From the NCBI GenBank assembly GCA_006384855.1, contig VCJN01000232.1:48289-112288 (forward strand): a stretch of DNA of 64,000 nucleotides, written 5' to 3'. Of this stretch, positions 1 through 64,000 are shown in pieces. Each line of letters starts with the position of its first letter. Position 1 is the first letter of the stretch. Made by a program: the position numbers and the translations under genes. The stretch comes from Tetraselmis striata (taxonomy: Eukaryota > Chlorophyta > Chlorodendrophyceae > Chlorodendrales > Chlorodendraceae). The notes below the pieces were generated by a model. The model did no database searches and was not told the origin of the DNA. It was given only the letters and a program-made list of their open reading frames with translations.

Positions 1-2047
1 CCTCGTCTGCGGGCTAGTGTTGCCTGTCCATGCCTCCTCCACCTCGGTAGCCCGGTGTTGCGCGGCCTCCCAACGGCCACGGGGTGTCTGCTCTGTCTCG
101 GAGGCGCACCAACTATCCCGCAGCCCGCGCCGGGAAGTTCTCGTGGTGTGCCATTTTTACTGTACATGAAATGGCGCGTAACGGGCTTATACAACCTTGC
201 GACTATCGCCTACAACATGGCGATAGTAAAGCGATAGTCATCGAAGCACCGTGTCGGATTTTAATGCAGTACGCAAATAAAAGTATTATTGTAGTGGCGC
301 GGCATTACCTAGCTGAGCCCGTTTGTTCTATCAAACACTAGGATCTTTGTACGACTACTGCTTTCTCGATCGCATACATATCGATCGCATAGATCGTATA
401 GATCAGGTAAACGGTGATGCCACAAAGTAGTGAGACGTCCGATAATATTGTGAATCCATCCTCTCAGTCGGATTCGAAAGGTGCCTCTCAAAATCTCCTC
501 TACTTGCATCCGGTTCGCGTCCATCTCCTCCTCAGTCGGCTCGATCTCCATCGCCTCCTCCTGGTCGATGTCGATCACTTCCTGCTCCTCCGACTACTTG
601 TGTCAGCGGGGGGCGCCGAGACGGGGGCGCCGAGACGGGCGCCGAGACCGCCCCGCTTCGTCCTCGCTGCTGTCCTCATCCATCGCGGGGCAGGGAGGGT
701 GGATGTCCTGGGCTGGTGGAAGGTGGGAGTGACTACGGCAGCTTCTGCGGGTCGCACAGTTTATAATAGCGTGCGTGGCAACGCGCAAGGGCGCGCGTGG
801 TCGCGCGCTTACTCAGTGCGGTTGTGAACTCGCGCTTTATGTACTGTTTCGTTCCCCGAAAAAACCCCCCTCCCCACCCCTCCGATTTCCGGGACGAAAT
901 AGGCAGCTAAACCAGCTTATTACTTCGGAGCCTAAGTAGCACTGGGCAGCCCCCGCTTTTAAACAACTTCCGGACCCGGCGGTGTGCGGCAGGATGGCGC
1001 GCCCTCTAATAGCACGCTATCCGCGCCATGGCCGGTTGGCTGCGAATGCGCTGCAAAGGTTAGTGCTGCTGATGCGCACGCTCACGCGCGCGCGCCGGCT
1101 GCCCGGCTGCCCCAACGCTATGTGTTGTCCTTGAATTCTTGCTCTTGAAAAATGCTATACTGCTCCGTAGTTAGGTGCGGCGATACACCGCTAGGTATAG
1201 ACAGTACACTGCTTATCCGCCAGCAACGTATTTACGTATTGGTCCTCCTTATATAGGGAGCCCAGTCAGTAGGGGTCCCATCACTCTGGGGTCTCACCTA
1301 CGGACATTGTGGGGCCCGGCCAACAATATTAAGGGACACCGCGTGGGGTCGTCCAGTCTGCTTATTGTACTATATACACGATAGCAGCATATGCTGCTAT
1401 CTCGCCAGTAAAAAGATACACTTCTCCACATAAGAATCCAGCTGCCCAATATAAATGAAGGCACCCATACACTTCGCCAATATTGCCTACACTTTGCCAC
1501 TACATAATCCAACGACTACTACTGCCCAAATGGAAGCAGCCGTACACTTCGCCAATAAGGCTTGTACTTATCCACAAACTTCAGCACGAGCTTGACTGTA
1601 AGTCTCCGTGTGCCCTGACTAGGGCATGAAACACTAGGAGGTCAGGCGCCCATCTGGGGTTTCAACCAGGGTATGGAACCCTAGGCAAATAGGTAGGTTA
1701 TGTGCTGCCCCGGTGTGCGCCTGCGGATATGGCAGACGCTACAGCAGTCTCCAATGAATTTGACTCCCAAGGCCAGCTCATGGCGGGCTCCTGTGCGCTG
1801 TGCGTTGCGCGGTGGCGTGCGTTTGAATGGAAACTGGTTGCTTGCAGTTTCTATTGCCGATAGTCTGACACGTCGGCGACATGAACCTTTTGGAGCGCGC
1901 CCTTTGTGGCCAACTTGATATTACATCGACGGCGCCTCTTCATTCCGGTAACGAAGGACAACAGCGTGGGGCGAGGACGGGGAGCCAGGGGGGGGGGGGG
2001 GGGCTATTGCTACGGGTATTGGGGCCTTTGTGGGCCTCCCGGTTGCT
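1..2047. other. Downstream flank of POLD1; weak acidic ORF only
   Basis: A minus-strand open frame at about 578-309 encodes a Glu/Asp-rich stretch (EEQEVIDIDQEEAMEIEPTE). Just upstream a second acidic piece (MDEDSSEDEAGR) lies near 686. They could be exons of a small unrecognised gene, but no splice pair was proved. The rest (about 800-1980) shows no gene, only GC-rich spacer and a G15 run near 1990. Confidence 0.3.
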
Positions 2048-5000
2048 TCACCAGCTCTCGTCAAAGCGCAGCAGCTGGTCGTGAGCGTCCTTCAGGTCCT
2101 TCTGAACCTGCGACCACGGGGTACGAGGTGGATCGTGTCAGACCGCAGGTAGGGCCGTCAAAGTGAGGACCAGGCACTGCATGAGATGACCGGAGCACTG
2201 CATTCCAAATCAGACTCACAGCCAAAACGGCGTATTGACACTCACGCGGCGTTGCCCGTGTTGTTACAGGTTGAGGATTAAAAATTCCTCTGCTTTCCTA
2301 TCGGCGCGGTTGTAACACGGCGGACGGTCGTATTGCGAGTCTCGGCGGGGTGGGGGGGGGGGGGGGGGGGGGCTTGTTGATGATGTTATTGGTAAAGCAT
2401 CGCCCGAAGCGGACATGATCTGACTAAAGGGCAACATAGCCGGGCATGGCACCGCTCGCCAGTCGCCCATACCATCGGATAAAGCGGAAAGTGCTTCGGT
2501 GAGCGCTGCCGCCAGGAGGTTTTCGATCCTAAGCCTGGGCATGTACAGCTTACTATTGCAAGATAGCATTATGACCCCTGGATATACCGACTGATGTAAT
2601 TCTACACACGCGCGCATGCTGTCATGCCTCTGTTTACACGTAGTCATGAACACACGGGTGCCGACGCGGCCGTCAGAACACTGCGACAATTAAGCCGGCC
2701 TGCCTGCCAGGGGTCAAACACAGATGCAAGCCGCATGGAAGGCGTGTAAGAATGGTTCTTATGGGTGCGTCGACACCCGTGCAATGACCCTCATTATAAG
2801 ACTCTTATAGTTGGGCTTACAAGCAACCCAACCTTTAAGATCCTTCCGCTATGGTTCCCGCTATGGTTCAGTCTGCATTTGACCTCTGGCAGGCAGGGCG
2901 GGTTCTTATTTGCAGTGTCCTTATCACCGCGTCGGTGCCCGCACATACGTATGGGCAGTTCAGTCCACCACTGCTTTGGGGAAGGCGGGGGAAGGGGGGG
3001 GGGGGGGGGGGGGGGGGGGAAGGTGTCACCTTTTTCCGGCGGTAGAAGATGGGGCAGTCGCGCGAGGTGCAGAGGACGTCCTGGTGCAGCGAGCCCTGGC
3101 AGCGCTGGCACTGCGTCCACAGCGCCGCAAACTGGTCCTCCAGCATGTTGGCCTTGTTGAGCGAGGTGCTGTAGATCTCCGCCTCCCTGGACTTGCAGTG
3201 CTCGCACAGCGAGGCGCTCTCCAGGCTCTTGGGCAGCGCGGCCTTGCAGCCCATGCAGCGCGAGACCTTCTTGGCGAAGCGCATCATGCCGCCCACCGCG
3301 GAACTGGGTGCGGACACCGCGATGGCGCGCGTGTGGTCGCCGGTGAACAGCTCCTGCGGGGTGGGTTGCACCGTACACAAGCGGTCAGCCAACCCGAGCG
3401 ATGCCGCAGCAGATTGGCCAAGACGTAAAAAAAACGGCGAATCTCGCTGATTTCTGAAACTTGCATATTTCAGTGAGACTTTCAGGATTCATAATAACAT
3501 ATCATATATATCATAACATATGTGGCATATCCAATATTGTCTGTTGTTGAGGATGTATCAAGTACGTAATACAGCATTTGCCGGGTCAGGTCACCTCAGA
3601 CGTGAAGGCACCCGCACCCCGGGGATCCCTCATTTGTGAATTCATAACAACGGAAACGGAGACACGCTGTTATTGACCGAGGGTGAATAAGGCGGCGATG
3701 GACTGCTGATAATGCCCTGGCGCTGAGTCCCCCGCTGATAAAGAAGCCCTAGGGGGAAACAGTCGAGGTGGCCATGGTTGCTGAAGGCTTGCGGAAGGTG
3801 GCAGTTGCCCGTGATGCGCGAACAATAAGCGAGCGGACAGCGCAACGACAATGAATAGAGAGAAAAGCAAAGGCGGGGCGGGGGGGGGGGGGGGGAGAGA
3901 GGGTGGCATCGGCCAAAGGGCAAATGGAGACGGCGTGCCGAGAGTGGCGACAGTGACAATGGTGAGGAGGGGGGACGCGTGCCCACTGCAAGAGACAGCG
4001 CGCACAGCAGAAATCAGGACGGAAATATATCATGTATGGCGCGTTGGGTTTGCTATAAACTAGTGTTCTTAACCACCCCCCCTCCCCCAATCGAGAGACA
4101 CTATAGCTGTTTTCGAAAATCTATCAGAATACACCACGAATGTATCACGGAATATGAAATAAGAGTAGTAATCGGCCGACCGGCCGACCGCGCAGCATAT
4201 GCGGAAATTCGACAATGGACAAAAAAGTCATCGTCAACAGTTATTGGCAACCTCCCAAGAGGGCTGGACAAACACGTCCGGAAGTTTGAGGATTGCCTAT
4301 CATCGCGTCAATCGTGTGGAACTCAGGAGGTGGCGATCAGGATTAGGGCTTCAAAACCCTAAACCTAAACCCTAAAATCCGCTGAGTACCAATGCGCACT
4401 ACGAGGTCCCTCTACTGGGAATCATCACGAAGAGGTGAACAACTGTGCGTTTTTCTCGCGACATCTTTGAACACAACAAAGCGTTGACGCGGTGAACGGG
4501 GAAGCAGCGGGTCGGCGGGCGCCACGGGGGCAGGGGCAGGGGCATGCCTTTGGGTTCTTCATGATGGGCTCGAAGATGCGCGACAGCGGCTGCTCGAGGT
4601 AGTGCGTGACGTAGTGCTGCGTGTCGATGGGCAGCCCGTTCTCCAGCGCAAAGATGGGGTCCTCCGCCTTCTCCCAGCCCTTGGCGCCCTTGGGGCCCTT
4701 GATGATCACGTACGCCACGCGGTCGCCCACCGTGGGCGCGGTCGCGGGGTCTCGCTTCATCATCTTCTTGGCCAGCTCCACGTGCGCCGCTTTGTTGTCG
4801 TAGTCCTCCGCCGCCTGCGTCAGCCCTGCGCCCCCGCCGCGCAGGGAACCCGATTATGCTGAGCAGAGGAAAAATAGACCACCGTACCTGAGCACGATTT
4901 AATTGGGTTCGCTCGTCAAAAAAGGAACAAATTATGTTGACGCAAAGAATTGGAACATCCGTGTGGCGTTCTTTATGTAAGCGTGACATATTTCAAGATA

Positions 5001-8000
5001 AAAAATATTTGCTTTCTCTCTGGGGGTGTGGGCGGGGGCGGGGGGAGGGGGATCAAAAAGATAATATGCCGCGAACCCGAAGCGAGGTTAGGGTTTATAG
5101 CTAGGATTAGGGTTTACACACAACATGGAACACGTGAGTTCACGGCCCCCAAAACAACGAATTGCGTCACGAGCTCTACTCAGGGATATTGTGCGGAGTG
5201 GAATGTGATAAACGGCAATTGGTTTACAGTTATTCCCTCTTTGCAAGGGAGTGAGCCACGTTCAGCATGCACGGATCAGAAGTGCGTTTGCGGTGCGTCC
5301 GGGCATGACACGCACTCGTAGCCGAATATTCGATGTGCACCACAGTAACGATGAGGGCGGCGGTGTCCTGAAAGTCAGCGACAGCACCCTGGCAACACTT
5401 CTGACTTGTAAACGGCCCTTCTCAGTTCCGTCTGGTCAGCAACTACAAGGTCAGCGTCGGGACCTCACAACTATATAATACCACATGAATATGTAGTATT
5501 CATGTGGTGTTATATAATGTATTAGTAAACTATGTAATGTAATGTAATGTAATGTAATGTAATGTAATGTAATGTAATGTAATGTAATGTAATGTAATGT
5601 AATGTAATGTAATGTAATGTAATGTAATGTAATGTAATGTAATGTAACATAGTATAATAACATATGCTATGTTACATATAGTATAATATACTAAACTATA
5701 ATATAATATAGTATGTGTGCCGACGCACTGTGATAAGAACAAACATTTCCGGCCTATAATTGGGCTTGCGTGCAACAACCTAAACAAACATTCGCTACAG
5801 TTCTGCTATTGTTTCGTCTACATTTGATCTCTGACAGGCAGGGCAGGTGAATATCCGCAGTGTTCCTGCTACTACTGTGGCGGCGGCTGTAACACCGCAT
5901 GCTGTATTAGCGGAGACGGGATAGGAACCCAACTCTGGTTTCTCGCCATGGGGATGCGCAGGTGGGCGGGTGGGTGGGGGTGGTGGGAGGGGGGCGTCCA
6001 CGCGCGCACCCTTGCTGACGACGAGGAGGGAGAGGTCGAGGCGGTTCATGAGCAGGTCGGAGATGACCTCCTTGACGTAGGCCACGGCGCCCGGGACGTC
6101 GCGCTCGCGGAGCAGCTTCTCCAGGCAGGTGGACACGACGTTGCGGACGAGGAGGCAGTTGTCGCGGCGCACGGTCTCGATGCCCTTGGCGTCCATCTTG
6201 TCGTGCCGGTCGGGGCGCGTCCAGTACAGCCCCGCGTAGCGCTTCTTGGAGATGAGCAGGTAGGGGAAGTAGACCTTCTCAAACTCGAGCTTGATGGGGT
6301 GCGGGAAGGTGGTGGAGATGAAGTCCGCCGCCTCCTTGCCGAGCGCCATCGCCTCCTCCACGGTCTCCGCCTTGAAGTTCACCATGACCGAGTCCGTATC
6401 GCCATATATGACGTCGCTGTCCTCCTTGTACCCGTTGGCCTTGTTGTACGTGGCCATCACCAGCGTCTTGGTGTGCTCAATCATCTCGCGGCCGTACGAG
6501 GTCGTGGAGGCGCTGATCTCCAGGCAGGGCAGCGACCCCACCGTCGCGCCCGTGAAGCCGTAAACGCTGTTGGCGCTCACCTGAATGCGGCACGACAGCA
6601 ACACCGTCAGCCGCAGCCAGCAAGATGCGCGCCAGGCGAGGCAGAGTGGTGAATGATACGAAATAACGATATTTTTCTGCAAAAATCTGCTTTGCTCACA
6701 ACACAAAAGTGAATGCACGGCTGTGTATGTAACACCGAGCTAATCACATATAAATATATACAGGGGGAGGAGGGACGTGGTCCAACCTTGAGCGCAAGCT
6801 GGCGGCCGTCAAGCACCGCCTTCACAAAGGGGTCGGTCGCCGCCTTGAGGTCCGCCTTGGCGCGCTTACGCGCGCTGAGCAGCTCCTCCAGGATCTCTGG
6901 CAGCAGGCCCTGCGCAACTCACCCGCACGCCCGCAGCGTCAGCCCATACGGCACACACGAGTCGCGCCTTTGCCGAGAGGCGTGGGCAGCCATAGGACCG
7001 AATGGCACGGGGCCGCACCTTGCGGACGTGGGACCTGACAAACGTGTCGCCTGTGGGGGACTTCTCTATGTTCTCGGGCTTGTGAGAGTCCACCCTGCGG
7101 ATGGATAGGAAAAGATGGGCGGGGGCTCAGTGCATCGGCATCACAATGCCAAGCTTCTTGCCGCTTCATTTTCATCTTTGGCCATATCCGAAACATATTG
7201 ACACATCAAGTGGAACTGTGATAGAGTGGCGGGGTTCTATCTGTTGGGGCACTTTCACTGCGACTATGATTGCACAGCAATGCCTTATTTCGGGGCATCT
7301 TTCAATAAGGAGTCGCAACACCAATCAGTTTTTGAGAATTGGCCCCAGGACCCCACCATAACACTGCGCATGCGGTTCCACACCCTGTTTCCGAAGTAGA
7401 TACGACAGCCCGATGACTGTTTATGGTTTCGGAGCATGTCCCACAATTGGCGGTGGACGCAACTGGTCCCGGAGCGCCCGGCGCAAACAGCCTGGCGTGC
7501 GATGTGGTTTCGGAGCACATCATCTGGCATGCACGGACAATACATGGTTTCGGAGCATTGGCTGTGAGGAAATGTCCAAGTGATAGCCTTGGAGCACTGA
7601 CGTACTGCCACGCCGTGCGGTCGCAGATGTTGGTCTGGTGGTTGCCCTGCCACTGACGGACTGACAATACATGGTTTCGGAGCATCCACAAGGTATAGCC
7701 ACAAATAAACAGTTTGGAAGGCAGCGGATGGTGCAGCAAGCACTATGGGGACGCGGACCTGGGGAAAGGTACACGTTGAAGGGAACTGCGATGTGGAGGC
7801 GGGCGAAGGGGGGTGGGGTGGGGTGGGGGGGGGGGGGGGGGGGGGGGGGCGCACTTCTCGCGGGGCACCAGCGTGGAGTAGCAGAGGTTGTGCGCCATCA
7901 TGATGGAGGGGTACAGGGAAGCGAAATCCAGCGTGGCGACCGGCTTGTCGTAGTAGCCCTGCAGATGCGGGCGCAAATTGGTCAGGCAGCTGAGGGAAAG

Positions 8001-11000
8001 GACGCCAGCGCTACATGGCCATGCAGGGGGGTTCAGTGGGTCGCGCAGCGGGGGGTGCGCACCGCTTTGGCGTCCAGCACGGTGGCGCCCTCGTAGGTGT
8101 TGCCGCCCTCGGTGGCGCCCGCGGTGCGCGCCATCTTGGGCACCAGCAGCCCCTTGGAGCGCGCCTTGCGCAGGATCTGGGAGAAGACCTTGATGGACTG
8201 GCCGCGTGTGAGGAGGTACGCGAAGGGCACGCCCGTGACGCGCGCCATCTCCATGTAGTTGTACATGTACATCAGCTTGCCGAACAGCCGCAGCGGCAGC
8301 AGCGCGTCCTTCAGGCAGTACACCGCCAGGCGGCGGCGCGTCTCGTCGTTGCCGTTCTGCAGGTCCGAGATGCACGAGTGGTGCACGTCCTCCTTCTGCT
8401 CGTTTAGAAAGTGCGCCGACACGGCGTTGAGCGAGTACGAGGACAGCTTGTAGTCTCGCTGGATGGCGAGCATGAGGTCGAACTGCACGCGCCCCTCGAT
8501 CGTGATCTCCTTGTACTCGTGCGTGCCGTACGCCTTGCTGCTGAACTTGGCGTCCTTCATCTCGGTGCGGCTCCCGCGCACGCGGCCCCAGAACGGGAAG
8601 CTGCTCACGCCAAGCGCCGCGGCGCGGTCCAGCAGGTAGGGCAGGTCGAAGTTGCAGATGTTGTAGCCGATGATGACGTCGGGGTCGCTCTCGAGCACCA
8701 GGTCGCGCCAGCGCGTGAGCAGATCCTTCTCGCTCTGGAAGCTCATCACCTGCGCGCCCACGATCCCCGCGCACGTGTCCAGCGTCATCACGTTGCGCAC
8801 CACCGGCTCCGGCTGCCCCGTCACGCTCACCATGCTCGCGATCTGGATGACCGGGTCGTGCTGCGCCTCCGGGAAGTGGCCCTGCGCACATAAAAGGAGG
8901 GGCGGAGGAGGAAGTCAAGAGGGGGGTAGTGAATTCACCATACATGGAGGTACATGTTGCGTAATAGGACATGTGTATCCGTCCACGCATGTCCATGTTT
9001 GGTGGCTCGAAGTACCAAGGAAGTGGGGGGGGGGGGGGGGGGGCAGCCGCCGCACCTTCCGTCCAGCGCACTCGATGTCCACGCTCAGCACGCGCAGCGG
9101 CGCGATGCGCTGCCAGTCGCCCTCCGGCTTGTGCGGGATGAGGTCCCTGAGGGCGCCGCCGGCGCACAGGCCACCCCCGTCAGGCCTCCGCCTTCCCTGT
9201 CAAGCACCCCCCCCCCCCCCCCCGCCAGCACTACGCCAACGACCATACTGTGCTGTACTATGCTGCCACCAAAGCAACACATGCGGTGTCTTATCATCGC
9301 GTCGGCGCCTGTGGGCGGGTCTGCACCCAATGCCGGGACAGGTGATGGCGAGGCCGGGCCGTCACTGGGCGCCTCCCCCCAAAGTCAGCCCCCCGCAGGC
9401 ATCACCCACTTGTAGTGCACGTTGGCCTCCAGCTGGCAGTAGGTGCGCGGCGCGGCGGTGTTGCGGCGCCACTTGCCGGCGGGCACCTCCACCCAGAAGC
9501 CGCCGCCCAGGCCGGTGTCCACCATGAAGCGCAGCGTGAAGAGCACGTTGCTCTCGTACGTCTGAAACGCGCGGTCGCGGCCCAGGCTCGCCACCGGGAA
9601 CCCGCTCTCCAGGATGCCTGCCGGCCGATGAGGCGGCGAGGCAGCAAACACAGGAAGGGGGGGGGGGGGGGGGTCAGGAGGCTGCGGCTGAGGATGAGGA
9701 ATCTGGCCGGATGAGGTGCCACGGCGCAGCGCATGCGAGGCATCAAAGCCAAGGGCTGGTCGGCTGGATATATGTGGCGAGCACTTCACATCTCATTGTT
9801 TACCAAGATACATGTTGTCATACTGCCAGGTTCTGGCGCGGGGAAGAACCACATGGCGGATAAGAACCCGCCGTACCTGCCAACGCTCAAATGCAGACGA
9901 AGCTATGCCGGACCCATGAAGAATGTAGGCCGAACGCAGCCTCGAATTCCGGCTCATACAAAGGGGTTCTCGTCGATGCATTGGCGCGCATGTATGTATG
10001 TGGCGACCGGTGTCCCAAGAGACCCCATACGCAGAGCGGCCCATCCTGCACCGCGGACCCCCTGCATGCAAGCGGGCCCACCCCGCGCATGCAGGCCTTG
10101 CAGGCATGTCTAACAGCACAAGCCACACACCCGCCCCGGCACGGCTGTTGTGTGTGTGTGTGTGTGTGTGAGGGGGGGGGGGGGTCTGCATGCGTGGGTG
10201 TAACTGGGCGCCGAGCGTCCTCGGCGACGGGCGGAAGATGACGGCACCGCGCCTCAGCTGGCCAGCGCGTCTACCACAAGCCTCCATCGTTATGCTCCCC
10301 CCCCCCCCCCCCCCCCTCCCCCCCTCCCCCCCCCGTCCCCCCCCCCCCCACTCCCCCACAACCGCCCTTCCAGACCCCAAGGGAGAAAAGGATACGGGAG
10401 AGGGTAAAAGAAGAGAAATGGAGGGGGAGAGGATGAGGGGGTGAGGGAGGAGGGGGGAAGAAGAGTAGAGCCCGCGGCCGAGGGGTGTCCTTCCTTGTTC
10501 TTGGGTGCCAGAACTTGGCCAATAGTGCTCAAGTTGCCCTTTTATTGACTTCAGGGTTCAAGGGTTCGAGAAACCCTAGAAACGCTCAACCCTGCTAACT
10601 CTCTGATTGTGACTCCACGTGACCGTGACCCTTGGTTCGGCAAGCATACACGGGTAGCGTCCTTGGCAAGACTTGGCAACTCAGCTACATGAGCACTGGA
10701 ACAGGCACGATTGACGCTGATTGCCCGCTCTCATAATAGTTGAGAACTCGGTTTGCCAAAGACGACACCCCGTCGTGTGTTTGCAGAAGCAAACGGCACC
10801 GTCCCCTGTATCGGCAAAACGACACTTGATCCCTGGTGACCATCGTGCACAGCAAACGTGGCTGAGTGGGGGGGGGGGGGGGGGGGGGGGGGCGCTCACT
10901 GCGGCAGGGCGCCACGTGCTTGGGCAGCGCGACGACGATCTTGAGGAAGGCGCGCTGTGCCTGCGCCTGGTAGTTCATCAGCGAGCAGCCCTGCTGCAGG

Positions 11001-12885
11001 CTGACGCTCTTCACGAAGCGGTTGTTGCGCTGCTTGCCGCGCTGCGCCTCAAACATGCGCTTCTGCGCTCGCGGGGAACGCACAGCCAGGGGGCACACCA
11101 CGGGGTCAGCCCCCGCCAGCTCCCGGACGTGTGTTCGGCCCACCGTTTCCTCAGACACAAAGAGGGATCCGCAAGGCATGATTTGCTAGATGATTTGCTA
11201 GATGACATGATCCGAAGACAGGGGTTCGCTAGATGTTGTCCCCCCCCCGCCCCCGCCCGCCCCCGCTTGACCCCCTGCCCCCTCTCACCCTCCCAAGAGC
11301 CCAATGAACCGGCACGATGTGCATCCACCACGGCACTCCTCCGCCACAAGCAGCACCGGCCCTCATCAAAGTAGCTAGCCCATGTCTGGCATCGCTTTGG
11401 CGGCAGGCTGCGAGGCCCCGCCACGGCCGGCCGCAGCGGCGGACAGCATGGTGCGCGTGAACATCATGCCCCTGTGGTTTTGGTTCCCGAGAGGCCCAGG
11501 TGGGAAGCTTGGTGCGGGCGGAATGCCGCCTTCCTTCCCGGGCTCTCTGAGCTGCGAGCAGTGAAACACCCGCCACCGGCGAGCGCACCGACACCATGTG
11601 CCTCTCTGGCGCGGATCAGCGAAACGAAGCGGTGGTGTTGATATTCTGTGGAGCTGTGTAGAGCGATGTCGGGTGCGCGGTGACACCAGGGAACCATCTG
11701 GGGGTGATGTACGCAAGAATGATTCCGAATTCCGCCAGAAATCCCAGAATCGTAGCCTCAGCATTGCAACGACGCCGCTAGCACACGTAATGGCGGTGGT
11801 GCCATGCGGGGGGGGGGGGGGGGGGTAGGGGGGTTTTGGGGGGGCTCACGTTGAGCTCCTGCATCATCTGGGCACAGTCGTCGGGGCCAAAGTCGGGCGT
11901 GGGGGACTCGATGTAAAAGTAGGGCTCAAAGCCGTGCACGAAGATGGCGACGCTGTTGCCGCCGTCGTTGACGCCAAACATGCGCAGCACCGGCAGCTCC
12001 TCGTTGCTCTGGTACTCCGTGATGTAGTCGATGTCAAACTGCTGGAACACTGCCGTGAAACCAAGCCGAGACCGGGGAGGGGGGGGGGGGTGAGAGGGGG
12101 GTGTGAGAGGGGGGGGGGGGGGGGTGGGGCGATAGCAGTGGCAAAGGCAAAGGCGCCGACATGCTTGAGATGCAAAGGATACAGAGTTAGAGACCGGCAA
12201 AGGGAGGGGCGGAGAGGCGCTGGCGCGAAGGGTGACGGGGATGGGTCAGGGTGAAGGAGGGAAGAGCACGGAGCACCCCCCCCCCCCCCCCCCCCCCCCC
12301 CCCACACACACACACATTCATGCATGCATTCGATAAAGTGAAGGGCGGTGCGCAGTAAGAGGGTCTAATCGTTGGCGGGGAAGGCCTGGAGAGAATTGGG
12401 CGAGGCGGAAGCTCACGGCGCTTAGTGGGGGGGGCGCGAGGGGCAGGTGCGGAACGACACGGGGGAAACAACACGCAGCGCACACAGGCGCGCGCGGTCG
12501 TGAAGCTCGTGGCCGATGCGCACGAAGGCTTCGAGCTGTCGGCAGGATATGGCTAAGGAAAGTTGGGCGTGCCGGGGCGTGGTGGGGAGGGGGGGGGGAC
12601 TGTGTCACCCAGCGCGTCTCGCCGTGGGTCGATGGGCGCCAGCTCCGGGCGCGGCCAGTTCTTCGCCGCCTCGCCCAGGTCCAGCGGCGCCGCCGCCGCC
12701 TCCTCCTGGCTCGCGGGCGGCGGCGGCCCGTCGTCGGCCTCCTCCTCCTCCAACATCGCCATCAGCTCTGCCTCCTCCTCCGGGTCCACCTCCGGCGGCG
12801 GCCCGTCCGGCACCGGACCTCGCGGCCGCTTACTCGCCGGGCCGCCTCCCCCCGCGGGCCCCGACCCGTCACGCTTGCCATCCAT
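2048..12885 (-). CDS. POLD1: DNA polymerase delta catalytic subunit (13 exons, complete)
   Basis: Replicative B-family polymerase of the lagging strand, nuclear, with 3'-5' proofreading. Exons in coding order: 12885-12609, 12049-11850, 11062-10900, 9617-9410, 9146-9056, 8881-8063, 7958-7855, 7094-7019, 6909-6787, 6580-6010, 4825-4548, 3353-3030, 2107-2048. They sum to 3294 nt and join in phase to 1097 residues plus TGA (human 1107). The start MDGKR matches the animal N-terminus. Visible motifs: Exo I D306-I-E308, Exo II N387-x4-D392, Exo III Y501-x3-D505, Pol A DFASLYPS from 597, Pol [10 protein letters not shown] from 687, Pol C YGDTDS 746-751, CysA C1003/C1006/C1020/C1023 (zinc), CysB C1052/C1055/C1065/C1070 (the Fe-S site of the family). 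Exo I reads SVDIE where SFDIE is usual. All introns are GT-AG except intron 11 (GC-AG). A TGTAA, the algal poly(A) signal, lies at 1925-1921, about 120 nt past the stop. No break is seen, so it is probably functional. Confidence 0.96.
2798..2940 (+). repeat. Dispersed repeat copy A (in POLD1 intron 12)
   Basis: Shares with 5750-5870 and, inverted, 9840-9925 a core containing TATAxTTGGGCTT, then TCTGCATTTGA and TGGCAGGCAGGGCGGGTTCTTAT. Three divergent copies lie in three introns of one gene, which fits a small non-autonomous mobile element. No coding capacity is seen. Confidence 0.65.
3354..4547 (-). other. GC-AG intron 11 of POLD1
   Basis: Exon 11 ends AAAG at 4548 and the intron begins GCATGC. 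No GT nearby restores the conserved junction [15 protein letters not shown]. The acceptor CCGCAG before 3353 is ordinary and phase 0 is kept. AG|GC donors are a known minor class. The intron also holds a sense-strand C run (about 3876-3894) and a short telomere-like stretch near 4344-4378 that belongs to the flanking repeat DNA. Confidence 0.8.
4344..4378. repeat. Short telomere-like stretch (CCCTAAA type)
   Basis: About three degenerate CCCTAAA units (AAACCCTAAACCTAAACCCT). Similar scraps occur at 5085-5112 (TTAGGGTTT) and 29093-29125. Too short for a telomere, but of the plant and green-algal telomere type. Confidence 0.6.
5480..5508. repeat. Perfect 12-bp inverted repeat (hairpin)
   Basis: Arms ACCACATGAATA and TATTCATGTGGT are separated by five bases, 25 bp before the pentanucleotide array. 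It lies in POLD1 intron 10. A weaker inverted repeat (GTAACATAG ... CTATGTTAC) follows the array at about 5644-5673. Confidence 0.8.
5533..5647. repeat. (TGTAA)n microsatellite, about 23 units
   Basis: Uninterrupted 5-bp units in POLD1 intron 10. On the plus strand it is a run of TGTAA, the algal poly(A) signal motif; on the POLD1 sense strand it reads TTACA, so it should not affect that transcript. Confidence 0.97.
5750..5870 (+). repeat. Dispersed repeat copy B (in POLD1 intron 10)
   Basis: Same core as copy A (TTGGGCTTGCGTGCAAC, then TCTACATTTGATCTCTGACA and GGCAGGGCAGG). It lies directly after the AT-rich pentanucleotide array. Confidence 0.65.
7424..7684 (+). repeat. Cluster of four TGGTTTCGGAGCA motifs in POLD1 intron 7
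   Basis: Exact 13-mers start at 7424, 7505, 7545 and 7672. The last two share a longer block (GACAATACATGGTTTCGGAGCA). The same 13-mer is found at 16444, 26666, 33398 (minus) and 62895, with single-mismatch copies at 16487, 26721, 38647, 38714 and 55158. Confidence 0.85.
7825..7849. repeat. Homopolymer G25 (C25 on POLD1 sense strand) at +6 of intron 7
   Basis: The exon 7 donor reads GTGCG and is followed at once by the C run. Comparable runs at intron starts lie at 9025-9043, 10868-10892 and 12589-12598 in POLD1, 16094-16110 and 17562-17578 in the minus LRR gene, and 27114-27129, 27327-27350 and 29956-29972 in the plus LRR gene. Confidence 0.9.
9840..9925 (-). repeat. Dispersed repeat copy C, inverted (in POLD1 intron 3)
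   Basis: The minus strand reads CTTCGTCTGCATTTGAGCG and then GGCAGGTACGGCGGGTTC, matching the cores of copies A and B. By orientation it was inserted opposite to the other two. Confidence 0.6.
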
Positions 12886-14550
12886 ACCGGCAGTGCGCCG
12901 CTGTCTGGGGGGATGCTCTGCTGAGGGAGCGAAGTGACGGCTGGCCGTCGAGCCGTTGGTCGATGCGGCTGGCTCTCAGTGGTTTTGTCGGGTCGGCCGA
13001 GAGTGCTGGCTCAAGGCGACGATCCGCGACCACAAAGGCGACTACTCCAGCTGCGCGTGCGCGCTCGTTGCCGTCGACAGGCAGGCGTGCCGTCGGTGCG
13101 CAGTTCGTAGTTCGTATTCGAACTCGTCCTCGTCTGCTGATGTCGTCGTCGTCGCGGGCGGGCGGGCGGCGGACGATAACGCCACTATATATATTTGAAA
13201 TTCAAAAAATGAGCAGTCAACTCTTATTAAGCGACGAGAACAGTAATCCTGCGCTGCAGTAGGTAGTCGCTACATATATATTTATTAACAGTTCCTGGGC
13301 ATGGTACTAACTGCTATTTCCCATAACCGTACCATGAATAATATATTTCCTATAACTTTACTATAAATAATTATTTATTCAGTACCGCTTATCGCATGAG
13401 GTATAGCAGGCGGTCGCTACTGGGAGTCTTAACCCACATCGTCACGCGCCTCGTGATTGGATGATATCATATAATATGTGATCATACATTTATGTGACGA
13501 TATGCTGATCATGTAGGGGTAGCACTGGTAGTACAGTATTTACGGGCAGTACTCTGCAGATGATCAGTTGGTCATCGAGACCCTGCGTGTTGCTTTCTCT
13601 TTTGGCCCCAGGGACAAAAAAGGACCAATAAGAAATATGTTCCATAAACAGAACTTGAAGTAAACCTTATCATAAGCCGGCGCCCTCCACAGGCAGGCGG
13701 TATTGCATCAATTACAACGTGTATTTATGTGGAGATCAAGAAAGGACCCGTTACCACACAAAACCGTCCCGCCCTGATAGCCGATGCTCAGATGACTGCA
13801 CTGAGAACCGTGACCGTGCGCGAGGACCGCACCTTAAATTGCTAACCCCACAGAGGCATGAGCTGGACTGTCACCGCCGAATACCTTCAATCAATTGTAG
13901 TTCTGCCCTAGCCGTCCCTAACCACAGAACGACCCTATCCATGGAAGGTCAACTCTACTCGTTCCGTCGATGCTCTATGTCCTGGGCGCGCTACTCGTTC
14001 TAACTGAACACGATTGCCCCAGGTACGCGTGTTCATGCATGTCGGCGATGGCATGCCGAAACATTCTGTATATAGATCATTTGTTGGAGGTGACTGTGTT
14101 GAGGGGGTACCAAATATTCTGCGCTGCAGAGTGCGCGTAAATGGATGGATGCGCCGGGATGCGGGGTGGGGACACCTCGCTCAATACTGATGTCTGTGGT
14201 TCTCGGGTGGGCCAAGAAAGTCAAGACCCCTGGTCGGCATGGCGAGCGTGTCAAAACAAGCAGCCGACGCCCCAGCAGCGGGTGACCATATTGCTGCGAA
14301 TGGTGGTGTCATCATCCAGTCAGTCAAGACACTGGGATTCTTGCCCGGACTAGTTGCGACTCCCCGCCCACTCATTTCCCTGTGACGATGCTAGCTGATA
14401 TGAATGCACGCGCGCTCAAACGTCAGAACTGCCACGAGGCGGGCCGCTCTAGCTTCGGCAGTTGCCACCCGGATTTCGTTCGGGTGTAGCTGGCGCATCA
14501 GAAGTGACGGCGCAAGGCTGCATCGGCCGATGCGCTCGTCGCAGCACTGC
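12886..14550. other. Intergenic: POLD1 5' flank and minus LRR gene 3' flank
   Basis: Up to about 13180 it is GC-rich and must include the POLD1 promoter and 5' UTR, but no TATA box or other element is clear. From 13200 to 13700 it is AT-rich and without reading frames. No gene, RNA or mobile-element coding is recognised. Confidence 0.6.
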
Positions 14551-17500
14551 CTAAACCTGGGTGCCCTTCTTGGGCTTCTTGTCCGGGCGGCAGCAGATCC
14601 AGAGGACCACGGCCGTGAGCAGCACGAAGCACAGCGTCGCAATGACGCTGATGGCCCATCCCGGGAGCAGTAGCCCGCTGTCGGACATTGCTTCGCTGTT
14701 AAGGTCGACCAATAAGCCCCTGCGGCATCGCAATACAGCCAAGCAACAAATCAGCAAGCAAACACATCCACCACCACCACCACCACCACCGTCACCACCA
14801 TCGCCACCGGCCGCGCCACCGCCACCACCACCATCATCAGTGTCAGCATCAGCATCGGCATCGGCATTGGCATCAACGCGAACCCACAGGTATATGCTTG
14901 TAGAATTGGTAAGTTCCTCTTCAACAAGTAATTGCTCCTGCATATTCCACGTACTACATGTTTGGCTGTATTTTGTGCTTTCTGCAACGACTCTATATTA
15001 CTTTGGGTCGTATGTCGGATAGGGTCGGCTTCACTATATACACGCCCCCATATCGTGTAGGAAGCACATGTCAGGATATGTATATTTCGTCCTTGGGCGA
15101 GCGAACTCACGAGCTCTGCAGCGAACCCATAGCACTCCATTCCTCTGGGATTGTCCCCGACAGCTCGTTGCCGATCAGCTTCCTGCGGCACCAAGCGCAC
15201 CGGGTCCCATCAGAGCTGCAGTGCAGTGCCCCCCTGCCTCATGCGACTCCCGCGAGCTCATACCCATTGCCATGTAGACGCTTGTCAGGAGAGGAGAGAG
15301 AGGGGTGGATGGGGAGGTTATGGGGTCTCACATGCCACGCATGCTGCCCATTGCACTCCACTCCTGGGGTAGCGGTCCCGTAAGCCCATTGTTGCTAAGA
15401 TCCCTGCGGCCGCGCAGGCAAACCGCAGCATGAGTACTCCGCTGTGGCCAGCTGATCCACAGGAGCGCGGGATTGACACAGGCGGAAGCGCCCTCGCGCA
15501 CATGTACTCCAGAGTGGTCAGCGAGCTCCAGTCCGCAGGCAGGCTGCCCGCAAAGTTGTTGTCGGACATGTACCTGCAAGCAGCCCCAAAGAAGCGGCCG
15601 GTAGCTTCTGATTGGCGCAGACGGCTGCGGTGGACTCTAGGCGGGTATGGAGGCATCTGCGCAGCGGAGGTTGGGCAGGTGCTGGGATGAAGGCTGGCGC
15701 ACTCACATCTGCCGCAGACTGGTGAGGCTGCTCATGGATGCGGGGAGGTTGCCGCCCATGTTCTGTCCTACCACGTTCCTGCAGCGACCAGTGAGTTGGA
15801 TTGAGATGGGTCGGGGCGGGCTGGGCTAGCATGAAATCAAACCGAAATTACTTGGACCGAACTGAAGCGAAGTGAAGTCGCATAAGGTCATGCTTGGGTC
15901 GAAATTGGTAGATTTGGACTGACTTGGGTTGGATTGGGTGCAGCTGGTGATTGGTAACGCTGAAGTGGCAAAGCGGAATGGAGATGACTGAAATACTCAA
16001 TGAAGTTGAATTGGCAATATGAAATAATTGACTATCCGCCAGGGAGTCCTGCCGCCAAGATGTGACTGGGAAGGAGGGTGTGTGGGGGGATAAGGGGGGG
16101 GGGGGGGGGGCTCACAGGGTAGCAACGGAGCCCACAGGGTTACAGGTGACACCTGCCCACTCGCTGCACATATTGGTGGCGCTGCTCCAGGGCACGGTGC
16201 CGCCTGCCGCCTGCAGCCAGTCCAGGAGGAGGCTCTTTTGTCCGGCAGGCGGCAGCAGGCTGCGCGTCTCCTCTGGTACGCCTGCCACATCAAACCTGCA
16301 GGCACATTGTGCAGGATCCCGGAGCTCATCATCCCCACTGACAACGAGCGCATTTGAAAGACTGAGAGGGAATAAAGGGGGGCCGGGGGGGGGGGGGGGG
16401 GGGGGCGAGTAAGCATCCACAATTGTCGGGTCCCAGGAGCCCATGGTTTCGGAGCAATTTGAATAAAACATAGTCAGAGTAAAGCCTGCTCCGAAACTAT
16501 GGGAGGAGATGTTGCCCGAATACTGTTCCAACACTTCTAGACAAACCGGCCGTCTACTCCTCATCCGCAAGGCCACAGCATGGGTCCCACGCTAAGCAGA
16601 GGTACTAATGAGCGTTGTGCTGTTGTCATGTGCGTGGCTGACTTTCCGAAGCGCACATTCCATTTCGGCTTTTCAGTCACTGCCGTACTTGAAGCTGCCG
16701 AATGGGTGACACTCCCGTCCACCCCTTGTGTAGGCAAAGATCACGCAGTCGGTACCCCCTCGAGAGGTTGTTCAATCAAGAGGGGTAGTGATGCCCAAAA
16801 TAGCCGGGAAGCCGGTCATTCTATCCAGCGGCTCACCCGAAGCTGGAAGGCACCAAGCCCGAGATAGAGTTGCCAGTGACGTTCCTGCAAAGCAATCAAC
16901 GAGGCATCATGGCATTGTCCGCCCAACCGCTCATCCAACACTGTGATCAGTGCCAAGAATACCCACGCATTCAGCAGTGCAAAAAGGACAGCCCCAACAA
17001 GCAGCCTCCATTGCATCAGCGAGCTCACATGCTCTGCAGTGAGCTCATGGCGCTCCATTCCTCCGGCAGGTCCCCCGTCAGCAAGTTGCCGTCCAAGTTT
17101 CTGTGGGTGGGGCCACAGTCCCGTGCGAGGGGGGAAGGGGGCATCAACGAGGCGTACAGACCCCATAGTTATTAGTTTAAGGAATTCCCCGAGCGGAATG
17201 ACCTACGCATCGGTCAATAGCAAAAAAGAGAGCAAAGACCATTAAAAATGTATTTCAATGAATGAATTCTTTTGCTATTTAGTGGTATGCTGTATAATTT
17301 ATAGAAAGCCCGTTTTAAAGCGTCACATACGTCCAATATGCGACAAACACCCATTTTCTGATGATACTCGATCAGACAAATTGTCATGTGGGAACATTTA
17401 CATCCATTAAATTGATATTCCAATTTGCAGAATATGGATAAGGTGTCCAAGACATGCAGCAAGTTGAGCCGCACAGATAAGAAGAATGAGCTTCATATCT

Positions 17501-18372
17501 TCTCATCGTCAGAGAGTTCAGAAAGCAATGCCGACAGGGAGTGCCTTGCCGTCACAACGGAGGGGGGGGGGGGGGGGGCACACAGCGCAGTCAGGTTGCT
17601 GAGGGTGCTCCACTGCGGTGGCAGCACGCCCTCCAGCGCATTGTTGCTCAGGTCCCTGCCGAGCGGCGCATGATAATGTGCAGGGTCAAAACGAGTGGAC
17701 AACCAAAGGTTAAAGAGGCTCACCTGAGTCAAATATTATGACTTGGGTTTCGGTCGGAATACTGTCTGATCAGTCAATTCGAAAAAAGGAAAAGAGGAAA
17801 GGAAAAGAAAAACTGGCCAAATAATATACGCATAGGCCAGAGAAGATATCATCTGACACAGCGAAAACCGGCCAAATAAAGTGCAGGGCAGTGGACGGGT
17901 GCATACAGCCGCTCCATTCCCATCAGTGAGCTGAGCTGCTCCGGCAAGGCTCCCCCCATCGCTCTGTTCGACACGTTCCTGCGCGCGCCGACCAGGCCAC
18001 CGGGTCGCGTCAGCAGAAATGTCAGCTCAAACAGCTGGCATGTTTATATGCCGGCGCACGCAGCCAAATCTTTGCTGGCGCGCGGGCGGACGGCGCGGGG
18101 AGGGGGGGGGGGGGGGGGGGGGGTGGGGAGCGGGGGGGGAGGGGGGGGGGGCAGCACAGGGAGGCGACGGTGCCCGCGGGGTGGCAGCTCACGCCCGTCC
18201 AATCCGTGCACATCTCCGTCACGTCGCTCCAGGACTCGGGGCCGCCGCGCATCATGTCCCGGACGCCGAGAAGCAGGCTCTTCTCATCCGCCGGCGTCAG
18301 TGGGTCAGGTGCTGGGGCAGTGGTAAGCGGAGTGGCGAAGCCGCCCGTGGACGGTTGTGGGGTGCTGGCCAT
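14551..18372 (-). CDS. LRR receptor-like membrane protein, two ectodomain modules (5' end uncertain)
   Basis: Exons in coding order: 18372-18158 (cysteine cap, ESW..C..WTGVSC), LRR exons 17978-17907, 17655-17584, 17100-17029, closing repeat 16884-16837, second cap 16295-16116, LRR exons 15778-15707, 15573-15502, 15403-15332, 15182-15111, last exon 14719-14551. They join in phase 2 throughout to 371 residues plus TAG. Each 72-nt exon encodes one 24-residue plant-type LRR (DLSNNxLxGxLPxxWSxL). The last exon carries one membrane helix (LLPGWAISV...VVLWIC) and a 13-residue basic tail, so this is a type I protein without a kinase. The ATG at 18372 gives no signal peptide. An upstream signal-peptide exon, as in the paralogue at 23.6 kb, is probably missed, perhaps joining at an AG near 18410. 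Ligand and role are unknown. Paralogous to 23638-32162, divergently transcribed. Confidence 0.85.
16444..16499. repeat. Inverted pair of the 13-mer (hairpin) in an LRR intron
   Basis: TGGTTTCGGAGCA at 16444-16456 faces TGCTCCGAAACTA at 16487-16499, giving 13-bp arms with one mismatch around 30 bp. It sits in the intron between the closing repeat of module 1 and the cap exon of module 2. Confidence 0.8.
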
Positions 18373-19049
18373 CTCGGCAAGGTAAGGGATGGCGGGATTG
18401 TCGCGCTCGGTCCCTGAGATGGCCCGTCCGCCCCCGCCCCCCTTTCCCTATCGGAGCGCGAAGTGATGGAAACCGTCCACCTACCACCCCACAGGTAGGG
18501 GATTTTCCAGTAGTCAGAAGCCACCCAAAGTCGCTGCTTCTATATTTGGGGCCCAAAGGGGGGGAGGGGGGGGTCAAAGGCGGGGTAATCGCTTTAATGC
18601 GCTTGGCATGCCAGCGACTTTTACGAGGTACCCGTACCGCAACTTAGACGCCGCAACTTTCCAGGCGGTGCCCTATATACAGATGGTACCGATCGGGATC
18701 CCGCGAGATAACATACTTACATATCCTGTCCCGGGGACGAAAAAAAGACTTACATATCCTGCGACGACATAATCAACCGCCGGTATATTGCTATTGCTTG
18801 AGCGCGTGCTGGTTCCGAGGTAATGTATCCATATCTATAGCCATCGCCATCTACATAGCGACTGATCGTACCTGTATAGTCAACGAGTACGAGCCGAACA
18901 ATATATAATATTAATAATTGAGTAAACACCATACTAATAAATACGAGAAACATTTGCCTGCTGCGGCGAATACTGTTTCCCCAACTTGGATGATGCCAGC
19001 AGGACTGATATGAGGATTTATCGCTAACTGAAGGCGGAACAGCAGTGAA

Positions 19050-19275
19050 TGGAGGTGGAATGAAGCAGTAACATGAGAAGACACAGAATGGGCACAAGCA
19101 CACGCATCAGACTTGGCCATCTGCACACCGGCAGAGACAATGCCGCCCAGGGTACCATGCACGCAAGCCGAGACACGCTGCAACAGCCCCCGCCGTGTGC
19201 GCGACAGGTAACGGCGGAACTCAGCAAGCCAGGTTGGCTGGCGATAAAGTTCCGAAGTGCCTGAACGGATTGACC
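19050..19275 (-). repeat. Duplicated segment, copy 1 (unknown coding remnant)
   Basis: About 225 bp repeated in the same orientation at 19437-19661 (offset 387 bp), clearly similar by eye with scattered changes. Minus-strand translation of both gives HGTLGGI(V/L)SAG...AKSDA and RRYLSRTRRGLL-like strings. Copy 2 has an in-frame stop after RRGLL, so at least that copy is broken. Family not recognised. Confidence 0.7.
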
Positions 19276-19436
19276 ACCATTACCCCATGGCATATATGAT
19301 ATGAAGGCTACCGATACGACCTCGTATATATTGCGCCGACACTAGTAGTGACCTACTATAGCTACATGAGCTAGCTGCTGAAAGCGATAAGGAAACCACC
19401 CGAATAGACAATAGAAAACGTCCACTACATGAATTG

Positions 19437-19661
19437 CGAGGTGGAAGCAGCGCCAGAAGAGGGTGCGGAATGAGCAGCCACGGGCAAACGCATCAGACTT
19501 GGCCGTCTGCACTCGTCCGGCTGAGAGAATGCCGCCCAAGGTACCATGCACGCAAGCAGAGACTCGCTACAACAACCCCCGCCGCGTGCGCGACAGGTGA
19601 TGGCGGAACTCAGCGGGCTGGTTGGCAACAAAGTTTCGAAGAGCTTGGACGGACTGACCAC
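19437..19661 (-). repeat. Duplicated segment, copy 2
   Basis: Partner of 19050-19275. An open minus-strand frame continues upstream to 19815 and includes a hydrophobic stretch (VVYIFAVIFVV), which could be a membrane segment of a lost gene. No family is recognised. Confidence 0.65.
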
Positions 19662-20777
19662 GAAGGAAGCATGAAGTCGGGGCGGAAGGACCGCCAGGGA
19701 AGTTGCGCACAACAAATATCACAGCGAAGATGTAGACCACCGTCAAAGCGGATTTTCCGAGTAGGCGGCCGCGGTCCTCAACCACAAAAGGGTAGTACCG
19801 GTGAACACCGTGCATCGGGGCGGAAGATGCCCGGTCCGCCGCTAGCTTGTTGCGCTCCGCCTCGGTCGCCGCAATCCCCGGGGTGCACTAGCGGGGGTCG
19901 TTGCCCCAAGTGGGCGTCGTGGAGGACAAGCACGCGAAATCGATCATGTAATCGCACGACGTCCCCCCACCCCGCTAGCGTCAAATTAGACGGCCGCGAG
20001 CGGTCCGCTGGGCGCAACCCACTCGTCTCAAGGGTCAAGTCGCCGACTCCCGAGCGGTCCCGGTCGAGCACCGCCCCCGCTTCGATCGCCACAGATGCCC
20101 ATAGATGGTATGCATGCGGTCTTTGTAGTTCGCAACGGGGCAGATGGGCAGATGATCCACGACGAAATCCGTGGCGTTCCGGTTCGAGCCATCCGTAGAG
20201 CAAAGCCATAAGGGGCCAATTCCACACGTGGGGCCATGACATGCTGTGACAAGCGCGGAACCCCCGCGTGGGCGAAGGCCCAGCACCCGCGCAGCGGCGG
20301 CCGAATAAGCAGCATGGGGAATCTTGCGGGCTGATTCGTGATCCGACTGGAAAAGCGATAGGGAGCCCGGCCCGCATGCGCTGTACAAGCGCAGGGTATA
20401 AAGGCGCGAGGCCGCGGCACCCATGCATACGCTGGAAGCCAAGAGCGAGGGCCACGAAGTCACGCAATGAAGCGAATCGCACGGCTGAGGTGGCGTTCAT
20501 TGGACAACCATGGTCGTCGTGGGTTGATCATCGGAGGTAGCACCCGTACCCGTACCCGTACCCGAGGGCGGAGCTGTAGTAGCATGTACCGCCTGGCTGA
20601 GGTTCTAGTAGGGACGGAGATGCCACTGACGGAGGGGGTGCCACTAATTCGCGGGGCGACGGTATCTTGAGAGCTACAGAAGCGCACCTATTATCCTCTT
20701 TCACATGGCGACTATGCGAGAACGACGTCGGTACTTGTACCGATTATCTACTCGTCTACGGGTACAGGTACCTGAGG

Positions 20778-20779
<2 letters not shown>

Positions 20780-20816
<37 letters not shown>
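20780..20816. repeat. (GA)n microsatellite, about 18 units
   Basis: Uninterrupted AG dinucleotides in the intergenic stretch between the LRR genes. Confidence 0.97.
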
Positions 20817-20817
<1 letters not shown>

Positions 20818-23637
20818 AATCTTTTATGGAGCGCTGTAGGGAGTCGCTGTAAGGATTAATAATATAATCCTGGGAGTGGTTTTAGGACTCGTGCCAGGAC
20901 GCTCATACCAGCACCAGTGCCTCGAGATTTTGTGGTACCGGTATTCCTACCACAGTATGTGGTATTCGTACTCGTACTGACTCAGAGGACGTTAATACCG
21001 TGAGAACGAGTCACTCGCGGCTACTGGGTGTCCCGCCGCCCGCATGACGCGGTACACTTGCAGGGGCTACAACCCGCCGGCCACCCCGGCACCTGACTTC
21101 GCTGGCGTGAAGCACATGCCAAACACCACCCTAGCCCAAGATACGGGTAGCCCAGCGGGTAGCGCAACGGGTAGCCCAGCGACTTCGCTAAGTACCTTGT
21201 GCGGGGCGCGGCGGGCTAACCCCTCTTCGGCAACGCTCTGCGGCCGAGGCGGAGGGGACCGGCGACGGGCGGGTGCAGCGGCACGTGCAGATGCGGGCTT
21301 TCTCGGGCTCTGTACCAAATATTAGTAATTTAAAATTTCGATACTGCGCCGACATGGCGACAGGCGACCCCAATGGCACTGTGAGACGGCCTGGTAGCAG
21401 TCGTGCAAAGCACAAAGCCTCGCCACGCCACAGCAAGGCAGCTCTCCCCCCGAGGAAGCTTGTAAAGCGCGTTCCACAGTCTTACGTCGGTCGGTTCGGG
21501 CAATCGGTGGCCAACACGCGTTCCGCCCGGAGACGCATGCGCCGTGCCCTGTGATCGCCCCAAAAACTCTCGCAGCGAGTACGCTTTCATGTCTTAGCGA
21601 CTAGAATAACTCCCTATATGCCAAAAGTTTCTGCATGTGCCGGTTTTATGTCGGTAGAGCCCACCCTGAGCCGCAGCGGTCTGTTGAACGTCCACCGGGT
21701 GGGTGGGGCAGCTTTGGATGGTTGGCAGGCGCGGAGGACGCCCTCAAAGGCAAAATTGACACTCTTGCGACCGGAGGAATACGTTTTTGGGGAGTTCAGT
21801 TGTGTTCCTGGCCGGTCAGAATGGAGTTGATTGGCCGCCGGGTGCCCGACCTGTCCTTTCAGATTTCTGCTGTTCTACCAGTGCAGGTACCGCCATGGAG
21901 AGACAAGTTCCACCAAAACATCCAGGCACTAGCTAGAGGCGCTGTTTTGTATTGGCATCTGCAGATAACTATTGTGTGTGACCTGTTAGAATACTGTTGG
22001 AAGTTATCTCTCGCCTTCAATTAGTATCGAGGAATGCTCGTAATCTGCTGCTTGACCGAAAATCGCCTGCCGAGGGCTTTCTGTAAGCGGATGATCGGTG
22101 CTCAACAGGCATAAGGAAGCTGCAAGGGCGGTTTCATTCAACGTTGCTGCCAGTCCTGTACTCTCGGCGGCGAAAATATAGTACGGTAACAACAACAATG
22201 ACATACTGTATCATCCTTTGCGTGCCTTGGCACGCACTTCCTGTCAGCGCACTACAGTAGTATTGGTGGTCCAATTGCACGAAACAATCCCCCCAGCGCA
22301 GAAGCATGAACAGCCGGACAAGTACCTGCTGCAGGTACAGGGTACCTGTAATCATGTCGTTCGGATGCGTTATTCAACTCGTCCAGCTCGCTATCCAATA
22401 AAATAAATCGATTTGCGCCCTTATTCAGATGTGTGTATATTATTACAGTATAAGCGCGCAACGACGAGGCCATATAGGGACGACTACTGTACACATACGT
22501 GTTCATAGTGTGTTCTGGGTAGCGACTGGTCGCTACCGGGATTAATGTGTGGCAACAATCTGGGGCCACACGAGTCACTCGTTCGTTACCCGTAGGTACG
22601 AGGATTATTCACACAGTATTTAACGGTATCAGTACGAGCGGCACGCATTACGCTTCATGCCCCCTCCCCCGCCCCCTAACGACCTCCCTTTCAGCCCCCT
22701 TCAGCTTCACAGCGTTTGCTATTGCTTCCGTCGGCACAGCGCGGGTCTTCCTCCCATCATTCTGGCCTGCTAGGAAAGTGCCTGGCGCTATCGGTGTGGC
22801 TACCCAGGGCGTTCTGAGTCACGTCGTCAGTCCGTCCCCGATTGTCTGTCGTACATCGCGAGCTGCCGCGCGCCGCCGCCGCCGGTTCCCAGCCTCGTAA
22901 CGGTGGGGGCCGTGACCTTTCCAGGAGTGCTTCCTTGCTGCCGAGGCTCCACGTGTCGCCGTCGTCCCTGCGGTTTCCTGGTGGTCACCAAACGGTGCGA
23001 TACCTCGACTCAGTCACTGACACGAGCCTGACCACCACCTGATCGCCGGCTCGACCCCGCGGACGTTGCGTGCGCTGTCTGCGGCTCGGGCGGCTTAGCT
23101 CGCGTCGTTGGCCGGCTTCACGATTTCCCTCGCTCGGTCTCATGTGATGCAGATTGGGCTCGTCTCCCAGCCCCGCCTCCCGCCTTTGGTGATCTAGCCG
23201 CTCGAAAGCCAGCGACCTGATGGCAACACTAAATCCCCGCATCTGTAGGAGAACTCGCATGTCAGTACTGTCGGTGGTGTCATCGGCGGCGCCGGCGAGT
23301 GCCGAGTGGTGCTGCCCACAGCGGGCGTTCCCTAACTGTCTGAGAGCAGCCTCCGTCGTACCCGCCCCTCTGTCGAAAGGCACGTCTACTTCGAGGCGGA
23401 GTACCGGCACTCCCAAGCCTACGGGAGTACCGGTAGGGTCTCACCACATCACTCAATCGGATGCGGCGTACCGGAAGTGCCGCTAGTGTGCGTCAGCGTC
23501 GACTCCGCCTGGGACGCTAGTAGAGGCGCCGATTTGACTCGTGTAGATTATTGGCTACCAGGTCTTCGGCTCTCGGTACTCGTGTCGTTCCGCTTCCCTC
23601 AGGAACGCCATCCTCTCTATCATATTTCACAGACGCT

Positions 23638-23806
23638 ATGGAGGCCGCCGCTTCCTGGCGCCGCTACCTCCTGGTTCTGGCGCTGTTCCTGCTCCTGCTC
23701 GCGCCACCGTGCGTCGCCGACGACGATGACGGGGATGACGATGACGACGGGCCCGACGACGACAACTCTGCCAACCCTAGCTCGCCGCTGTCGCCTCAGG
23801 ATACAG
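23638..23806 (+). other. Signal-peptide exon of the plus-strand LRR gene
   Basis: The ATG at 23638 opens MEAAASWRRYLLVLALFLLLLAP, with basic residues then a leucine-rich core and a likely cleavage after CVA, followed by a run of Asp. This start is chosen because it gives a secretory N-terminus and the donor at 23807 (phase 1) matches the acceptor of exon 2 at 24015. Confidence 0.85.
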
Positions 23807-25264
23807 GTGCGTGATGAGCCCCAACAGCCTACAAACTCAGTGCCTGGATTGAATCCCCAACCACCGCCACCACCCATCCCTAAATGAGGCACAGCCCAAT
23901 GCATCCAGGCACGCATGACATAAGCATGTCCGCGCTTTGGGCTTGCAGTTGGGCAAATGGCCCTGGGTGGCGTGGCAGGGTACTGACTACCGCTGCCGGC
24001 GGCTTTCTACACAGTGAAAAATCAACAGAAAGACATTCTGTTGGCATTTTCTACCTCACGGATGTCTGTGCCCGGCGGGCGCGTCGCATCCTGGCCCATG
24101 GACGCCGACCTGTGCACCTTTGGCGGCGTGGAATGCAATCCCGAGGGCCAAGTCACGGCGCTGTAAGGCCATGACCCCCTGCATACCCCCCTCTCCTCCT
24201 TACGCCCGCCTGGTCCATCCCTGAGCAACTGCAGAGGATTGGCTGAGAAGCTGTGACGCTGCGCTGCAGGTACATTGGGCTCAACCGCATCACTGGATCT
24301 GTCCCCGCGGAGTTCAGCGCCTTCACCGGGCTGACAGACCTGTGAGTACCTGGGCCGGATGAGAGAGCGCATGCAGGCATGCGAGCATTTTGATGGGCAT
24401 GTGCTCAGACTGCCTGACAGGTGGCATAGAGGGCTTACGGTGGGCTTGCCTTTGCCCCTGTGTACCTAGGTTCCTGCCCGTCAATGACCTGACGGGGACG
24501 CTGCCTGCACAGTGGAGCGTGCTCACGCAGCTCAGGAGGCTGTGAGTATCCGTACCTCCCTCGCCGCCAGTGAAATGTCTGGACAGCAGGAATGCGGATC
24601 CGTTTGGCGAGAGGGGGACGGGGGGATGGGAGGCAGCGGTGGCTCACTGTGGCTCTCATGTTCGCAGGTCTGTCGACAGCAACAGGATCACCGGGGTTGT
24701 GCCGCCGCAGTGGAGTGCGCTCAACGCATTAGAGCAGCTTTCCGTGGCCAACAACCAGCTGAGCGGCAACCTGACTTCGCAGCTTGGCGCAATCACCGGC
24801 CTGAAGCAGCTGTGAGTTGATGCTGCCACAGAAGCCTGGAGCGCTCTCACGGACAATACCTAGATACCCATGCTATTGTGCTATACGATTTTCACCCACA
24901 AAATGCAGGATACACCGGAACATATACAGGATTTTTTTTAATGTTTTTATATAGTCAGGTAGATGTAGATGATTGTATGGATACACACATATATGCATAC
25001 AAATATACATACACATGCATTCATCTGATATCCATCTGATATAGATTGATATTTGATTTATAGATATGTAAATTATATGACTTGATTCCCTTATATATGT
25101 ACATGTTTATGTTCAATGTATACATGTATATAAAATATGTATGGATACATATTTGTGTGTGAACGTGGAAGTAGTCTCCTCATGTATTGCTGTAGTTCAC
25201 ACAATACTGATCTCGGGCAACATGTATGGTTATAGTACATAATATTTCAGGCATGGATGCAGGT

Positions 25265-25313
<49 letters not shown>

Positions 25314-28300
25314 CTGAGGGCTGCTGGCGGCGCAGGTCCACGTCCAACAACATGCTCACCGGCCAGCTACCCGTGCCATGGAGCACCTTGACGGCGATCA
25401 CCAGCATGTGAGCTCCGCACACCGCTGCTCCCACTTTGCCACCCTCTCCCCCCCCCCCCCCCCTCACCCCGGGGCCGCCGTGTCAGCTGTCAGCATGGTA
25501 TGCATGCTCCTCACAGCAGTCCTTGCATGTGTCTGGTTGGGGGGCCTGGTGCTGTGAGATGAGCGGCGGTCCTCCCCGCCCTGGCTGGTCTGACCCCGCT
25601 GGCTGCTGCCTCGGCAGGGACCTGAGCGACAACGCCTTTTCGGGCGGACTGCCGGTATCGTGGAGCGTCCTGGGAGCGCTGACCAACCTGTGAGTGGCCG
25701 GGTCCCGGGTTGACGGCAGATTAGGGGGGCCGGTACCTAGCCGGGGGGCGAATGGAGACTGGTCTGCCGAGAGTATTGCACTGCTATACCTAGCGGCTAT
25801 CGCACAAACACAAACCATCCGCGGATGGATAAGGTTTTCGACCCCCCCTCCCCCCCGACGGAGAGAAATTTGTAAAACCGGGGATGACATAATTACTCAT
25901 TTACCACAACTATTACACGAAATCCCCGGCACGGCGCTGCAAAACAATTGAATATTTTGAAGGCACGTGGAGGGATATTGAGGCTACGGTATATTCATTT
26001 CTTGTCAGGGCAATATCTTTCTGTGGCGATGCGGTGATTATTTTGTTGTTAAGGCGCCGTATTGGGTGCACGGGCGACGCAACTTCTTGCTGAGAATCTC
26101 GTGTTGGTGCATGCCTTGCAGGAACGTTGCCGGCAACCAGCTCACGGGCGGCGTGCCGGAGCAGTACAGCGCCATGAGCTCCCTCACCCAGCTGTGAGGA
26201 GCCGCCCGGAACCCACTGTAGCCGGACTCCCACCCTGACCAGCTGCGCCACCACCATCCTGGCCGTTGACAGCACCCCCCATCCTGCCCTTTCCTCCGCA
26301 GAAATGTGACCAACAACGCGCTGCAGGGCTTTGTGCCGTCCGCCCTGGGGTGAGGGCTCCCACCTGCTTCTCCATGCCTGCCTAGGGACGCTATTCTACG
26401 GACATCAACCGCACCTGGATCCTGGTGCATGTGCTGTATATATCTGTGGCGATGGGGATGGGCTTTCATGGACTCGGCCATCGGAAAAATGTCATCAAGT
26501 AATGTGGCACATTAGCAACTATACTGTTTTCACATGATGTATAACGCACATGATATAATTAGATACATTCATGTCAATTTATCCGCGTTTAGAAGGAAAT
26601 ACAGGGACAAGCACGTAATAGTACTCATATTAAGTGTCTTGAAGATAAATAAGTGCTTACGTGAATGGTTTCGGAGCATCCACAGCGGTAAAAGTTACTA
26701 GCTGCTCCAAAAACGTTCTATGCTCCAAAACCACAGCGTTCTGCGCCACACCACTTGTCGCGGCTTTGTCTATTTCAATCAAGTATTTTGTCAAGATAGG
26801 AGCAACGGCCTGTTTTCCATCATCCAATCTTACGTTTCTCTCACACTGCCCTCTCATGGCCCCGCTGTGCAACCGATGTGCAGGTCTGTCAGTGTCATTG
26901 GCCTCGAGATGGCCATGCCCGGGGTGGACTTCAACGTCACCACCGCACCCACCCCGGCTACGATCGACCCCACCGTCGAGCAGCAGATGGGGCTGCTGCT
27001 TCAGGTCCAGGTCTTGATGGGTGGCCTCGCGTCCTGGAGCCCCGCCACAGACATGTGCACCCAGTGGGTGGGCGTCACCTGCGGCTCCGAGGGCACCGTC
27101 ACCTCTCTGTGCGCCCCCCCCCCCCCCCCTCTCCAGTCAAGCATGTATCACTGCGCGCAAGTGGGTGCCCATCAAGTCTACACGTTGCACAGCTGAGCCG
27201 CCCGCCTGACGCGACCCCGTGATCTGGCTGCCCCGTCCACAAAGGGACCTGTCCAACAGCGGGCTGCGCGATGCCACACTGCCGGTGCAGATCGGCTTCC
27301 TGACTTCGCTAAGGCAGCTGTATGTGCCCCCCCCCCCCCCCCCCCCCCCCGCTGGCCAAGAGGTTACAGTGATGATATCTTAAATAGAAAACGATTGCGG
27401 TTTCGCTACCCAAACTAATGGGCCATAGGCAGTTGTATTGGGCTTGCAGTCTTCCGACTCGAATATTTTGTGGCGCTCCATTACTCTGTTTCAAGCTGAG
27501 TGAAACTCTCTCCCTGCTCCACTACCCCCTCCCCCCCAACTTTGTGGCTGCCTGCAGTGACCTGAGCAACAACAAGCTGGTGGGCAGTCTGCCGAAGCAG
27601 TGGAGCGCCCTCAGCAACCTGACTGAGCTGTGAGTGGCGCCGCCACATTGCGCCCTCCGCGTCCCCTTGCTGTGCCCGAGAGGCCAGCGCGGCGTGCCGG
27701 GGTAGAAATGCTCTTAGAGGCTTCCCCCCTTGAGGTGTCCCAAACGCGAGACGAAAAAGTACAATAACACCTCGGATGAGGACCGCACCGCGCCAACGCA
27801 GATATACAGCGTAACAACACTCTGGGTAGTTGCCTATGTATGGTTGTTTCTGACCCCCCCCAACCCCCCCCCCTTGGGGAAGAGAGGAAAATTGCGCTTA
27901 TCCGGGAAGTACATGTTTCACATTACTGCACAAATACTGCGCAGATATCCACCGCAATGTACACCATAATATACCCCGTGGATAGCAGCAAAGCAATTCC
28001 TTATCATTCGGACCCGCGAACTCAACACAGCGGTGCTGCTGCGTATCCAGCAAATACTCCCGCCATACCGGGAGGGGTTCGTGAAATGATGTCTCATTGC
28101 TGCATATCCATGCGTGTACCAGTAACGTACGTCACGGCGTTACACAGCAGTAGTAGTTCGCAGTCAATACCGGCTGGACCTACACACGCGCCGCACGCTT
28201 GTACCGGACAGTGCGCTTTCAATGTTTGTGATTTCGTGGCATGAACTATTGGCAGTTATGGGCCGCAGTTGATACGATAATAGTGTTTGTATTAGAGTTC

Positions 28301-31300
28301 GTCTCCGTTGTTTTCAATTTCGGTCTCGTTCAATGAATGGTCCTTGGATCTTTAATAAATCGTACTCGTACAACGCCCGTCCAGCCTAGTACGGGGAGCC
28401 TGTACGCCCCCCCCCCCCCCCCCCCCCACTCCCCTAGTAGCTCCCATCCCAGCAGCTTGGTTGTTCCGGTTAATGCAGCTGCTGGGCGCTTGCCGGCCAA
28501 TTGAGATCCCCCCCCCCCCCCCCCCCCACCCTCCCCCGCACGGACCCCCGCAGCAACCTCAGTGGCAACCAGCTGATCGGCGAGCTGCCGGAGCAGTGGA
28601 GCGCCATGAGCTCACTTCAGAGCATGTGAGATGCGCCGCACCGCGAGGGGCTGCTGCGGGGGCTCTGAGTCCATGATTGTCTCACCACAGTACCCCCACT
28701 GTCTACCGAGGCGCGGATGGCGGCCTGATGCCCTGTCTCCCACTGTCTCCGCAGGAACGTTGCCGGCAACTACATCGCTGGCGTGACGCCCTCCAGCTTT
28801 GGGTGAGCTGCTGGACGGAGTGCCTCACCCCCCTTCCCCCCCTCCCCCGCCTTCTTATCTTTATTGAGTAGGGTCTATGCGGCACTGAGCGGGAGCTATG
28901 TGTCTTTCAAACTAGAATCATGGTGCATCAAAAGTATCACTACCCCTCCCACCCTTCTGCCCAACACACATCTTTCATTACTTTGATGCTACCGTCAGGT
29001 GGTCAGGTGGTCATGTGGTCAGGTGGTCATCTTTCATTGCTGTCAGGTGCCGAAGCATCTAGTGTAAGAACCCTTATCATAAGCCTCCAGCTCTTAGGGT
29101 TTGAGGTTTAGGGTCTGTAGTGTTTATGTTTATAATCTCAAAACCCCAAAAACCCCAACCCCGAAACACTAAAAACTTTAAAATGGGCTTTAACGCGACC
29201 TTAAGCCATCCTCTATTCCTCCTCCTATAGTTTTATCTACATTTGACGTCTTGTTCTACACTTCTACCGCGCCGGCACCGTTGACTGTCGGCCTTTGAAG
29301 CTAATGAATTATTTCCCATGGGCTCCAGGCTCCCCCCCCCCCCCCCCCCCTACCCCCCCCCAACACCACGGCTGGGCTGAACGCGTGCGCTGCCGGCCGC
29401 CTGCAGGTTTCCCGTGCAGGGCCTGCTGGAGGACCGGCAACCCCTGCAGTTGCCCGCGGACCAGAAGAGCGTCCTTGCGGCCTGGGCCCAGTCAGCGGGC
29501 GGCCTCCCCCCGTCCTGGAGCAGCGCCAGCGACATGTGCACTGCTTGGGAGGGCGTGACCTGCGACTCTGCGGGCTATGTCGCGGCATTGTGAGAGCGCC
29601 CCTCACCCCCCGCCCTCCCCGGGCCGCCACAGTGATCTTCTTATTTGATTCCTGTCTGTGCGTCTCTTCTCCCGGGCGACCGAGTTGTCCCCTGCAGTGC
29701 AACCCTGCAGCTGCCATTACTCCGGTGGTCTATTCAATCCGCTTGGATTCAACATGTCTCACTTTATTGCAGCTTAATGTCGTGTGGTGCAACCCGACCC
29801 GATCCATCCCAATCTAGCCACCCCCCCCCCCCCCCCCCGTCCAATGCAGCCTGTGACTCCATGGGATGGCCGCCGCAGGAACGTGTCGGGTCAAGACATG
29901 CGCGGCAAGCTCCCCACCTCCATGAGCGGCCTCGCCAGCCTGAAGCAGATGTGAGCCCCCCCCCCCCCCCCCGCCCTCGCCGTTGCACCGCCTCCCACCA
30001 CACCGGCTCCCTCATGTCCGGGGTCTATCTTTGCCACGTGGGCTCCGCCACATGCAGCCGCGGTCACAGTCGCCTGGCGCTCCCCGGTAACACCAACAAA
30101 TGAAAGGCAAATTGTTCCGACTTCCGAGTGCGATGAATACTCACTGAAATATATACGGAATCACTCGGACATCATGTCCAAAGTATTTCATATACATGTG
30201 TATATATTAGACGTAACATGTAGATGTATCTTGATGTACATACGTGCCGAGTTATATCTATAATTGCTATTATATTTATATTGCTATTATAATGATGATG
30301 CTATATTCGCATATTTGGCGGTCCTTCCCTATAATATTAATGCATGGTTATGTAGATTATATCTTTATTTGTATACTACCGCCTTGAATTTTCATGATTA
30401 GGCTACGTTGCCTATGCCGCTATACTTTCTCGCCTTTTCCCTGCTACCCTATTCCTCGTCTACGTTAACCGTATGCCGCGGGGGGCTGCTGTTTTCAGGA
30501 ACATGTCCAACAACATCTTTGACGGAGGCTTGCCCGCGGTCTGGAGCGCGCTGAAGGGGTTGCAGACGATGTGCGTGAGGGCACCACTGCCTCCTGGGTG
30601 CTGCGCTTCGTGGGTGTGTGTGGGTGTGACGGTCACGGCGACGACAACGGTTGCTAACGTCATGCTTTGGTGTGCGCCGCTTGCTGCCACAGGGACCTGG
30701 GCAACAACTTGCTGACGGGGCCGCTCCCCCAGGAGTGGAGTGCGATGAGCAGCTTGCGCGACCTGTGAGTGCCCCCCTCACCATCCGCCCCCTCTCACCC
30801 ACACACACCACCACCACCACCACCACATTCCTCCGCTAAAACCCCCTCCCCCCCCTTCGAATCCATGCTCATGCACGTACCATTTCGATTGGGTTTGTGA
30901 CTTAGTGGTCCAAAAACCATTATGTGTTTACCAACATTGATTCGGGATGTCTGATTTTTCCTCTCTTGACAAGGGGGGTCAAAAACGATGATGCAACGAA
31001 ACCTTGGTTGCGGTAGGATCACCGTGTCGGCATGCCGGGGTACAGCGCTGCAGCTCTGACATGCCCAATGCGCTTGTCGCCGCAGGAAGCTAAGTGCGAA
31101 CCAGCTGACGGGGTCCATCCCAGAACAGTGGGCCGCCATGGCCTCCCTGACCAATCTGTGAGTGTGCCCGCCCGCTGCGGGGTGTGAGGTTGAAGAGATA
31201 GACGGGGGGTACGTGGGACCGCGTGTCATGATGAGCGCTGACAGGCGGATATGTGCCGGCCCTGATGGCGTGCAGGGACCTGTCTGCCAACAAGCTCAAC

Positions 31301-32162
31301 AGCACCGTCCTGCCGCAGTCTTTCGAGTAAGCACTCACAGCCTCCCTGCGCAGCTCCGCAACCCGTCCCTCGTCGCCCCAATATATATGTTACTGCTTTT
31401 GTCCCCCCCTCCCCCCACTGTAGAAGCGCGACGACAGAATACTGTATTTATCTGAAAACGCTCAGAACGCATCACGAATATCGCAGGACACCTCGTACTC
31501 ACCGATGGCGCAAAGTGATTCGTTGTTTTCTTGTGACCCCCGACCCGAGTCGTTGTGGCATCATTCGGTGGATGAGCCGCCGCCATCTTCACCTGCTATC
31601 TAGCGCTGGAGGGGCATATGGCAGAAACAATGGCGGCTGCACTATGAATGAGTGTGTGAGTACTTGCATACATTTGATACCATACATGATTGGTTATTTA
31701 TTCCCTGAGAAGTGTATCCGATGGATCATCCATCACCAATATACTATTTAGTATTATGTTGTTATCGCTCGCAAGGTTGCGACAATTTCTCCTCATCATC
31801 GCAAGAACGGCGCACTTTGGTGATTACGTGGTTGTAAAGCTTTACACCCATCCGAGACATATTTATGCTCCATAGGCACTCAATGCACACTCCGTGGTAG
31901 TATCGGACCACTTGCATCACAGGCGACTACCCTCGCATTGTTTTTCCCTGCTCTAATGGCGTTGTCTTGCCGATGCTGCAGGAACGTGCAGGCGAACACC
32001 AGCGACCAGGACGTACCCGGCTCTGGCGGATCAGCGTTCCCTATCTGGGCGATTGTTGTCATCGTGCTCGTGGTGGTCATCCTGATCGCAGGCGTGGGTC
32101 TGTGGTTCTTCCATCGGCGCGACAAGGAGAGCAACCCTGACCAGGCTGAGACCTTTTACTAG
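23638..32162 (+). CDS. LRR receptor-like membrane protein, three ectodomain modules (21 exons, complete)
   Basis: Exons: 23638-23806, 24015-24162, 24270-24341, 24470-24541, 24668-24811, 25336-25407, 25618-25689, 26122-26193, 26302-26349, 26884-27108, 27245-27319, 27558-27629, 28554-28625, 28755-28802, 29407-29589, 29879-29950, 30499-30570, 30693-30764, 31086-31157, 31276-31326, 31982-32162. Total 2064 nt, 687 residues, TAG stop. Exon 1 is a signal peptide followed by an acidic Asp-rich linker. Three cysteine caps (exons 2, 10, 15; each W...C..(W/F).GV.C) each open a run of 24-residue LRRs. Runs close with short repeats such as NVAGNYIAGVTPSSFG. The last exon has a helix (AIVVIVLVVVILIAGVGLWFF) and a short charged tail without kinase. 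Intron 1 is phase 1, all others phase 2. Exon 5 is 144 nt and holds two LRRs. Probably a surface recognition or adhesion protein; ligand unknown. Confidence 0.93.
25265..25313. repeat. Homopolymer G49 before an LRR exon
   Basis: The longest homopolymer in the window, ending 22 bp before the exon at 25336. Unlike most intronic runs here it is G on the sense strand and sits where a polypyrimidine tract would be expected. Confidence 0.9.
26666..26733. repeat. Inverted, decayed 13-mer pair in the plus LRR gene
   Basis: An exact TGGTTTCGGAGCA at 26666 faces TGCTCCAAAACCA at 26721-26733, with a further degenerate TGCTCCAAAAACG at 26703. It lies in the intron between the module 1 closing repeat and the module 2 cap exon, the same module junction type as in the minus-strand paralogue. 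Confidence 0.75.
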
Positions 32163-32999
32163 GGCGGGCTGCTGCTCTCAGTATGATCTCGCAGAATGAT
32201 AGCAAAAGCATGCTGCGGCACAGCAGAGGTAGCCGAGCCTGAGAAGGCGTGCAATGTCACCATGCGCCCAGGCAGACTATTCTTGTTGAGATTAATGGTA
32301 TTTTCATATATGCCTCGCACAAATGGCTAAGCACGCAGTCAACTGACATGAGCGTGCAATCGTCAACACTTCCAGAAAATTGTCATGGGCGAGGGGGTCG
32401 ATGCATGTTGACTAGTTGCAAAACGATCAAGGCATCAGTAGTGATGAAAACATTAGATTAGTTTGGTGTATGTTGCACATGTGATGCCACGTATTATATT
32501 TTGCCCTTGTAGCCCTGCAGATGAATGCAGCGCAAGGAGCAGCAGTGAAGAACTATTACACTCAGGCCCTCGTAAAAAGCCACAAAAGAGGGTGAACTAT
32601 TGATTAACGACTCGTGCAAGCTTCGCATACCATACGTAATGTAATGTGTACTGGACTGCGGGATTCCGTATGCGCGGGGCGTAAGAACGACTGACAATTG
32701 AAAGCGCTGCATCATTCGGTGGTGCAGACTGTATACTAGAGGTGGGGACGTCAGGGTACATAAGCGCGCGAGAAGTGATGTTTTGCTGCTGTGTCCACCT
32801 GTGCCTAATACCGTACCAGACTACTACATGGCCACTGAAACTACACTGCGAACAGCACATGTTATGATCATCCCAAGATTATTGCTGATACTCAGAATTT
32901 TCATGGTCACGAAAGGGACGGAACAAAGCGCAAGCTATTTCGTTACATAATAGCTAGGTAGCTAGAGCCTTCGGTGTTTTGCCGGCAGATATGAGATCA

Positions 33000-33325
33000 T
33001 ATTAGACAGTAGATGCTCCAGTGCTGCTACTACAGGGTATGTATGTGCATAAGTGGCAATTATTTAGCGGAGCTACATGACCGCCGTTTTTACTGCTACT
33101 TCGCCGTGTATAGCACCACGCATTGACACAGCCAAGCCACTACAGCCAGCAAGCGGGTACAGCAGCCAAATGAGTGCTACCCCATCGCGGTGCTTGGGTA
33201 TGCATGGCTGTCTGTTGTCTGCTGACAAGGTCAAACGCAATGATGCCAATCCGTCTAAGCGATTCGCTTATACACGATGATGTGTCGTCGCGTATAGCCG
33301 TTGATATTGTTAACCAGCGGCGGCG
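33000..33325 (+). repeat. Direct repeat copy 1 (about 325 bp)
   Basis: Closely similar to 36811-37137. Shared blocks include TGCTGCTACTACA, AGCGGGTACAGCAGCCAAAT, GTGCTACCCCATCGCGGTGC and CATACACGATGATGTG-like sequence near the end. Copy 2 abuts a pogo-like transposase relic, so this copy may be a solo end of the same element. Confidence 0.8.
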
Positions 33326-34866
33326 GGTGATGCCGATTAGCCACCCTGGGCCTCAGTGCCGGGCGCATTTAGCCATACTATACCGTATACCAGTACGTGC
33401 TCCGAAACCACTACTGGTACGTCGTGCAGTGGAAGTACACATCGGAAGTATCGATGTATAGTGCTATATACAGTTTGTCAGTCGGTCAGTCAGTCAGTGT
33501 TACACACGTCCCATCAAGGATTTACGCATTGTGAAATTGCGCCTATCATCAGGGACGATGGGCCGTGTAACAATCGAGGAGACATCCGTTTCAAACAGCT
33601 TTCGCCACATGTCAGCATTATACGGTAGCGACTACCTGTATAGTCCAGCGAAGCATCGATTTTTCGGCGGTGAGCTTTATTGCCGTACGGGTACCCGTCT
33701 AGTGCAGCGGATCGGGCCTATAGCCCTATAGGTGCATCACTAAAGCGCTTATCTACTAGCATGTACTACTAAGTACTATAATCCACCCACCCGCCCACCC
33801 ACCCGCCCACGGTCCTTAATTACACAGCCGTCCGATTACGATCTCACGGTTGGGAGGCCATGAGTACTGGTACTCGCTACTCGCTGTTGGTATTAATGGA
33901 AAAAAAACTCCGGTACTTCAAAGCGCTGGCAATGCGAACGCTCGCTGCTGGTAGCGACTACTTCAAAGCGCTGGCAATGCAATTCATGTAACTGTAGGCC
34001 AGTGATATAGAATAACCCGTTCATTTATCATCTGAAAAATCGACGCATCGCGGATTCAACTGTCACGTTACTTCATATATGTTATATCGTACTCGTATAG
34101 TTGTCAGACTACATTTCCCCCCCCCCCCCCCCCGGCGAAGTGCTTCGCGCGCTGAGCCGACAAGGAGAACTCAAGGTAAGATCACGGCCATGGTTGGGGT
34201 ATAGACTTTGGTGCTAAATCTTACAAATGTGGCTGCGAGGTGCACGAACGCGGCAGCAAGCACTGCCTGCCGATGGTAAGGCCAGCATGTGCGCACTGGG
34301 CCATTAGCACTGCCTACGTTGTGGCCTCGGGCGCCTCAGTCGCCCCTCTGCCCCCTTAGCACTGCCCCAGGATTTTAGCGGGTTTATAGAGGATTCATCA
34401 ATAGATCGCCAGGCGTACCGACGATATATTGACACATTATGGCAAGGCCAGCATATGAGTGCAGTCCAATGGCAAAGCATGCACGTGTATCAGCTCATAC
34501 TGATTGTGGCTTATGCCGGTCGGCAGCATTTGCTGCTCTCATGTCGGAGCTCATGGTATGCCCCCCCCCCCCCCCCCCGGGCCAAACCGTCACATGCGTT
34601 TTTGGACCCTGTGTGATGTGTGCATTATGCTAATGTTTGCGCCCGTTTTGGCGCTGGCATTTAGTTCTGACCTTGGGCGCCTCAGTGGCCCGCTGCTCCC
34701 CCAGCCGGTTTACATGGTATTCATGAATATATCTCCAGACTTACGGACGATCAATTGACACATACTGGTGTCGTCCATACTGAGGTTCTACAAGCTGGAC
34801 CTGCCTCCTGCAGCGACCGTCATAGTAACGGATGAACCCCGCCATTCTGACGTATGCACACGGCCG

Positions 34867-34867
<1 letters not shown>

Positions 34868-34935
<68 letters not shown>
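34868..34935. repeat. (GT)n microsatellite, about 34 units
   Basis: Pure GT dinucleotides followed by GAA and a G10 run. Confidence 0.97.
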
Positions 34936-34937
<2 letters not shown>

Positions 34938-36094
34938 GGGGGGGGGGGTCAATATGGATGACGTCGAGTTCTCTATATGCAGCAACACTCTACGCTGCCT
35001 TGATTTTGTGCTCAACCAGTGCTAGTCCTGTCCCGGGGGCTCCCCTCCCTCAGTCCCCTCAGCATTGTTAATTCTCCACATCTCAGTCGCGGATGACCAA
35101 TGCAGCAGCTGATTGCGGAATGCCGCAGCCCTACTGCATTCTCATTTGTCGGCACTGAAGACACCTCTTCATCCAAGAGATTCACCACCCGAAAGGCCGA
35201 CATCGAGAGCACAGATCTGCGAGACATTACAGAGCATAGGGATCAATGCGTTGATTGTATCATCGCCTTGCTGTTTTTTCCTGCATGTCACTGTGTCACA
35301 ACACACTTGGACTTCGTGGTAGAATCAAACCTGGCACAAGTTGGCAAATGAATTCAATGGTAACGGTAAACAAGTAAGTGGATTTAGCTACTTGCTGGAT
35401 GCCAATAAGTGCTGCTGTACTACTGCCAATAAGTGCATACTAGGAGTGCTGGTTCATCGAGCCATGTCGGGCGATAAATGATGCGTGACATTATGATGAT
35501 GTAGAGGCAACGAGGTCCAAGCAGTGAGGCAAGCACCAGTAGCGCCTTACTACTGCGCCGGCCACTGGCTTGCACGACATGCCTGATGCCACCGCCGTTC
35601 TTGTCATTTATTGAAAATTGTATTACAAATTGGCCATTGCATGGATCAGTTCGAAATATCTGACCATTCTCTAGCGGGTCACACTCTGAACCGGCCGCAC
35701 ATCAATAATCACACCCTCCGCTGTCCCACGGCAGGCTGAACATACCCAATGGGCCAGCTGTCACCGCCGGTGTATCAATACCTGTACGAAGCGGCGATGG
35801 CTATGGACGCTCGTGCTTACTGCTTCCTTTCCATAGTCTTTCACTGCAAAGAGGCTCGGTTGTCGATGTCCCGGATAAGCTCCACGGCCACGGATGTCCA
35901 GGTCGGAGCGCCTGCAACTCGGTCTGTGGCGAGAGGGCAGACCCGCCAAGAAGTCAAGTCCGGCCTCGTCGCATCATTCCGAAACATTAACACAAACAAT
36001 AAGGTCTTTGTGGAGAATGACCCAAATAAGCATATCTTGGCAACGATGCCACCTCCCGGGCGCATGGGCGTGGCTGTGTAATAACTTGATCGTG

Positions 36095-36300
36095 ATCGCG
36101 CCATGATTGTGTATCACTCCTCGATATATTAGCGAAAGTACCGAACCCATCGAACATTTCGTCGAGAAAGGAAAAAGCGGCACGGACAAGATGTACCCCA
36201 GGTAGAATATCCTCGGATACCGCTTTCAGATTCTTCGTCACATATCCGACGGATCTCCCTTTATGTTCGTCGCGATATGCACTGTGCAACGTAATGTTGG
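36095..36300. repeat. Dispersed divergent repeat, copy 1
   Basis: Resembles 53975-54170: shared GATATATTAGCGAAAGTAC-like start, AACCCATCGAA, AAAAAGCGGCAC, and TCGCGA(G/T)ATGCACTG(T/C)GCAA near the end. Both copies lie beside other mobile relics. No coding assigned. Confidence 0.6.
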
Positions 36301-36359
36301 TTGTCGGATGTGTTTCTACGACAGCGTACCTACCACGGCCTCCTCCGCATGCCTCGCGC

Positions 36360-36620
36360 ATGCCAGGGCGTGACTGACCGACCTCGAGGTAGCGCCGCCG
36401 CTCCTCCGGCCCAATTAGCTCCTCCCAGGTCGCCAGCGGCACCGACAGCACCCGCCACCCGGACCGCCGCAGGTGGCGCCGCTTGAGCACACCGGAGCTC
36501 AGCAGCCGGCCCGAGGTGCGCGAGAAGTGGGACGGGCCATCCGCTTCGATCGCCAGGCTGTGCTCCAGCATCGTCAAATCTACCGAGTACTTGCAGGCCG
36601 GGAGCGGTCCACAGCGATGC
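36360..36620 (-). CDS. RAP-domain fragment (probable last exon or relic)
   Basis: The minus strand encodes CKYSVDLTMLEHSLAIEADGPSHF and then LKRRHLRRSGWRVLSVPLATWEEL...RRRYLEV. This is the RAP fold, a roughly 60-residue restriction-endonuclease-like module at the C-terminus of organelle RNA-binding proteins (FASTK, algal OPR and Apicomplexan RAP proteins). The conserved EADGPSHF and LKRRHLRR.GW.V.SVP are intact. An AG acceptor (CTGCAAG) lies just before TACTCGG at about 36594. The frame runs on past the domain without a clear stop until about 35987. No upstream helical-repeat exons were found on the minus strand up to 41 kb, so the gene is partial here, broken, or has very large introns. Confidence 0.65.
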
Positions 36621-36810
36621 GGATCATCAGTATAAGTAGCAACCCGGCAAGCCGCCAGCCCAACAGATGCGGCAGCCTTGTTTGCGGGCCGCGTTACCCG
36701 CCCCCCCCCCCCCCCCCCCCCTCCTCACCCCCCCCCACCCCACCCCACCACCACCACCAAGATAGAGCGGGTAATACCAACAATGCGTATACATAAAATG
36801 AAGCAGTAAC

Positions 36811-37137
36811 GTAGACATTAGATGGCTGCTCAAGTGCTGCTACTACATGGTATGTGCATAAGCGGCCATTATTCGACGGAGCTAAGTGACCGCCGGTCTT
36901 ACTGCTACTTCGTCGTGTAGCACCGCGCATTGACACAGCCGAGCCACTACAGACACCAAGCGGGTACAGCAGCCAAATGAGTGCTACCCCATCGCGGTGC
37001 TTGGGTGGGCATGGTTGTATGTTGTCTGCTGACTAGGTCAAACGCAATTATGCCAAGTCGTCTGAGCGGTAGGAGTTACTCATACACGATGATGTGTAGT
37101 CGCGTAGAGCCGTTGATATAGTATACCAGCGGCGGCC
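36811..37137 (+). repeat. Direct repeat copy 2 (about 325 bp)
   Basis: Partner of 33000-33325. It abuts the C-terminal side of the minus-strand pogo-like transposase relic, so it is probably the terminal non-coding part of that transposon. Confidence 0.8.
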
Positions 37138-37139
37138 AC

Positions 37140-37813
37140 CAGCAACGGGCTGAACATGATCATCAACAACTCCTTCTCACATATGGTGGCCCGCCTGTGT
37201 TGCTTCCTCCACTTGCCAGTTGCGTTGGACTTGTGTTGCTTCCAGGCCAGCATAACCTTGTAGTCCAATGAAAGAAAGATGTCGACGATCCACTTCATGA
37301 ACACCTTGGTGTACATCCACACCTAATCCTGACTCGGGATCTGAGTCTATCAGTCTGTCATGCCCGCCCGAAGGAGGCAAGCTGCGACTCGGCAGCAGTG
37401 GGGGCAGGGGTTTGTCGCTCGTGTCAACTCTTGCAGTCGGGGGCAATGGGTCGAACGTGTGATGGCGACATGATTAGTAAGCCGAAAACTAATAAATCCC
37501 AAAATAGCATTAGATCGCAGCAATGCTTGAGTCTCTGTCATGCCCGCCCGAAGGAGCACATCCAGGAAGTCAACGTCGCTCGTCTAGGAAGGGGCCCGCT
37601 TCTTCCCCTTGACGACGAAGAGTGGCGGCAAGGTCGTCCCGTCAGCAAAAATGATGAGCAACCCCGTAAGGCTGAATGCGGTAGTACGCATGTGGGTGCG
37701 CATGAGGCCGAGGGCCACGTAGACGCGCTTCTTGCCGCTAGCAGCCCGGTCTCGTCCAGGTTGCAGACGTTGGAGAGAGGTAGGTCAGGGTATTTGTTGT
37801 AGACCTCTTCCAT
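37140..37813 (-). pseudogene. pogo/CENP-B-type DDE transposase relic
   Basis: The minus strand opens MEEVYNKYPDLPLSNVCNLDETGL, the first catalytic Asp context (N.DETG) of DDE_1 transposases. After a one-base frame change it reads KKRVYVALG, then LTGLLIIFADGTTLPPLFVVKGKK, the typical strand region with G...PP.FVVKGK. A TAG follows. A later frame gives DSGVWMYTKVFMKWIVDIFL, fitting the S.W.....F..W conserved stretch. Several frame changes and stops show it is dead. It belongs to the Tc1-mariner superfamily by these motifs; the exact clade is not certain. Function when intact: cut-and-paste transposition at TA sites. Confidence 0.75.
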
Positions 37814-37822
37814 GCTGTGTTG

Positions 37823-38290
37823 ATTGTTGTGCGGTTCGTACGGTATGGCGGTTAGTTGGAACCGGTAAGAGGCCGCTTCGGTCGAAGCAAAGCGGAATAT
37901 TAGCTATCACTGGTGCCAGTCCTGTCCCGGGGGCGAAAGAAATAGCAGCTATCAAACTTTGGCCAGCTATCAACCCCCCCCCCCCCCCCCCGGCCTATGT
38001 TTTGAGCGACATATGGCACCTGAAACACACAGTCAATTCTTACTGGCCTTATATTTACCACTATACTCATATGCTTGCATGCGCCCAATGCCCACGGGCA
38101 ATTTCCGCGGCCCACATATGTTATACTACATATGGTGCCATCTGTCTGCTAGTGCCCGGTCATCCGTGACCTCTAGCCCGATCTGCCACGACCTCCCGAT
38201 TATCAGCCGGCGGCCAACCGGTGTGTAACCAAAATCCGTCTGCTCAAACCACTTGTCCTTGCCTCAATCTTGCACCGCACTATTGCACCT
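37823..38290 (+). repeat. Retroelement-flanking repeat, 5' copy (candidate LTR remnant)
   Basis: Its second half (about 38010-38290) recurs directly at 47580-47871 on the far side of the gag-pol relics: CAATTCTTACTGGCCTTAT, CATCCGTGACCTCTAGCCC, GCCGGCGGCCAACCGG, CTTGTCCTTGCCTCAAT. Its first half recurs inverted at 46640-46856. The gag-like ATG begins 66 bp after the repeat ends, as expected for a 5' LTR plus leader. Confidence 0.6.
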
Positions 38291-38355
38291 ACTCGCATTG
38301 GTTTCGCTGAGTTCTTGTTCGAACCCCTGACAGCAACCCTCCCTGCTTCCGCCGC

Positions 38356-39836
38356 ATGCCATTTACCACCCGCCGCAACCCTTCTGGCTCAGCTGCTCTT
38401 GCTTCGCTTGCCCCTACCGGACCCGCCATGCATGAAGCCATGGACATCGACAAGGCGGTTGCCCGCTAGGCCGTCAAAATGTCCATCCTCGTCGAGCACA
38501 GTGATGGTGATGATGATCCGTTGGGTGACCAAGCCGATACCGTGAGCGGCATTAGTCATGTGTGCGTGTAGACACTTGGGCGGCCGCGCCTATCTTCTAA
38601 TTGAGGGCCGGCCATGAATACATGTGTAACAATGTGTCATCACAATTGGTTTCGGCGCATTTCCATATTTTTCATGTCATCACTTGATGTTGTCGGCTGC
38701 ATGACAAACATGTTGGTTTCGGAGCTTGTCTAGTAGGAGCCTTTTATCTTGCATTGCTTTTATTATCATCCATGTTTTGTTCCATGGTAGCTTTGATCAT
38801 ACATGAAAATAGCAATGGCAATGTTGTTTCAAAGAATGATAGAACATTTCTATTACATACTGAATTAGCCATAAACCATAGCGCCCACTACGTTGGTAAT
38901 ACAGTACCAAGTTATACCCGTGGTCATCATGTTGAACTAACCGTGAAGGTTAATGATTATTCATACGCGGCAAGCTGGCCACTTAACATTTTGAAGGGCC
39001 GACGTTTTGCTCCCCTGAAAACAAGGTTGTTGGTGCCAATATTGCTCAACACCGCGACGTGCATCCACTCACCAACCTAACATTTGTTTTGAACCATTGT
39101 TGCAGGCGAAAGGCAAGACCCGCGCCCCGAACAACGACATGCTCGTCTCGCGTCGCATCATGTAGCGTCGCGACCTTCGCCAGCTTGTCCTCTTCCTGAC
39201 CGACCTGCGCGAGACCATTGCGGGCATGTACTGGACCTCGACCCTCGAGTCCTGGCTCTCCCATCAATTCGACCCCCCAGTCCGACGCTGGTATGGCCTA
39301 TCGCGACCTGCTGCTCGCAACACCCGAGGCCGAGCACGAGATAGCCAATGGTGTCTTCGCTTCCACCTGATTCAACGGGTTCGGCGATTTCACATGGAAG
39401 CTCGTCGCCCACTTGTACACCAGCACCCATCTGCATGGCCTCGTCATGCGCCACTGCACCAAGCTCCACATCTCCCACCGTGACCCTCCCATGCCCAAGT
39501 CCAACGCAGAGCTTGCTCAACTCATCCGCTGGACGATGGCAACAAGCGCACACGCCCTGCCGACCCCAAGACTGACCCGCCGAACAAGTACATCCGCCCC
39601 GGCGCTGTCCCATTTCCGCTGGCCACTGCCCCGCCTCCCCCGCCTCCCCCCCGCCAGTCCCCACTCCTCCCACTGCCCCGTCCGGATATGACCGCTACAA
39701 AGGTCCCTGCGACACATGCAATGGACCGCATTCTATTATAAAGTGCCCCGTGACCTCGCCTGCCGACAAGGAGCCTTTGCGCCAGAAGGTGGCCGCCTCC
39801 AATGAAGGCTACCAAGGCCACTGCCGGGATTGACAA
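38356..39836 (+). pseudogene. Gag-like relic with CCHC zinc knuckle
   Basis: The ATG at 38356 opens MPFTTRRNPSGSAALA...MHEAMDID. A candidate first exon ends at 38541 (GTGAGC donor) and joins in phase to 39106 after TTGCAG, reading AKGKTRAPNNDMLVSRRIM and RRDLRQLVLFLTDLRETIAGMYW. After a frame change, a capsid-like stretch (FGDFTWKLVAHLYTSTHLHG) follows, and after another a zinc knuckle C-x2-C-x3-H-x4-C at 39708-39746. Broken by TAG at 38467 and 39163, a TGA near 39375 and frameshifts. It precedes the chromovirus pol on the same strand and lies inside the same flanking repeats, but it is GC-rich while pol is AT-rich, so common origin is likely rather than certain. Confidence 0.65.
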
Positions 39837-39839
39837 GTT

Positions 39840-41600
39840 GTCCCTTGAACGCAAATGACGGTTTGGGGTGGGTTATTGGATCGTATTGTAATTCAATCAG
39901 TCGATTTTCGTCCGTTCTCGTCGTGTATCCCCGAATCCGATGCTTGCTATGTGCCTGGCCTGCCCCCGAACAAGCAACATCCGACGTCTGCACACCCAGT
40001 GTTCTCCTCTTCCGGTCACGAACTGCCGGTCGAGTCGGAGCATATGCTGCCGCCATCGTGCGCGCAGGCTGCCCGGTTTTTGCTTGCGTCCGCCGACCCT
40101 GTCATGCATGCAGATAATTGGTATGCCTGCCTTTGTAGCATCAAACGCTGTGCCGCGGTTAAGTGCTATAAGCGCCGCAAATCTGCCAAATGCCGGCGCC
40201 CGCCGCCAGGCAGCGGCCCACCAGGAGCGAAGGATCCTGGGTGAGGCAGGCCCGGCAGCACCACCCCCACCTCCACATGGTGGGCGCTGGTAACCCCTAA
40301 GACCCGTACCCGGCTGGGTGCGGCAGGGGCTGAGCGGGGTGGCCGGTTGTGGCGGGTCCTTGGATCCTGCGACGACCGGGGAGCCCTACGGGGGGCTTTT
40401 AAAATAATACTCGTAGTCTTGGTAGCGCTTGCTGGCGCCGTGGGGCAGCAACCATGTACGGGAGGCTGCTAAAAATAATTCTTGTACCCTCGGCCTTGCG
40501 TCGGCCTCTCCGAAATCCGCCTACGGGTGGGGAGGGGGGTCTGCGACTTGGACGAGGGCCGCCTACTCGAAAGGGATGTTCGAAATAAAATCGTGTTTCT
40601 CGTACCTCGGTACGACCCACGACCGACATGCAGAAGATTTGGCGTACCCCCCCCCCCCCCCCCCCCCCCGTATGTGTTCCCTGTGAATCACTCGAATCCC
40701 GGCCTAGTACAACGGAGTGTTCGGAGGCGCCCTGCGGCCGACCCGTTCGGAACACCCGGGAAACCCTCAGCCGTCCCGTGAGAACGGGCGAGGGCGGCGA
40801 GCGCGAGGAGACAAGAGCCCGGCACTTAAAGGCGGGGCGGGCGTTCGGGGGCGGAGGGGGCAGGAGACATGAGCCGGAGTGCCCTGAGGGAGTCGCAGCC
40901 ATGCAGCGGGATGAGTCAGCTGGCGGTCAGCTCGGTCTGACCCTGGACGGGCGGCTACAGCGACGAGGCGCGCTGCGGAGGCGAGCGGCGCGCAGGCAAG
41001 CATGACCGGCCTGCCGCTCACGGAGCGACGACACGCGGACGGGGGGGGGGGGGGGGGGGGGTGCCCGCCTTTCCCCCCTCCAGACCCCCTTGGGGATCCT
41101 ACCGCAAGAGCTCAGGCGGGCGAGATGGAGGCAGCATCGGCGGACCGCGGCCGAGGTCGGCGGACCGCCACGGCCGGCGTGGTGGGGCGATCAGCGCCGC
41201 GACCTGCGGGATATTATCAGCAATGGCGGCAGGTGGAGCCACGATGCGCGACGACCGAAGATTGCGCGGTGCCGGTGCATTGACAATAAACAGGAAAACC
41301 TTTTCGGGGGTGGGGCGAGTACAACATTCGTAATCCCCGTACTGCCAATAAGCGGTAGTCATTCATTCGCACTGGCGATTACCCGTAGTTATCCGAAAGT
41401 AACACAGCTACTGATCACGTGATGGAAGAAGGCGGGGCTTGGAATAGAAAGAGGGCGGCCGGAAGCTTGAGCTGTAATTACACTATATGTGTTCCCTACT
41501 ATGGTGAGAGATGGCATGCCCTAAGAGCAACCCAGTCTTGGCGGTGGAGAGCAGCAGACTAGCACGTTGTAATGAATTTCAATTTCAATTTCAGTTGCCA
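39840..41600. other. GC-rich interval between gag and pol relics; no gene
   Basis: Contains C21 near 40649 and G20 near 41041 and no recognisable domain. Composition differs sharply from the AT-rich pol that follows, so it may be inserted DNA. Confidence 0.45.
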
Positions 41601-42299
41601 AATAATGCCGTGCTAAAATTTATACTGACCGGCATGACCCTTGCCCGCCTGATTCAACTGCTTTTGATCGTGAGGAATTTGGGCGATTAAATATTAAGTA
41701 CAGCCCGGTCACCCTTGATGCTTCGGCCTCTGAATTTGATGTTGTTTATCCCGAACGAATTATGTTCTAAGGAGAAACCTTTTACTGACAGCACCACAAT
41801 AAATGGTCACATTGTCTGGCTCAACCATGTTTCGGGCAAAGATACCATGTTTATGCTCAAACATTTTGACGCCCAGTGCCAAATTTCCCTTTTGACACCC
41901 GGGCTATTATTATTGTACCCCGCGGGAACTCTCCCTTGGGAAATCCTGGCAGGCTATTGCAAAAAAATTATTAGCAAAACCATACTTACCCGGCTGGCAC
42001 TTATTTATTTCACACTGCCGCCTCTGCCACTGATGACTTACCCATGCCGCCTACGGGTTGGCATGATGATGTGTACCTGCTGACTCCGCCGTGGATGAAC
42101 GGGAAGTCACTGCCTACGACGATAGCATGCGCAGTGAGCACATTATAACGCTCTTGAGCTTGAGTCTAAAGATAAGCTACCCTAACACCAGCCCAACAAA
42201 GTATTCAAAAAAAAAGCCTCAACAAGGTTTGCAACTGAAAAAGCGTTTATAAACGCGATGTCCGATAATTGTATGCTTCTGTGAAAGCCTAAATTACTG

Positions 42300-45200
42300 G
42301 ACCACCCGGACATACTGCCCCCACTATGATGTTGGATTGTGGTGCGACTTTGTGTTTTATCAGTGAGGAATATGTTCGAATGCGAAAAATAAAATCTAAC
42401 CGGGCGGGCGCTGCAAAATTATGGCACATGGACGTATGACCCTCGCTTCACAATCATGCGTATTAAAATTGGATTTCGATGGGTATCCCGCTGATGTTGA
42501 ATTTATCATCACACCATTACGGAATAATTGCGACTGTGCTCTTGGACCTTCTTTTCTGAAAGAACACAACCCAGACGTTATCTGGACGGCAGGTTCCCTG
42601 GTATTTTTTGGCAGCCACGTTATAACTTGTCCGGTCGAGCCCCGCTCTCATAATATCGATGTTATTCACGCCAATGCTATGGCCAGAGAGATACTTAATA
42701 AAGACCCCGACACTGTGTTTTTCTGCGCCGTCCTTCGCGAATAATAAGACGCCACAGCCGACAATACTGCCGAATCCATAAATCACGATACCGCTGCGAT
42801 TACCACCGACCAATCCCATGAATATACTAAAAAAATTACAGCTTTACTCCAAAAGCATAAATAAACATGCCAACCGTTGAACACCCTCCCGTTGTCCCGC
42901 CCTGGGTTTGACTTTGAAATACCATTGGTTCCTGATGCACATGTCCCTCCGGTAAAGTATATCGCCTCTCTCCTACTGATTTCGAAGAATTACAAAGACA
43001 AATTAAATGATTTTTTAGACAAAGGTTTTCTCAAGGAATCGTTTTCCCCTTATGCAGTCTTGTGTTATTTGCTTGCAAAGGCAATGGTGGTTTACGCCTC
43101 TGCATGGACTATCGCCAATTGAACAAATATGCTAATCGTATCGAATTCCCGATCCCACATCCGGACATGTTATTTGATATGCTCTCTAGAGCTACCGTTC
43201 ACTCTGCCCTTGACCTTGCTTTGGGATACCACCAACTTCGGATAAACGATCCCAACACACAGAAAACTTCGTTTAGATGCCAATCCGGTCAAATAGATTT
43301 GTTGGTCAATTATCATGCCATTTGGCCTTACGAATGCCCCATCTGCCTTTCAACGTTGGATGAACCACGTTTTACAACCGCACAATAAACTCATTAGTCC
43401 TTGTCTATCTCGACGATGTACCTATCTTCAGCAATTCCCTCGACGACCGTTTACGGCATGTAGACACCAAACTAAGCCTCTTGGCTGCACATGACATTCG
43501 ACTTCGCATGTCTGAGTGTTTTTTGGGCCCGAAACGAACTCGAATACTTAGATCATATGGTTAGCCGCTCCGGCTCCCGTCCCTTTGACAACAAAATAAA
43601 GGCTGCTAGGGATTGGGCCCCGCCCCGCACGGTACAACAAAAACAACAATTTTTAGTGTTTTGCAACTTCTACCGACGGTATGTGCATAAATATTCCCAT
43701 ATGGCTTCCCCACTTTATGACATATGCCGTGAGACAAAAAAAGGTATGGGGTGAGCGTGCACATGTTGCGTTCAATGCTCTTAAACAAGCCCTCTGCTCC
43801 GCCCCAGTGCTCATGTCCCCGTGAACCGGCCCCGACTCCGAATTTGTTATATCCTCCGATGCGTCCAAATACGCCCTAGGCGCCGTACTTCTGCAAAAAG
43901 ACTGATAGCAACCTTCGCCCTTGTGCCTATTATGCCAAGGTGCTTCAAGAAACCACAGCCAATATCCTACTTATGATCAAGAACCACGAACTGCTATCAA
44001 CGGTAGCGCGATATGGGGGTCAACCGTACATGTAGCAGTTCACCTCCATAGCTGTATGCCGATGCCGTTCAAAAAGGCATCAGTAACGAAAAACAAGCTT
44101 TCCAAAAAGAACAAGTGTCTTCGCTGATTTATCAGCCGCGGGACCGTGCACTACTATGCATGTCATCATCATACGGGTGCGGTACGACGTGGAAGCGCTT
44201 GTGATGGTCGTCTCGCATCGGGGCGAGGCGCCACCATCCCGGCCGTGGCGCCATCCATCGGCTCCGACCACGACCAAGCCAGGTAGCCGTGTGCACTATC
44301 GACGGCTCCGACTCCAGCAATTGCGCCAGCAGGCGCAGGGCGGCGTGAAGCAGGCAGCCAGCCGTAGCGGCGTCATCAGGCCGGGAGGCCGGCTCCGTAT
44401 ATTACACAGTACACGTATAAGAGTGGCTTACGCGTACTTAACGGCTGTACTGCTTAACACCGTGATGATGTCCCCGGAAACCATTATCCCCACACATAAC
44501 GCTTCACACCTATCAACCTTTTGTAAACAGTACCAAAAGGACATACATAGTGCATCATGTTTAATTTCCGCCCCAAGGGTTGTTTAATTACAAATTTATG
44601 ACCCGCAAGCAAGTCGCGCTACCGTTGATAGCAGGTCGTGACTACTTGGTGTTGTTTTTGCGCTAAATGAATGGCGCTGCTACGTAGAAGGCAATTCAAA
44701 AAACCCCACTGATACGTCATTGCAGCTCGAAAATCACTGTTACACTGATCATGATACTTGTCACCTCCCTATTCAACCGGCGTTAGGCCGCCGCCACACA
44801 CGGTGGTTACATACCATTTCCCCATACTTGGCCAAACACCCCCGCACAAGTGAACATGTGCTTGAAAATCGGTACCGCAAAGGCTCTCAAAATGAGGCCG
44901 ACGCCATGTCTCGTCGTCGGCCCGATCTGCGCTATCCCAACATTTACTCGACAAAGACCCCGAGCACGTGCATGATTTCTTATCCACCATGTGCCACTTA
45001 CGAGTGGCCCTTGCTCTCGTTGCCCACATTAAATCTGATTACAAATTCGACGCCAAGCAATGGTCCGTGTTCGCTTTGATGTTGCTGATGAGCTTTATTG
45101 GATGGCCGATAAATCTGCCTCCCCACTTTCGACGACAAACTATTAATCTGATTTTCGGCGAGTTTCATGATGCCGCTGGTCACACCGATTTCGAACGCAC

Positions 45201-46557
45201 ACTCCTCAATATTTCGCGCACCTTTTGGTCAACGTGGCCACGCATGCGCCATAATGTTTGCCGTCACTGCAAAATTTGCCCGACCTACCAACGCATTAAG
45301 AACTCGACCCCAAAACCGATAGGCTCTCTGTCACCCCTGCCTAATAAAGGTTCCCGCCCATGTGAAACAATTTTGATGGGTTTTATAACCGCCTTGCCTC
45401 TAAAATTGGCCTTGATACAATCGCCACAGATATTTGTTCGCGACTTCACTAAGATGGCCCACTTTATCCCATGTAGTATCCACATTGACGCCCCCCCAAC
45501 TCGCTCGGTTATTTATTGACAACGCTTTCCGACGAATGTAGTATCCACATTTTCCATGGCTTATGTCGTACAATCATTTCCGATCGCGATCCCCGCTTCA
45601 CCGCTACATTTTGAAAAAAAAACATTCCGCTCATCTCGTAACACCAAATTGAATATTCGCTCGTCGTTTCACCCCGAGACCGACGGACAAACCGAACGCA
45701 CACACCGCACTATTGAGCATGTTCTACGCTCATGTGCACCAAAACCATAACGACTGCCTCAATAACCTGTCCCTCGCTGAGTTTGCCTACAACAATAATT
45801 ACCATTCCGCTATTATAAAACGCCCGCCCTTTCAGGCTCGGTATGGCATGTGCCCCCTTGTTCATGCTGCCTTATCATTCCAACCCTTACATGCATGATA
45901 ATAACCATGTCGACATTGTTCCACAAAGGCGTAACACACATGCCATGATATCCGAATAATTAAAACTCGCTGATGCGTACCAAATTGCTTCGGCTATTCC
46001 CCGCTCCCGGCCTGAGGAATTTAACGAGGGTGATAAAATTTGGTTGTCCACGCTACCGATAATTTGTTATAACGCAACCATAATGTTCGCAAACTCCGCC
46101 AACGATTCCTCGGCCCGTTTCCGATCGTCCAAGAAATATCCTCCCATGCATACCGCATTCGATTGCCCCCAACTATAAAGTGTCACCCTATGTTTCACAT
46201 TTCCAAGTTACGCCGCTGCTATTCGCCTATTAATACCCCCTGGCTGTTGTCCCGGGTCGTCCCCCTGCAAGATAAATTCATTGTTGAGAACATTTTGGAT
46301 CACATAACTGAACATGATACAATCAATATGCTCGCGGCCCCGCCCTTGTGTTCCTTGTGCAATGGTTCGGCTATGACCCTTCGCATAACTCTTGGGAGCC
46401 CTATTGCAACCTTAGAAAGGTTGATATGCTCACAATATATGCCCAACGCACACTCCCGCCTTGTCTACTCTGTTTTGCCGCCCACACTACCGTGAACTTG
46501 CCGGAAAGTACCGTGCCCGATTTCCCCTCAACCTTTGAGACCCTACATGTACCTTGA
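42300..46557 (+). pseudogene. Chromovirus pol relic (PR, RT, RNase H, IN, chromodomain)
   Basis: Protease: MMLDCGATLCFIS with Asp at 42335 (DCG, not DSG/DTG), then DCALGPSFLKEHN. Reverse transcriptase: LCMDYRQLNK and SALDLALGYHQLRI at about 43090-43245, YLDD at 43406-43417. Connection and RNase H: FCNFYRRYVHKYS, SSDASKYALGAVLLQK, then NEADAMSRRRPD near 44890. Integrase: HDAAGH...CRHC zinc finger, first catalytic Asp replaced by Gly (MGF, 45379-45381), ISDRDPRF, FHPETDGQTER. Tail: HPMFHISKLRR, VENILDHI and LVQWFGYDPSHNSWEP, a chromodomain. Many frame changes and stops make it dead. Family knowledge: the chromodomain targets integration to marked chromatin. A separate inverted-repeat element splits RNase H at 43985-44640. 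Confidence 0.9.
43985..44640. mobile_element. 656-bp inverted-repeat element inserted in chromovirus RNase H
   Basis: The left end CTGCTATCAACGGTAGCGCGA (43991-44011) is repeated exactly inverted at 44614-44634, and the match extends outward about six bases with one mismatch. The host reading resumes outside (YDQE before, VVFALNEWRCYVEG after). The interior includes a GC-rich block (44200-44400) unlike the AT-rich host. No transposase is seen, so it is a MITE-like or deleted DNA transposon. A target duplication could not be made out. Confidence 0.8.
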
Positions 46558-46639
46558 TTTTCTGAAAGGGGTAGGAATGTTAGGGTTTGTGTCCCCAACC
46601 CTACATATGCATGCACCTATACCCGCACCATTGTTACAT

Positions 46640-46856
46640 ATATCGAGTCATTTGCATGATACTTTAGGCCAGTAAGAATTTTAAGTCTGTTTAAGGTGCC
46701 ATATGTCGCTCAAAACATAGCAAGGTGTGTGTGTGTGGGGGGGGGGGGGGTGAATTTGATAGCTGGCCAGAATTTGGTAGCTAGTACTTTCCGCTTTGCT
46801 TACCGGTTCCAACTAATCGCCATACCGTACGCACTACCGCACAACCCTCATCAGCG
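46640..46856 (-). repeat. Inverted copy of the 37823-38060 repeat
   Basis: CTTACCGGTTCCAACTAA and CCATATGTCGCTCAAAACATAG are reverse complements of sequence at 37838-37875 and 37996-38020. The C/G run and the GATAGCTGGCC flank are shared. The inverted orientation shows rearrangement at the 3' end of the chromovirus. Confidence 0.7.
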
Positions 46857-46859
46857 CTG

Positions 46860-49240
46860 CCGCGCCGCCGCGCTAGGCCGGCATGCTGTTGTTTCTCCAA
46901 GCGCAAATACCTATCAGTCCACGACCACGCCTACCTCACATCGCCAGCCTTCGGCTCGGGTAGCTGACACCATGTCGGTATCCACCAGGCACACCTGAAG
47001 GTGGAGGTGAAGTGGGACGGCAGGGAGCTTACCGTTATAGTAGGCCCGTGCTCTACCCCCTAGAGCAGGATTGGCTAGAGGCCCGTGCCGTGCGCATCAT
47101 GCTAGAGTATGCAGTGAACGACTTGGACCTAGCATATCGCTATATCCTTTGAGCTCGTTGAACACATTGCAGTGGTCGTTTTGGAGTATGAGTTGTTCAA
47201 CTCGCCATCCTCCGTCGGGCAATAAGAGGCGGCGTGTGACTGGCAAGTCATGTGTCAGCTGCATGCTCCAAGACAACCTAACCCGTGGGATGCGATGCAA
47301 GAGGTGCCCACTCGGCACTTTGAGTTCGCCTGGTGGGCACACGCCAGAGGGAGGAGGGGCATCCATAGAACACTACTGCAATATAATCGTGTCCTTTGTG
47401 CTCTGAATGCTGCCCTCATGCCTTGATATATGCACACCTACGTGTGTGGCAGATGCCCGCTACACGATATATGGACAATTGCAGAAAATTTCCCTTGGAC
47501 ACTAATGGTGATAGAACATACACAGTACATCAGTCAGCTACCAAACTTATGGAGGGGTGGGGGTCAGATCAGAGCCCGGGCGGTACCGAAAACACACTTG
47601 CAATTCTTACTGGCCTTATCTTTACGACCATACTCGTATGCTTGCATGCGCCCAATCCCCGAGGGCAATCCCCGCGGCCCACAGCATCTATCTGCTATAC
47701 TAAATATGGTGCCATCTGACTGCTGCTGCCCCGCCGGTCATCCGTGACCTCTAGCCCGATCTGCCACGACCTCCCAGTTATAAGCCGGCGGCCAACCGGC
47801 CTGTAACCAGAATCCGCCTGCTCAGACTGCTTGTCCTTGCCTCAATACTGCACCGCTCTACTGCACATACTCATAGAAATACTCGTTTTATTTGCGAAGC
47901 AGTACCCGTACGGGAAATGCACCGGTATTTCTCGACATCCTTTCATATCTCTCTTATGGTAATTCGAACATAGCCTATACCAAATATATTGTGAATCACA
48001 AACAACCCTAGCAGTAGCAAATCCACCGTGGAAAGAAGTACGAGGGGATCAGCACAAGCCGCCCAAAAGCGCGGCGAATATACAGTAGTCGCCCATGACT
48101 TGCGCTGATGATAGCGACGAGCAAAGATCAATCCGTACCGCCCGCAGTTTCTACGGTACTGCTCGTGGTCGCTGCAGCGCTCTGCGTGGTGATGCTGATG
48201 ATCGACGACGACGACGACACGACCGGTCGTTGCTGAGACAACATCTCGTGTTTGTGTTTTCGCCCCCGAGACAGAGACTGCTGGTAACAGCGAAACCCTA
48301 CGGCGATCGTTTAGGGCCATTCTATACCGCGTAGTCGCGTTGTGCCAAGGAGGGTAGGCGCGGTACGTAGAAACGGCACGTGTCATCGCACGGCATGCAA
48401 CGAATATTTTAATTCGCCATCGATCTCGCAAACTGAGGTCATTGTTGTTGCGGGAGTACAGCAAGGCCACTTCGAGAAAATGCCTATCGTGCAGGTATAC
48501 TATTGGTACTACCCGTAGTGGCAATGATTAGGCCATGTTTGTATATGATTGCATGTAGTCGCGACATGGTGTAGAAGCGGCCATGCTCGAATGCGTCGCA
48601 ATTTTATGCCCAGCCCGCCGCTCTAACCACTGCCGCCAGCCGCAATGGCGACCGCGCCGCATTGGGATCGTGCAACGACGTCCCTACCGGCGGTCGCCGC
48701 GGACTAGCTTAGCGATTGCTTTGTGTTTATCCGACGGGACAGCAGCGCGCATAATCCAAACGGCGACAATCACCGAAGTAAGCATGGCCTTGCGGTAAGG
48801 CCTCCTCCCACGCACTCCAAGGGTGGTCGACGGCGGAAGCTGGGATGTGTACATGCCGGACGAAAGAACGGCGTCATGAGCCAGAGATATTGGCAGCGGG
48901 CGGGTAGGGTATGTCCGGTACATGCACGCCTACTACCGCCGGAATAATGGCTGTGCCATGTTGGCACCACGGATGGCTCCTACATGCTCCTACGCAACTA
49001 CGCCCTAACTACGAAGCACGCCCGATTTTCGCACTTTGCGGAGCTCCTCCTACGCCTACGGAAGCAGTACCCGTGTCATTTTTTCGCCAAGTTTGGCATC
49101 GTCACGTACCGCGCCTACGCTCCTACACGCTACGCGCCTACGCGATAGAATGCATGGATCTTAGTAGGTATAGGCAGCGTTCCGAGTACGGAAAGCCTTT
49201 GGTAGGCGACGCTCCCTACGCTTAGTGTCATCGAGGGAAA
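46860..49240. other. Gene-poor stretch
   Basis: Apart from the 47580-47871 repeat, nothing is recognised. A 193-codon minus frame at 48524-47943 has no family resemblance. 48960-49150 is rich in repeated CTCCTACG/CTACGC motifs. Confidence 0.45.
47580..47871 (+). repeat. Retroelement-flanking repeat, 3' copy (candidate LTR remnant)
   Basis: Direct, closely similar copy of 38010-38290. With that copy it brackets gag and pol relics over about 9.5 kb. Confidence 0.65.
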
Positions 49241-49249
49241 TGCCGGTGC

Positions 49250-50400
49250 ATTCTACAAAACTAACAATTCAAGGCCAGTGACGGAATCTCCAACATTGTC
49301 GGACCACTGTCTAAAACACTCCCATCAATAAAATACGTGTACCGCGATTTCCCCATGTTGAACAAATACTTGAGCTTCATCAAGCAAAGTAAATCCCAAC
49401 ACAACATCAACCACATTGGGTTCTCGAAGAACATTAAATACTCGGTTCTCAAAACTGTGTCCCGCTACAGTAAAAGTAATGGCAACGATCTCTGTGCAAG
49501 TCACTCGTTGAGTATTAGCAAGACGGACGACAAGCAAATTCTTCGGTAGTTTCTCAATTTGAATATTATCGCTACGGACAAAGTCCTACTGAGAAACAAA
49601 TTTCAGTGACTGTGCATTATATATCAATGCACTCACATTAGCACCGTACTTGGGCTAATTCGAACCTAGCGACATGATAAAGGCATGCTGTCATCCCAAT
49701 TAAAATACTTGGTGAGGCCATAGTAGCATTTTATGATACATTATCAGCATTGTTAGCCGGTGTTTCAACGTCTTCCGGGTCAATATCAATGTTATCAGCA
49801 CTCACTTCTCCGCGCAAAAATCCGATGTATCCGTGGACACTTCCTCAACATGATGAGGAGAGCATGATTCACCCGTAATATCATCCGGGGTAGTACATTT
49901 ATTGTCCACCAACCATACACGGATGGGCCACGGTGCATGGCGAACATTCGCATGGACAACATTATAAATCGGCGAATTAAGCGTAACCAATGGCGTCTTA
50001 TTAGCCGGAAATTCCCGGATCAATTTCCAATGCTTCGTCACATCATCAAATAAATTTTAAGCCGGAAGTACGAAATCGCCAATAGAGTAGGGGATAATAT
50101 CACGGATAGATTTGCGACAGTGTTCAAAGTGCTCAACAATTTCCTCCGCTTATCCCATGGTAGTGGATGAATGTATACACGTTCACAGGACAAATCCCGA
50201 TCCAAAACGGGTTCATTGATCGAACAAAATAGAAGGTCTTTATGGGTATCCAAACCTTCAAGATATGCACACCCCATAAGAGTAAAATCAATTTTGTCAT
50301 AGAGGGGGTCGAAGACACGAACGACCAGCCGCCAAGTCACACTGGTATGTGGCTGATTTGACCGGACCCGTTTACGACGGATAGCTTTTACCCGACGACT
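49250..50400 (-). pseudogene. Second retroelement relic: retropepsin-like part, minus strand
   Basis: At 49537-49325 the minus strand reads CTEIVAITFTVAGHSFENRVFNVL...VVDVVLGFTLLDEAQVFVQHGEI, which has the strand pattern and (D/V)xxLGxxLL of the C-terminal half of Ty3 proteases. Upstream frames to 50340 (for example WKLIREFPANKTPLVTLNSP) are probably linker of the same polyprotein. Stops and frame changes abound. With the gag-like part at 53.2-53.8 kb on the same strand it may form one element split by the piggyBac-like copy. Confidence 0.55.
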
Positions 50401-50834
50401 TCCCGATAACTTTCAAGTATCGGGGTCGGATATATTTGCAGTATGCCAGTAATCGTATCCGATGTTTTACTACGATTAATTTCCGTATCAACAAGTATAT
50501 CAAAAGGGGCTTGAGCATAATCCGACGGTAATACATCATCAGGTTCATGATCAGAGGGTATTACATCATCCACATCATATGTTACACGACATCGCTGATC
50601 AACATTTAAGTCCTAGTGCCTCGGGGAAAAATCTTGTATATATACAACAAATGTTGTATATATACAACAAGAAGTATGGGCCCAGTACTATGGGCAGAAC
50701 TGGCATGATGACCACCATGGCGTCAGGGGAGGTCCCCCGAGCGCCAAATATTATACCTTAGTTGACCCGGGCCCGCTAGAGTCCGCACATCGGCCAGCAC
50801 AAGGCGGCCCCCACCACCCACCCACCTCTCCACC

Positions 50835-52810
50835 ATGAGGAAACCTATCGAGATCAACAGCCGTGTGGCCGCCCGTCGAGGGCCATTTAAACCCGCTGCC
50901 CTCGGCAGATTGCGCCAACAGAGGGCCTTGAAGTTTGGTAACGTCGTCGAGTCGGTCGCCAGCAACAAGTTCCGCATCAGGTGGGATGACGGCACAGAGC
51001 CATGCGAGACCACCAAAGTGCTGAAGCTGCAACCCACCGGCGCTGGCGCCCTGCCCCAGATGTGTCTCCTCTACCACCATGCACTCGTCTAATACCTTGC
51101 TTGAACAGTCTGTCGTCGGCTTGTTGTGATTTTGTCGACGTGTGTGCGTGGCGCGGCCGTGCAATTGCGTCTGTCCGAGGCACGGAATTTGATTTTTTTA
51201 ATATTACAAAGACAACTGACTCGCCTACGCCCGCAGGCCAGAGCACTGTCAACGGTCCCCTTCACGGAGCCGAGACAAGCTATGCCCCGCCCGTCAATTC
51301 CCGTTCGCCCCGGAAGTGTCCATGGTGTCGTGGCGCCTCTTGCGGCGGCGATGGCTGTCCTTCGTGCCCCAGTGCCCAAGTCCCGCCAGAGGTATCCGCA
51401 AGGCTCCCAACATCCAGAAGTACATGCCGCACTGGCGGTTCGAGCAGATCCGTGCCCTGGTCAAGTTCAGCAAGGTGGCACCTGGAGCTGGCCCAGACAC
51501 ATGGAAGATGTTCACTTAGATGGTGGAGGACTTCAACCGCAACATGATGATGATGATGCTGGTGATGGGGGTGTGGATCACCTTCGACGAGGCCATGAGC
51601 GCGTACCAGCCATGCTCCACCAAGACTGGCGGCCTACCCAAGCCGTTGGGCACTGAGGGCAAGACGGCGTGTGATTGTGCGACTGGTGTCATGATTCATT
51701 TTGAGATCCAGGAGGGCAGGGATGCTATGAGGCTGAAGGAGCACGCACCTGAGCTGGGTGTGACTGCCGCCTGCACCCTGCGGATGGCTGAGCGCTCTGC
51801 TCCTGCAGGCGCGACTGTCCTGGGCGACAGCTGGTTTGCATCTGTCAAGGTACAACAACATAGATATAAATTCAGTGCAATGCATGCGTGCATGTGAATG
51901 TGTGAAACTGATTATTTTGTTGGATGGTGACAGGCCGCAGTCGCTTTGGGCAAGACAGGCCGGCACTTCCTTGGTTGTGTCTAGACATCCCACTCTCTGT
52001 ACCCCAAGGCCCACCTGGAGTTACACCTGAAGGACAGGCCCGCCGGCAATCGCATGGTTCTCCGCTCCACTGTTTAGGGTGTGGGCCTGATGCCAATCGG
52101 GTACAAGTACAACTGGAGGAGGGCGTTATTCTTTCTGGCTACGGAGGGAGCTGGGGGTGCACCATGACGAGCCGTACGTTCAACGTTGGGCTGACGACCT
52201 CAACAACATCACCAGCCGCCCCATGCCTCGTCCAGACGTGGTCTCGCAGTACTTCGCTCGGAGCCCGCGCGTTGACAACTACAACCAGAGCCGCCAGCAC
52301 GACCTGATGTTGGAGGAGGTGTGGCTGACGCATGACTGCTGGTTCCGCCTGCACACCACCATGGCCGGCATTCACGTCACTGACTGTTGGAAGCTCGCGA
52401 AGCACCACCCCCCGAGGCACCACCCACTCAAAGAGTCAACCGTTGTCAACTTCGCCGACCTGATGTGCAAGGCCCTGATATACAATGGGCTGACAGGGGA
52501 GGTGAAGCCGACTCGCAGGACGGAGCGCGTACTGGCCGACATCACCAACGAGCCACCGCCGCTGCCTCACAGCATCATGCACCTCGGCAAACGCCCCGGC
52601 AACGACAACGCCACCAAGCAAGACCGCTGCACTATGTGCCGTGTGGACGACAACAATGTGAATTAGACGTCCTACAAGTGCCCGCCGGACTGCGACATCC
52701 CTCAAGGTATCCCGAGCAAGAGGCGCAAGGGCGTCGCATGCTGGACCCGGCACCGACGCATGACTGCCCAAGAGCTCGCGGTTTACGGCGTCAACCGCCG
52801 CGCGGACTAG
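50835..52810 (+). pseudogene. piggyBac-like transposase relic
   Basis: N-terminal piece MRKPIEINSR...FRIRWDDGTEP (50835-51092). Then YMPHWRFEQIRALVKFS, MVEDFNRN, GVWITFDEAMSAYQP (first Asp), KTGGLPKPLGTEGK...CD, TGVMIHFEIQEG, and VLGDSWFASVK (second Asp). After a probable 85-bp intron (51849 to about 51934, GT-AG) come TGRHFLGCV and SLYPKAHLEL, then PMPRPDVVSQYFARSPRVDNYNQSRQ and WFRLHTTMAGIHVTDCWKLAKHH, ending in a cysteine-rich tail (CTMC...CPPDC). This order is that of DDE_Tnp_1_7 (piggyBac) proteins of algae and oomycetes. Internal TAGs at 51517, 51982, 52075 and 52664 and a frameshift near 52148 inactivate it. Terminal repeats and TTAA duplications were not identified. Confidence 0.88.
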
Positions 52811-53218
52811 GCCGCCACCGGGCAACCCTCCCCGTACCCAAACCCCGTACCTCAAGACCTTTCATCCTTGGCTGGCTGGCGGCTGTTGGTTGCTCCTCCG
52901 CAGTGCCCTGGCCGGAACCGGTGGTGATGAGATGCTGGTTCGGCGAGCTACAGCATCTTAGAGGGCGACGCTTCTGTTAGGAGCGCGGCCCGCGAAGTAT
53001 TAGTAGTATGTAATTAAAATCCGTCAATGGTGCCGACGCGACCCGTGTTGTATACTCGTGTTGTATATATACCATACAACATATTTGCCCGAGGCACTAG
53101 CTATTGGTATCTCTTTACCAACAGCTGCATAACACCCCTATATCTCGGGACAATATTTGAAATCATATCCCTCTTTACCGTATTTAACAATGTGCAGATA
53201 CTTACGTGCTCACATACC

Positions 53219-53810
53219 TTAGCTATGCCAAGGCAACTTGCCGCAAGAGAGCGATCGCCACTGATAAGACCATAACAATGGTCGGTCAATATGTCGAGAG
53301 TCAGACACGTCGACAGACTTGCTCTTCTCCTCGATCATGAGACGATGTGCAGATTTCTTCAGCTCTAGATGATCAAGCCCCTCCATGAACTTGATGCACT
53401 TCAGGTCGCTGCCTCGACATAAGCTGCCGAGATTTCGATAGTATGTCGTCGAACTTCTGCGCATACGCAGAAAAAAACTCTCAGGCACACCGCTCGGTCG
53501 AGCATTAACTAAAGCATAGGATTTACTCTTAATTTCAGCCTCACGTAGCAGGTCAATGGACTTGAGCACATTTACGTACATCTATAACAAGCTCCAATGC
53601 AGTAGCAATCAACTCGGATTCATGATTATTCTCGTAGTAGGACTGCCATGGGGGACCAACTTGACCCTCCAATTGTTGCATGACATACATAAGTCATTCA
53701 GGCGAGTCGACCTTCAAGCCGACCTGCCCTAGCATTGTGGGAATACCGTCTAGCCATATGTCTAGAGCGTTGATGTCGTCGTTGGCGACTTTCGGCTGCT
53801 AGTGCGCCGA
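53219..53810 (-). pseudogene. Gag-like relic of the second retroelement, minus strand
   Basis: Minus-strand reading gives DDINALDIWLDGIPTMLGQVG, then after stops YVMQQLEGQVGPPWQSYYENNHESEL and, in another frame, MYVNVLKSIDLLREAEIKSKSY. The W-x-DGI / PPW pattern and length suggest a retroelement capsid, but the assignment is weak. Frameshifts near 53582 and stops are present. Confidence 0.35.
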
Positions 53811-53974
53811 CTTACACTGCGTATGATTTAATTTTGCCCCGGGCCTCTCGTACCAATGTACACATCGAATGACCTAGAGACGTTTGAGCTCGGTCGTCAC
53901 GTCGACGTGTACAAACGAAACGGTATAGTCGCAAATACCACGGCGTTCCCGACCGGCCGATACCGGGCGCGTCA

Positions 53975-54170
53975 TCATGTACAAGTACCCGATATACTAG
54001 CGTAAGTACTGTAACCCATCGAATTTTATCGAAAACTAAAAAAGCGGCACTACGGTGAAGCTCTAGTCCCATTAAAACCTTCCGGGATGCGGTTTTCCGA
54101 TCTTTCGTTCCGTTTTCGACGGTCCTCCCATTTTTTGTCGCGAGATGCACTGCGCAATATCCTGCTAGTA
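53975..54170. repeat. Dispersed divergent repeat, copy 2
   Basis: Partner of 36095-36300 (same orientation, divergent). The flanks do not align, so it behaves as a dispersed element. Confidence 0.6.
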
Positions 54171-57100
54171 CTTAGCGCGGAATGGGAGGGGGTTTCGGGA
54201 CCGATTTTGCCCGACACAAAGTTGTCCCCATCTAATTTTGACGGCGTCTAGGACCGTGACCGAGCCGGATTTACAATTTTCGCTTTTTATTTTATTGATA
54301 TAGTGATATAATGCACCAAGTACTAAACCGGCTTCGCGGCGTGTACGAGGACAACCCAATGTCGGCATTTTAGGTACGCCGTGACACCGGGATAGTTCTT
54401 TGTTCATGAAGATACAACAAGTCGTGTCGGCTCGATACACATTCGACCATTTATCGACGACTGTCGAGTGGGTAAGTTGCACCGCGACATACGTAACGGC
54501 ACGACACCGTTTATCCCGCAGGTGCAAAGTTACCTCAATCGTATGTATAGGAGGACAGGTCCGACGGTGATTCGGTCTAAAAAAGGAGGACATGTCCGAC
54601 GGTGATTCGGTCTAAAAAACAATGACCGTTGTCAGCATGCGGGTCGCTTACCGCATGTGGGCCGATAAACTAAACTAGATTTTCGTTCACTAGCTGGTCG
54701 GCACGATACGGCCAACGAGCATGGTTCCCTAGCTCATCGTTAAAAATCACACGAGTCTCATGTAAGAAGCATTCTACTCCCTCGATAGTCACACAGTCTC
54801 AAAGTTTAAGGTTCTCCTGATTTTTGATAATTCCGGTTTCAGACAATTGCAACATACGAATTGCGACTTCGCGAACCGACATGTCGATAAGACACGAGGT
54901 TCCACATGCAGAAAGGCAGTGTGAATATGATTCGATTTAATGGTCATCGTAATATCTCGTCCAACACCAACCCCAGAGCCAAAAGTCACAATCACTAAAG
55001 CGGTGACACCGTTGTCGAAGGGCAGGTTGGAGTCGCCGCCCTTCTCACAAGACGCGAGTTGGGCGCGAGCATACTTGCGCCTCGTCACACCTGTCGCCAT
55101 ACTACGACAAGCGAGGGTATTTGCAGTGGAAGACTTTACGACCATGGAGCTAACAATCGCTCCGAAACCAGTGCGACAGTCTCAACAGTCGAGACTCAAG
55201 GACAAACAAAGGTGGTGGTGTGCAGTGGTGGTGAAGAGACAAGAGATAGCGGAAATTTTCAAAATACAAAAATGTTACAAGTTTGTCACCACCTAGTGCT
55301 AGACATATTATTGCTATTGTCGGCAATTGTCGTCAGGCCATACCAACCTCTAGAAGCACGCTCACTGCCTAGGCGTCACTGTGAAGAGTAAGACAGAAAT
55401 TAAAACGTCAGCCTTGTCATTGTACGACAATACATAATATATGGCCCGCGCTGTCAATAAAGAATATATTTCACAAGACAGGCGGCATATATATGATATA
55501 ATGCAGCATGCCGATATACGAGTACTCGTGCGCGCGACATGCGCGCACGAGTACCAGTATCCGTTGTACCCATAGAATGTTGCCAACATCTGCATTCCGT
55601 GGCGGTCCGCCCGGCACTCGGACTGTATTATGCCAAATATATCGCATGGTAGATTACAGGAAAGTGCATCTGTCAGAAAACTGCGGCTACATCGGCAAGC
55701 AACGGCGAACCCACACAGCCTAGCATGCGGACTACGAGTACAGAATTTGACGTGTCCGCACCTTCCAGACCGTCGCTGCTCGGCACTTGGACGGCAGAGT
55801 AGTAACGCGTCGCCATATGGCCAGAGCGGTAAGTCTAACCGCTAGTTCCGCACGCCCGAAACACTGGACAACCAGGCCGAGCGCGCTCTCTCGCGGCGCG
55901 CGGTGGAAGCTCCATCAATGGACGGGCCGACTGGTATAGCGACAAAAAGCTTTGCACAGCCGCGCCGTTACGACGATGCGTGACAATGCGTTCCTCGTGC
56001 GAGCGGTGCCACGCTGGAGCACGACCGAGCGCGAGTGCGCGCTACCTCGTTGATTAGCCGCCCTCCCCAAAGTCGAAGGCGAGTGCTACGAGCGTATATC
56101 AGTACCTTAGCGTACCTTAGCGCAGTGCATGATGTTGTTTTATGTGGTTTAGTGCGATATTTCATGCTGTGCAATATGGTGCGCTTTGATGTGGTTTGTG
56201 TTGTTGAAGTGCATCACATCGATCGATATAATTATGCGTTGGTTGCGGTCGCTGGAAAACCGGAAAACTCGCCGATTTTGGTTGATATGGCCACCTGCCA
56301 CCTACATGGCACAACTGTAACATTTTTTTTCTGGCGGCTGGCCCCGCCGAAGAGCCGACACACAGGGCACACATGCGGGTTATGGCTCTGGGATTGGTGC
56401 TATATGTATTGCTCCGTATACATTTCTATGCGCCGCTTTATTGTGTAGGGCATACTTTGCACGTGGCCCCCATGGGCCATTGCGTGTGCGGGCCAGGAGG
56501 CAGGGAAAGACGCGTCAATGTGCATGCACAACCAGTGCGATAATCGGCCAAAGAATTATCTTCCCCGCCCGCGTTTGCCCGGGATGGCTGTTCACGCCGC
56601 GTGAGACGGGAGGTAGATAACTTGGTGCATAGCTCGAAGTTATCTGTGGGCTCGGTCTGAGGCTTCTCTCGTCTCGTGAGTCGTGATGTTTGAGATGAGG
56701 TGGTCATCATGCATGCCGGGTGGTCACGAACTCGCTTCCATAGCCGAGTGCAATATATTGTGCAATACAGCCACTCTACTCGTATTCGTATACCGGCGGA
56801 AGTGGCCATAAATGATTTGCCGTAATGTTCTAAACTGGTTCATGTGGTTTCTCTCAGTGTACGGGCTAGCCCTGGCACGGCGCATGTTTACGGGGGCCGT
56901 CCATGACCAACAGTTGCCTCCACGGCGGCCGACCGGTCCACTCTCTTTTGCTGTGGCACGCTCTATCGAGCGCACCACAACAAAGTCGCGGCAATTTTGC
57001 CGCGTATAATAGGCTCCCGCGTATGGGGTGCCGGTCTTCCGCCATCAAGTACAGTGAGCGTAGCCTTTCACAATTAGGACCTGTGTGGTTTATGGACGCG

Positions 57101-57570
57101 CGCCGCTTGGGACGCGCTAACTACAACCTGCAAATGAGCTGCTGGTTAATCGCCCAACGCGAGGAGAGGACGAAGCCTCAGCGCTTCCCCATTCAGCGGA
57201 ACAAGGTCCAAGCCCTTCGACCAGTGTCGACCAACAATAACCCTTGGCTACCCCTCCCGTGTAGGCATGGCTCGACCCATACTAGACACTAACTCGGCGT
57301 AGGTGCCGAGATGTTCTCCCTTTGGGGCGCATGCCGGCGCATGCCAGACGGTTAGTGCACATGCAAGTACAAAGTGACACGACACTGCCAGTGGCCAAGC
57401 TAGCGCACAGTGCTGACACATGGCTACTCCCAAGCCGCGGCGGCACTTCAACCGTGCCGCGCGCCGTGGACACTCGCGCGGACGCGGAGAGGACCGACAT
57501 AGCGACATGGCGTTCTGCTCGCCCCCCCTCGCGACATCAATCGCGCCGATTCTTGTTCCCCCGCCTCCCT
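54170..57570. other. Gene-poor stretch
   Basis: Many short frames on both strands, none resembling a family I know. Contains a single-mismatch, minus-strand copy of the 13-mer at 55158 and a tandemly repeated GGACANGTCCGACGGTGATTCGG-type unit (54551-54620). Possibly further decayed repeats. Confidence 0.45.
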
Positions 57571-57574
57571 CTTT

Positions 57575-57811
57575 ATGATACATCGCGTCCGTCGTAGTCT
57601 CCGCAACTGGCAAGCCGCTGGTGCAAATCGTCGGGTTATCGACTGGATCTCTAGAGGTGTACGCGTTCCGTTTTTAGACGGGCTTATTGCCCCCCCTTTC
57701 TTTTCATCAGAGGGTGTCCATGGAGGATGTTACCCCTCCGGCCCGGAGGCGGAGTTTATGCAGGATGAATGGACTCGCTTCTTGGCCGTTGGAGCATGGG
57801 AGCGATGCTAA
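57575..57811 (+). pseudogene. DIRS-like reverse transcriptase N-terminal scrap
   Basis: Reads RRSLRNWQAAGANRRVIDWISRGVRVPF, then EAEFMQDEWTRFLAVGAWERC and TAA. This matches the W...GA...V..WI..G..IPF ... E..F...E...LL..GA pattern that precedes the reverse transcriptase core in DIRS/PAT-type and related elements. The downstream frame (LVSQMLLLVPK) is a degraded version of the expected continuation. Confidence 0.5.
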
Positions 57812-58471
57812 TATTGCGCAAAGTTGGTGTCTCAGATGCTGCTCTTGGTTCCTAAGCTAGCACTGTGAGATTCAGATGTGACGTAAATGTGCCCTACTGG
57901 TGACGAACGACGACATACGGGGACGATACGGGACGGACGAGGGACGTGGATTTCATACCCAGTAGCGACGACTATCGCGCGCGACCTGTAAAGTACTATA
58001 TGAATTTCTCGTTTCCATAATTTCATCAAATTGATATGCGCACGCGGGCTCGCGTGTCGCCCGCCGACGCGGAGCACCCGGGCTAAGTACAGGCGGATGT
58101 ACGCACTCATTGCACATCGCCGCACATCGCTGACCGCACATCGCTGACCGCTGACCCCGCGGTGTGCGGCGATGTGCGGCACGACGGGCGGAGGTGTGGG
58201 CGGATGTAGGTGGTACGGTAGGTGGTAGGCGGTAGGTGGTGTTCGTAGGTGCGCGTTTTAATGCAGCCGCCCTAATTGCTGATGATTGTGTAACGCCCCA
58301 GCACGCGCATGAAGTACGGGGTCGCCTCACGGTCACCGCCGCTCACCGTTGAATCAAGCGCGGACAGCCGCGCACTCGCATCTGTGTTGCCTGCCGGTGG
58401 TGGGTTACATCCACCCCAACTCTCAACCCCCCCCCCCCCCCCCCCCCCGCCCCCCGCGCGCGGCAGCAGGC

Positions 58472-60200
58472 ATGCCGGCAAAGGGATGGATAGCGAGTGT
58501 GTCGAAGGATGGCGTGTACTCATGCAAGCACTGCCGGGGCAACGTGACGGGCACTTGTGATAAGATGGCGCGAGAGCGGCACTTCCTAAAATTCCCGAAC
58601 TGTAGCCACTCGTTGAAGCGTGCGGCTAAGTTGCGCCGCAAGGCCGCCTTATCACAAGCAGCAGCAGCAGGGGCGGCAGCAGCAGCAACAACAACAACAG
58701 GGGCGGCAGCAGGAGTAGCTGCAGCCGTCGGAAACGGCCCGCCGGCGCCGGTCTCGGACGACGGCGGCTCGAAGGTGGACGATGTGATGGGCGTGGGGGA
58801 GGACCCCGTTGGCGAAGACGGTATGGACATCGACGCGCCTGCGTGGCCGCCGGCGGGCGTGGAACCCGCGATGAGGGCGTGATATGGAAAGGCGATCCCG
58901 GCGACTTCTACATGAAGGTCATCGCCAAGAAGTTCCGGGGAGTATGGCACTACGGCGTGATAACCGGCGTCGTTACCGAGTGGGTGTTGGAGGACTACGG
59001 CGGGGCGACCCAGTGGCGCGCTGTTTTCGAGGACGGGGGCATTGTGGGCCTTCTGCGTTCAGAGGTGAGTGGGCCCGGCCTGCGTGCTGGTGGCACCACT
59101 CAACTGCGGTTGTATGGAATCACACGCACCCGCCCGGTCGGCGTGGCAGGTTGTGGAGGCTATGACGGCTGCCCAGGAGCACCCCCCTGTGGATGCGGAC
59201 GGGGAGGCTCGCTTGGTAACCGTCCATGAAGGCGATGACTTGTCTAGTGAATCACGCACCTTGCCCGGCGTGCGGTCAACACAACCCGGCTGGCGGAGGC
59301 CAAGCAGAACACTAGCTGCCATGGCGTGTGCCATGTGCATGTGGTCCGGGGCTATGTCAGCATGGTCAACCTCTTCCCCCTCGCGCCGTTCCACCTGTTT
59401 TTTTTGGCTTGGGAAGGGACTTCTGGAGGAAATTTGTCACCGTGCAGGGCCACATTGGATTCCGAGCTATGAAGCAGGAAGACCGGCGCCAGGCTTTAGT
59501 CCCGATACCCAGCAACTTTGAACGAGGGTTGCGCCCTTCGTTTGCAGTGTCCAAGAATCGAAAGGTAAACCCCTCCCCCCCCCCCCCCCCCCCCGGGCGT
59601 GGGCGTGGGCGTGGGCGTGACGGCATTCCCCTCCATGACTGCAGGGTCAGGCAAGGTGACGGTGCAGCCCGGCTGGGTCATGGAGGACTGCTTGCACCAC
59701 ATGGAAACGTTTTCCATTCTTAACGCCGGTCCGCTCCTCGAGGAGGCCCGGGTGAAGGCGATCATGCCCGAGAAGGAGCTCGCGTCCCCAGCGGTGGTGC
59801 GTTCGGTGTCACGACTGGCGGTGCTTGGGCACATGTACATGCGCCTGCAAGGAGCTGCGTGGTTCGTCACGCGGTGGGGGTTGCAGAATGTGGTGACGGA
59901 GGAGGACGGCCCCGAGCGCAAGGCGCAGGTGGACGCGCTCACTAGGGAGGGGAGGACTCGATACCCAGCGCGGCGCCAAGGCGCGGCGGCCGGGGCAGCG
60001 CGGCGCCAAGGCGCGGCGGCCGGGGCAGCGCGGCGCCAAGGCGCGGCGGCCGGGGCAGCGCGGCGCCAAGGCGCGGCGGCCGGGGCAGCGCGGCGCCAAG
60101 GCGCGGCGGCCGGGGCAGCGCGGCGCCAAGGCGCGGCGGCCGGGGCAGCGCGGCGCCAAGGCGCGGCGGCCGGGGCAGCGCGGCGCCAAGACAGCGCATA
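58472..60200 (+). CDS. Unrecognised gene or element: BED-like finger, Tudor-like part, repeat tail
   Basis: Segment 1 (58472-58882, 136 aa): MPAKGWIASVSKDGVYSCKHC...H.FLKFPNC, a C2HC BED-like finger, then Ala/Thr-rich linker and acidic GEDGMDID. Segment 2 (about 58884-59064): DFYMKVIAKKFRGVWHYGVITG...WRAVFEDGG, resembling small Tudor/chromo-like barrels. It joins in phase 0 over GTGAGT...GGCAG to 59150 (VVEAMTAAQEHPP). Segment 3 (about 59400-59564): DFWRKFVTVQGHIGF...SKNRK. Segment 4 (59645-60200): GKVTVQPGWVMEDCLHHMETFS..., ending in seven ARRQGAAAGA repeats. Segment 1 to 2 needs a frame change, and the 3 to 4 junction is off by one base, so it is broken or my splicing is wrong. Finger plus barrel suggests a mobile-element or chromatin protein; not identified. 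Confidence 0.5.
59971..60190. repeat. Coding minisatellite: seven perfect 30-bp units plus 10 bp
   Basis: Seven identical 30-bp units (59971-60180) encode a 10-residue repeat, RRQGAAAGAA, in the plus frame. No base differs between units, which indicates very recent expansion or continuing homogenisation. Confidence 0.97.
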
Positions 60201-60784
60201 GAGCGGAATCGGCGGAAAGGGATGCATTACAAATTGTGGACGGCAGCCGCTGAAAACTATGCGGTCATGCCGCAACAACCCCAGCACTGGCTTCTGGATA
60301 CCTCTGATCTGGCTGGCGGCGGCGGGCTGCGGGATGCAGGGCCGCATGACTGAGGTGGCGGTGCTGGTGAGCCCGGAGAGTCTGCATGCGGCGGAGGCGG
60401 CGCAGCCGCATAGGCACTAGACAATGCTCTGAAGCGAGCCCCAATTGTCTGCCCAGCGCCTGCCCCAATGTAACGCACCAGCTTGGCAGCAATTGGCAGC
60501 TCTTTTGCCCCCCCTCCACCCCACAGACACACTACCAATACCAGTTTCTCATCCCGGCGGGCAGTTGATGCGTATACCCAGGCTTGTGCGTACGCGGTGC
60601 GGGGGGGGGGGGGGGGGGAATCACTATAGCTAAGCTAGTGATGTGAGATATGAGTGCAGCAACAGATATTGTGCAAGATATAATACGATGGCATGCAAGC
60701 GGGTCCCCGCTCTTCCACAATCATTGGCCCTGCTCCCTCTTGCCCCGCCCCCGGTGCCCTTTAGCTGCTCTCAGCATCCCGAGT

Positions 60785-60934
60785 GGGATGGGCGGGGCAG
60801 CGGTTGCTACCGAGTGAGGCGTAGCATCGTTTGCAGTAGCAACGCAGCCTTTCCGGTGTGACGCCGCCTGGATGTAACCCAGCAGTACGCGCAAAGTGCA
60901 AGTGCAAGCTGCTGATGGCGGGGATCCCGCGCGC

Positions 60935-60965
<31 letters not shown>

Positions 60966-61291
60966 CGGCTGTGGGATAGGCGGGGCAGCGGTTGCTACCG
61001 AGTGAGGCGTAGCATCGTTTGCAGTAGCAACGCAGCCTTTCCGGTTGCATAGTGTGACACCGCTTGGATGTAACCCAGCAGTACGCGCAAAGTGCAAGTG
61101 CAAGCTGCTGATGGCGGGGATCCCGCGCGCGGGGGGGGGGGGGGGGGGGGGGGGGCAGCGGCTGTGGGATAGGCGGGGCAGCGGTTGCTACCGAGTGAGG
61201 CGTAGCATCGTTTGCAGTAGCAACGCAGCCTTTCCGGTTGCATAGTGTGACACCGCTTGGATGTAACCCAGCAGTACGCGCAAAGTGCAAG
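60785..61291. repeat. Tandem triplication, about 190-bp unit
   Basis: Units start at 60785, 60973 and 61166 (GGGAT(A/G)GGCGGGGCAGCGG) and end in a G run of different length (G27 and G23). The third is cut at about 61291. Length differs mainly in the G runs. The first unit also lacks a short GTTGCATAGT block. Confidence 0.95.
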
Positions 61292-61335
61292 TGTTACACG
61301 TCCGTGTGCCCCACCCAATGACATTGCGCCCGACC

Positions 61336-61983
61336 TCACTGACGGCATGTCTCGCTCTCCTTCAGCTCCTGGGCCGTCCGCCGCCTCACCCTGCGCACCC
61401 TACCAGCCGCGCGTGCCTTCTCGGAAGCCTCACACACGGCGGCGCGAGTCGCGTCGTGGAACGCGTCCCTGACATGGCGGAACTCCGCCCTCACCGTGGC
61501 CGTGGTCGGGCAGAGGACTGCCCGCTGATGGGTCGCCATGCATGGGTACTTGGGGCCGCACAAAGCCGGGGTGCCGTCGCAGCAACACTCCCAGTCCGTC
61601 CGTTGGCCGCAGTCCACGCATGACGGGCGTCCGGCCAGGACACGCACATGATAGTGCATGTGGCCGCCTCCCGCCACTGCTCGTAGTGCTCCGGTCAACA
61701 TGGCGACGAGCAAGTCGGCATGTCCCGCAGGTGGCTGCGGGGCGGGTGGCGCGAGCGCAGCCTCGCTCGCCTCGACAACCCCCTCAGCCCGATCAGTCGC
61801 CTCGACCACGGCCTCCTCCGCCTCCTGACGCGGCGCACCAGGCGCATCATCGTCGCCTGGCAGGGCGTCCCCCCCCGCAACGGCGCCGTCGGCGGTGGCC
61901 GACGCCGTCGTGGCGGGGTGTTGTGAGGAGGTGGCCCTAGACATAGGTAGGTGGGGCCGGCACCGCCATGTGTTGCTCCACAT
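61336..61983 (-). CDS. Cysteine-rich zinc-ribbon-like ORF (transposase-tail type?)
   Basis: 215 codons, or 202 from a second ATG at 61944 (MSRATSSQ), which is the more natural start. The N-terminal half is Ala/Glu-rich and low in complexity. The second half reads HYHVRVLAGRPSCVDCGQ, CCCDGTPALCG and YPCMATH, a C-x2-C ... C-x-C ... C ... C ... H array like the zinc ribbon at the end of piggyBac-type transposases. The C-terminal tail is helical and basic (RVRRVRRRTAQELKE). No transposase core was found next to it. It could be an orphan or domesticated tail, or an unrelated zinc protein. Confidence 0.45.
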   Translation of the reverse strand: MWSNTWRCRPHLPMSRATSSQHPATTASATADGAVAGGDALPGDDDAPGAPRQEAEEAVVEATDRAEGVVEASEAALAPPAPQPPAGHADLLVAMLTGALRAVAGGGHMHYHVRVLAGRPSCVDCGQRTDWECCCDGTPALCGPKYPCMATHQRAVLCPTTATVRAEFRHVRDAFHDATRAAVCEASEKARAAGRVRRVRRRTAQELKESETCRQ

Positions 61984-62283
61984 GCGGTGCGGTTCCTGAC
62001 GCGACAGCTCCGTCGCACCAGTACCGGCGCCGGCACCCCACGCCCGCTGGGATTACCACCAACCGGCATGTTTCCTTTGGGAGGCGGTTCATCCGCGTCG
62101 GAGGTGAGCGGCGGTGCCTGTGTGGGTGTGAATACTGCCCGGCCATTAGGGCTCCCGCCGCCTGCCGCTCCGCCGACCCAAGCCGCGGCGTGTGCTGCGC
62201 CCCGCATAGTCGCCTCGAATATAATATACATGACGCGGGGACGGGGGGGGGGGGGGGGGGGGGGGGGGATTCGTGCGTTTCGT

Positions 62284-62586
62284 ATGTCGGCGGAAAGGCG
62301 TGCGAAGCTGCGGCTGGCGAAGGTGGTGGAAATAAGCGTGGCGGCGTCGGCGGCGTATTACCGTGCGTGCATGCGTGCGCAACCCCGCGGCAGCAAGCGC
62401 CGGACTCGGCGTGTGCCGGCGGCAGAGCTGCGAAGCCATGGACACGGTACGGGATGCCAAGTCTGGCTAAGCAACTGCCGAGGCTGGCGGCTTAACCCCC
62501 ATGTCCGGCGGTTGAGGGACGGAAAGTGCGTAGAAGTTGATCGGCAAAGCGGGCATATAAGCCTGGCTGTGCTAGGTTCCTATTAA
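62284..62586 (+). CDS. Small unrecognised ORF, 100 aa
   Basis: MSAERRAKLRLAKVVEISVAASAAYYRACM..., basic, with GCQVWLSNCRGW near residue 60. It follows a G32 run. Composition is compatible with coding but there is no homologue I recognise. Confidence 0.2.
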   Translation: MSAERRAKLRLAKVVEISVAASAAYYRACMRAQPRGSKRRTRRVPAAELRSHGHGTGCQVWLSNCRGWRLNPHVRRLRDGKCVEVDRQSGHISLAVLGSY

Positions 62587-62716
62587 GTAATGGCGGTTTG
62601 TGCTAAGTAATTCTTAGGGGTAGACCATGCAGCGCAGGTAGGGGGCGGTATAAATGAGGCCGGCACATATACTGCTCCACGAAACGACACTGTCGCACGT
62701 GTAGTTGAATAGGACG

Positions 62717-62750
<34 letters not shown>

Positions 62751-62833
62751 CCGGGTCGGCCCGCCGACCGCCACGGCATGTAATATCTGTCATGCATCGC
62801 CGGGGTATGTGTGAGTGGATGCCCCGCCGCCAC

Positions 62834-62864
<31 letters not shown>

Positions 62865-62944
62865 ATTTACACTTGTGCACTCATTAAGTTGGGCTGGTTT
62901 CGGAGCAGTACATGTACGTATGTATATACATACAATGGAACGTA

Positions 62945-64000
62945 GGACCTGCGCGGAAAGAGGCGGGGCTGGCGGAGTGCGTTGGGGGTGCGTAGAGTAG
63001 CGTGTTGGTGAGATTCGGGGTGCATCGGACGCCGGATGCCCATCCACCCAGCGTAAAAGACGCGTACGTAATATTCACACTATATATATTCACACGCAAA
63101 TGTGTGAAAACCGGACATTCCGTGCCGGATGGGTGGGAATACGGCGTCCGATGCAGCCAAAACCCCAGGGACACGCTATTCTATGCACCGCCAATGCACT
63201 CCGCCAGCACCGCCTCATTCTCTGTCGATTTCGAAAACGCCTTCACATTATCCACCGCTAATTGCAATTGCCACCGTGTAATGTTGTCACGGTGTGCGCA
63301 CACAACAACACTTACTACCGGTTCCGACGCGGATGGAGGCGAGGCTTGCGGAGTGCGTTGGGGGTGCGTAGAGTAGCGTGCTGCAAATAATTGGGGTGCA
63401 TCGGACGCCGGATGCCCATCCACCCGGCGTAAAAGACGCGTAATATTCACACTTTATTAACACACAAATGTGTGAAAACCGGACATTCCGTGCCGGATGG
63501 GTGGGAATACGGCGTCCGATGCAGCCAAAACCCCAGGGACACGCTATTCTATGCACCGCCAATGCACTCCGCCAGCACCGCCTCATTCTCTGTCGATTTC
63601 GAAAACGCCTTCACATTATCCACCGCTAATTGCAATTGCCACCGTGTAATGTTGTCACGATGTGCGCACACAACAACACTTACTACCGGTTCCGACGCGG
63701 ATGGAGGCGAGGCTTGCGGAGTGCGTTTGGGGGTGCGTAGAGTAGCGTGCTGCAAATAATTGGGGTGCATCGGACGCCGGATGCCCATCCACCCGGCGTA
63801 AAAGACGCGTAATATTCACACTGCTTTCTTAACACACAAATGTGTGAAAACCGGACATTCCGTGCCGGATGGGTGGGAATACGGTGTCTGATGCAGCCAA
63901 AACCCCAGGGACACGCTATTCTATGCACCGCCAATGCACTCCGCCAGCACCGCCTCATTCTCTGTCGGATTTCGAAAACGCCTTCACATTATCCACCGCT
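62945..64000. repeat. Tandem array, about 370-bp unit with internal palindrome, open at window end
   Basis: Three units starting (at GGTGCATCGG) at 63019, 63395 and 63764, periods 376 and 369; the third runs off the window, and a partial unit precedes at about 62945. Inside units 1 and 2, TGCATCGGACGCCG faces CGGCGTCCGATGCA (63021-63034 with 63142-63155; 63397-63410 with 63510-63523). An inner TTCACAC/GTGTGAA pair strengthens the hairpin. In unit 3 the right arm has two C-to-T changes. No coding is supported. Confidence 0.95.

Follow-up and report, generated by a model that had tools for sequence, protein, structure and literature searches.

In the green alga Tetraselmis striata, sense-strand C homopolymers cluster directly after 5' splice sites

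The common view of long C/G homopolymers is that slippage produces them at scattered places, blind to position. The stability of the poly-G/poly-C tracts of Caenorhabditis depends on DOG-1/FANCJ. PMC2211496 describes these tracts as more frequent than expected, both in introns and in intergenic DNA, and for C. elegans gives 396 tracts, with an unbiased location within introns and with the G tract more often on the non-coding strand of genes (84 vs 47). Measured against this description, Tetraselmis striata is alike in two respects: C/G homopolymers are strongly over-represented (100,602 runs of at least 12 in 224 Mb compared to only 1,156 A/T runs) and in genes G also lies more often on the non-coding strand. 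The numbers of T. striata runs and C. elegans tracts were obtained with different length thresholds. The two differ in location: the T. striata runs peak sharply at 5' splice sites, whereas the location within introns described for C. elegans is unbiased.

TIA-1 binds U-rich intron starts and helps U1 at donors. T. striata shares with this case a tract rich in a single base directly downstream of the 5' splice site, though with C in place of U and known from sequence alone. Mutation of C-rich intronic splicing enhancers impairs splicing and the enhancers are bound by a poly(C) protein. Such enhancers and poly(C)-binding proteins are treated in PMC2481429, PMC4797308 and PMC5829739, the first of which cites hnRNP K with a C-rich motif near a 5' splice site in chicken beta-tropomyosin. 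The likeness consists of C-rich intron sequence beside a splice site, with one cited case near a 5' splice site. The enhancers studied in animals are either motifs of C3-C4 or polypyrimidine tracts rich in C, whereas the T. striata tracts are homopolymers mostly longer than 12, free in length and so far read only from the genome.

We analysed a stretch of 64,000 nucleotides of T. striata (the window). A preliminary description had listed eight donors with C runs, and we found every one of them in place and following an open exon; the run at 18157, given there as C12, counted C11. Two of the eight belong to the gene for POLD1, the catalytic subunit of DNA polymerase delta (2051..12885, minus strand). 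Its 13 exons and 12 introns were defined by exact spliced alignment of the T. striata protein TSEL_002859 (P0001), with 1,097/1,097 residues identical. The intron 7 donor GTGCG (7854) is followed by C25 flush at +6 (7825..7854) and the intron 3 donor GTGAGCG (10899) by C25 (10868..10899). The runs of introns 1, 2, 5 and 12 start 10–24 nt into the intron: C10 from 10 nt in after the donor at 12608 (12589..12608), C18 from 24 nt in after the donor at 11849, which also carries C7 flush at +6 (11808..11849), C19 after the donor at 9055 (9025..9055) and C26 after the donor at 3029 (2994..3029). C runs within about 40 nt had been claimed for introns 6 and 10 as well, but these hold C6 only. In introns 4, 8, 9 and 11, the last with a GC donor, there was no C run of at least 6 near the donor. 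Sense-strand G runs (G9-G28) occurred only deep in the POLD1 introns, 186-601 nt in.

The other six are putative donors of LRR genes. On the minus strand GTGCTG (18157) with C11 (18141..18157) and GTGAG (16115) with C17 (16094..16115) follow N-terminal-cap-like exons and GTGTG (17583) with C17 (17562..17583) an LRR exon. On the plus strand GTGCG with C16 (27109..27129) follows an N-terminal-cap-like exon, and GTATGTG with C24 (27320..27350) and GTGAG with C17 (29951..29972) follow LRR exons. Each of the six is preceded by an open LRR-like or N-terminal-cap-like exon and all would share phase 2. The donors at 16115 and 27320, which are placed by the exon frame only, were absent from the introns with a near C run that ab initio prediction yielded. 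This prediction gave one additional LRR exon donor on the plus strand with C16 from 40 nt in (25408..25463).

For a broader view we used 161 introns, mostly predicted, 115 of which come from outside the window. Genes scoring below 40 were excluded from the counts, and 161 of 167 predicted introns were kept. The loci L002-L008 (overlapping L001 copies) were left out here and in the random genomic sample described below, and the gene finder does not model GC donors. A Pfam scan of seven predicted proteins, two of them trimmed to a start codon, gave matches in five and none in two. The predicted protein of locus L022 resembles a wrong frame and was retained. A set without TE-like genes, in which the genes on L011, L012, L018, L023 and C40m were removed by judgement, still comprised 89 of the 115 introns.

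The 161 introns contained 69 C and 22 G runs of at least 10 on the sense strand, with the C runs concentrated near the donors. Runs starting at +3..+12 reached 9.3/kb for C and 1.2/kb for G, compared to 0.24/kb between genes. Fifteen of the 69 C runs started there where 1.3 were expected, and thus the location within introns is biased. On the other contigs, 7 of 40 C runs started at +3..+12 (0.71 expected if evenly placed, Poisson P 1e-5), as did 1 of 17 G runs (0.30 expected), and a run of at least 10 before +40 was found for C in 13 and for G in 4 of the 115 introns (P 0.049). In this sample C and G were not equally frequent on the sense strand and C runs were enriched within 40 nt of donors, which bears out the earlier claim that the bias follows transcription. 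The earlier wording that the runs begin immediately after the donor says too much for many of them, though the excess is sharpest in the first dozen bases: of the 161 introns, 10 had their first C run of at least 8 starting no later than +10, and in 15 it started at +11..+50. A near-donor C run was missing from 137 of the 161 introns, and predicted genes were heterogeneous in their share (chi-square P 0.0035): L010 had a near C run at 5 of 9 donors, C80m at 1 of 31, L023 at 0 of 10 and C40m at 0 of 8. We read the difference between plus-strand genes (5/80 introns) and minus-strand genes (19/81) as this gene-to-gene variation.

Across the genome GTGNG directly followed by C12 occurs at 1,898 sites and the reversed pattern at 211. 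Coding-like sequence lay upstream of 16 of the 20 sites examined. The window holds 5 such sites, all among the listed donors, where 0.5 are expected from the genome density; it was chosen for its richness in them and its density is not typical of the genome. The sites make up 1.9% of the 100,602 C/G runs, and most C/G runs are not at donors. In ~191 kb of randomly sampled genome, analysed without gene models and holding 94 runs of at least 12, donor motifs were not enriched before C runs. With T at +6 we counted GTGNGT-C12 136 times (reversed 55) and GTGNGT-G12 2,969 times (reversed 253); this contrast is not clean, as most among the 100 matches listed for the G pattern are GTGTGT-G compound microsatellites. 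These counts do not suggest that C exceeds G at +7 and go against a simple rule of C everywhere after donors. A gapped G pattern, GTGAGN{0,25}HG12, occurred 5,113 times compared to 2,659 reversed, but low-complexity sequence and a repeat dominated the matches. The observation of donor-adjacent sense-strand C runs is confirmed and is not confined to the window.

A second copy of POLD1 carries tracts at the same donors. The lengths in the two copies are 10/27 in intron 1, 18/7 in intron 2 (the flush C7 is C7 in both), 25/12 in intron 3, 19/19 in intron 5 and 25/26 in intron 7; intron 12 lies outside the coverage of the second copy. C and G runs deep in the introns vary in length as well. Non-run bases differed at 30 of 437 positions at +7..+60 and at 279 of 5,116 in mid-intron, and the flanks of the donor tracts appear to show no sign of constraint. 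As lengths differ at the same donors and the flanks diverge like mid-intron sequence, slippage rather than strict conservation is indicated. The preliminary description had proposed slippage on a C at +6. The length changes agree with this, but it would explain only part of the runs because many begin further in.

With slightly better than even confidence we favour the reading that C-rich intron starts seed slippage-grown C tracts and that this explains the pile-up. C/G but not A/T homopolymers would grow by slippage past ~8-10 bases and then persist at ~16-25. On the sense strand, introns are rich in C and poor in A over their first ~60-100 nt, so that C seeds are common and sense G seeds rare beside the donor, and slippage would turn some C seeds into long tracts. 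Selection on GTGNG would pin the 5' edge of the tract and sharpen the pile-up at +6, while selection for the tract itself would be unnecessary. Run lengths in a 255-kb sample are two-humped, as 42 of the runs measure 9-15 and another 97 measure 16-25. Intron starts are C-rich: tracts of 4-7 at +5..+13 reached 14.5/kb for C and 1.4/kb for G, compared to 4.1/kb for either between genes. From the C content of 126 run-free introns, C8 seeds were predicted to be 7.8-fold up at +13..+42, and the long-run excess observed at +14..+42 was 8-fold; deep in the intron the values were 1.8-fold and 2.3-fold. Near the donor, composition predicts 5.6-fold (+6..+12) and we observed 46-fold (+5..+13), whereas at +43..+102 it predicts 5.4-fold and we observed 2.3-fold. 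The model is thus off in both directions in places, and local C-richness accounts for +14..+42 but not for the ~8-fold excess at +5..+13. Among C tracts of at least 6, long ones made up 16 of 22 near the donor and 37 of 84 deep in the intron (P 0.03).

Most of that ~8-fold excess is left over by seeds and slippage, and so is a shortage of exons ending in AG, which plain slippage does not predict. Only 260 of the 1,898 flush-run donors (13.7%) follow an AG, compared to 42 of 100 GTGNG donors; for run-free GTGNGC donors the count was 15 of 37. Both the shortage and the sharp clustering directly after the donor speak for a splicing element next to the 5' splice site, where a KH-type poly(C)-binding protein would help U1 to hold poorly pairing donors, a possibility that we regard as improbable. 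Agreement with the canonical U1 consensus was 3.6 of 9 positions for donors with a run by +10 compared to 5.1 without a run (10 vs 136 introns); the exon part of this difference gave P 0.001, with 4 of the 10 run donors from LRR genes and hence not independent. Both U1 genes found have the canonical 5' start ATACTTACCTG, so that U1 would not be expected to recognise the C tract, and we rejected pairing of U1 with it. This counts in favour of a separate binding protein, as does the chicken beta-tropomyosin case that PMC2481429 cites. Against such an element, tract length is free between the POLD1 copies (27 vs 10, 18 vs 7), the flanks diverge at the mid-intron rate and most donors have no near run. 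Runs starting at +11..+50 were not at weak donors (5.3 vs 5.1), and near-donor runs taken together showed no difference in donor strength (P 0.38). We also folded the RNA locally from -60 to +80, with the downstream part real, shuffled, or with C and G swapped. Predicted donor accessibility in the 24 run introns was 0.308, 0.328 (P 0.20) and 0.432 (P 0.004), respectively, and 0.334, 0.321 and 0.371 in all 139 folded introns; with no gain over shuffled sequence, the predicted folds do not bear out a tract that keeps the donor unpaired. Slightly more doubtful still is the proposal that in ~1,500 T. striata introns a length-labile, slippage-made flush C tract docks a splicing factor that binds poly(C), and has thereby let the exon side drift from AG.

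The strand bias that tracks transcription, together with growth above the seed prediction only in the first dozen bases, could also point to mutagenesis coupled to splicing or transcription, in which pausing of the polymerase, or a paused bubble just downstream of the donor, would leave the non-template strand exposed and drive the growth of C tracts there. We consider this quite unlikely: R-loops favour a G-rich and not a C-rich non-template strand, a C-rich sense strand being the orientation that disfavours them, and runs are not limited to the 5' portion of genes, the mean relative position being 0.42 for introns with a run and 0.50 for those without.

Selection that acts solely on G tracts of the sense strand, removing G-quadruplexes or hnRNP H sites and leaving C tracts by default, would fit the 37 C vs 15 G runs of at least 10 beyond +102, the scarcity of short G tracts at +5..+13 and the similar orientation bias reported in PMC2211496 for C. 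elegans genes. However, near-donor C lies far above the intergenic density and the one or two long G runs near donors are not below it (0.69-1.24 vs 0.24/kb), and therefore the C peak cannot result from G being lost. This very improbable explanation is contradicted for the donor peak and may hold for the deep-intron bias.

We give least credence to introns that are copies of one inserted element (an introner) with a 5' C tract, or to a signal from the LRR exon family. Contig C1460 would suit this, as it lists 13 CTGTGAG-C12 sites, most ~250 nt apart. Yet 20 flush sites had no sequence in common at E 1e-3 when low complexity was filtered, and a CT preceding the donor, which is the usual LRR form here, occurred at 108 of 1,898 sites (5.7%), about the level of base composition; both contradict such a general source. 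We read the 37 matching intron pairs among the 161 introns as dispersed repeats or transposon-like genes.

Throughout the T. striata genome a share of the C/G homopolymers is thus tied to a single functional site and a single strand. At C-tract donors gene models may fail, and so may read mapping and RNA-seq. The donor C tracts offer a natural test of donors shaping local mutation against donors recruiting labile sequence as a splicing signal.

In the window we counted 44 C/G runs of at least 12 bases, the longest being G49 at 25265-25313, and no A/T runs of 10 or more. Genome-wide (224.1 Mb, 2,903 contigs) there are 100,602 C/G runs of at least 12 bases compared to 1,156 A/T runs. The C/G run lengths are two-humped: across 255 kb, 42 runs measured 9-15 and 97 measured 16-25 bases. 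Near its end the window has tandem arrays of 30-, 193- and 368-bp units (59966-60190, 60783-61293 and 62952-64000).

The top match of the protein joined from the window exons, out of 4,123 hits with an E value no higher than 1e-100, was TSEL_002859, whose label Tetstr1 we read as Tetraselmis striata. For POLD1, the DNA polymerase delta catalytic subunit gene (2051..12885, minus strand), all 1,097 residues were aligned exactly on 13 exons by spliced alignment. Introns 1, 2, 3, 5, 7 and 12 carry a C run of at least 10 starting within 24 nt of the donor. The preliminary description had named introns 1, 2, 5, 6, 10 and 12, which holds for 1, 2, 5 and 12 (C10 or more) but not for 6 and 10, where we found only C6; in the same alignment introns 4, 8, 9 and 11 showed no donor-proximal C run of at least 6. 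Intron 11 has a GC-AG donor (4547), common to both copies of the gene. LRR genes occur in both orientations (14550-18372 and 23637-32162) and seem to encode one leucine-rich repeat per exon plus a membrane-spanning end. At all six LRR donors checked (18157, 17583 and 16115, minus strand; 27109, 27320 and 29951, plus strand) the upstream exon was open, LRR-like or cap-like and in phase 2.

We then predicted genes with a self-trained finder whose intron background was strand-symmetric and whose donor matrix stopped at +5 (counted from the intron start); it gave 28 genes and 161 introns at score >40 in 254,897 bases. On POLD1 it placed 11 of 12 donors exactly, missed the GC donor and added two extra. 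In the 161 introns C runs of at least 10 occurred at 9.3/kb at +3..+12, 3.1/kb at +13..+22, 1.2/kb at +23..+32 (the same as G there), 2.5/kb at +33..+42, 1.2/kb at +43..+62 and 0.2-0.7/kb farther in; the G rates were 1.2/kb at +3..+12 and 0.2-0.3/kb past +62, and the intergenic rate was 0.24/kb per orientation. At 33-42 nt upstream of the acceptor C runs are again in excess, though less so (3.1 vs 0.6/kb for G). Runs of at least 10 starting before +40 were C in 23 and G in 5 of the 161 introns (P 0.0009), 13 and 4 of the 115 introns outside the window (P 0.049, weak taken alone) and 9 and 2 of the 39 introns in genes on Pfam-supported loci (P 0.065). Outside the window 7 of 40 C runs started at +3..+12 (0.71 expected), compared to 1 of 17 G runs (0.30 expected). 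Of 100 predicted GTGNG donors, 10 had C10 in +6..+25 and one had G10, whereas among 2,868 other GTGNG words C10 followed in 6 and G10 in 101, the G10 count being high because the word itself is G-rich. A multi-intron predicted gene with copies at window 58171-60253 and at two other loci (L018, L023), its introns >90% alike, probably represents a transposon, and near-donor C runs are absent from all its predicted introns. Several introns of the window and of loci L009, L010, L014 and L020 contain a dispersed repeat, roughly 40-110 bp long and present in both orientations.

GTGNG directly followed by C12 occurs 1,898 times genome-wide, compared to 211 for the reversed word. We sampled 20 of these sites at intervals along the first 100 of the listing, all on low-numbered contigs; one site, from sequence already included in the analysis, was exchanged for another. 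Coding-like sequence (score 4 or more) lay upstream of 16, and therefore about 80% of the sites (95% interval 56-94%), near 1,500, are likely to be real donors. The sample had a median upstream score of 11.6; predicted donors (n = 159) had 14.9, intergenic GTGNG words (n = 1,117) -0.7 and the starts of intergenic C runs (n = 45) -1.6. With T at +6 the genome-wide count showed no comparable C12 excess (136 vs 55 reversed); the G12 version gave 2,969 matches dominated by GT repeats, and most of the 100 places listed among them have GTGTGT directly before the G run, as compound microsatellites. On contig C1460 (14386-15683 and 61457-63295) at least 13 CTGTGAG-C12 sites among the matches listed, most ~250 nt apart, are probably tandemly duplicated units. 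The donor-proximal pattern noted in the preliminary description is real, strand-specific and extends well beyond the window.

Base composition accounts for part of this. In 126 run-free introns the C fraction was 0.38 at +6..+12 and 0.35 at +13..+42 (intergenic: 0.28). Assuming that long tracts start from C8 seeds, this composition predicts 5.6-, 7.8-, 5.4- and 1.8-fold excesses in four zones outward from the donor; we observed 46-, 8-, 2.3- and 2.3-fold. The first-zone excess is left unexplained and the third zone falls below the prediction.

A second POLD1 copy (C116:77501-87500; 95% identity over 2.9 kb) suggests that the assembly holds two haplotypes or subgenomes. The coding parts compared are 99.1% identical (28 differences in 3,084 bases, 3 amino acids) and the introns, 11 of 12 being covered, differ by 5.5-6.9% outside runs (about 94% identical). 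Tract lengths at the same donors, which may include assembly errors, were 10/27, 18/7, 25/12, 19/19 and 25/26, with 6/9 in intron 10; deep runs also change length (e.g. G28/G20, G20/G36). That both contigs carry tracts at matching positions is solid. Between the copies the +7..+60 zone shows no higher conservation, with 30 of 437 sites differing compared to 279 of 5,116 mid-intron.

AG precedes the donor at 260 of the 1,898 GTGNG-C12 sites, compared to 42 of 100 predicted GTGNG donors and 15 of 37 run-free GTGNGC donors. At 42%, some 450 AG ends would be expected even with only 56% of the 1,898 being donors; the predicted set may overstate the AG share because the donor matrix covers those positions, and in POLD1 alone AG precedes 4 of 11 GT donors. 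Matches to the U1 consensus (9 positions) averaged 3.6 where the first C run starts by +10 (10 introns), 5.3 with runs at +11..+50 (15 introns) and 5.1 without a run (136 introns).

In search listings of open-licence PMC articles, no paper on C tracts at algal donors appeared. G/C tracts of C. elegans have an orientation bias, which the T. striata tracts share, and their intron location is called unbiased (PMC2211496); C-rich motifs are known to act as splicing enhancers in animals (PMC2481429). The tracts are most economically explained by slippage at intron starts rich in C; given the excess of runs flush with the donor and the shortage of AG ends, they may also have a role in splicing.
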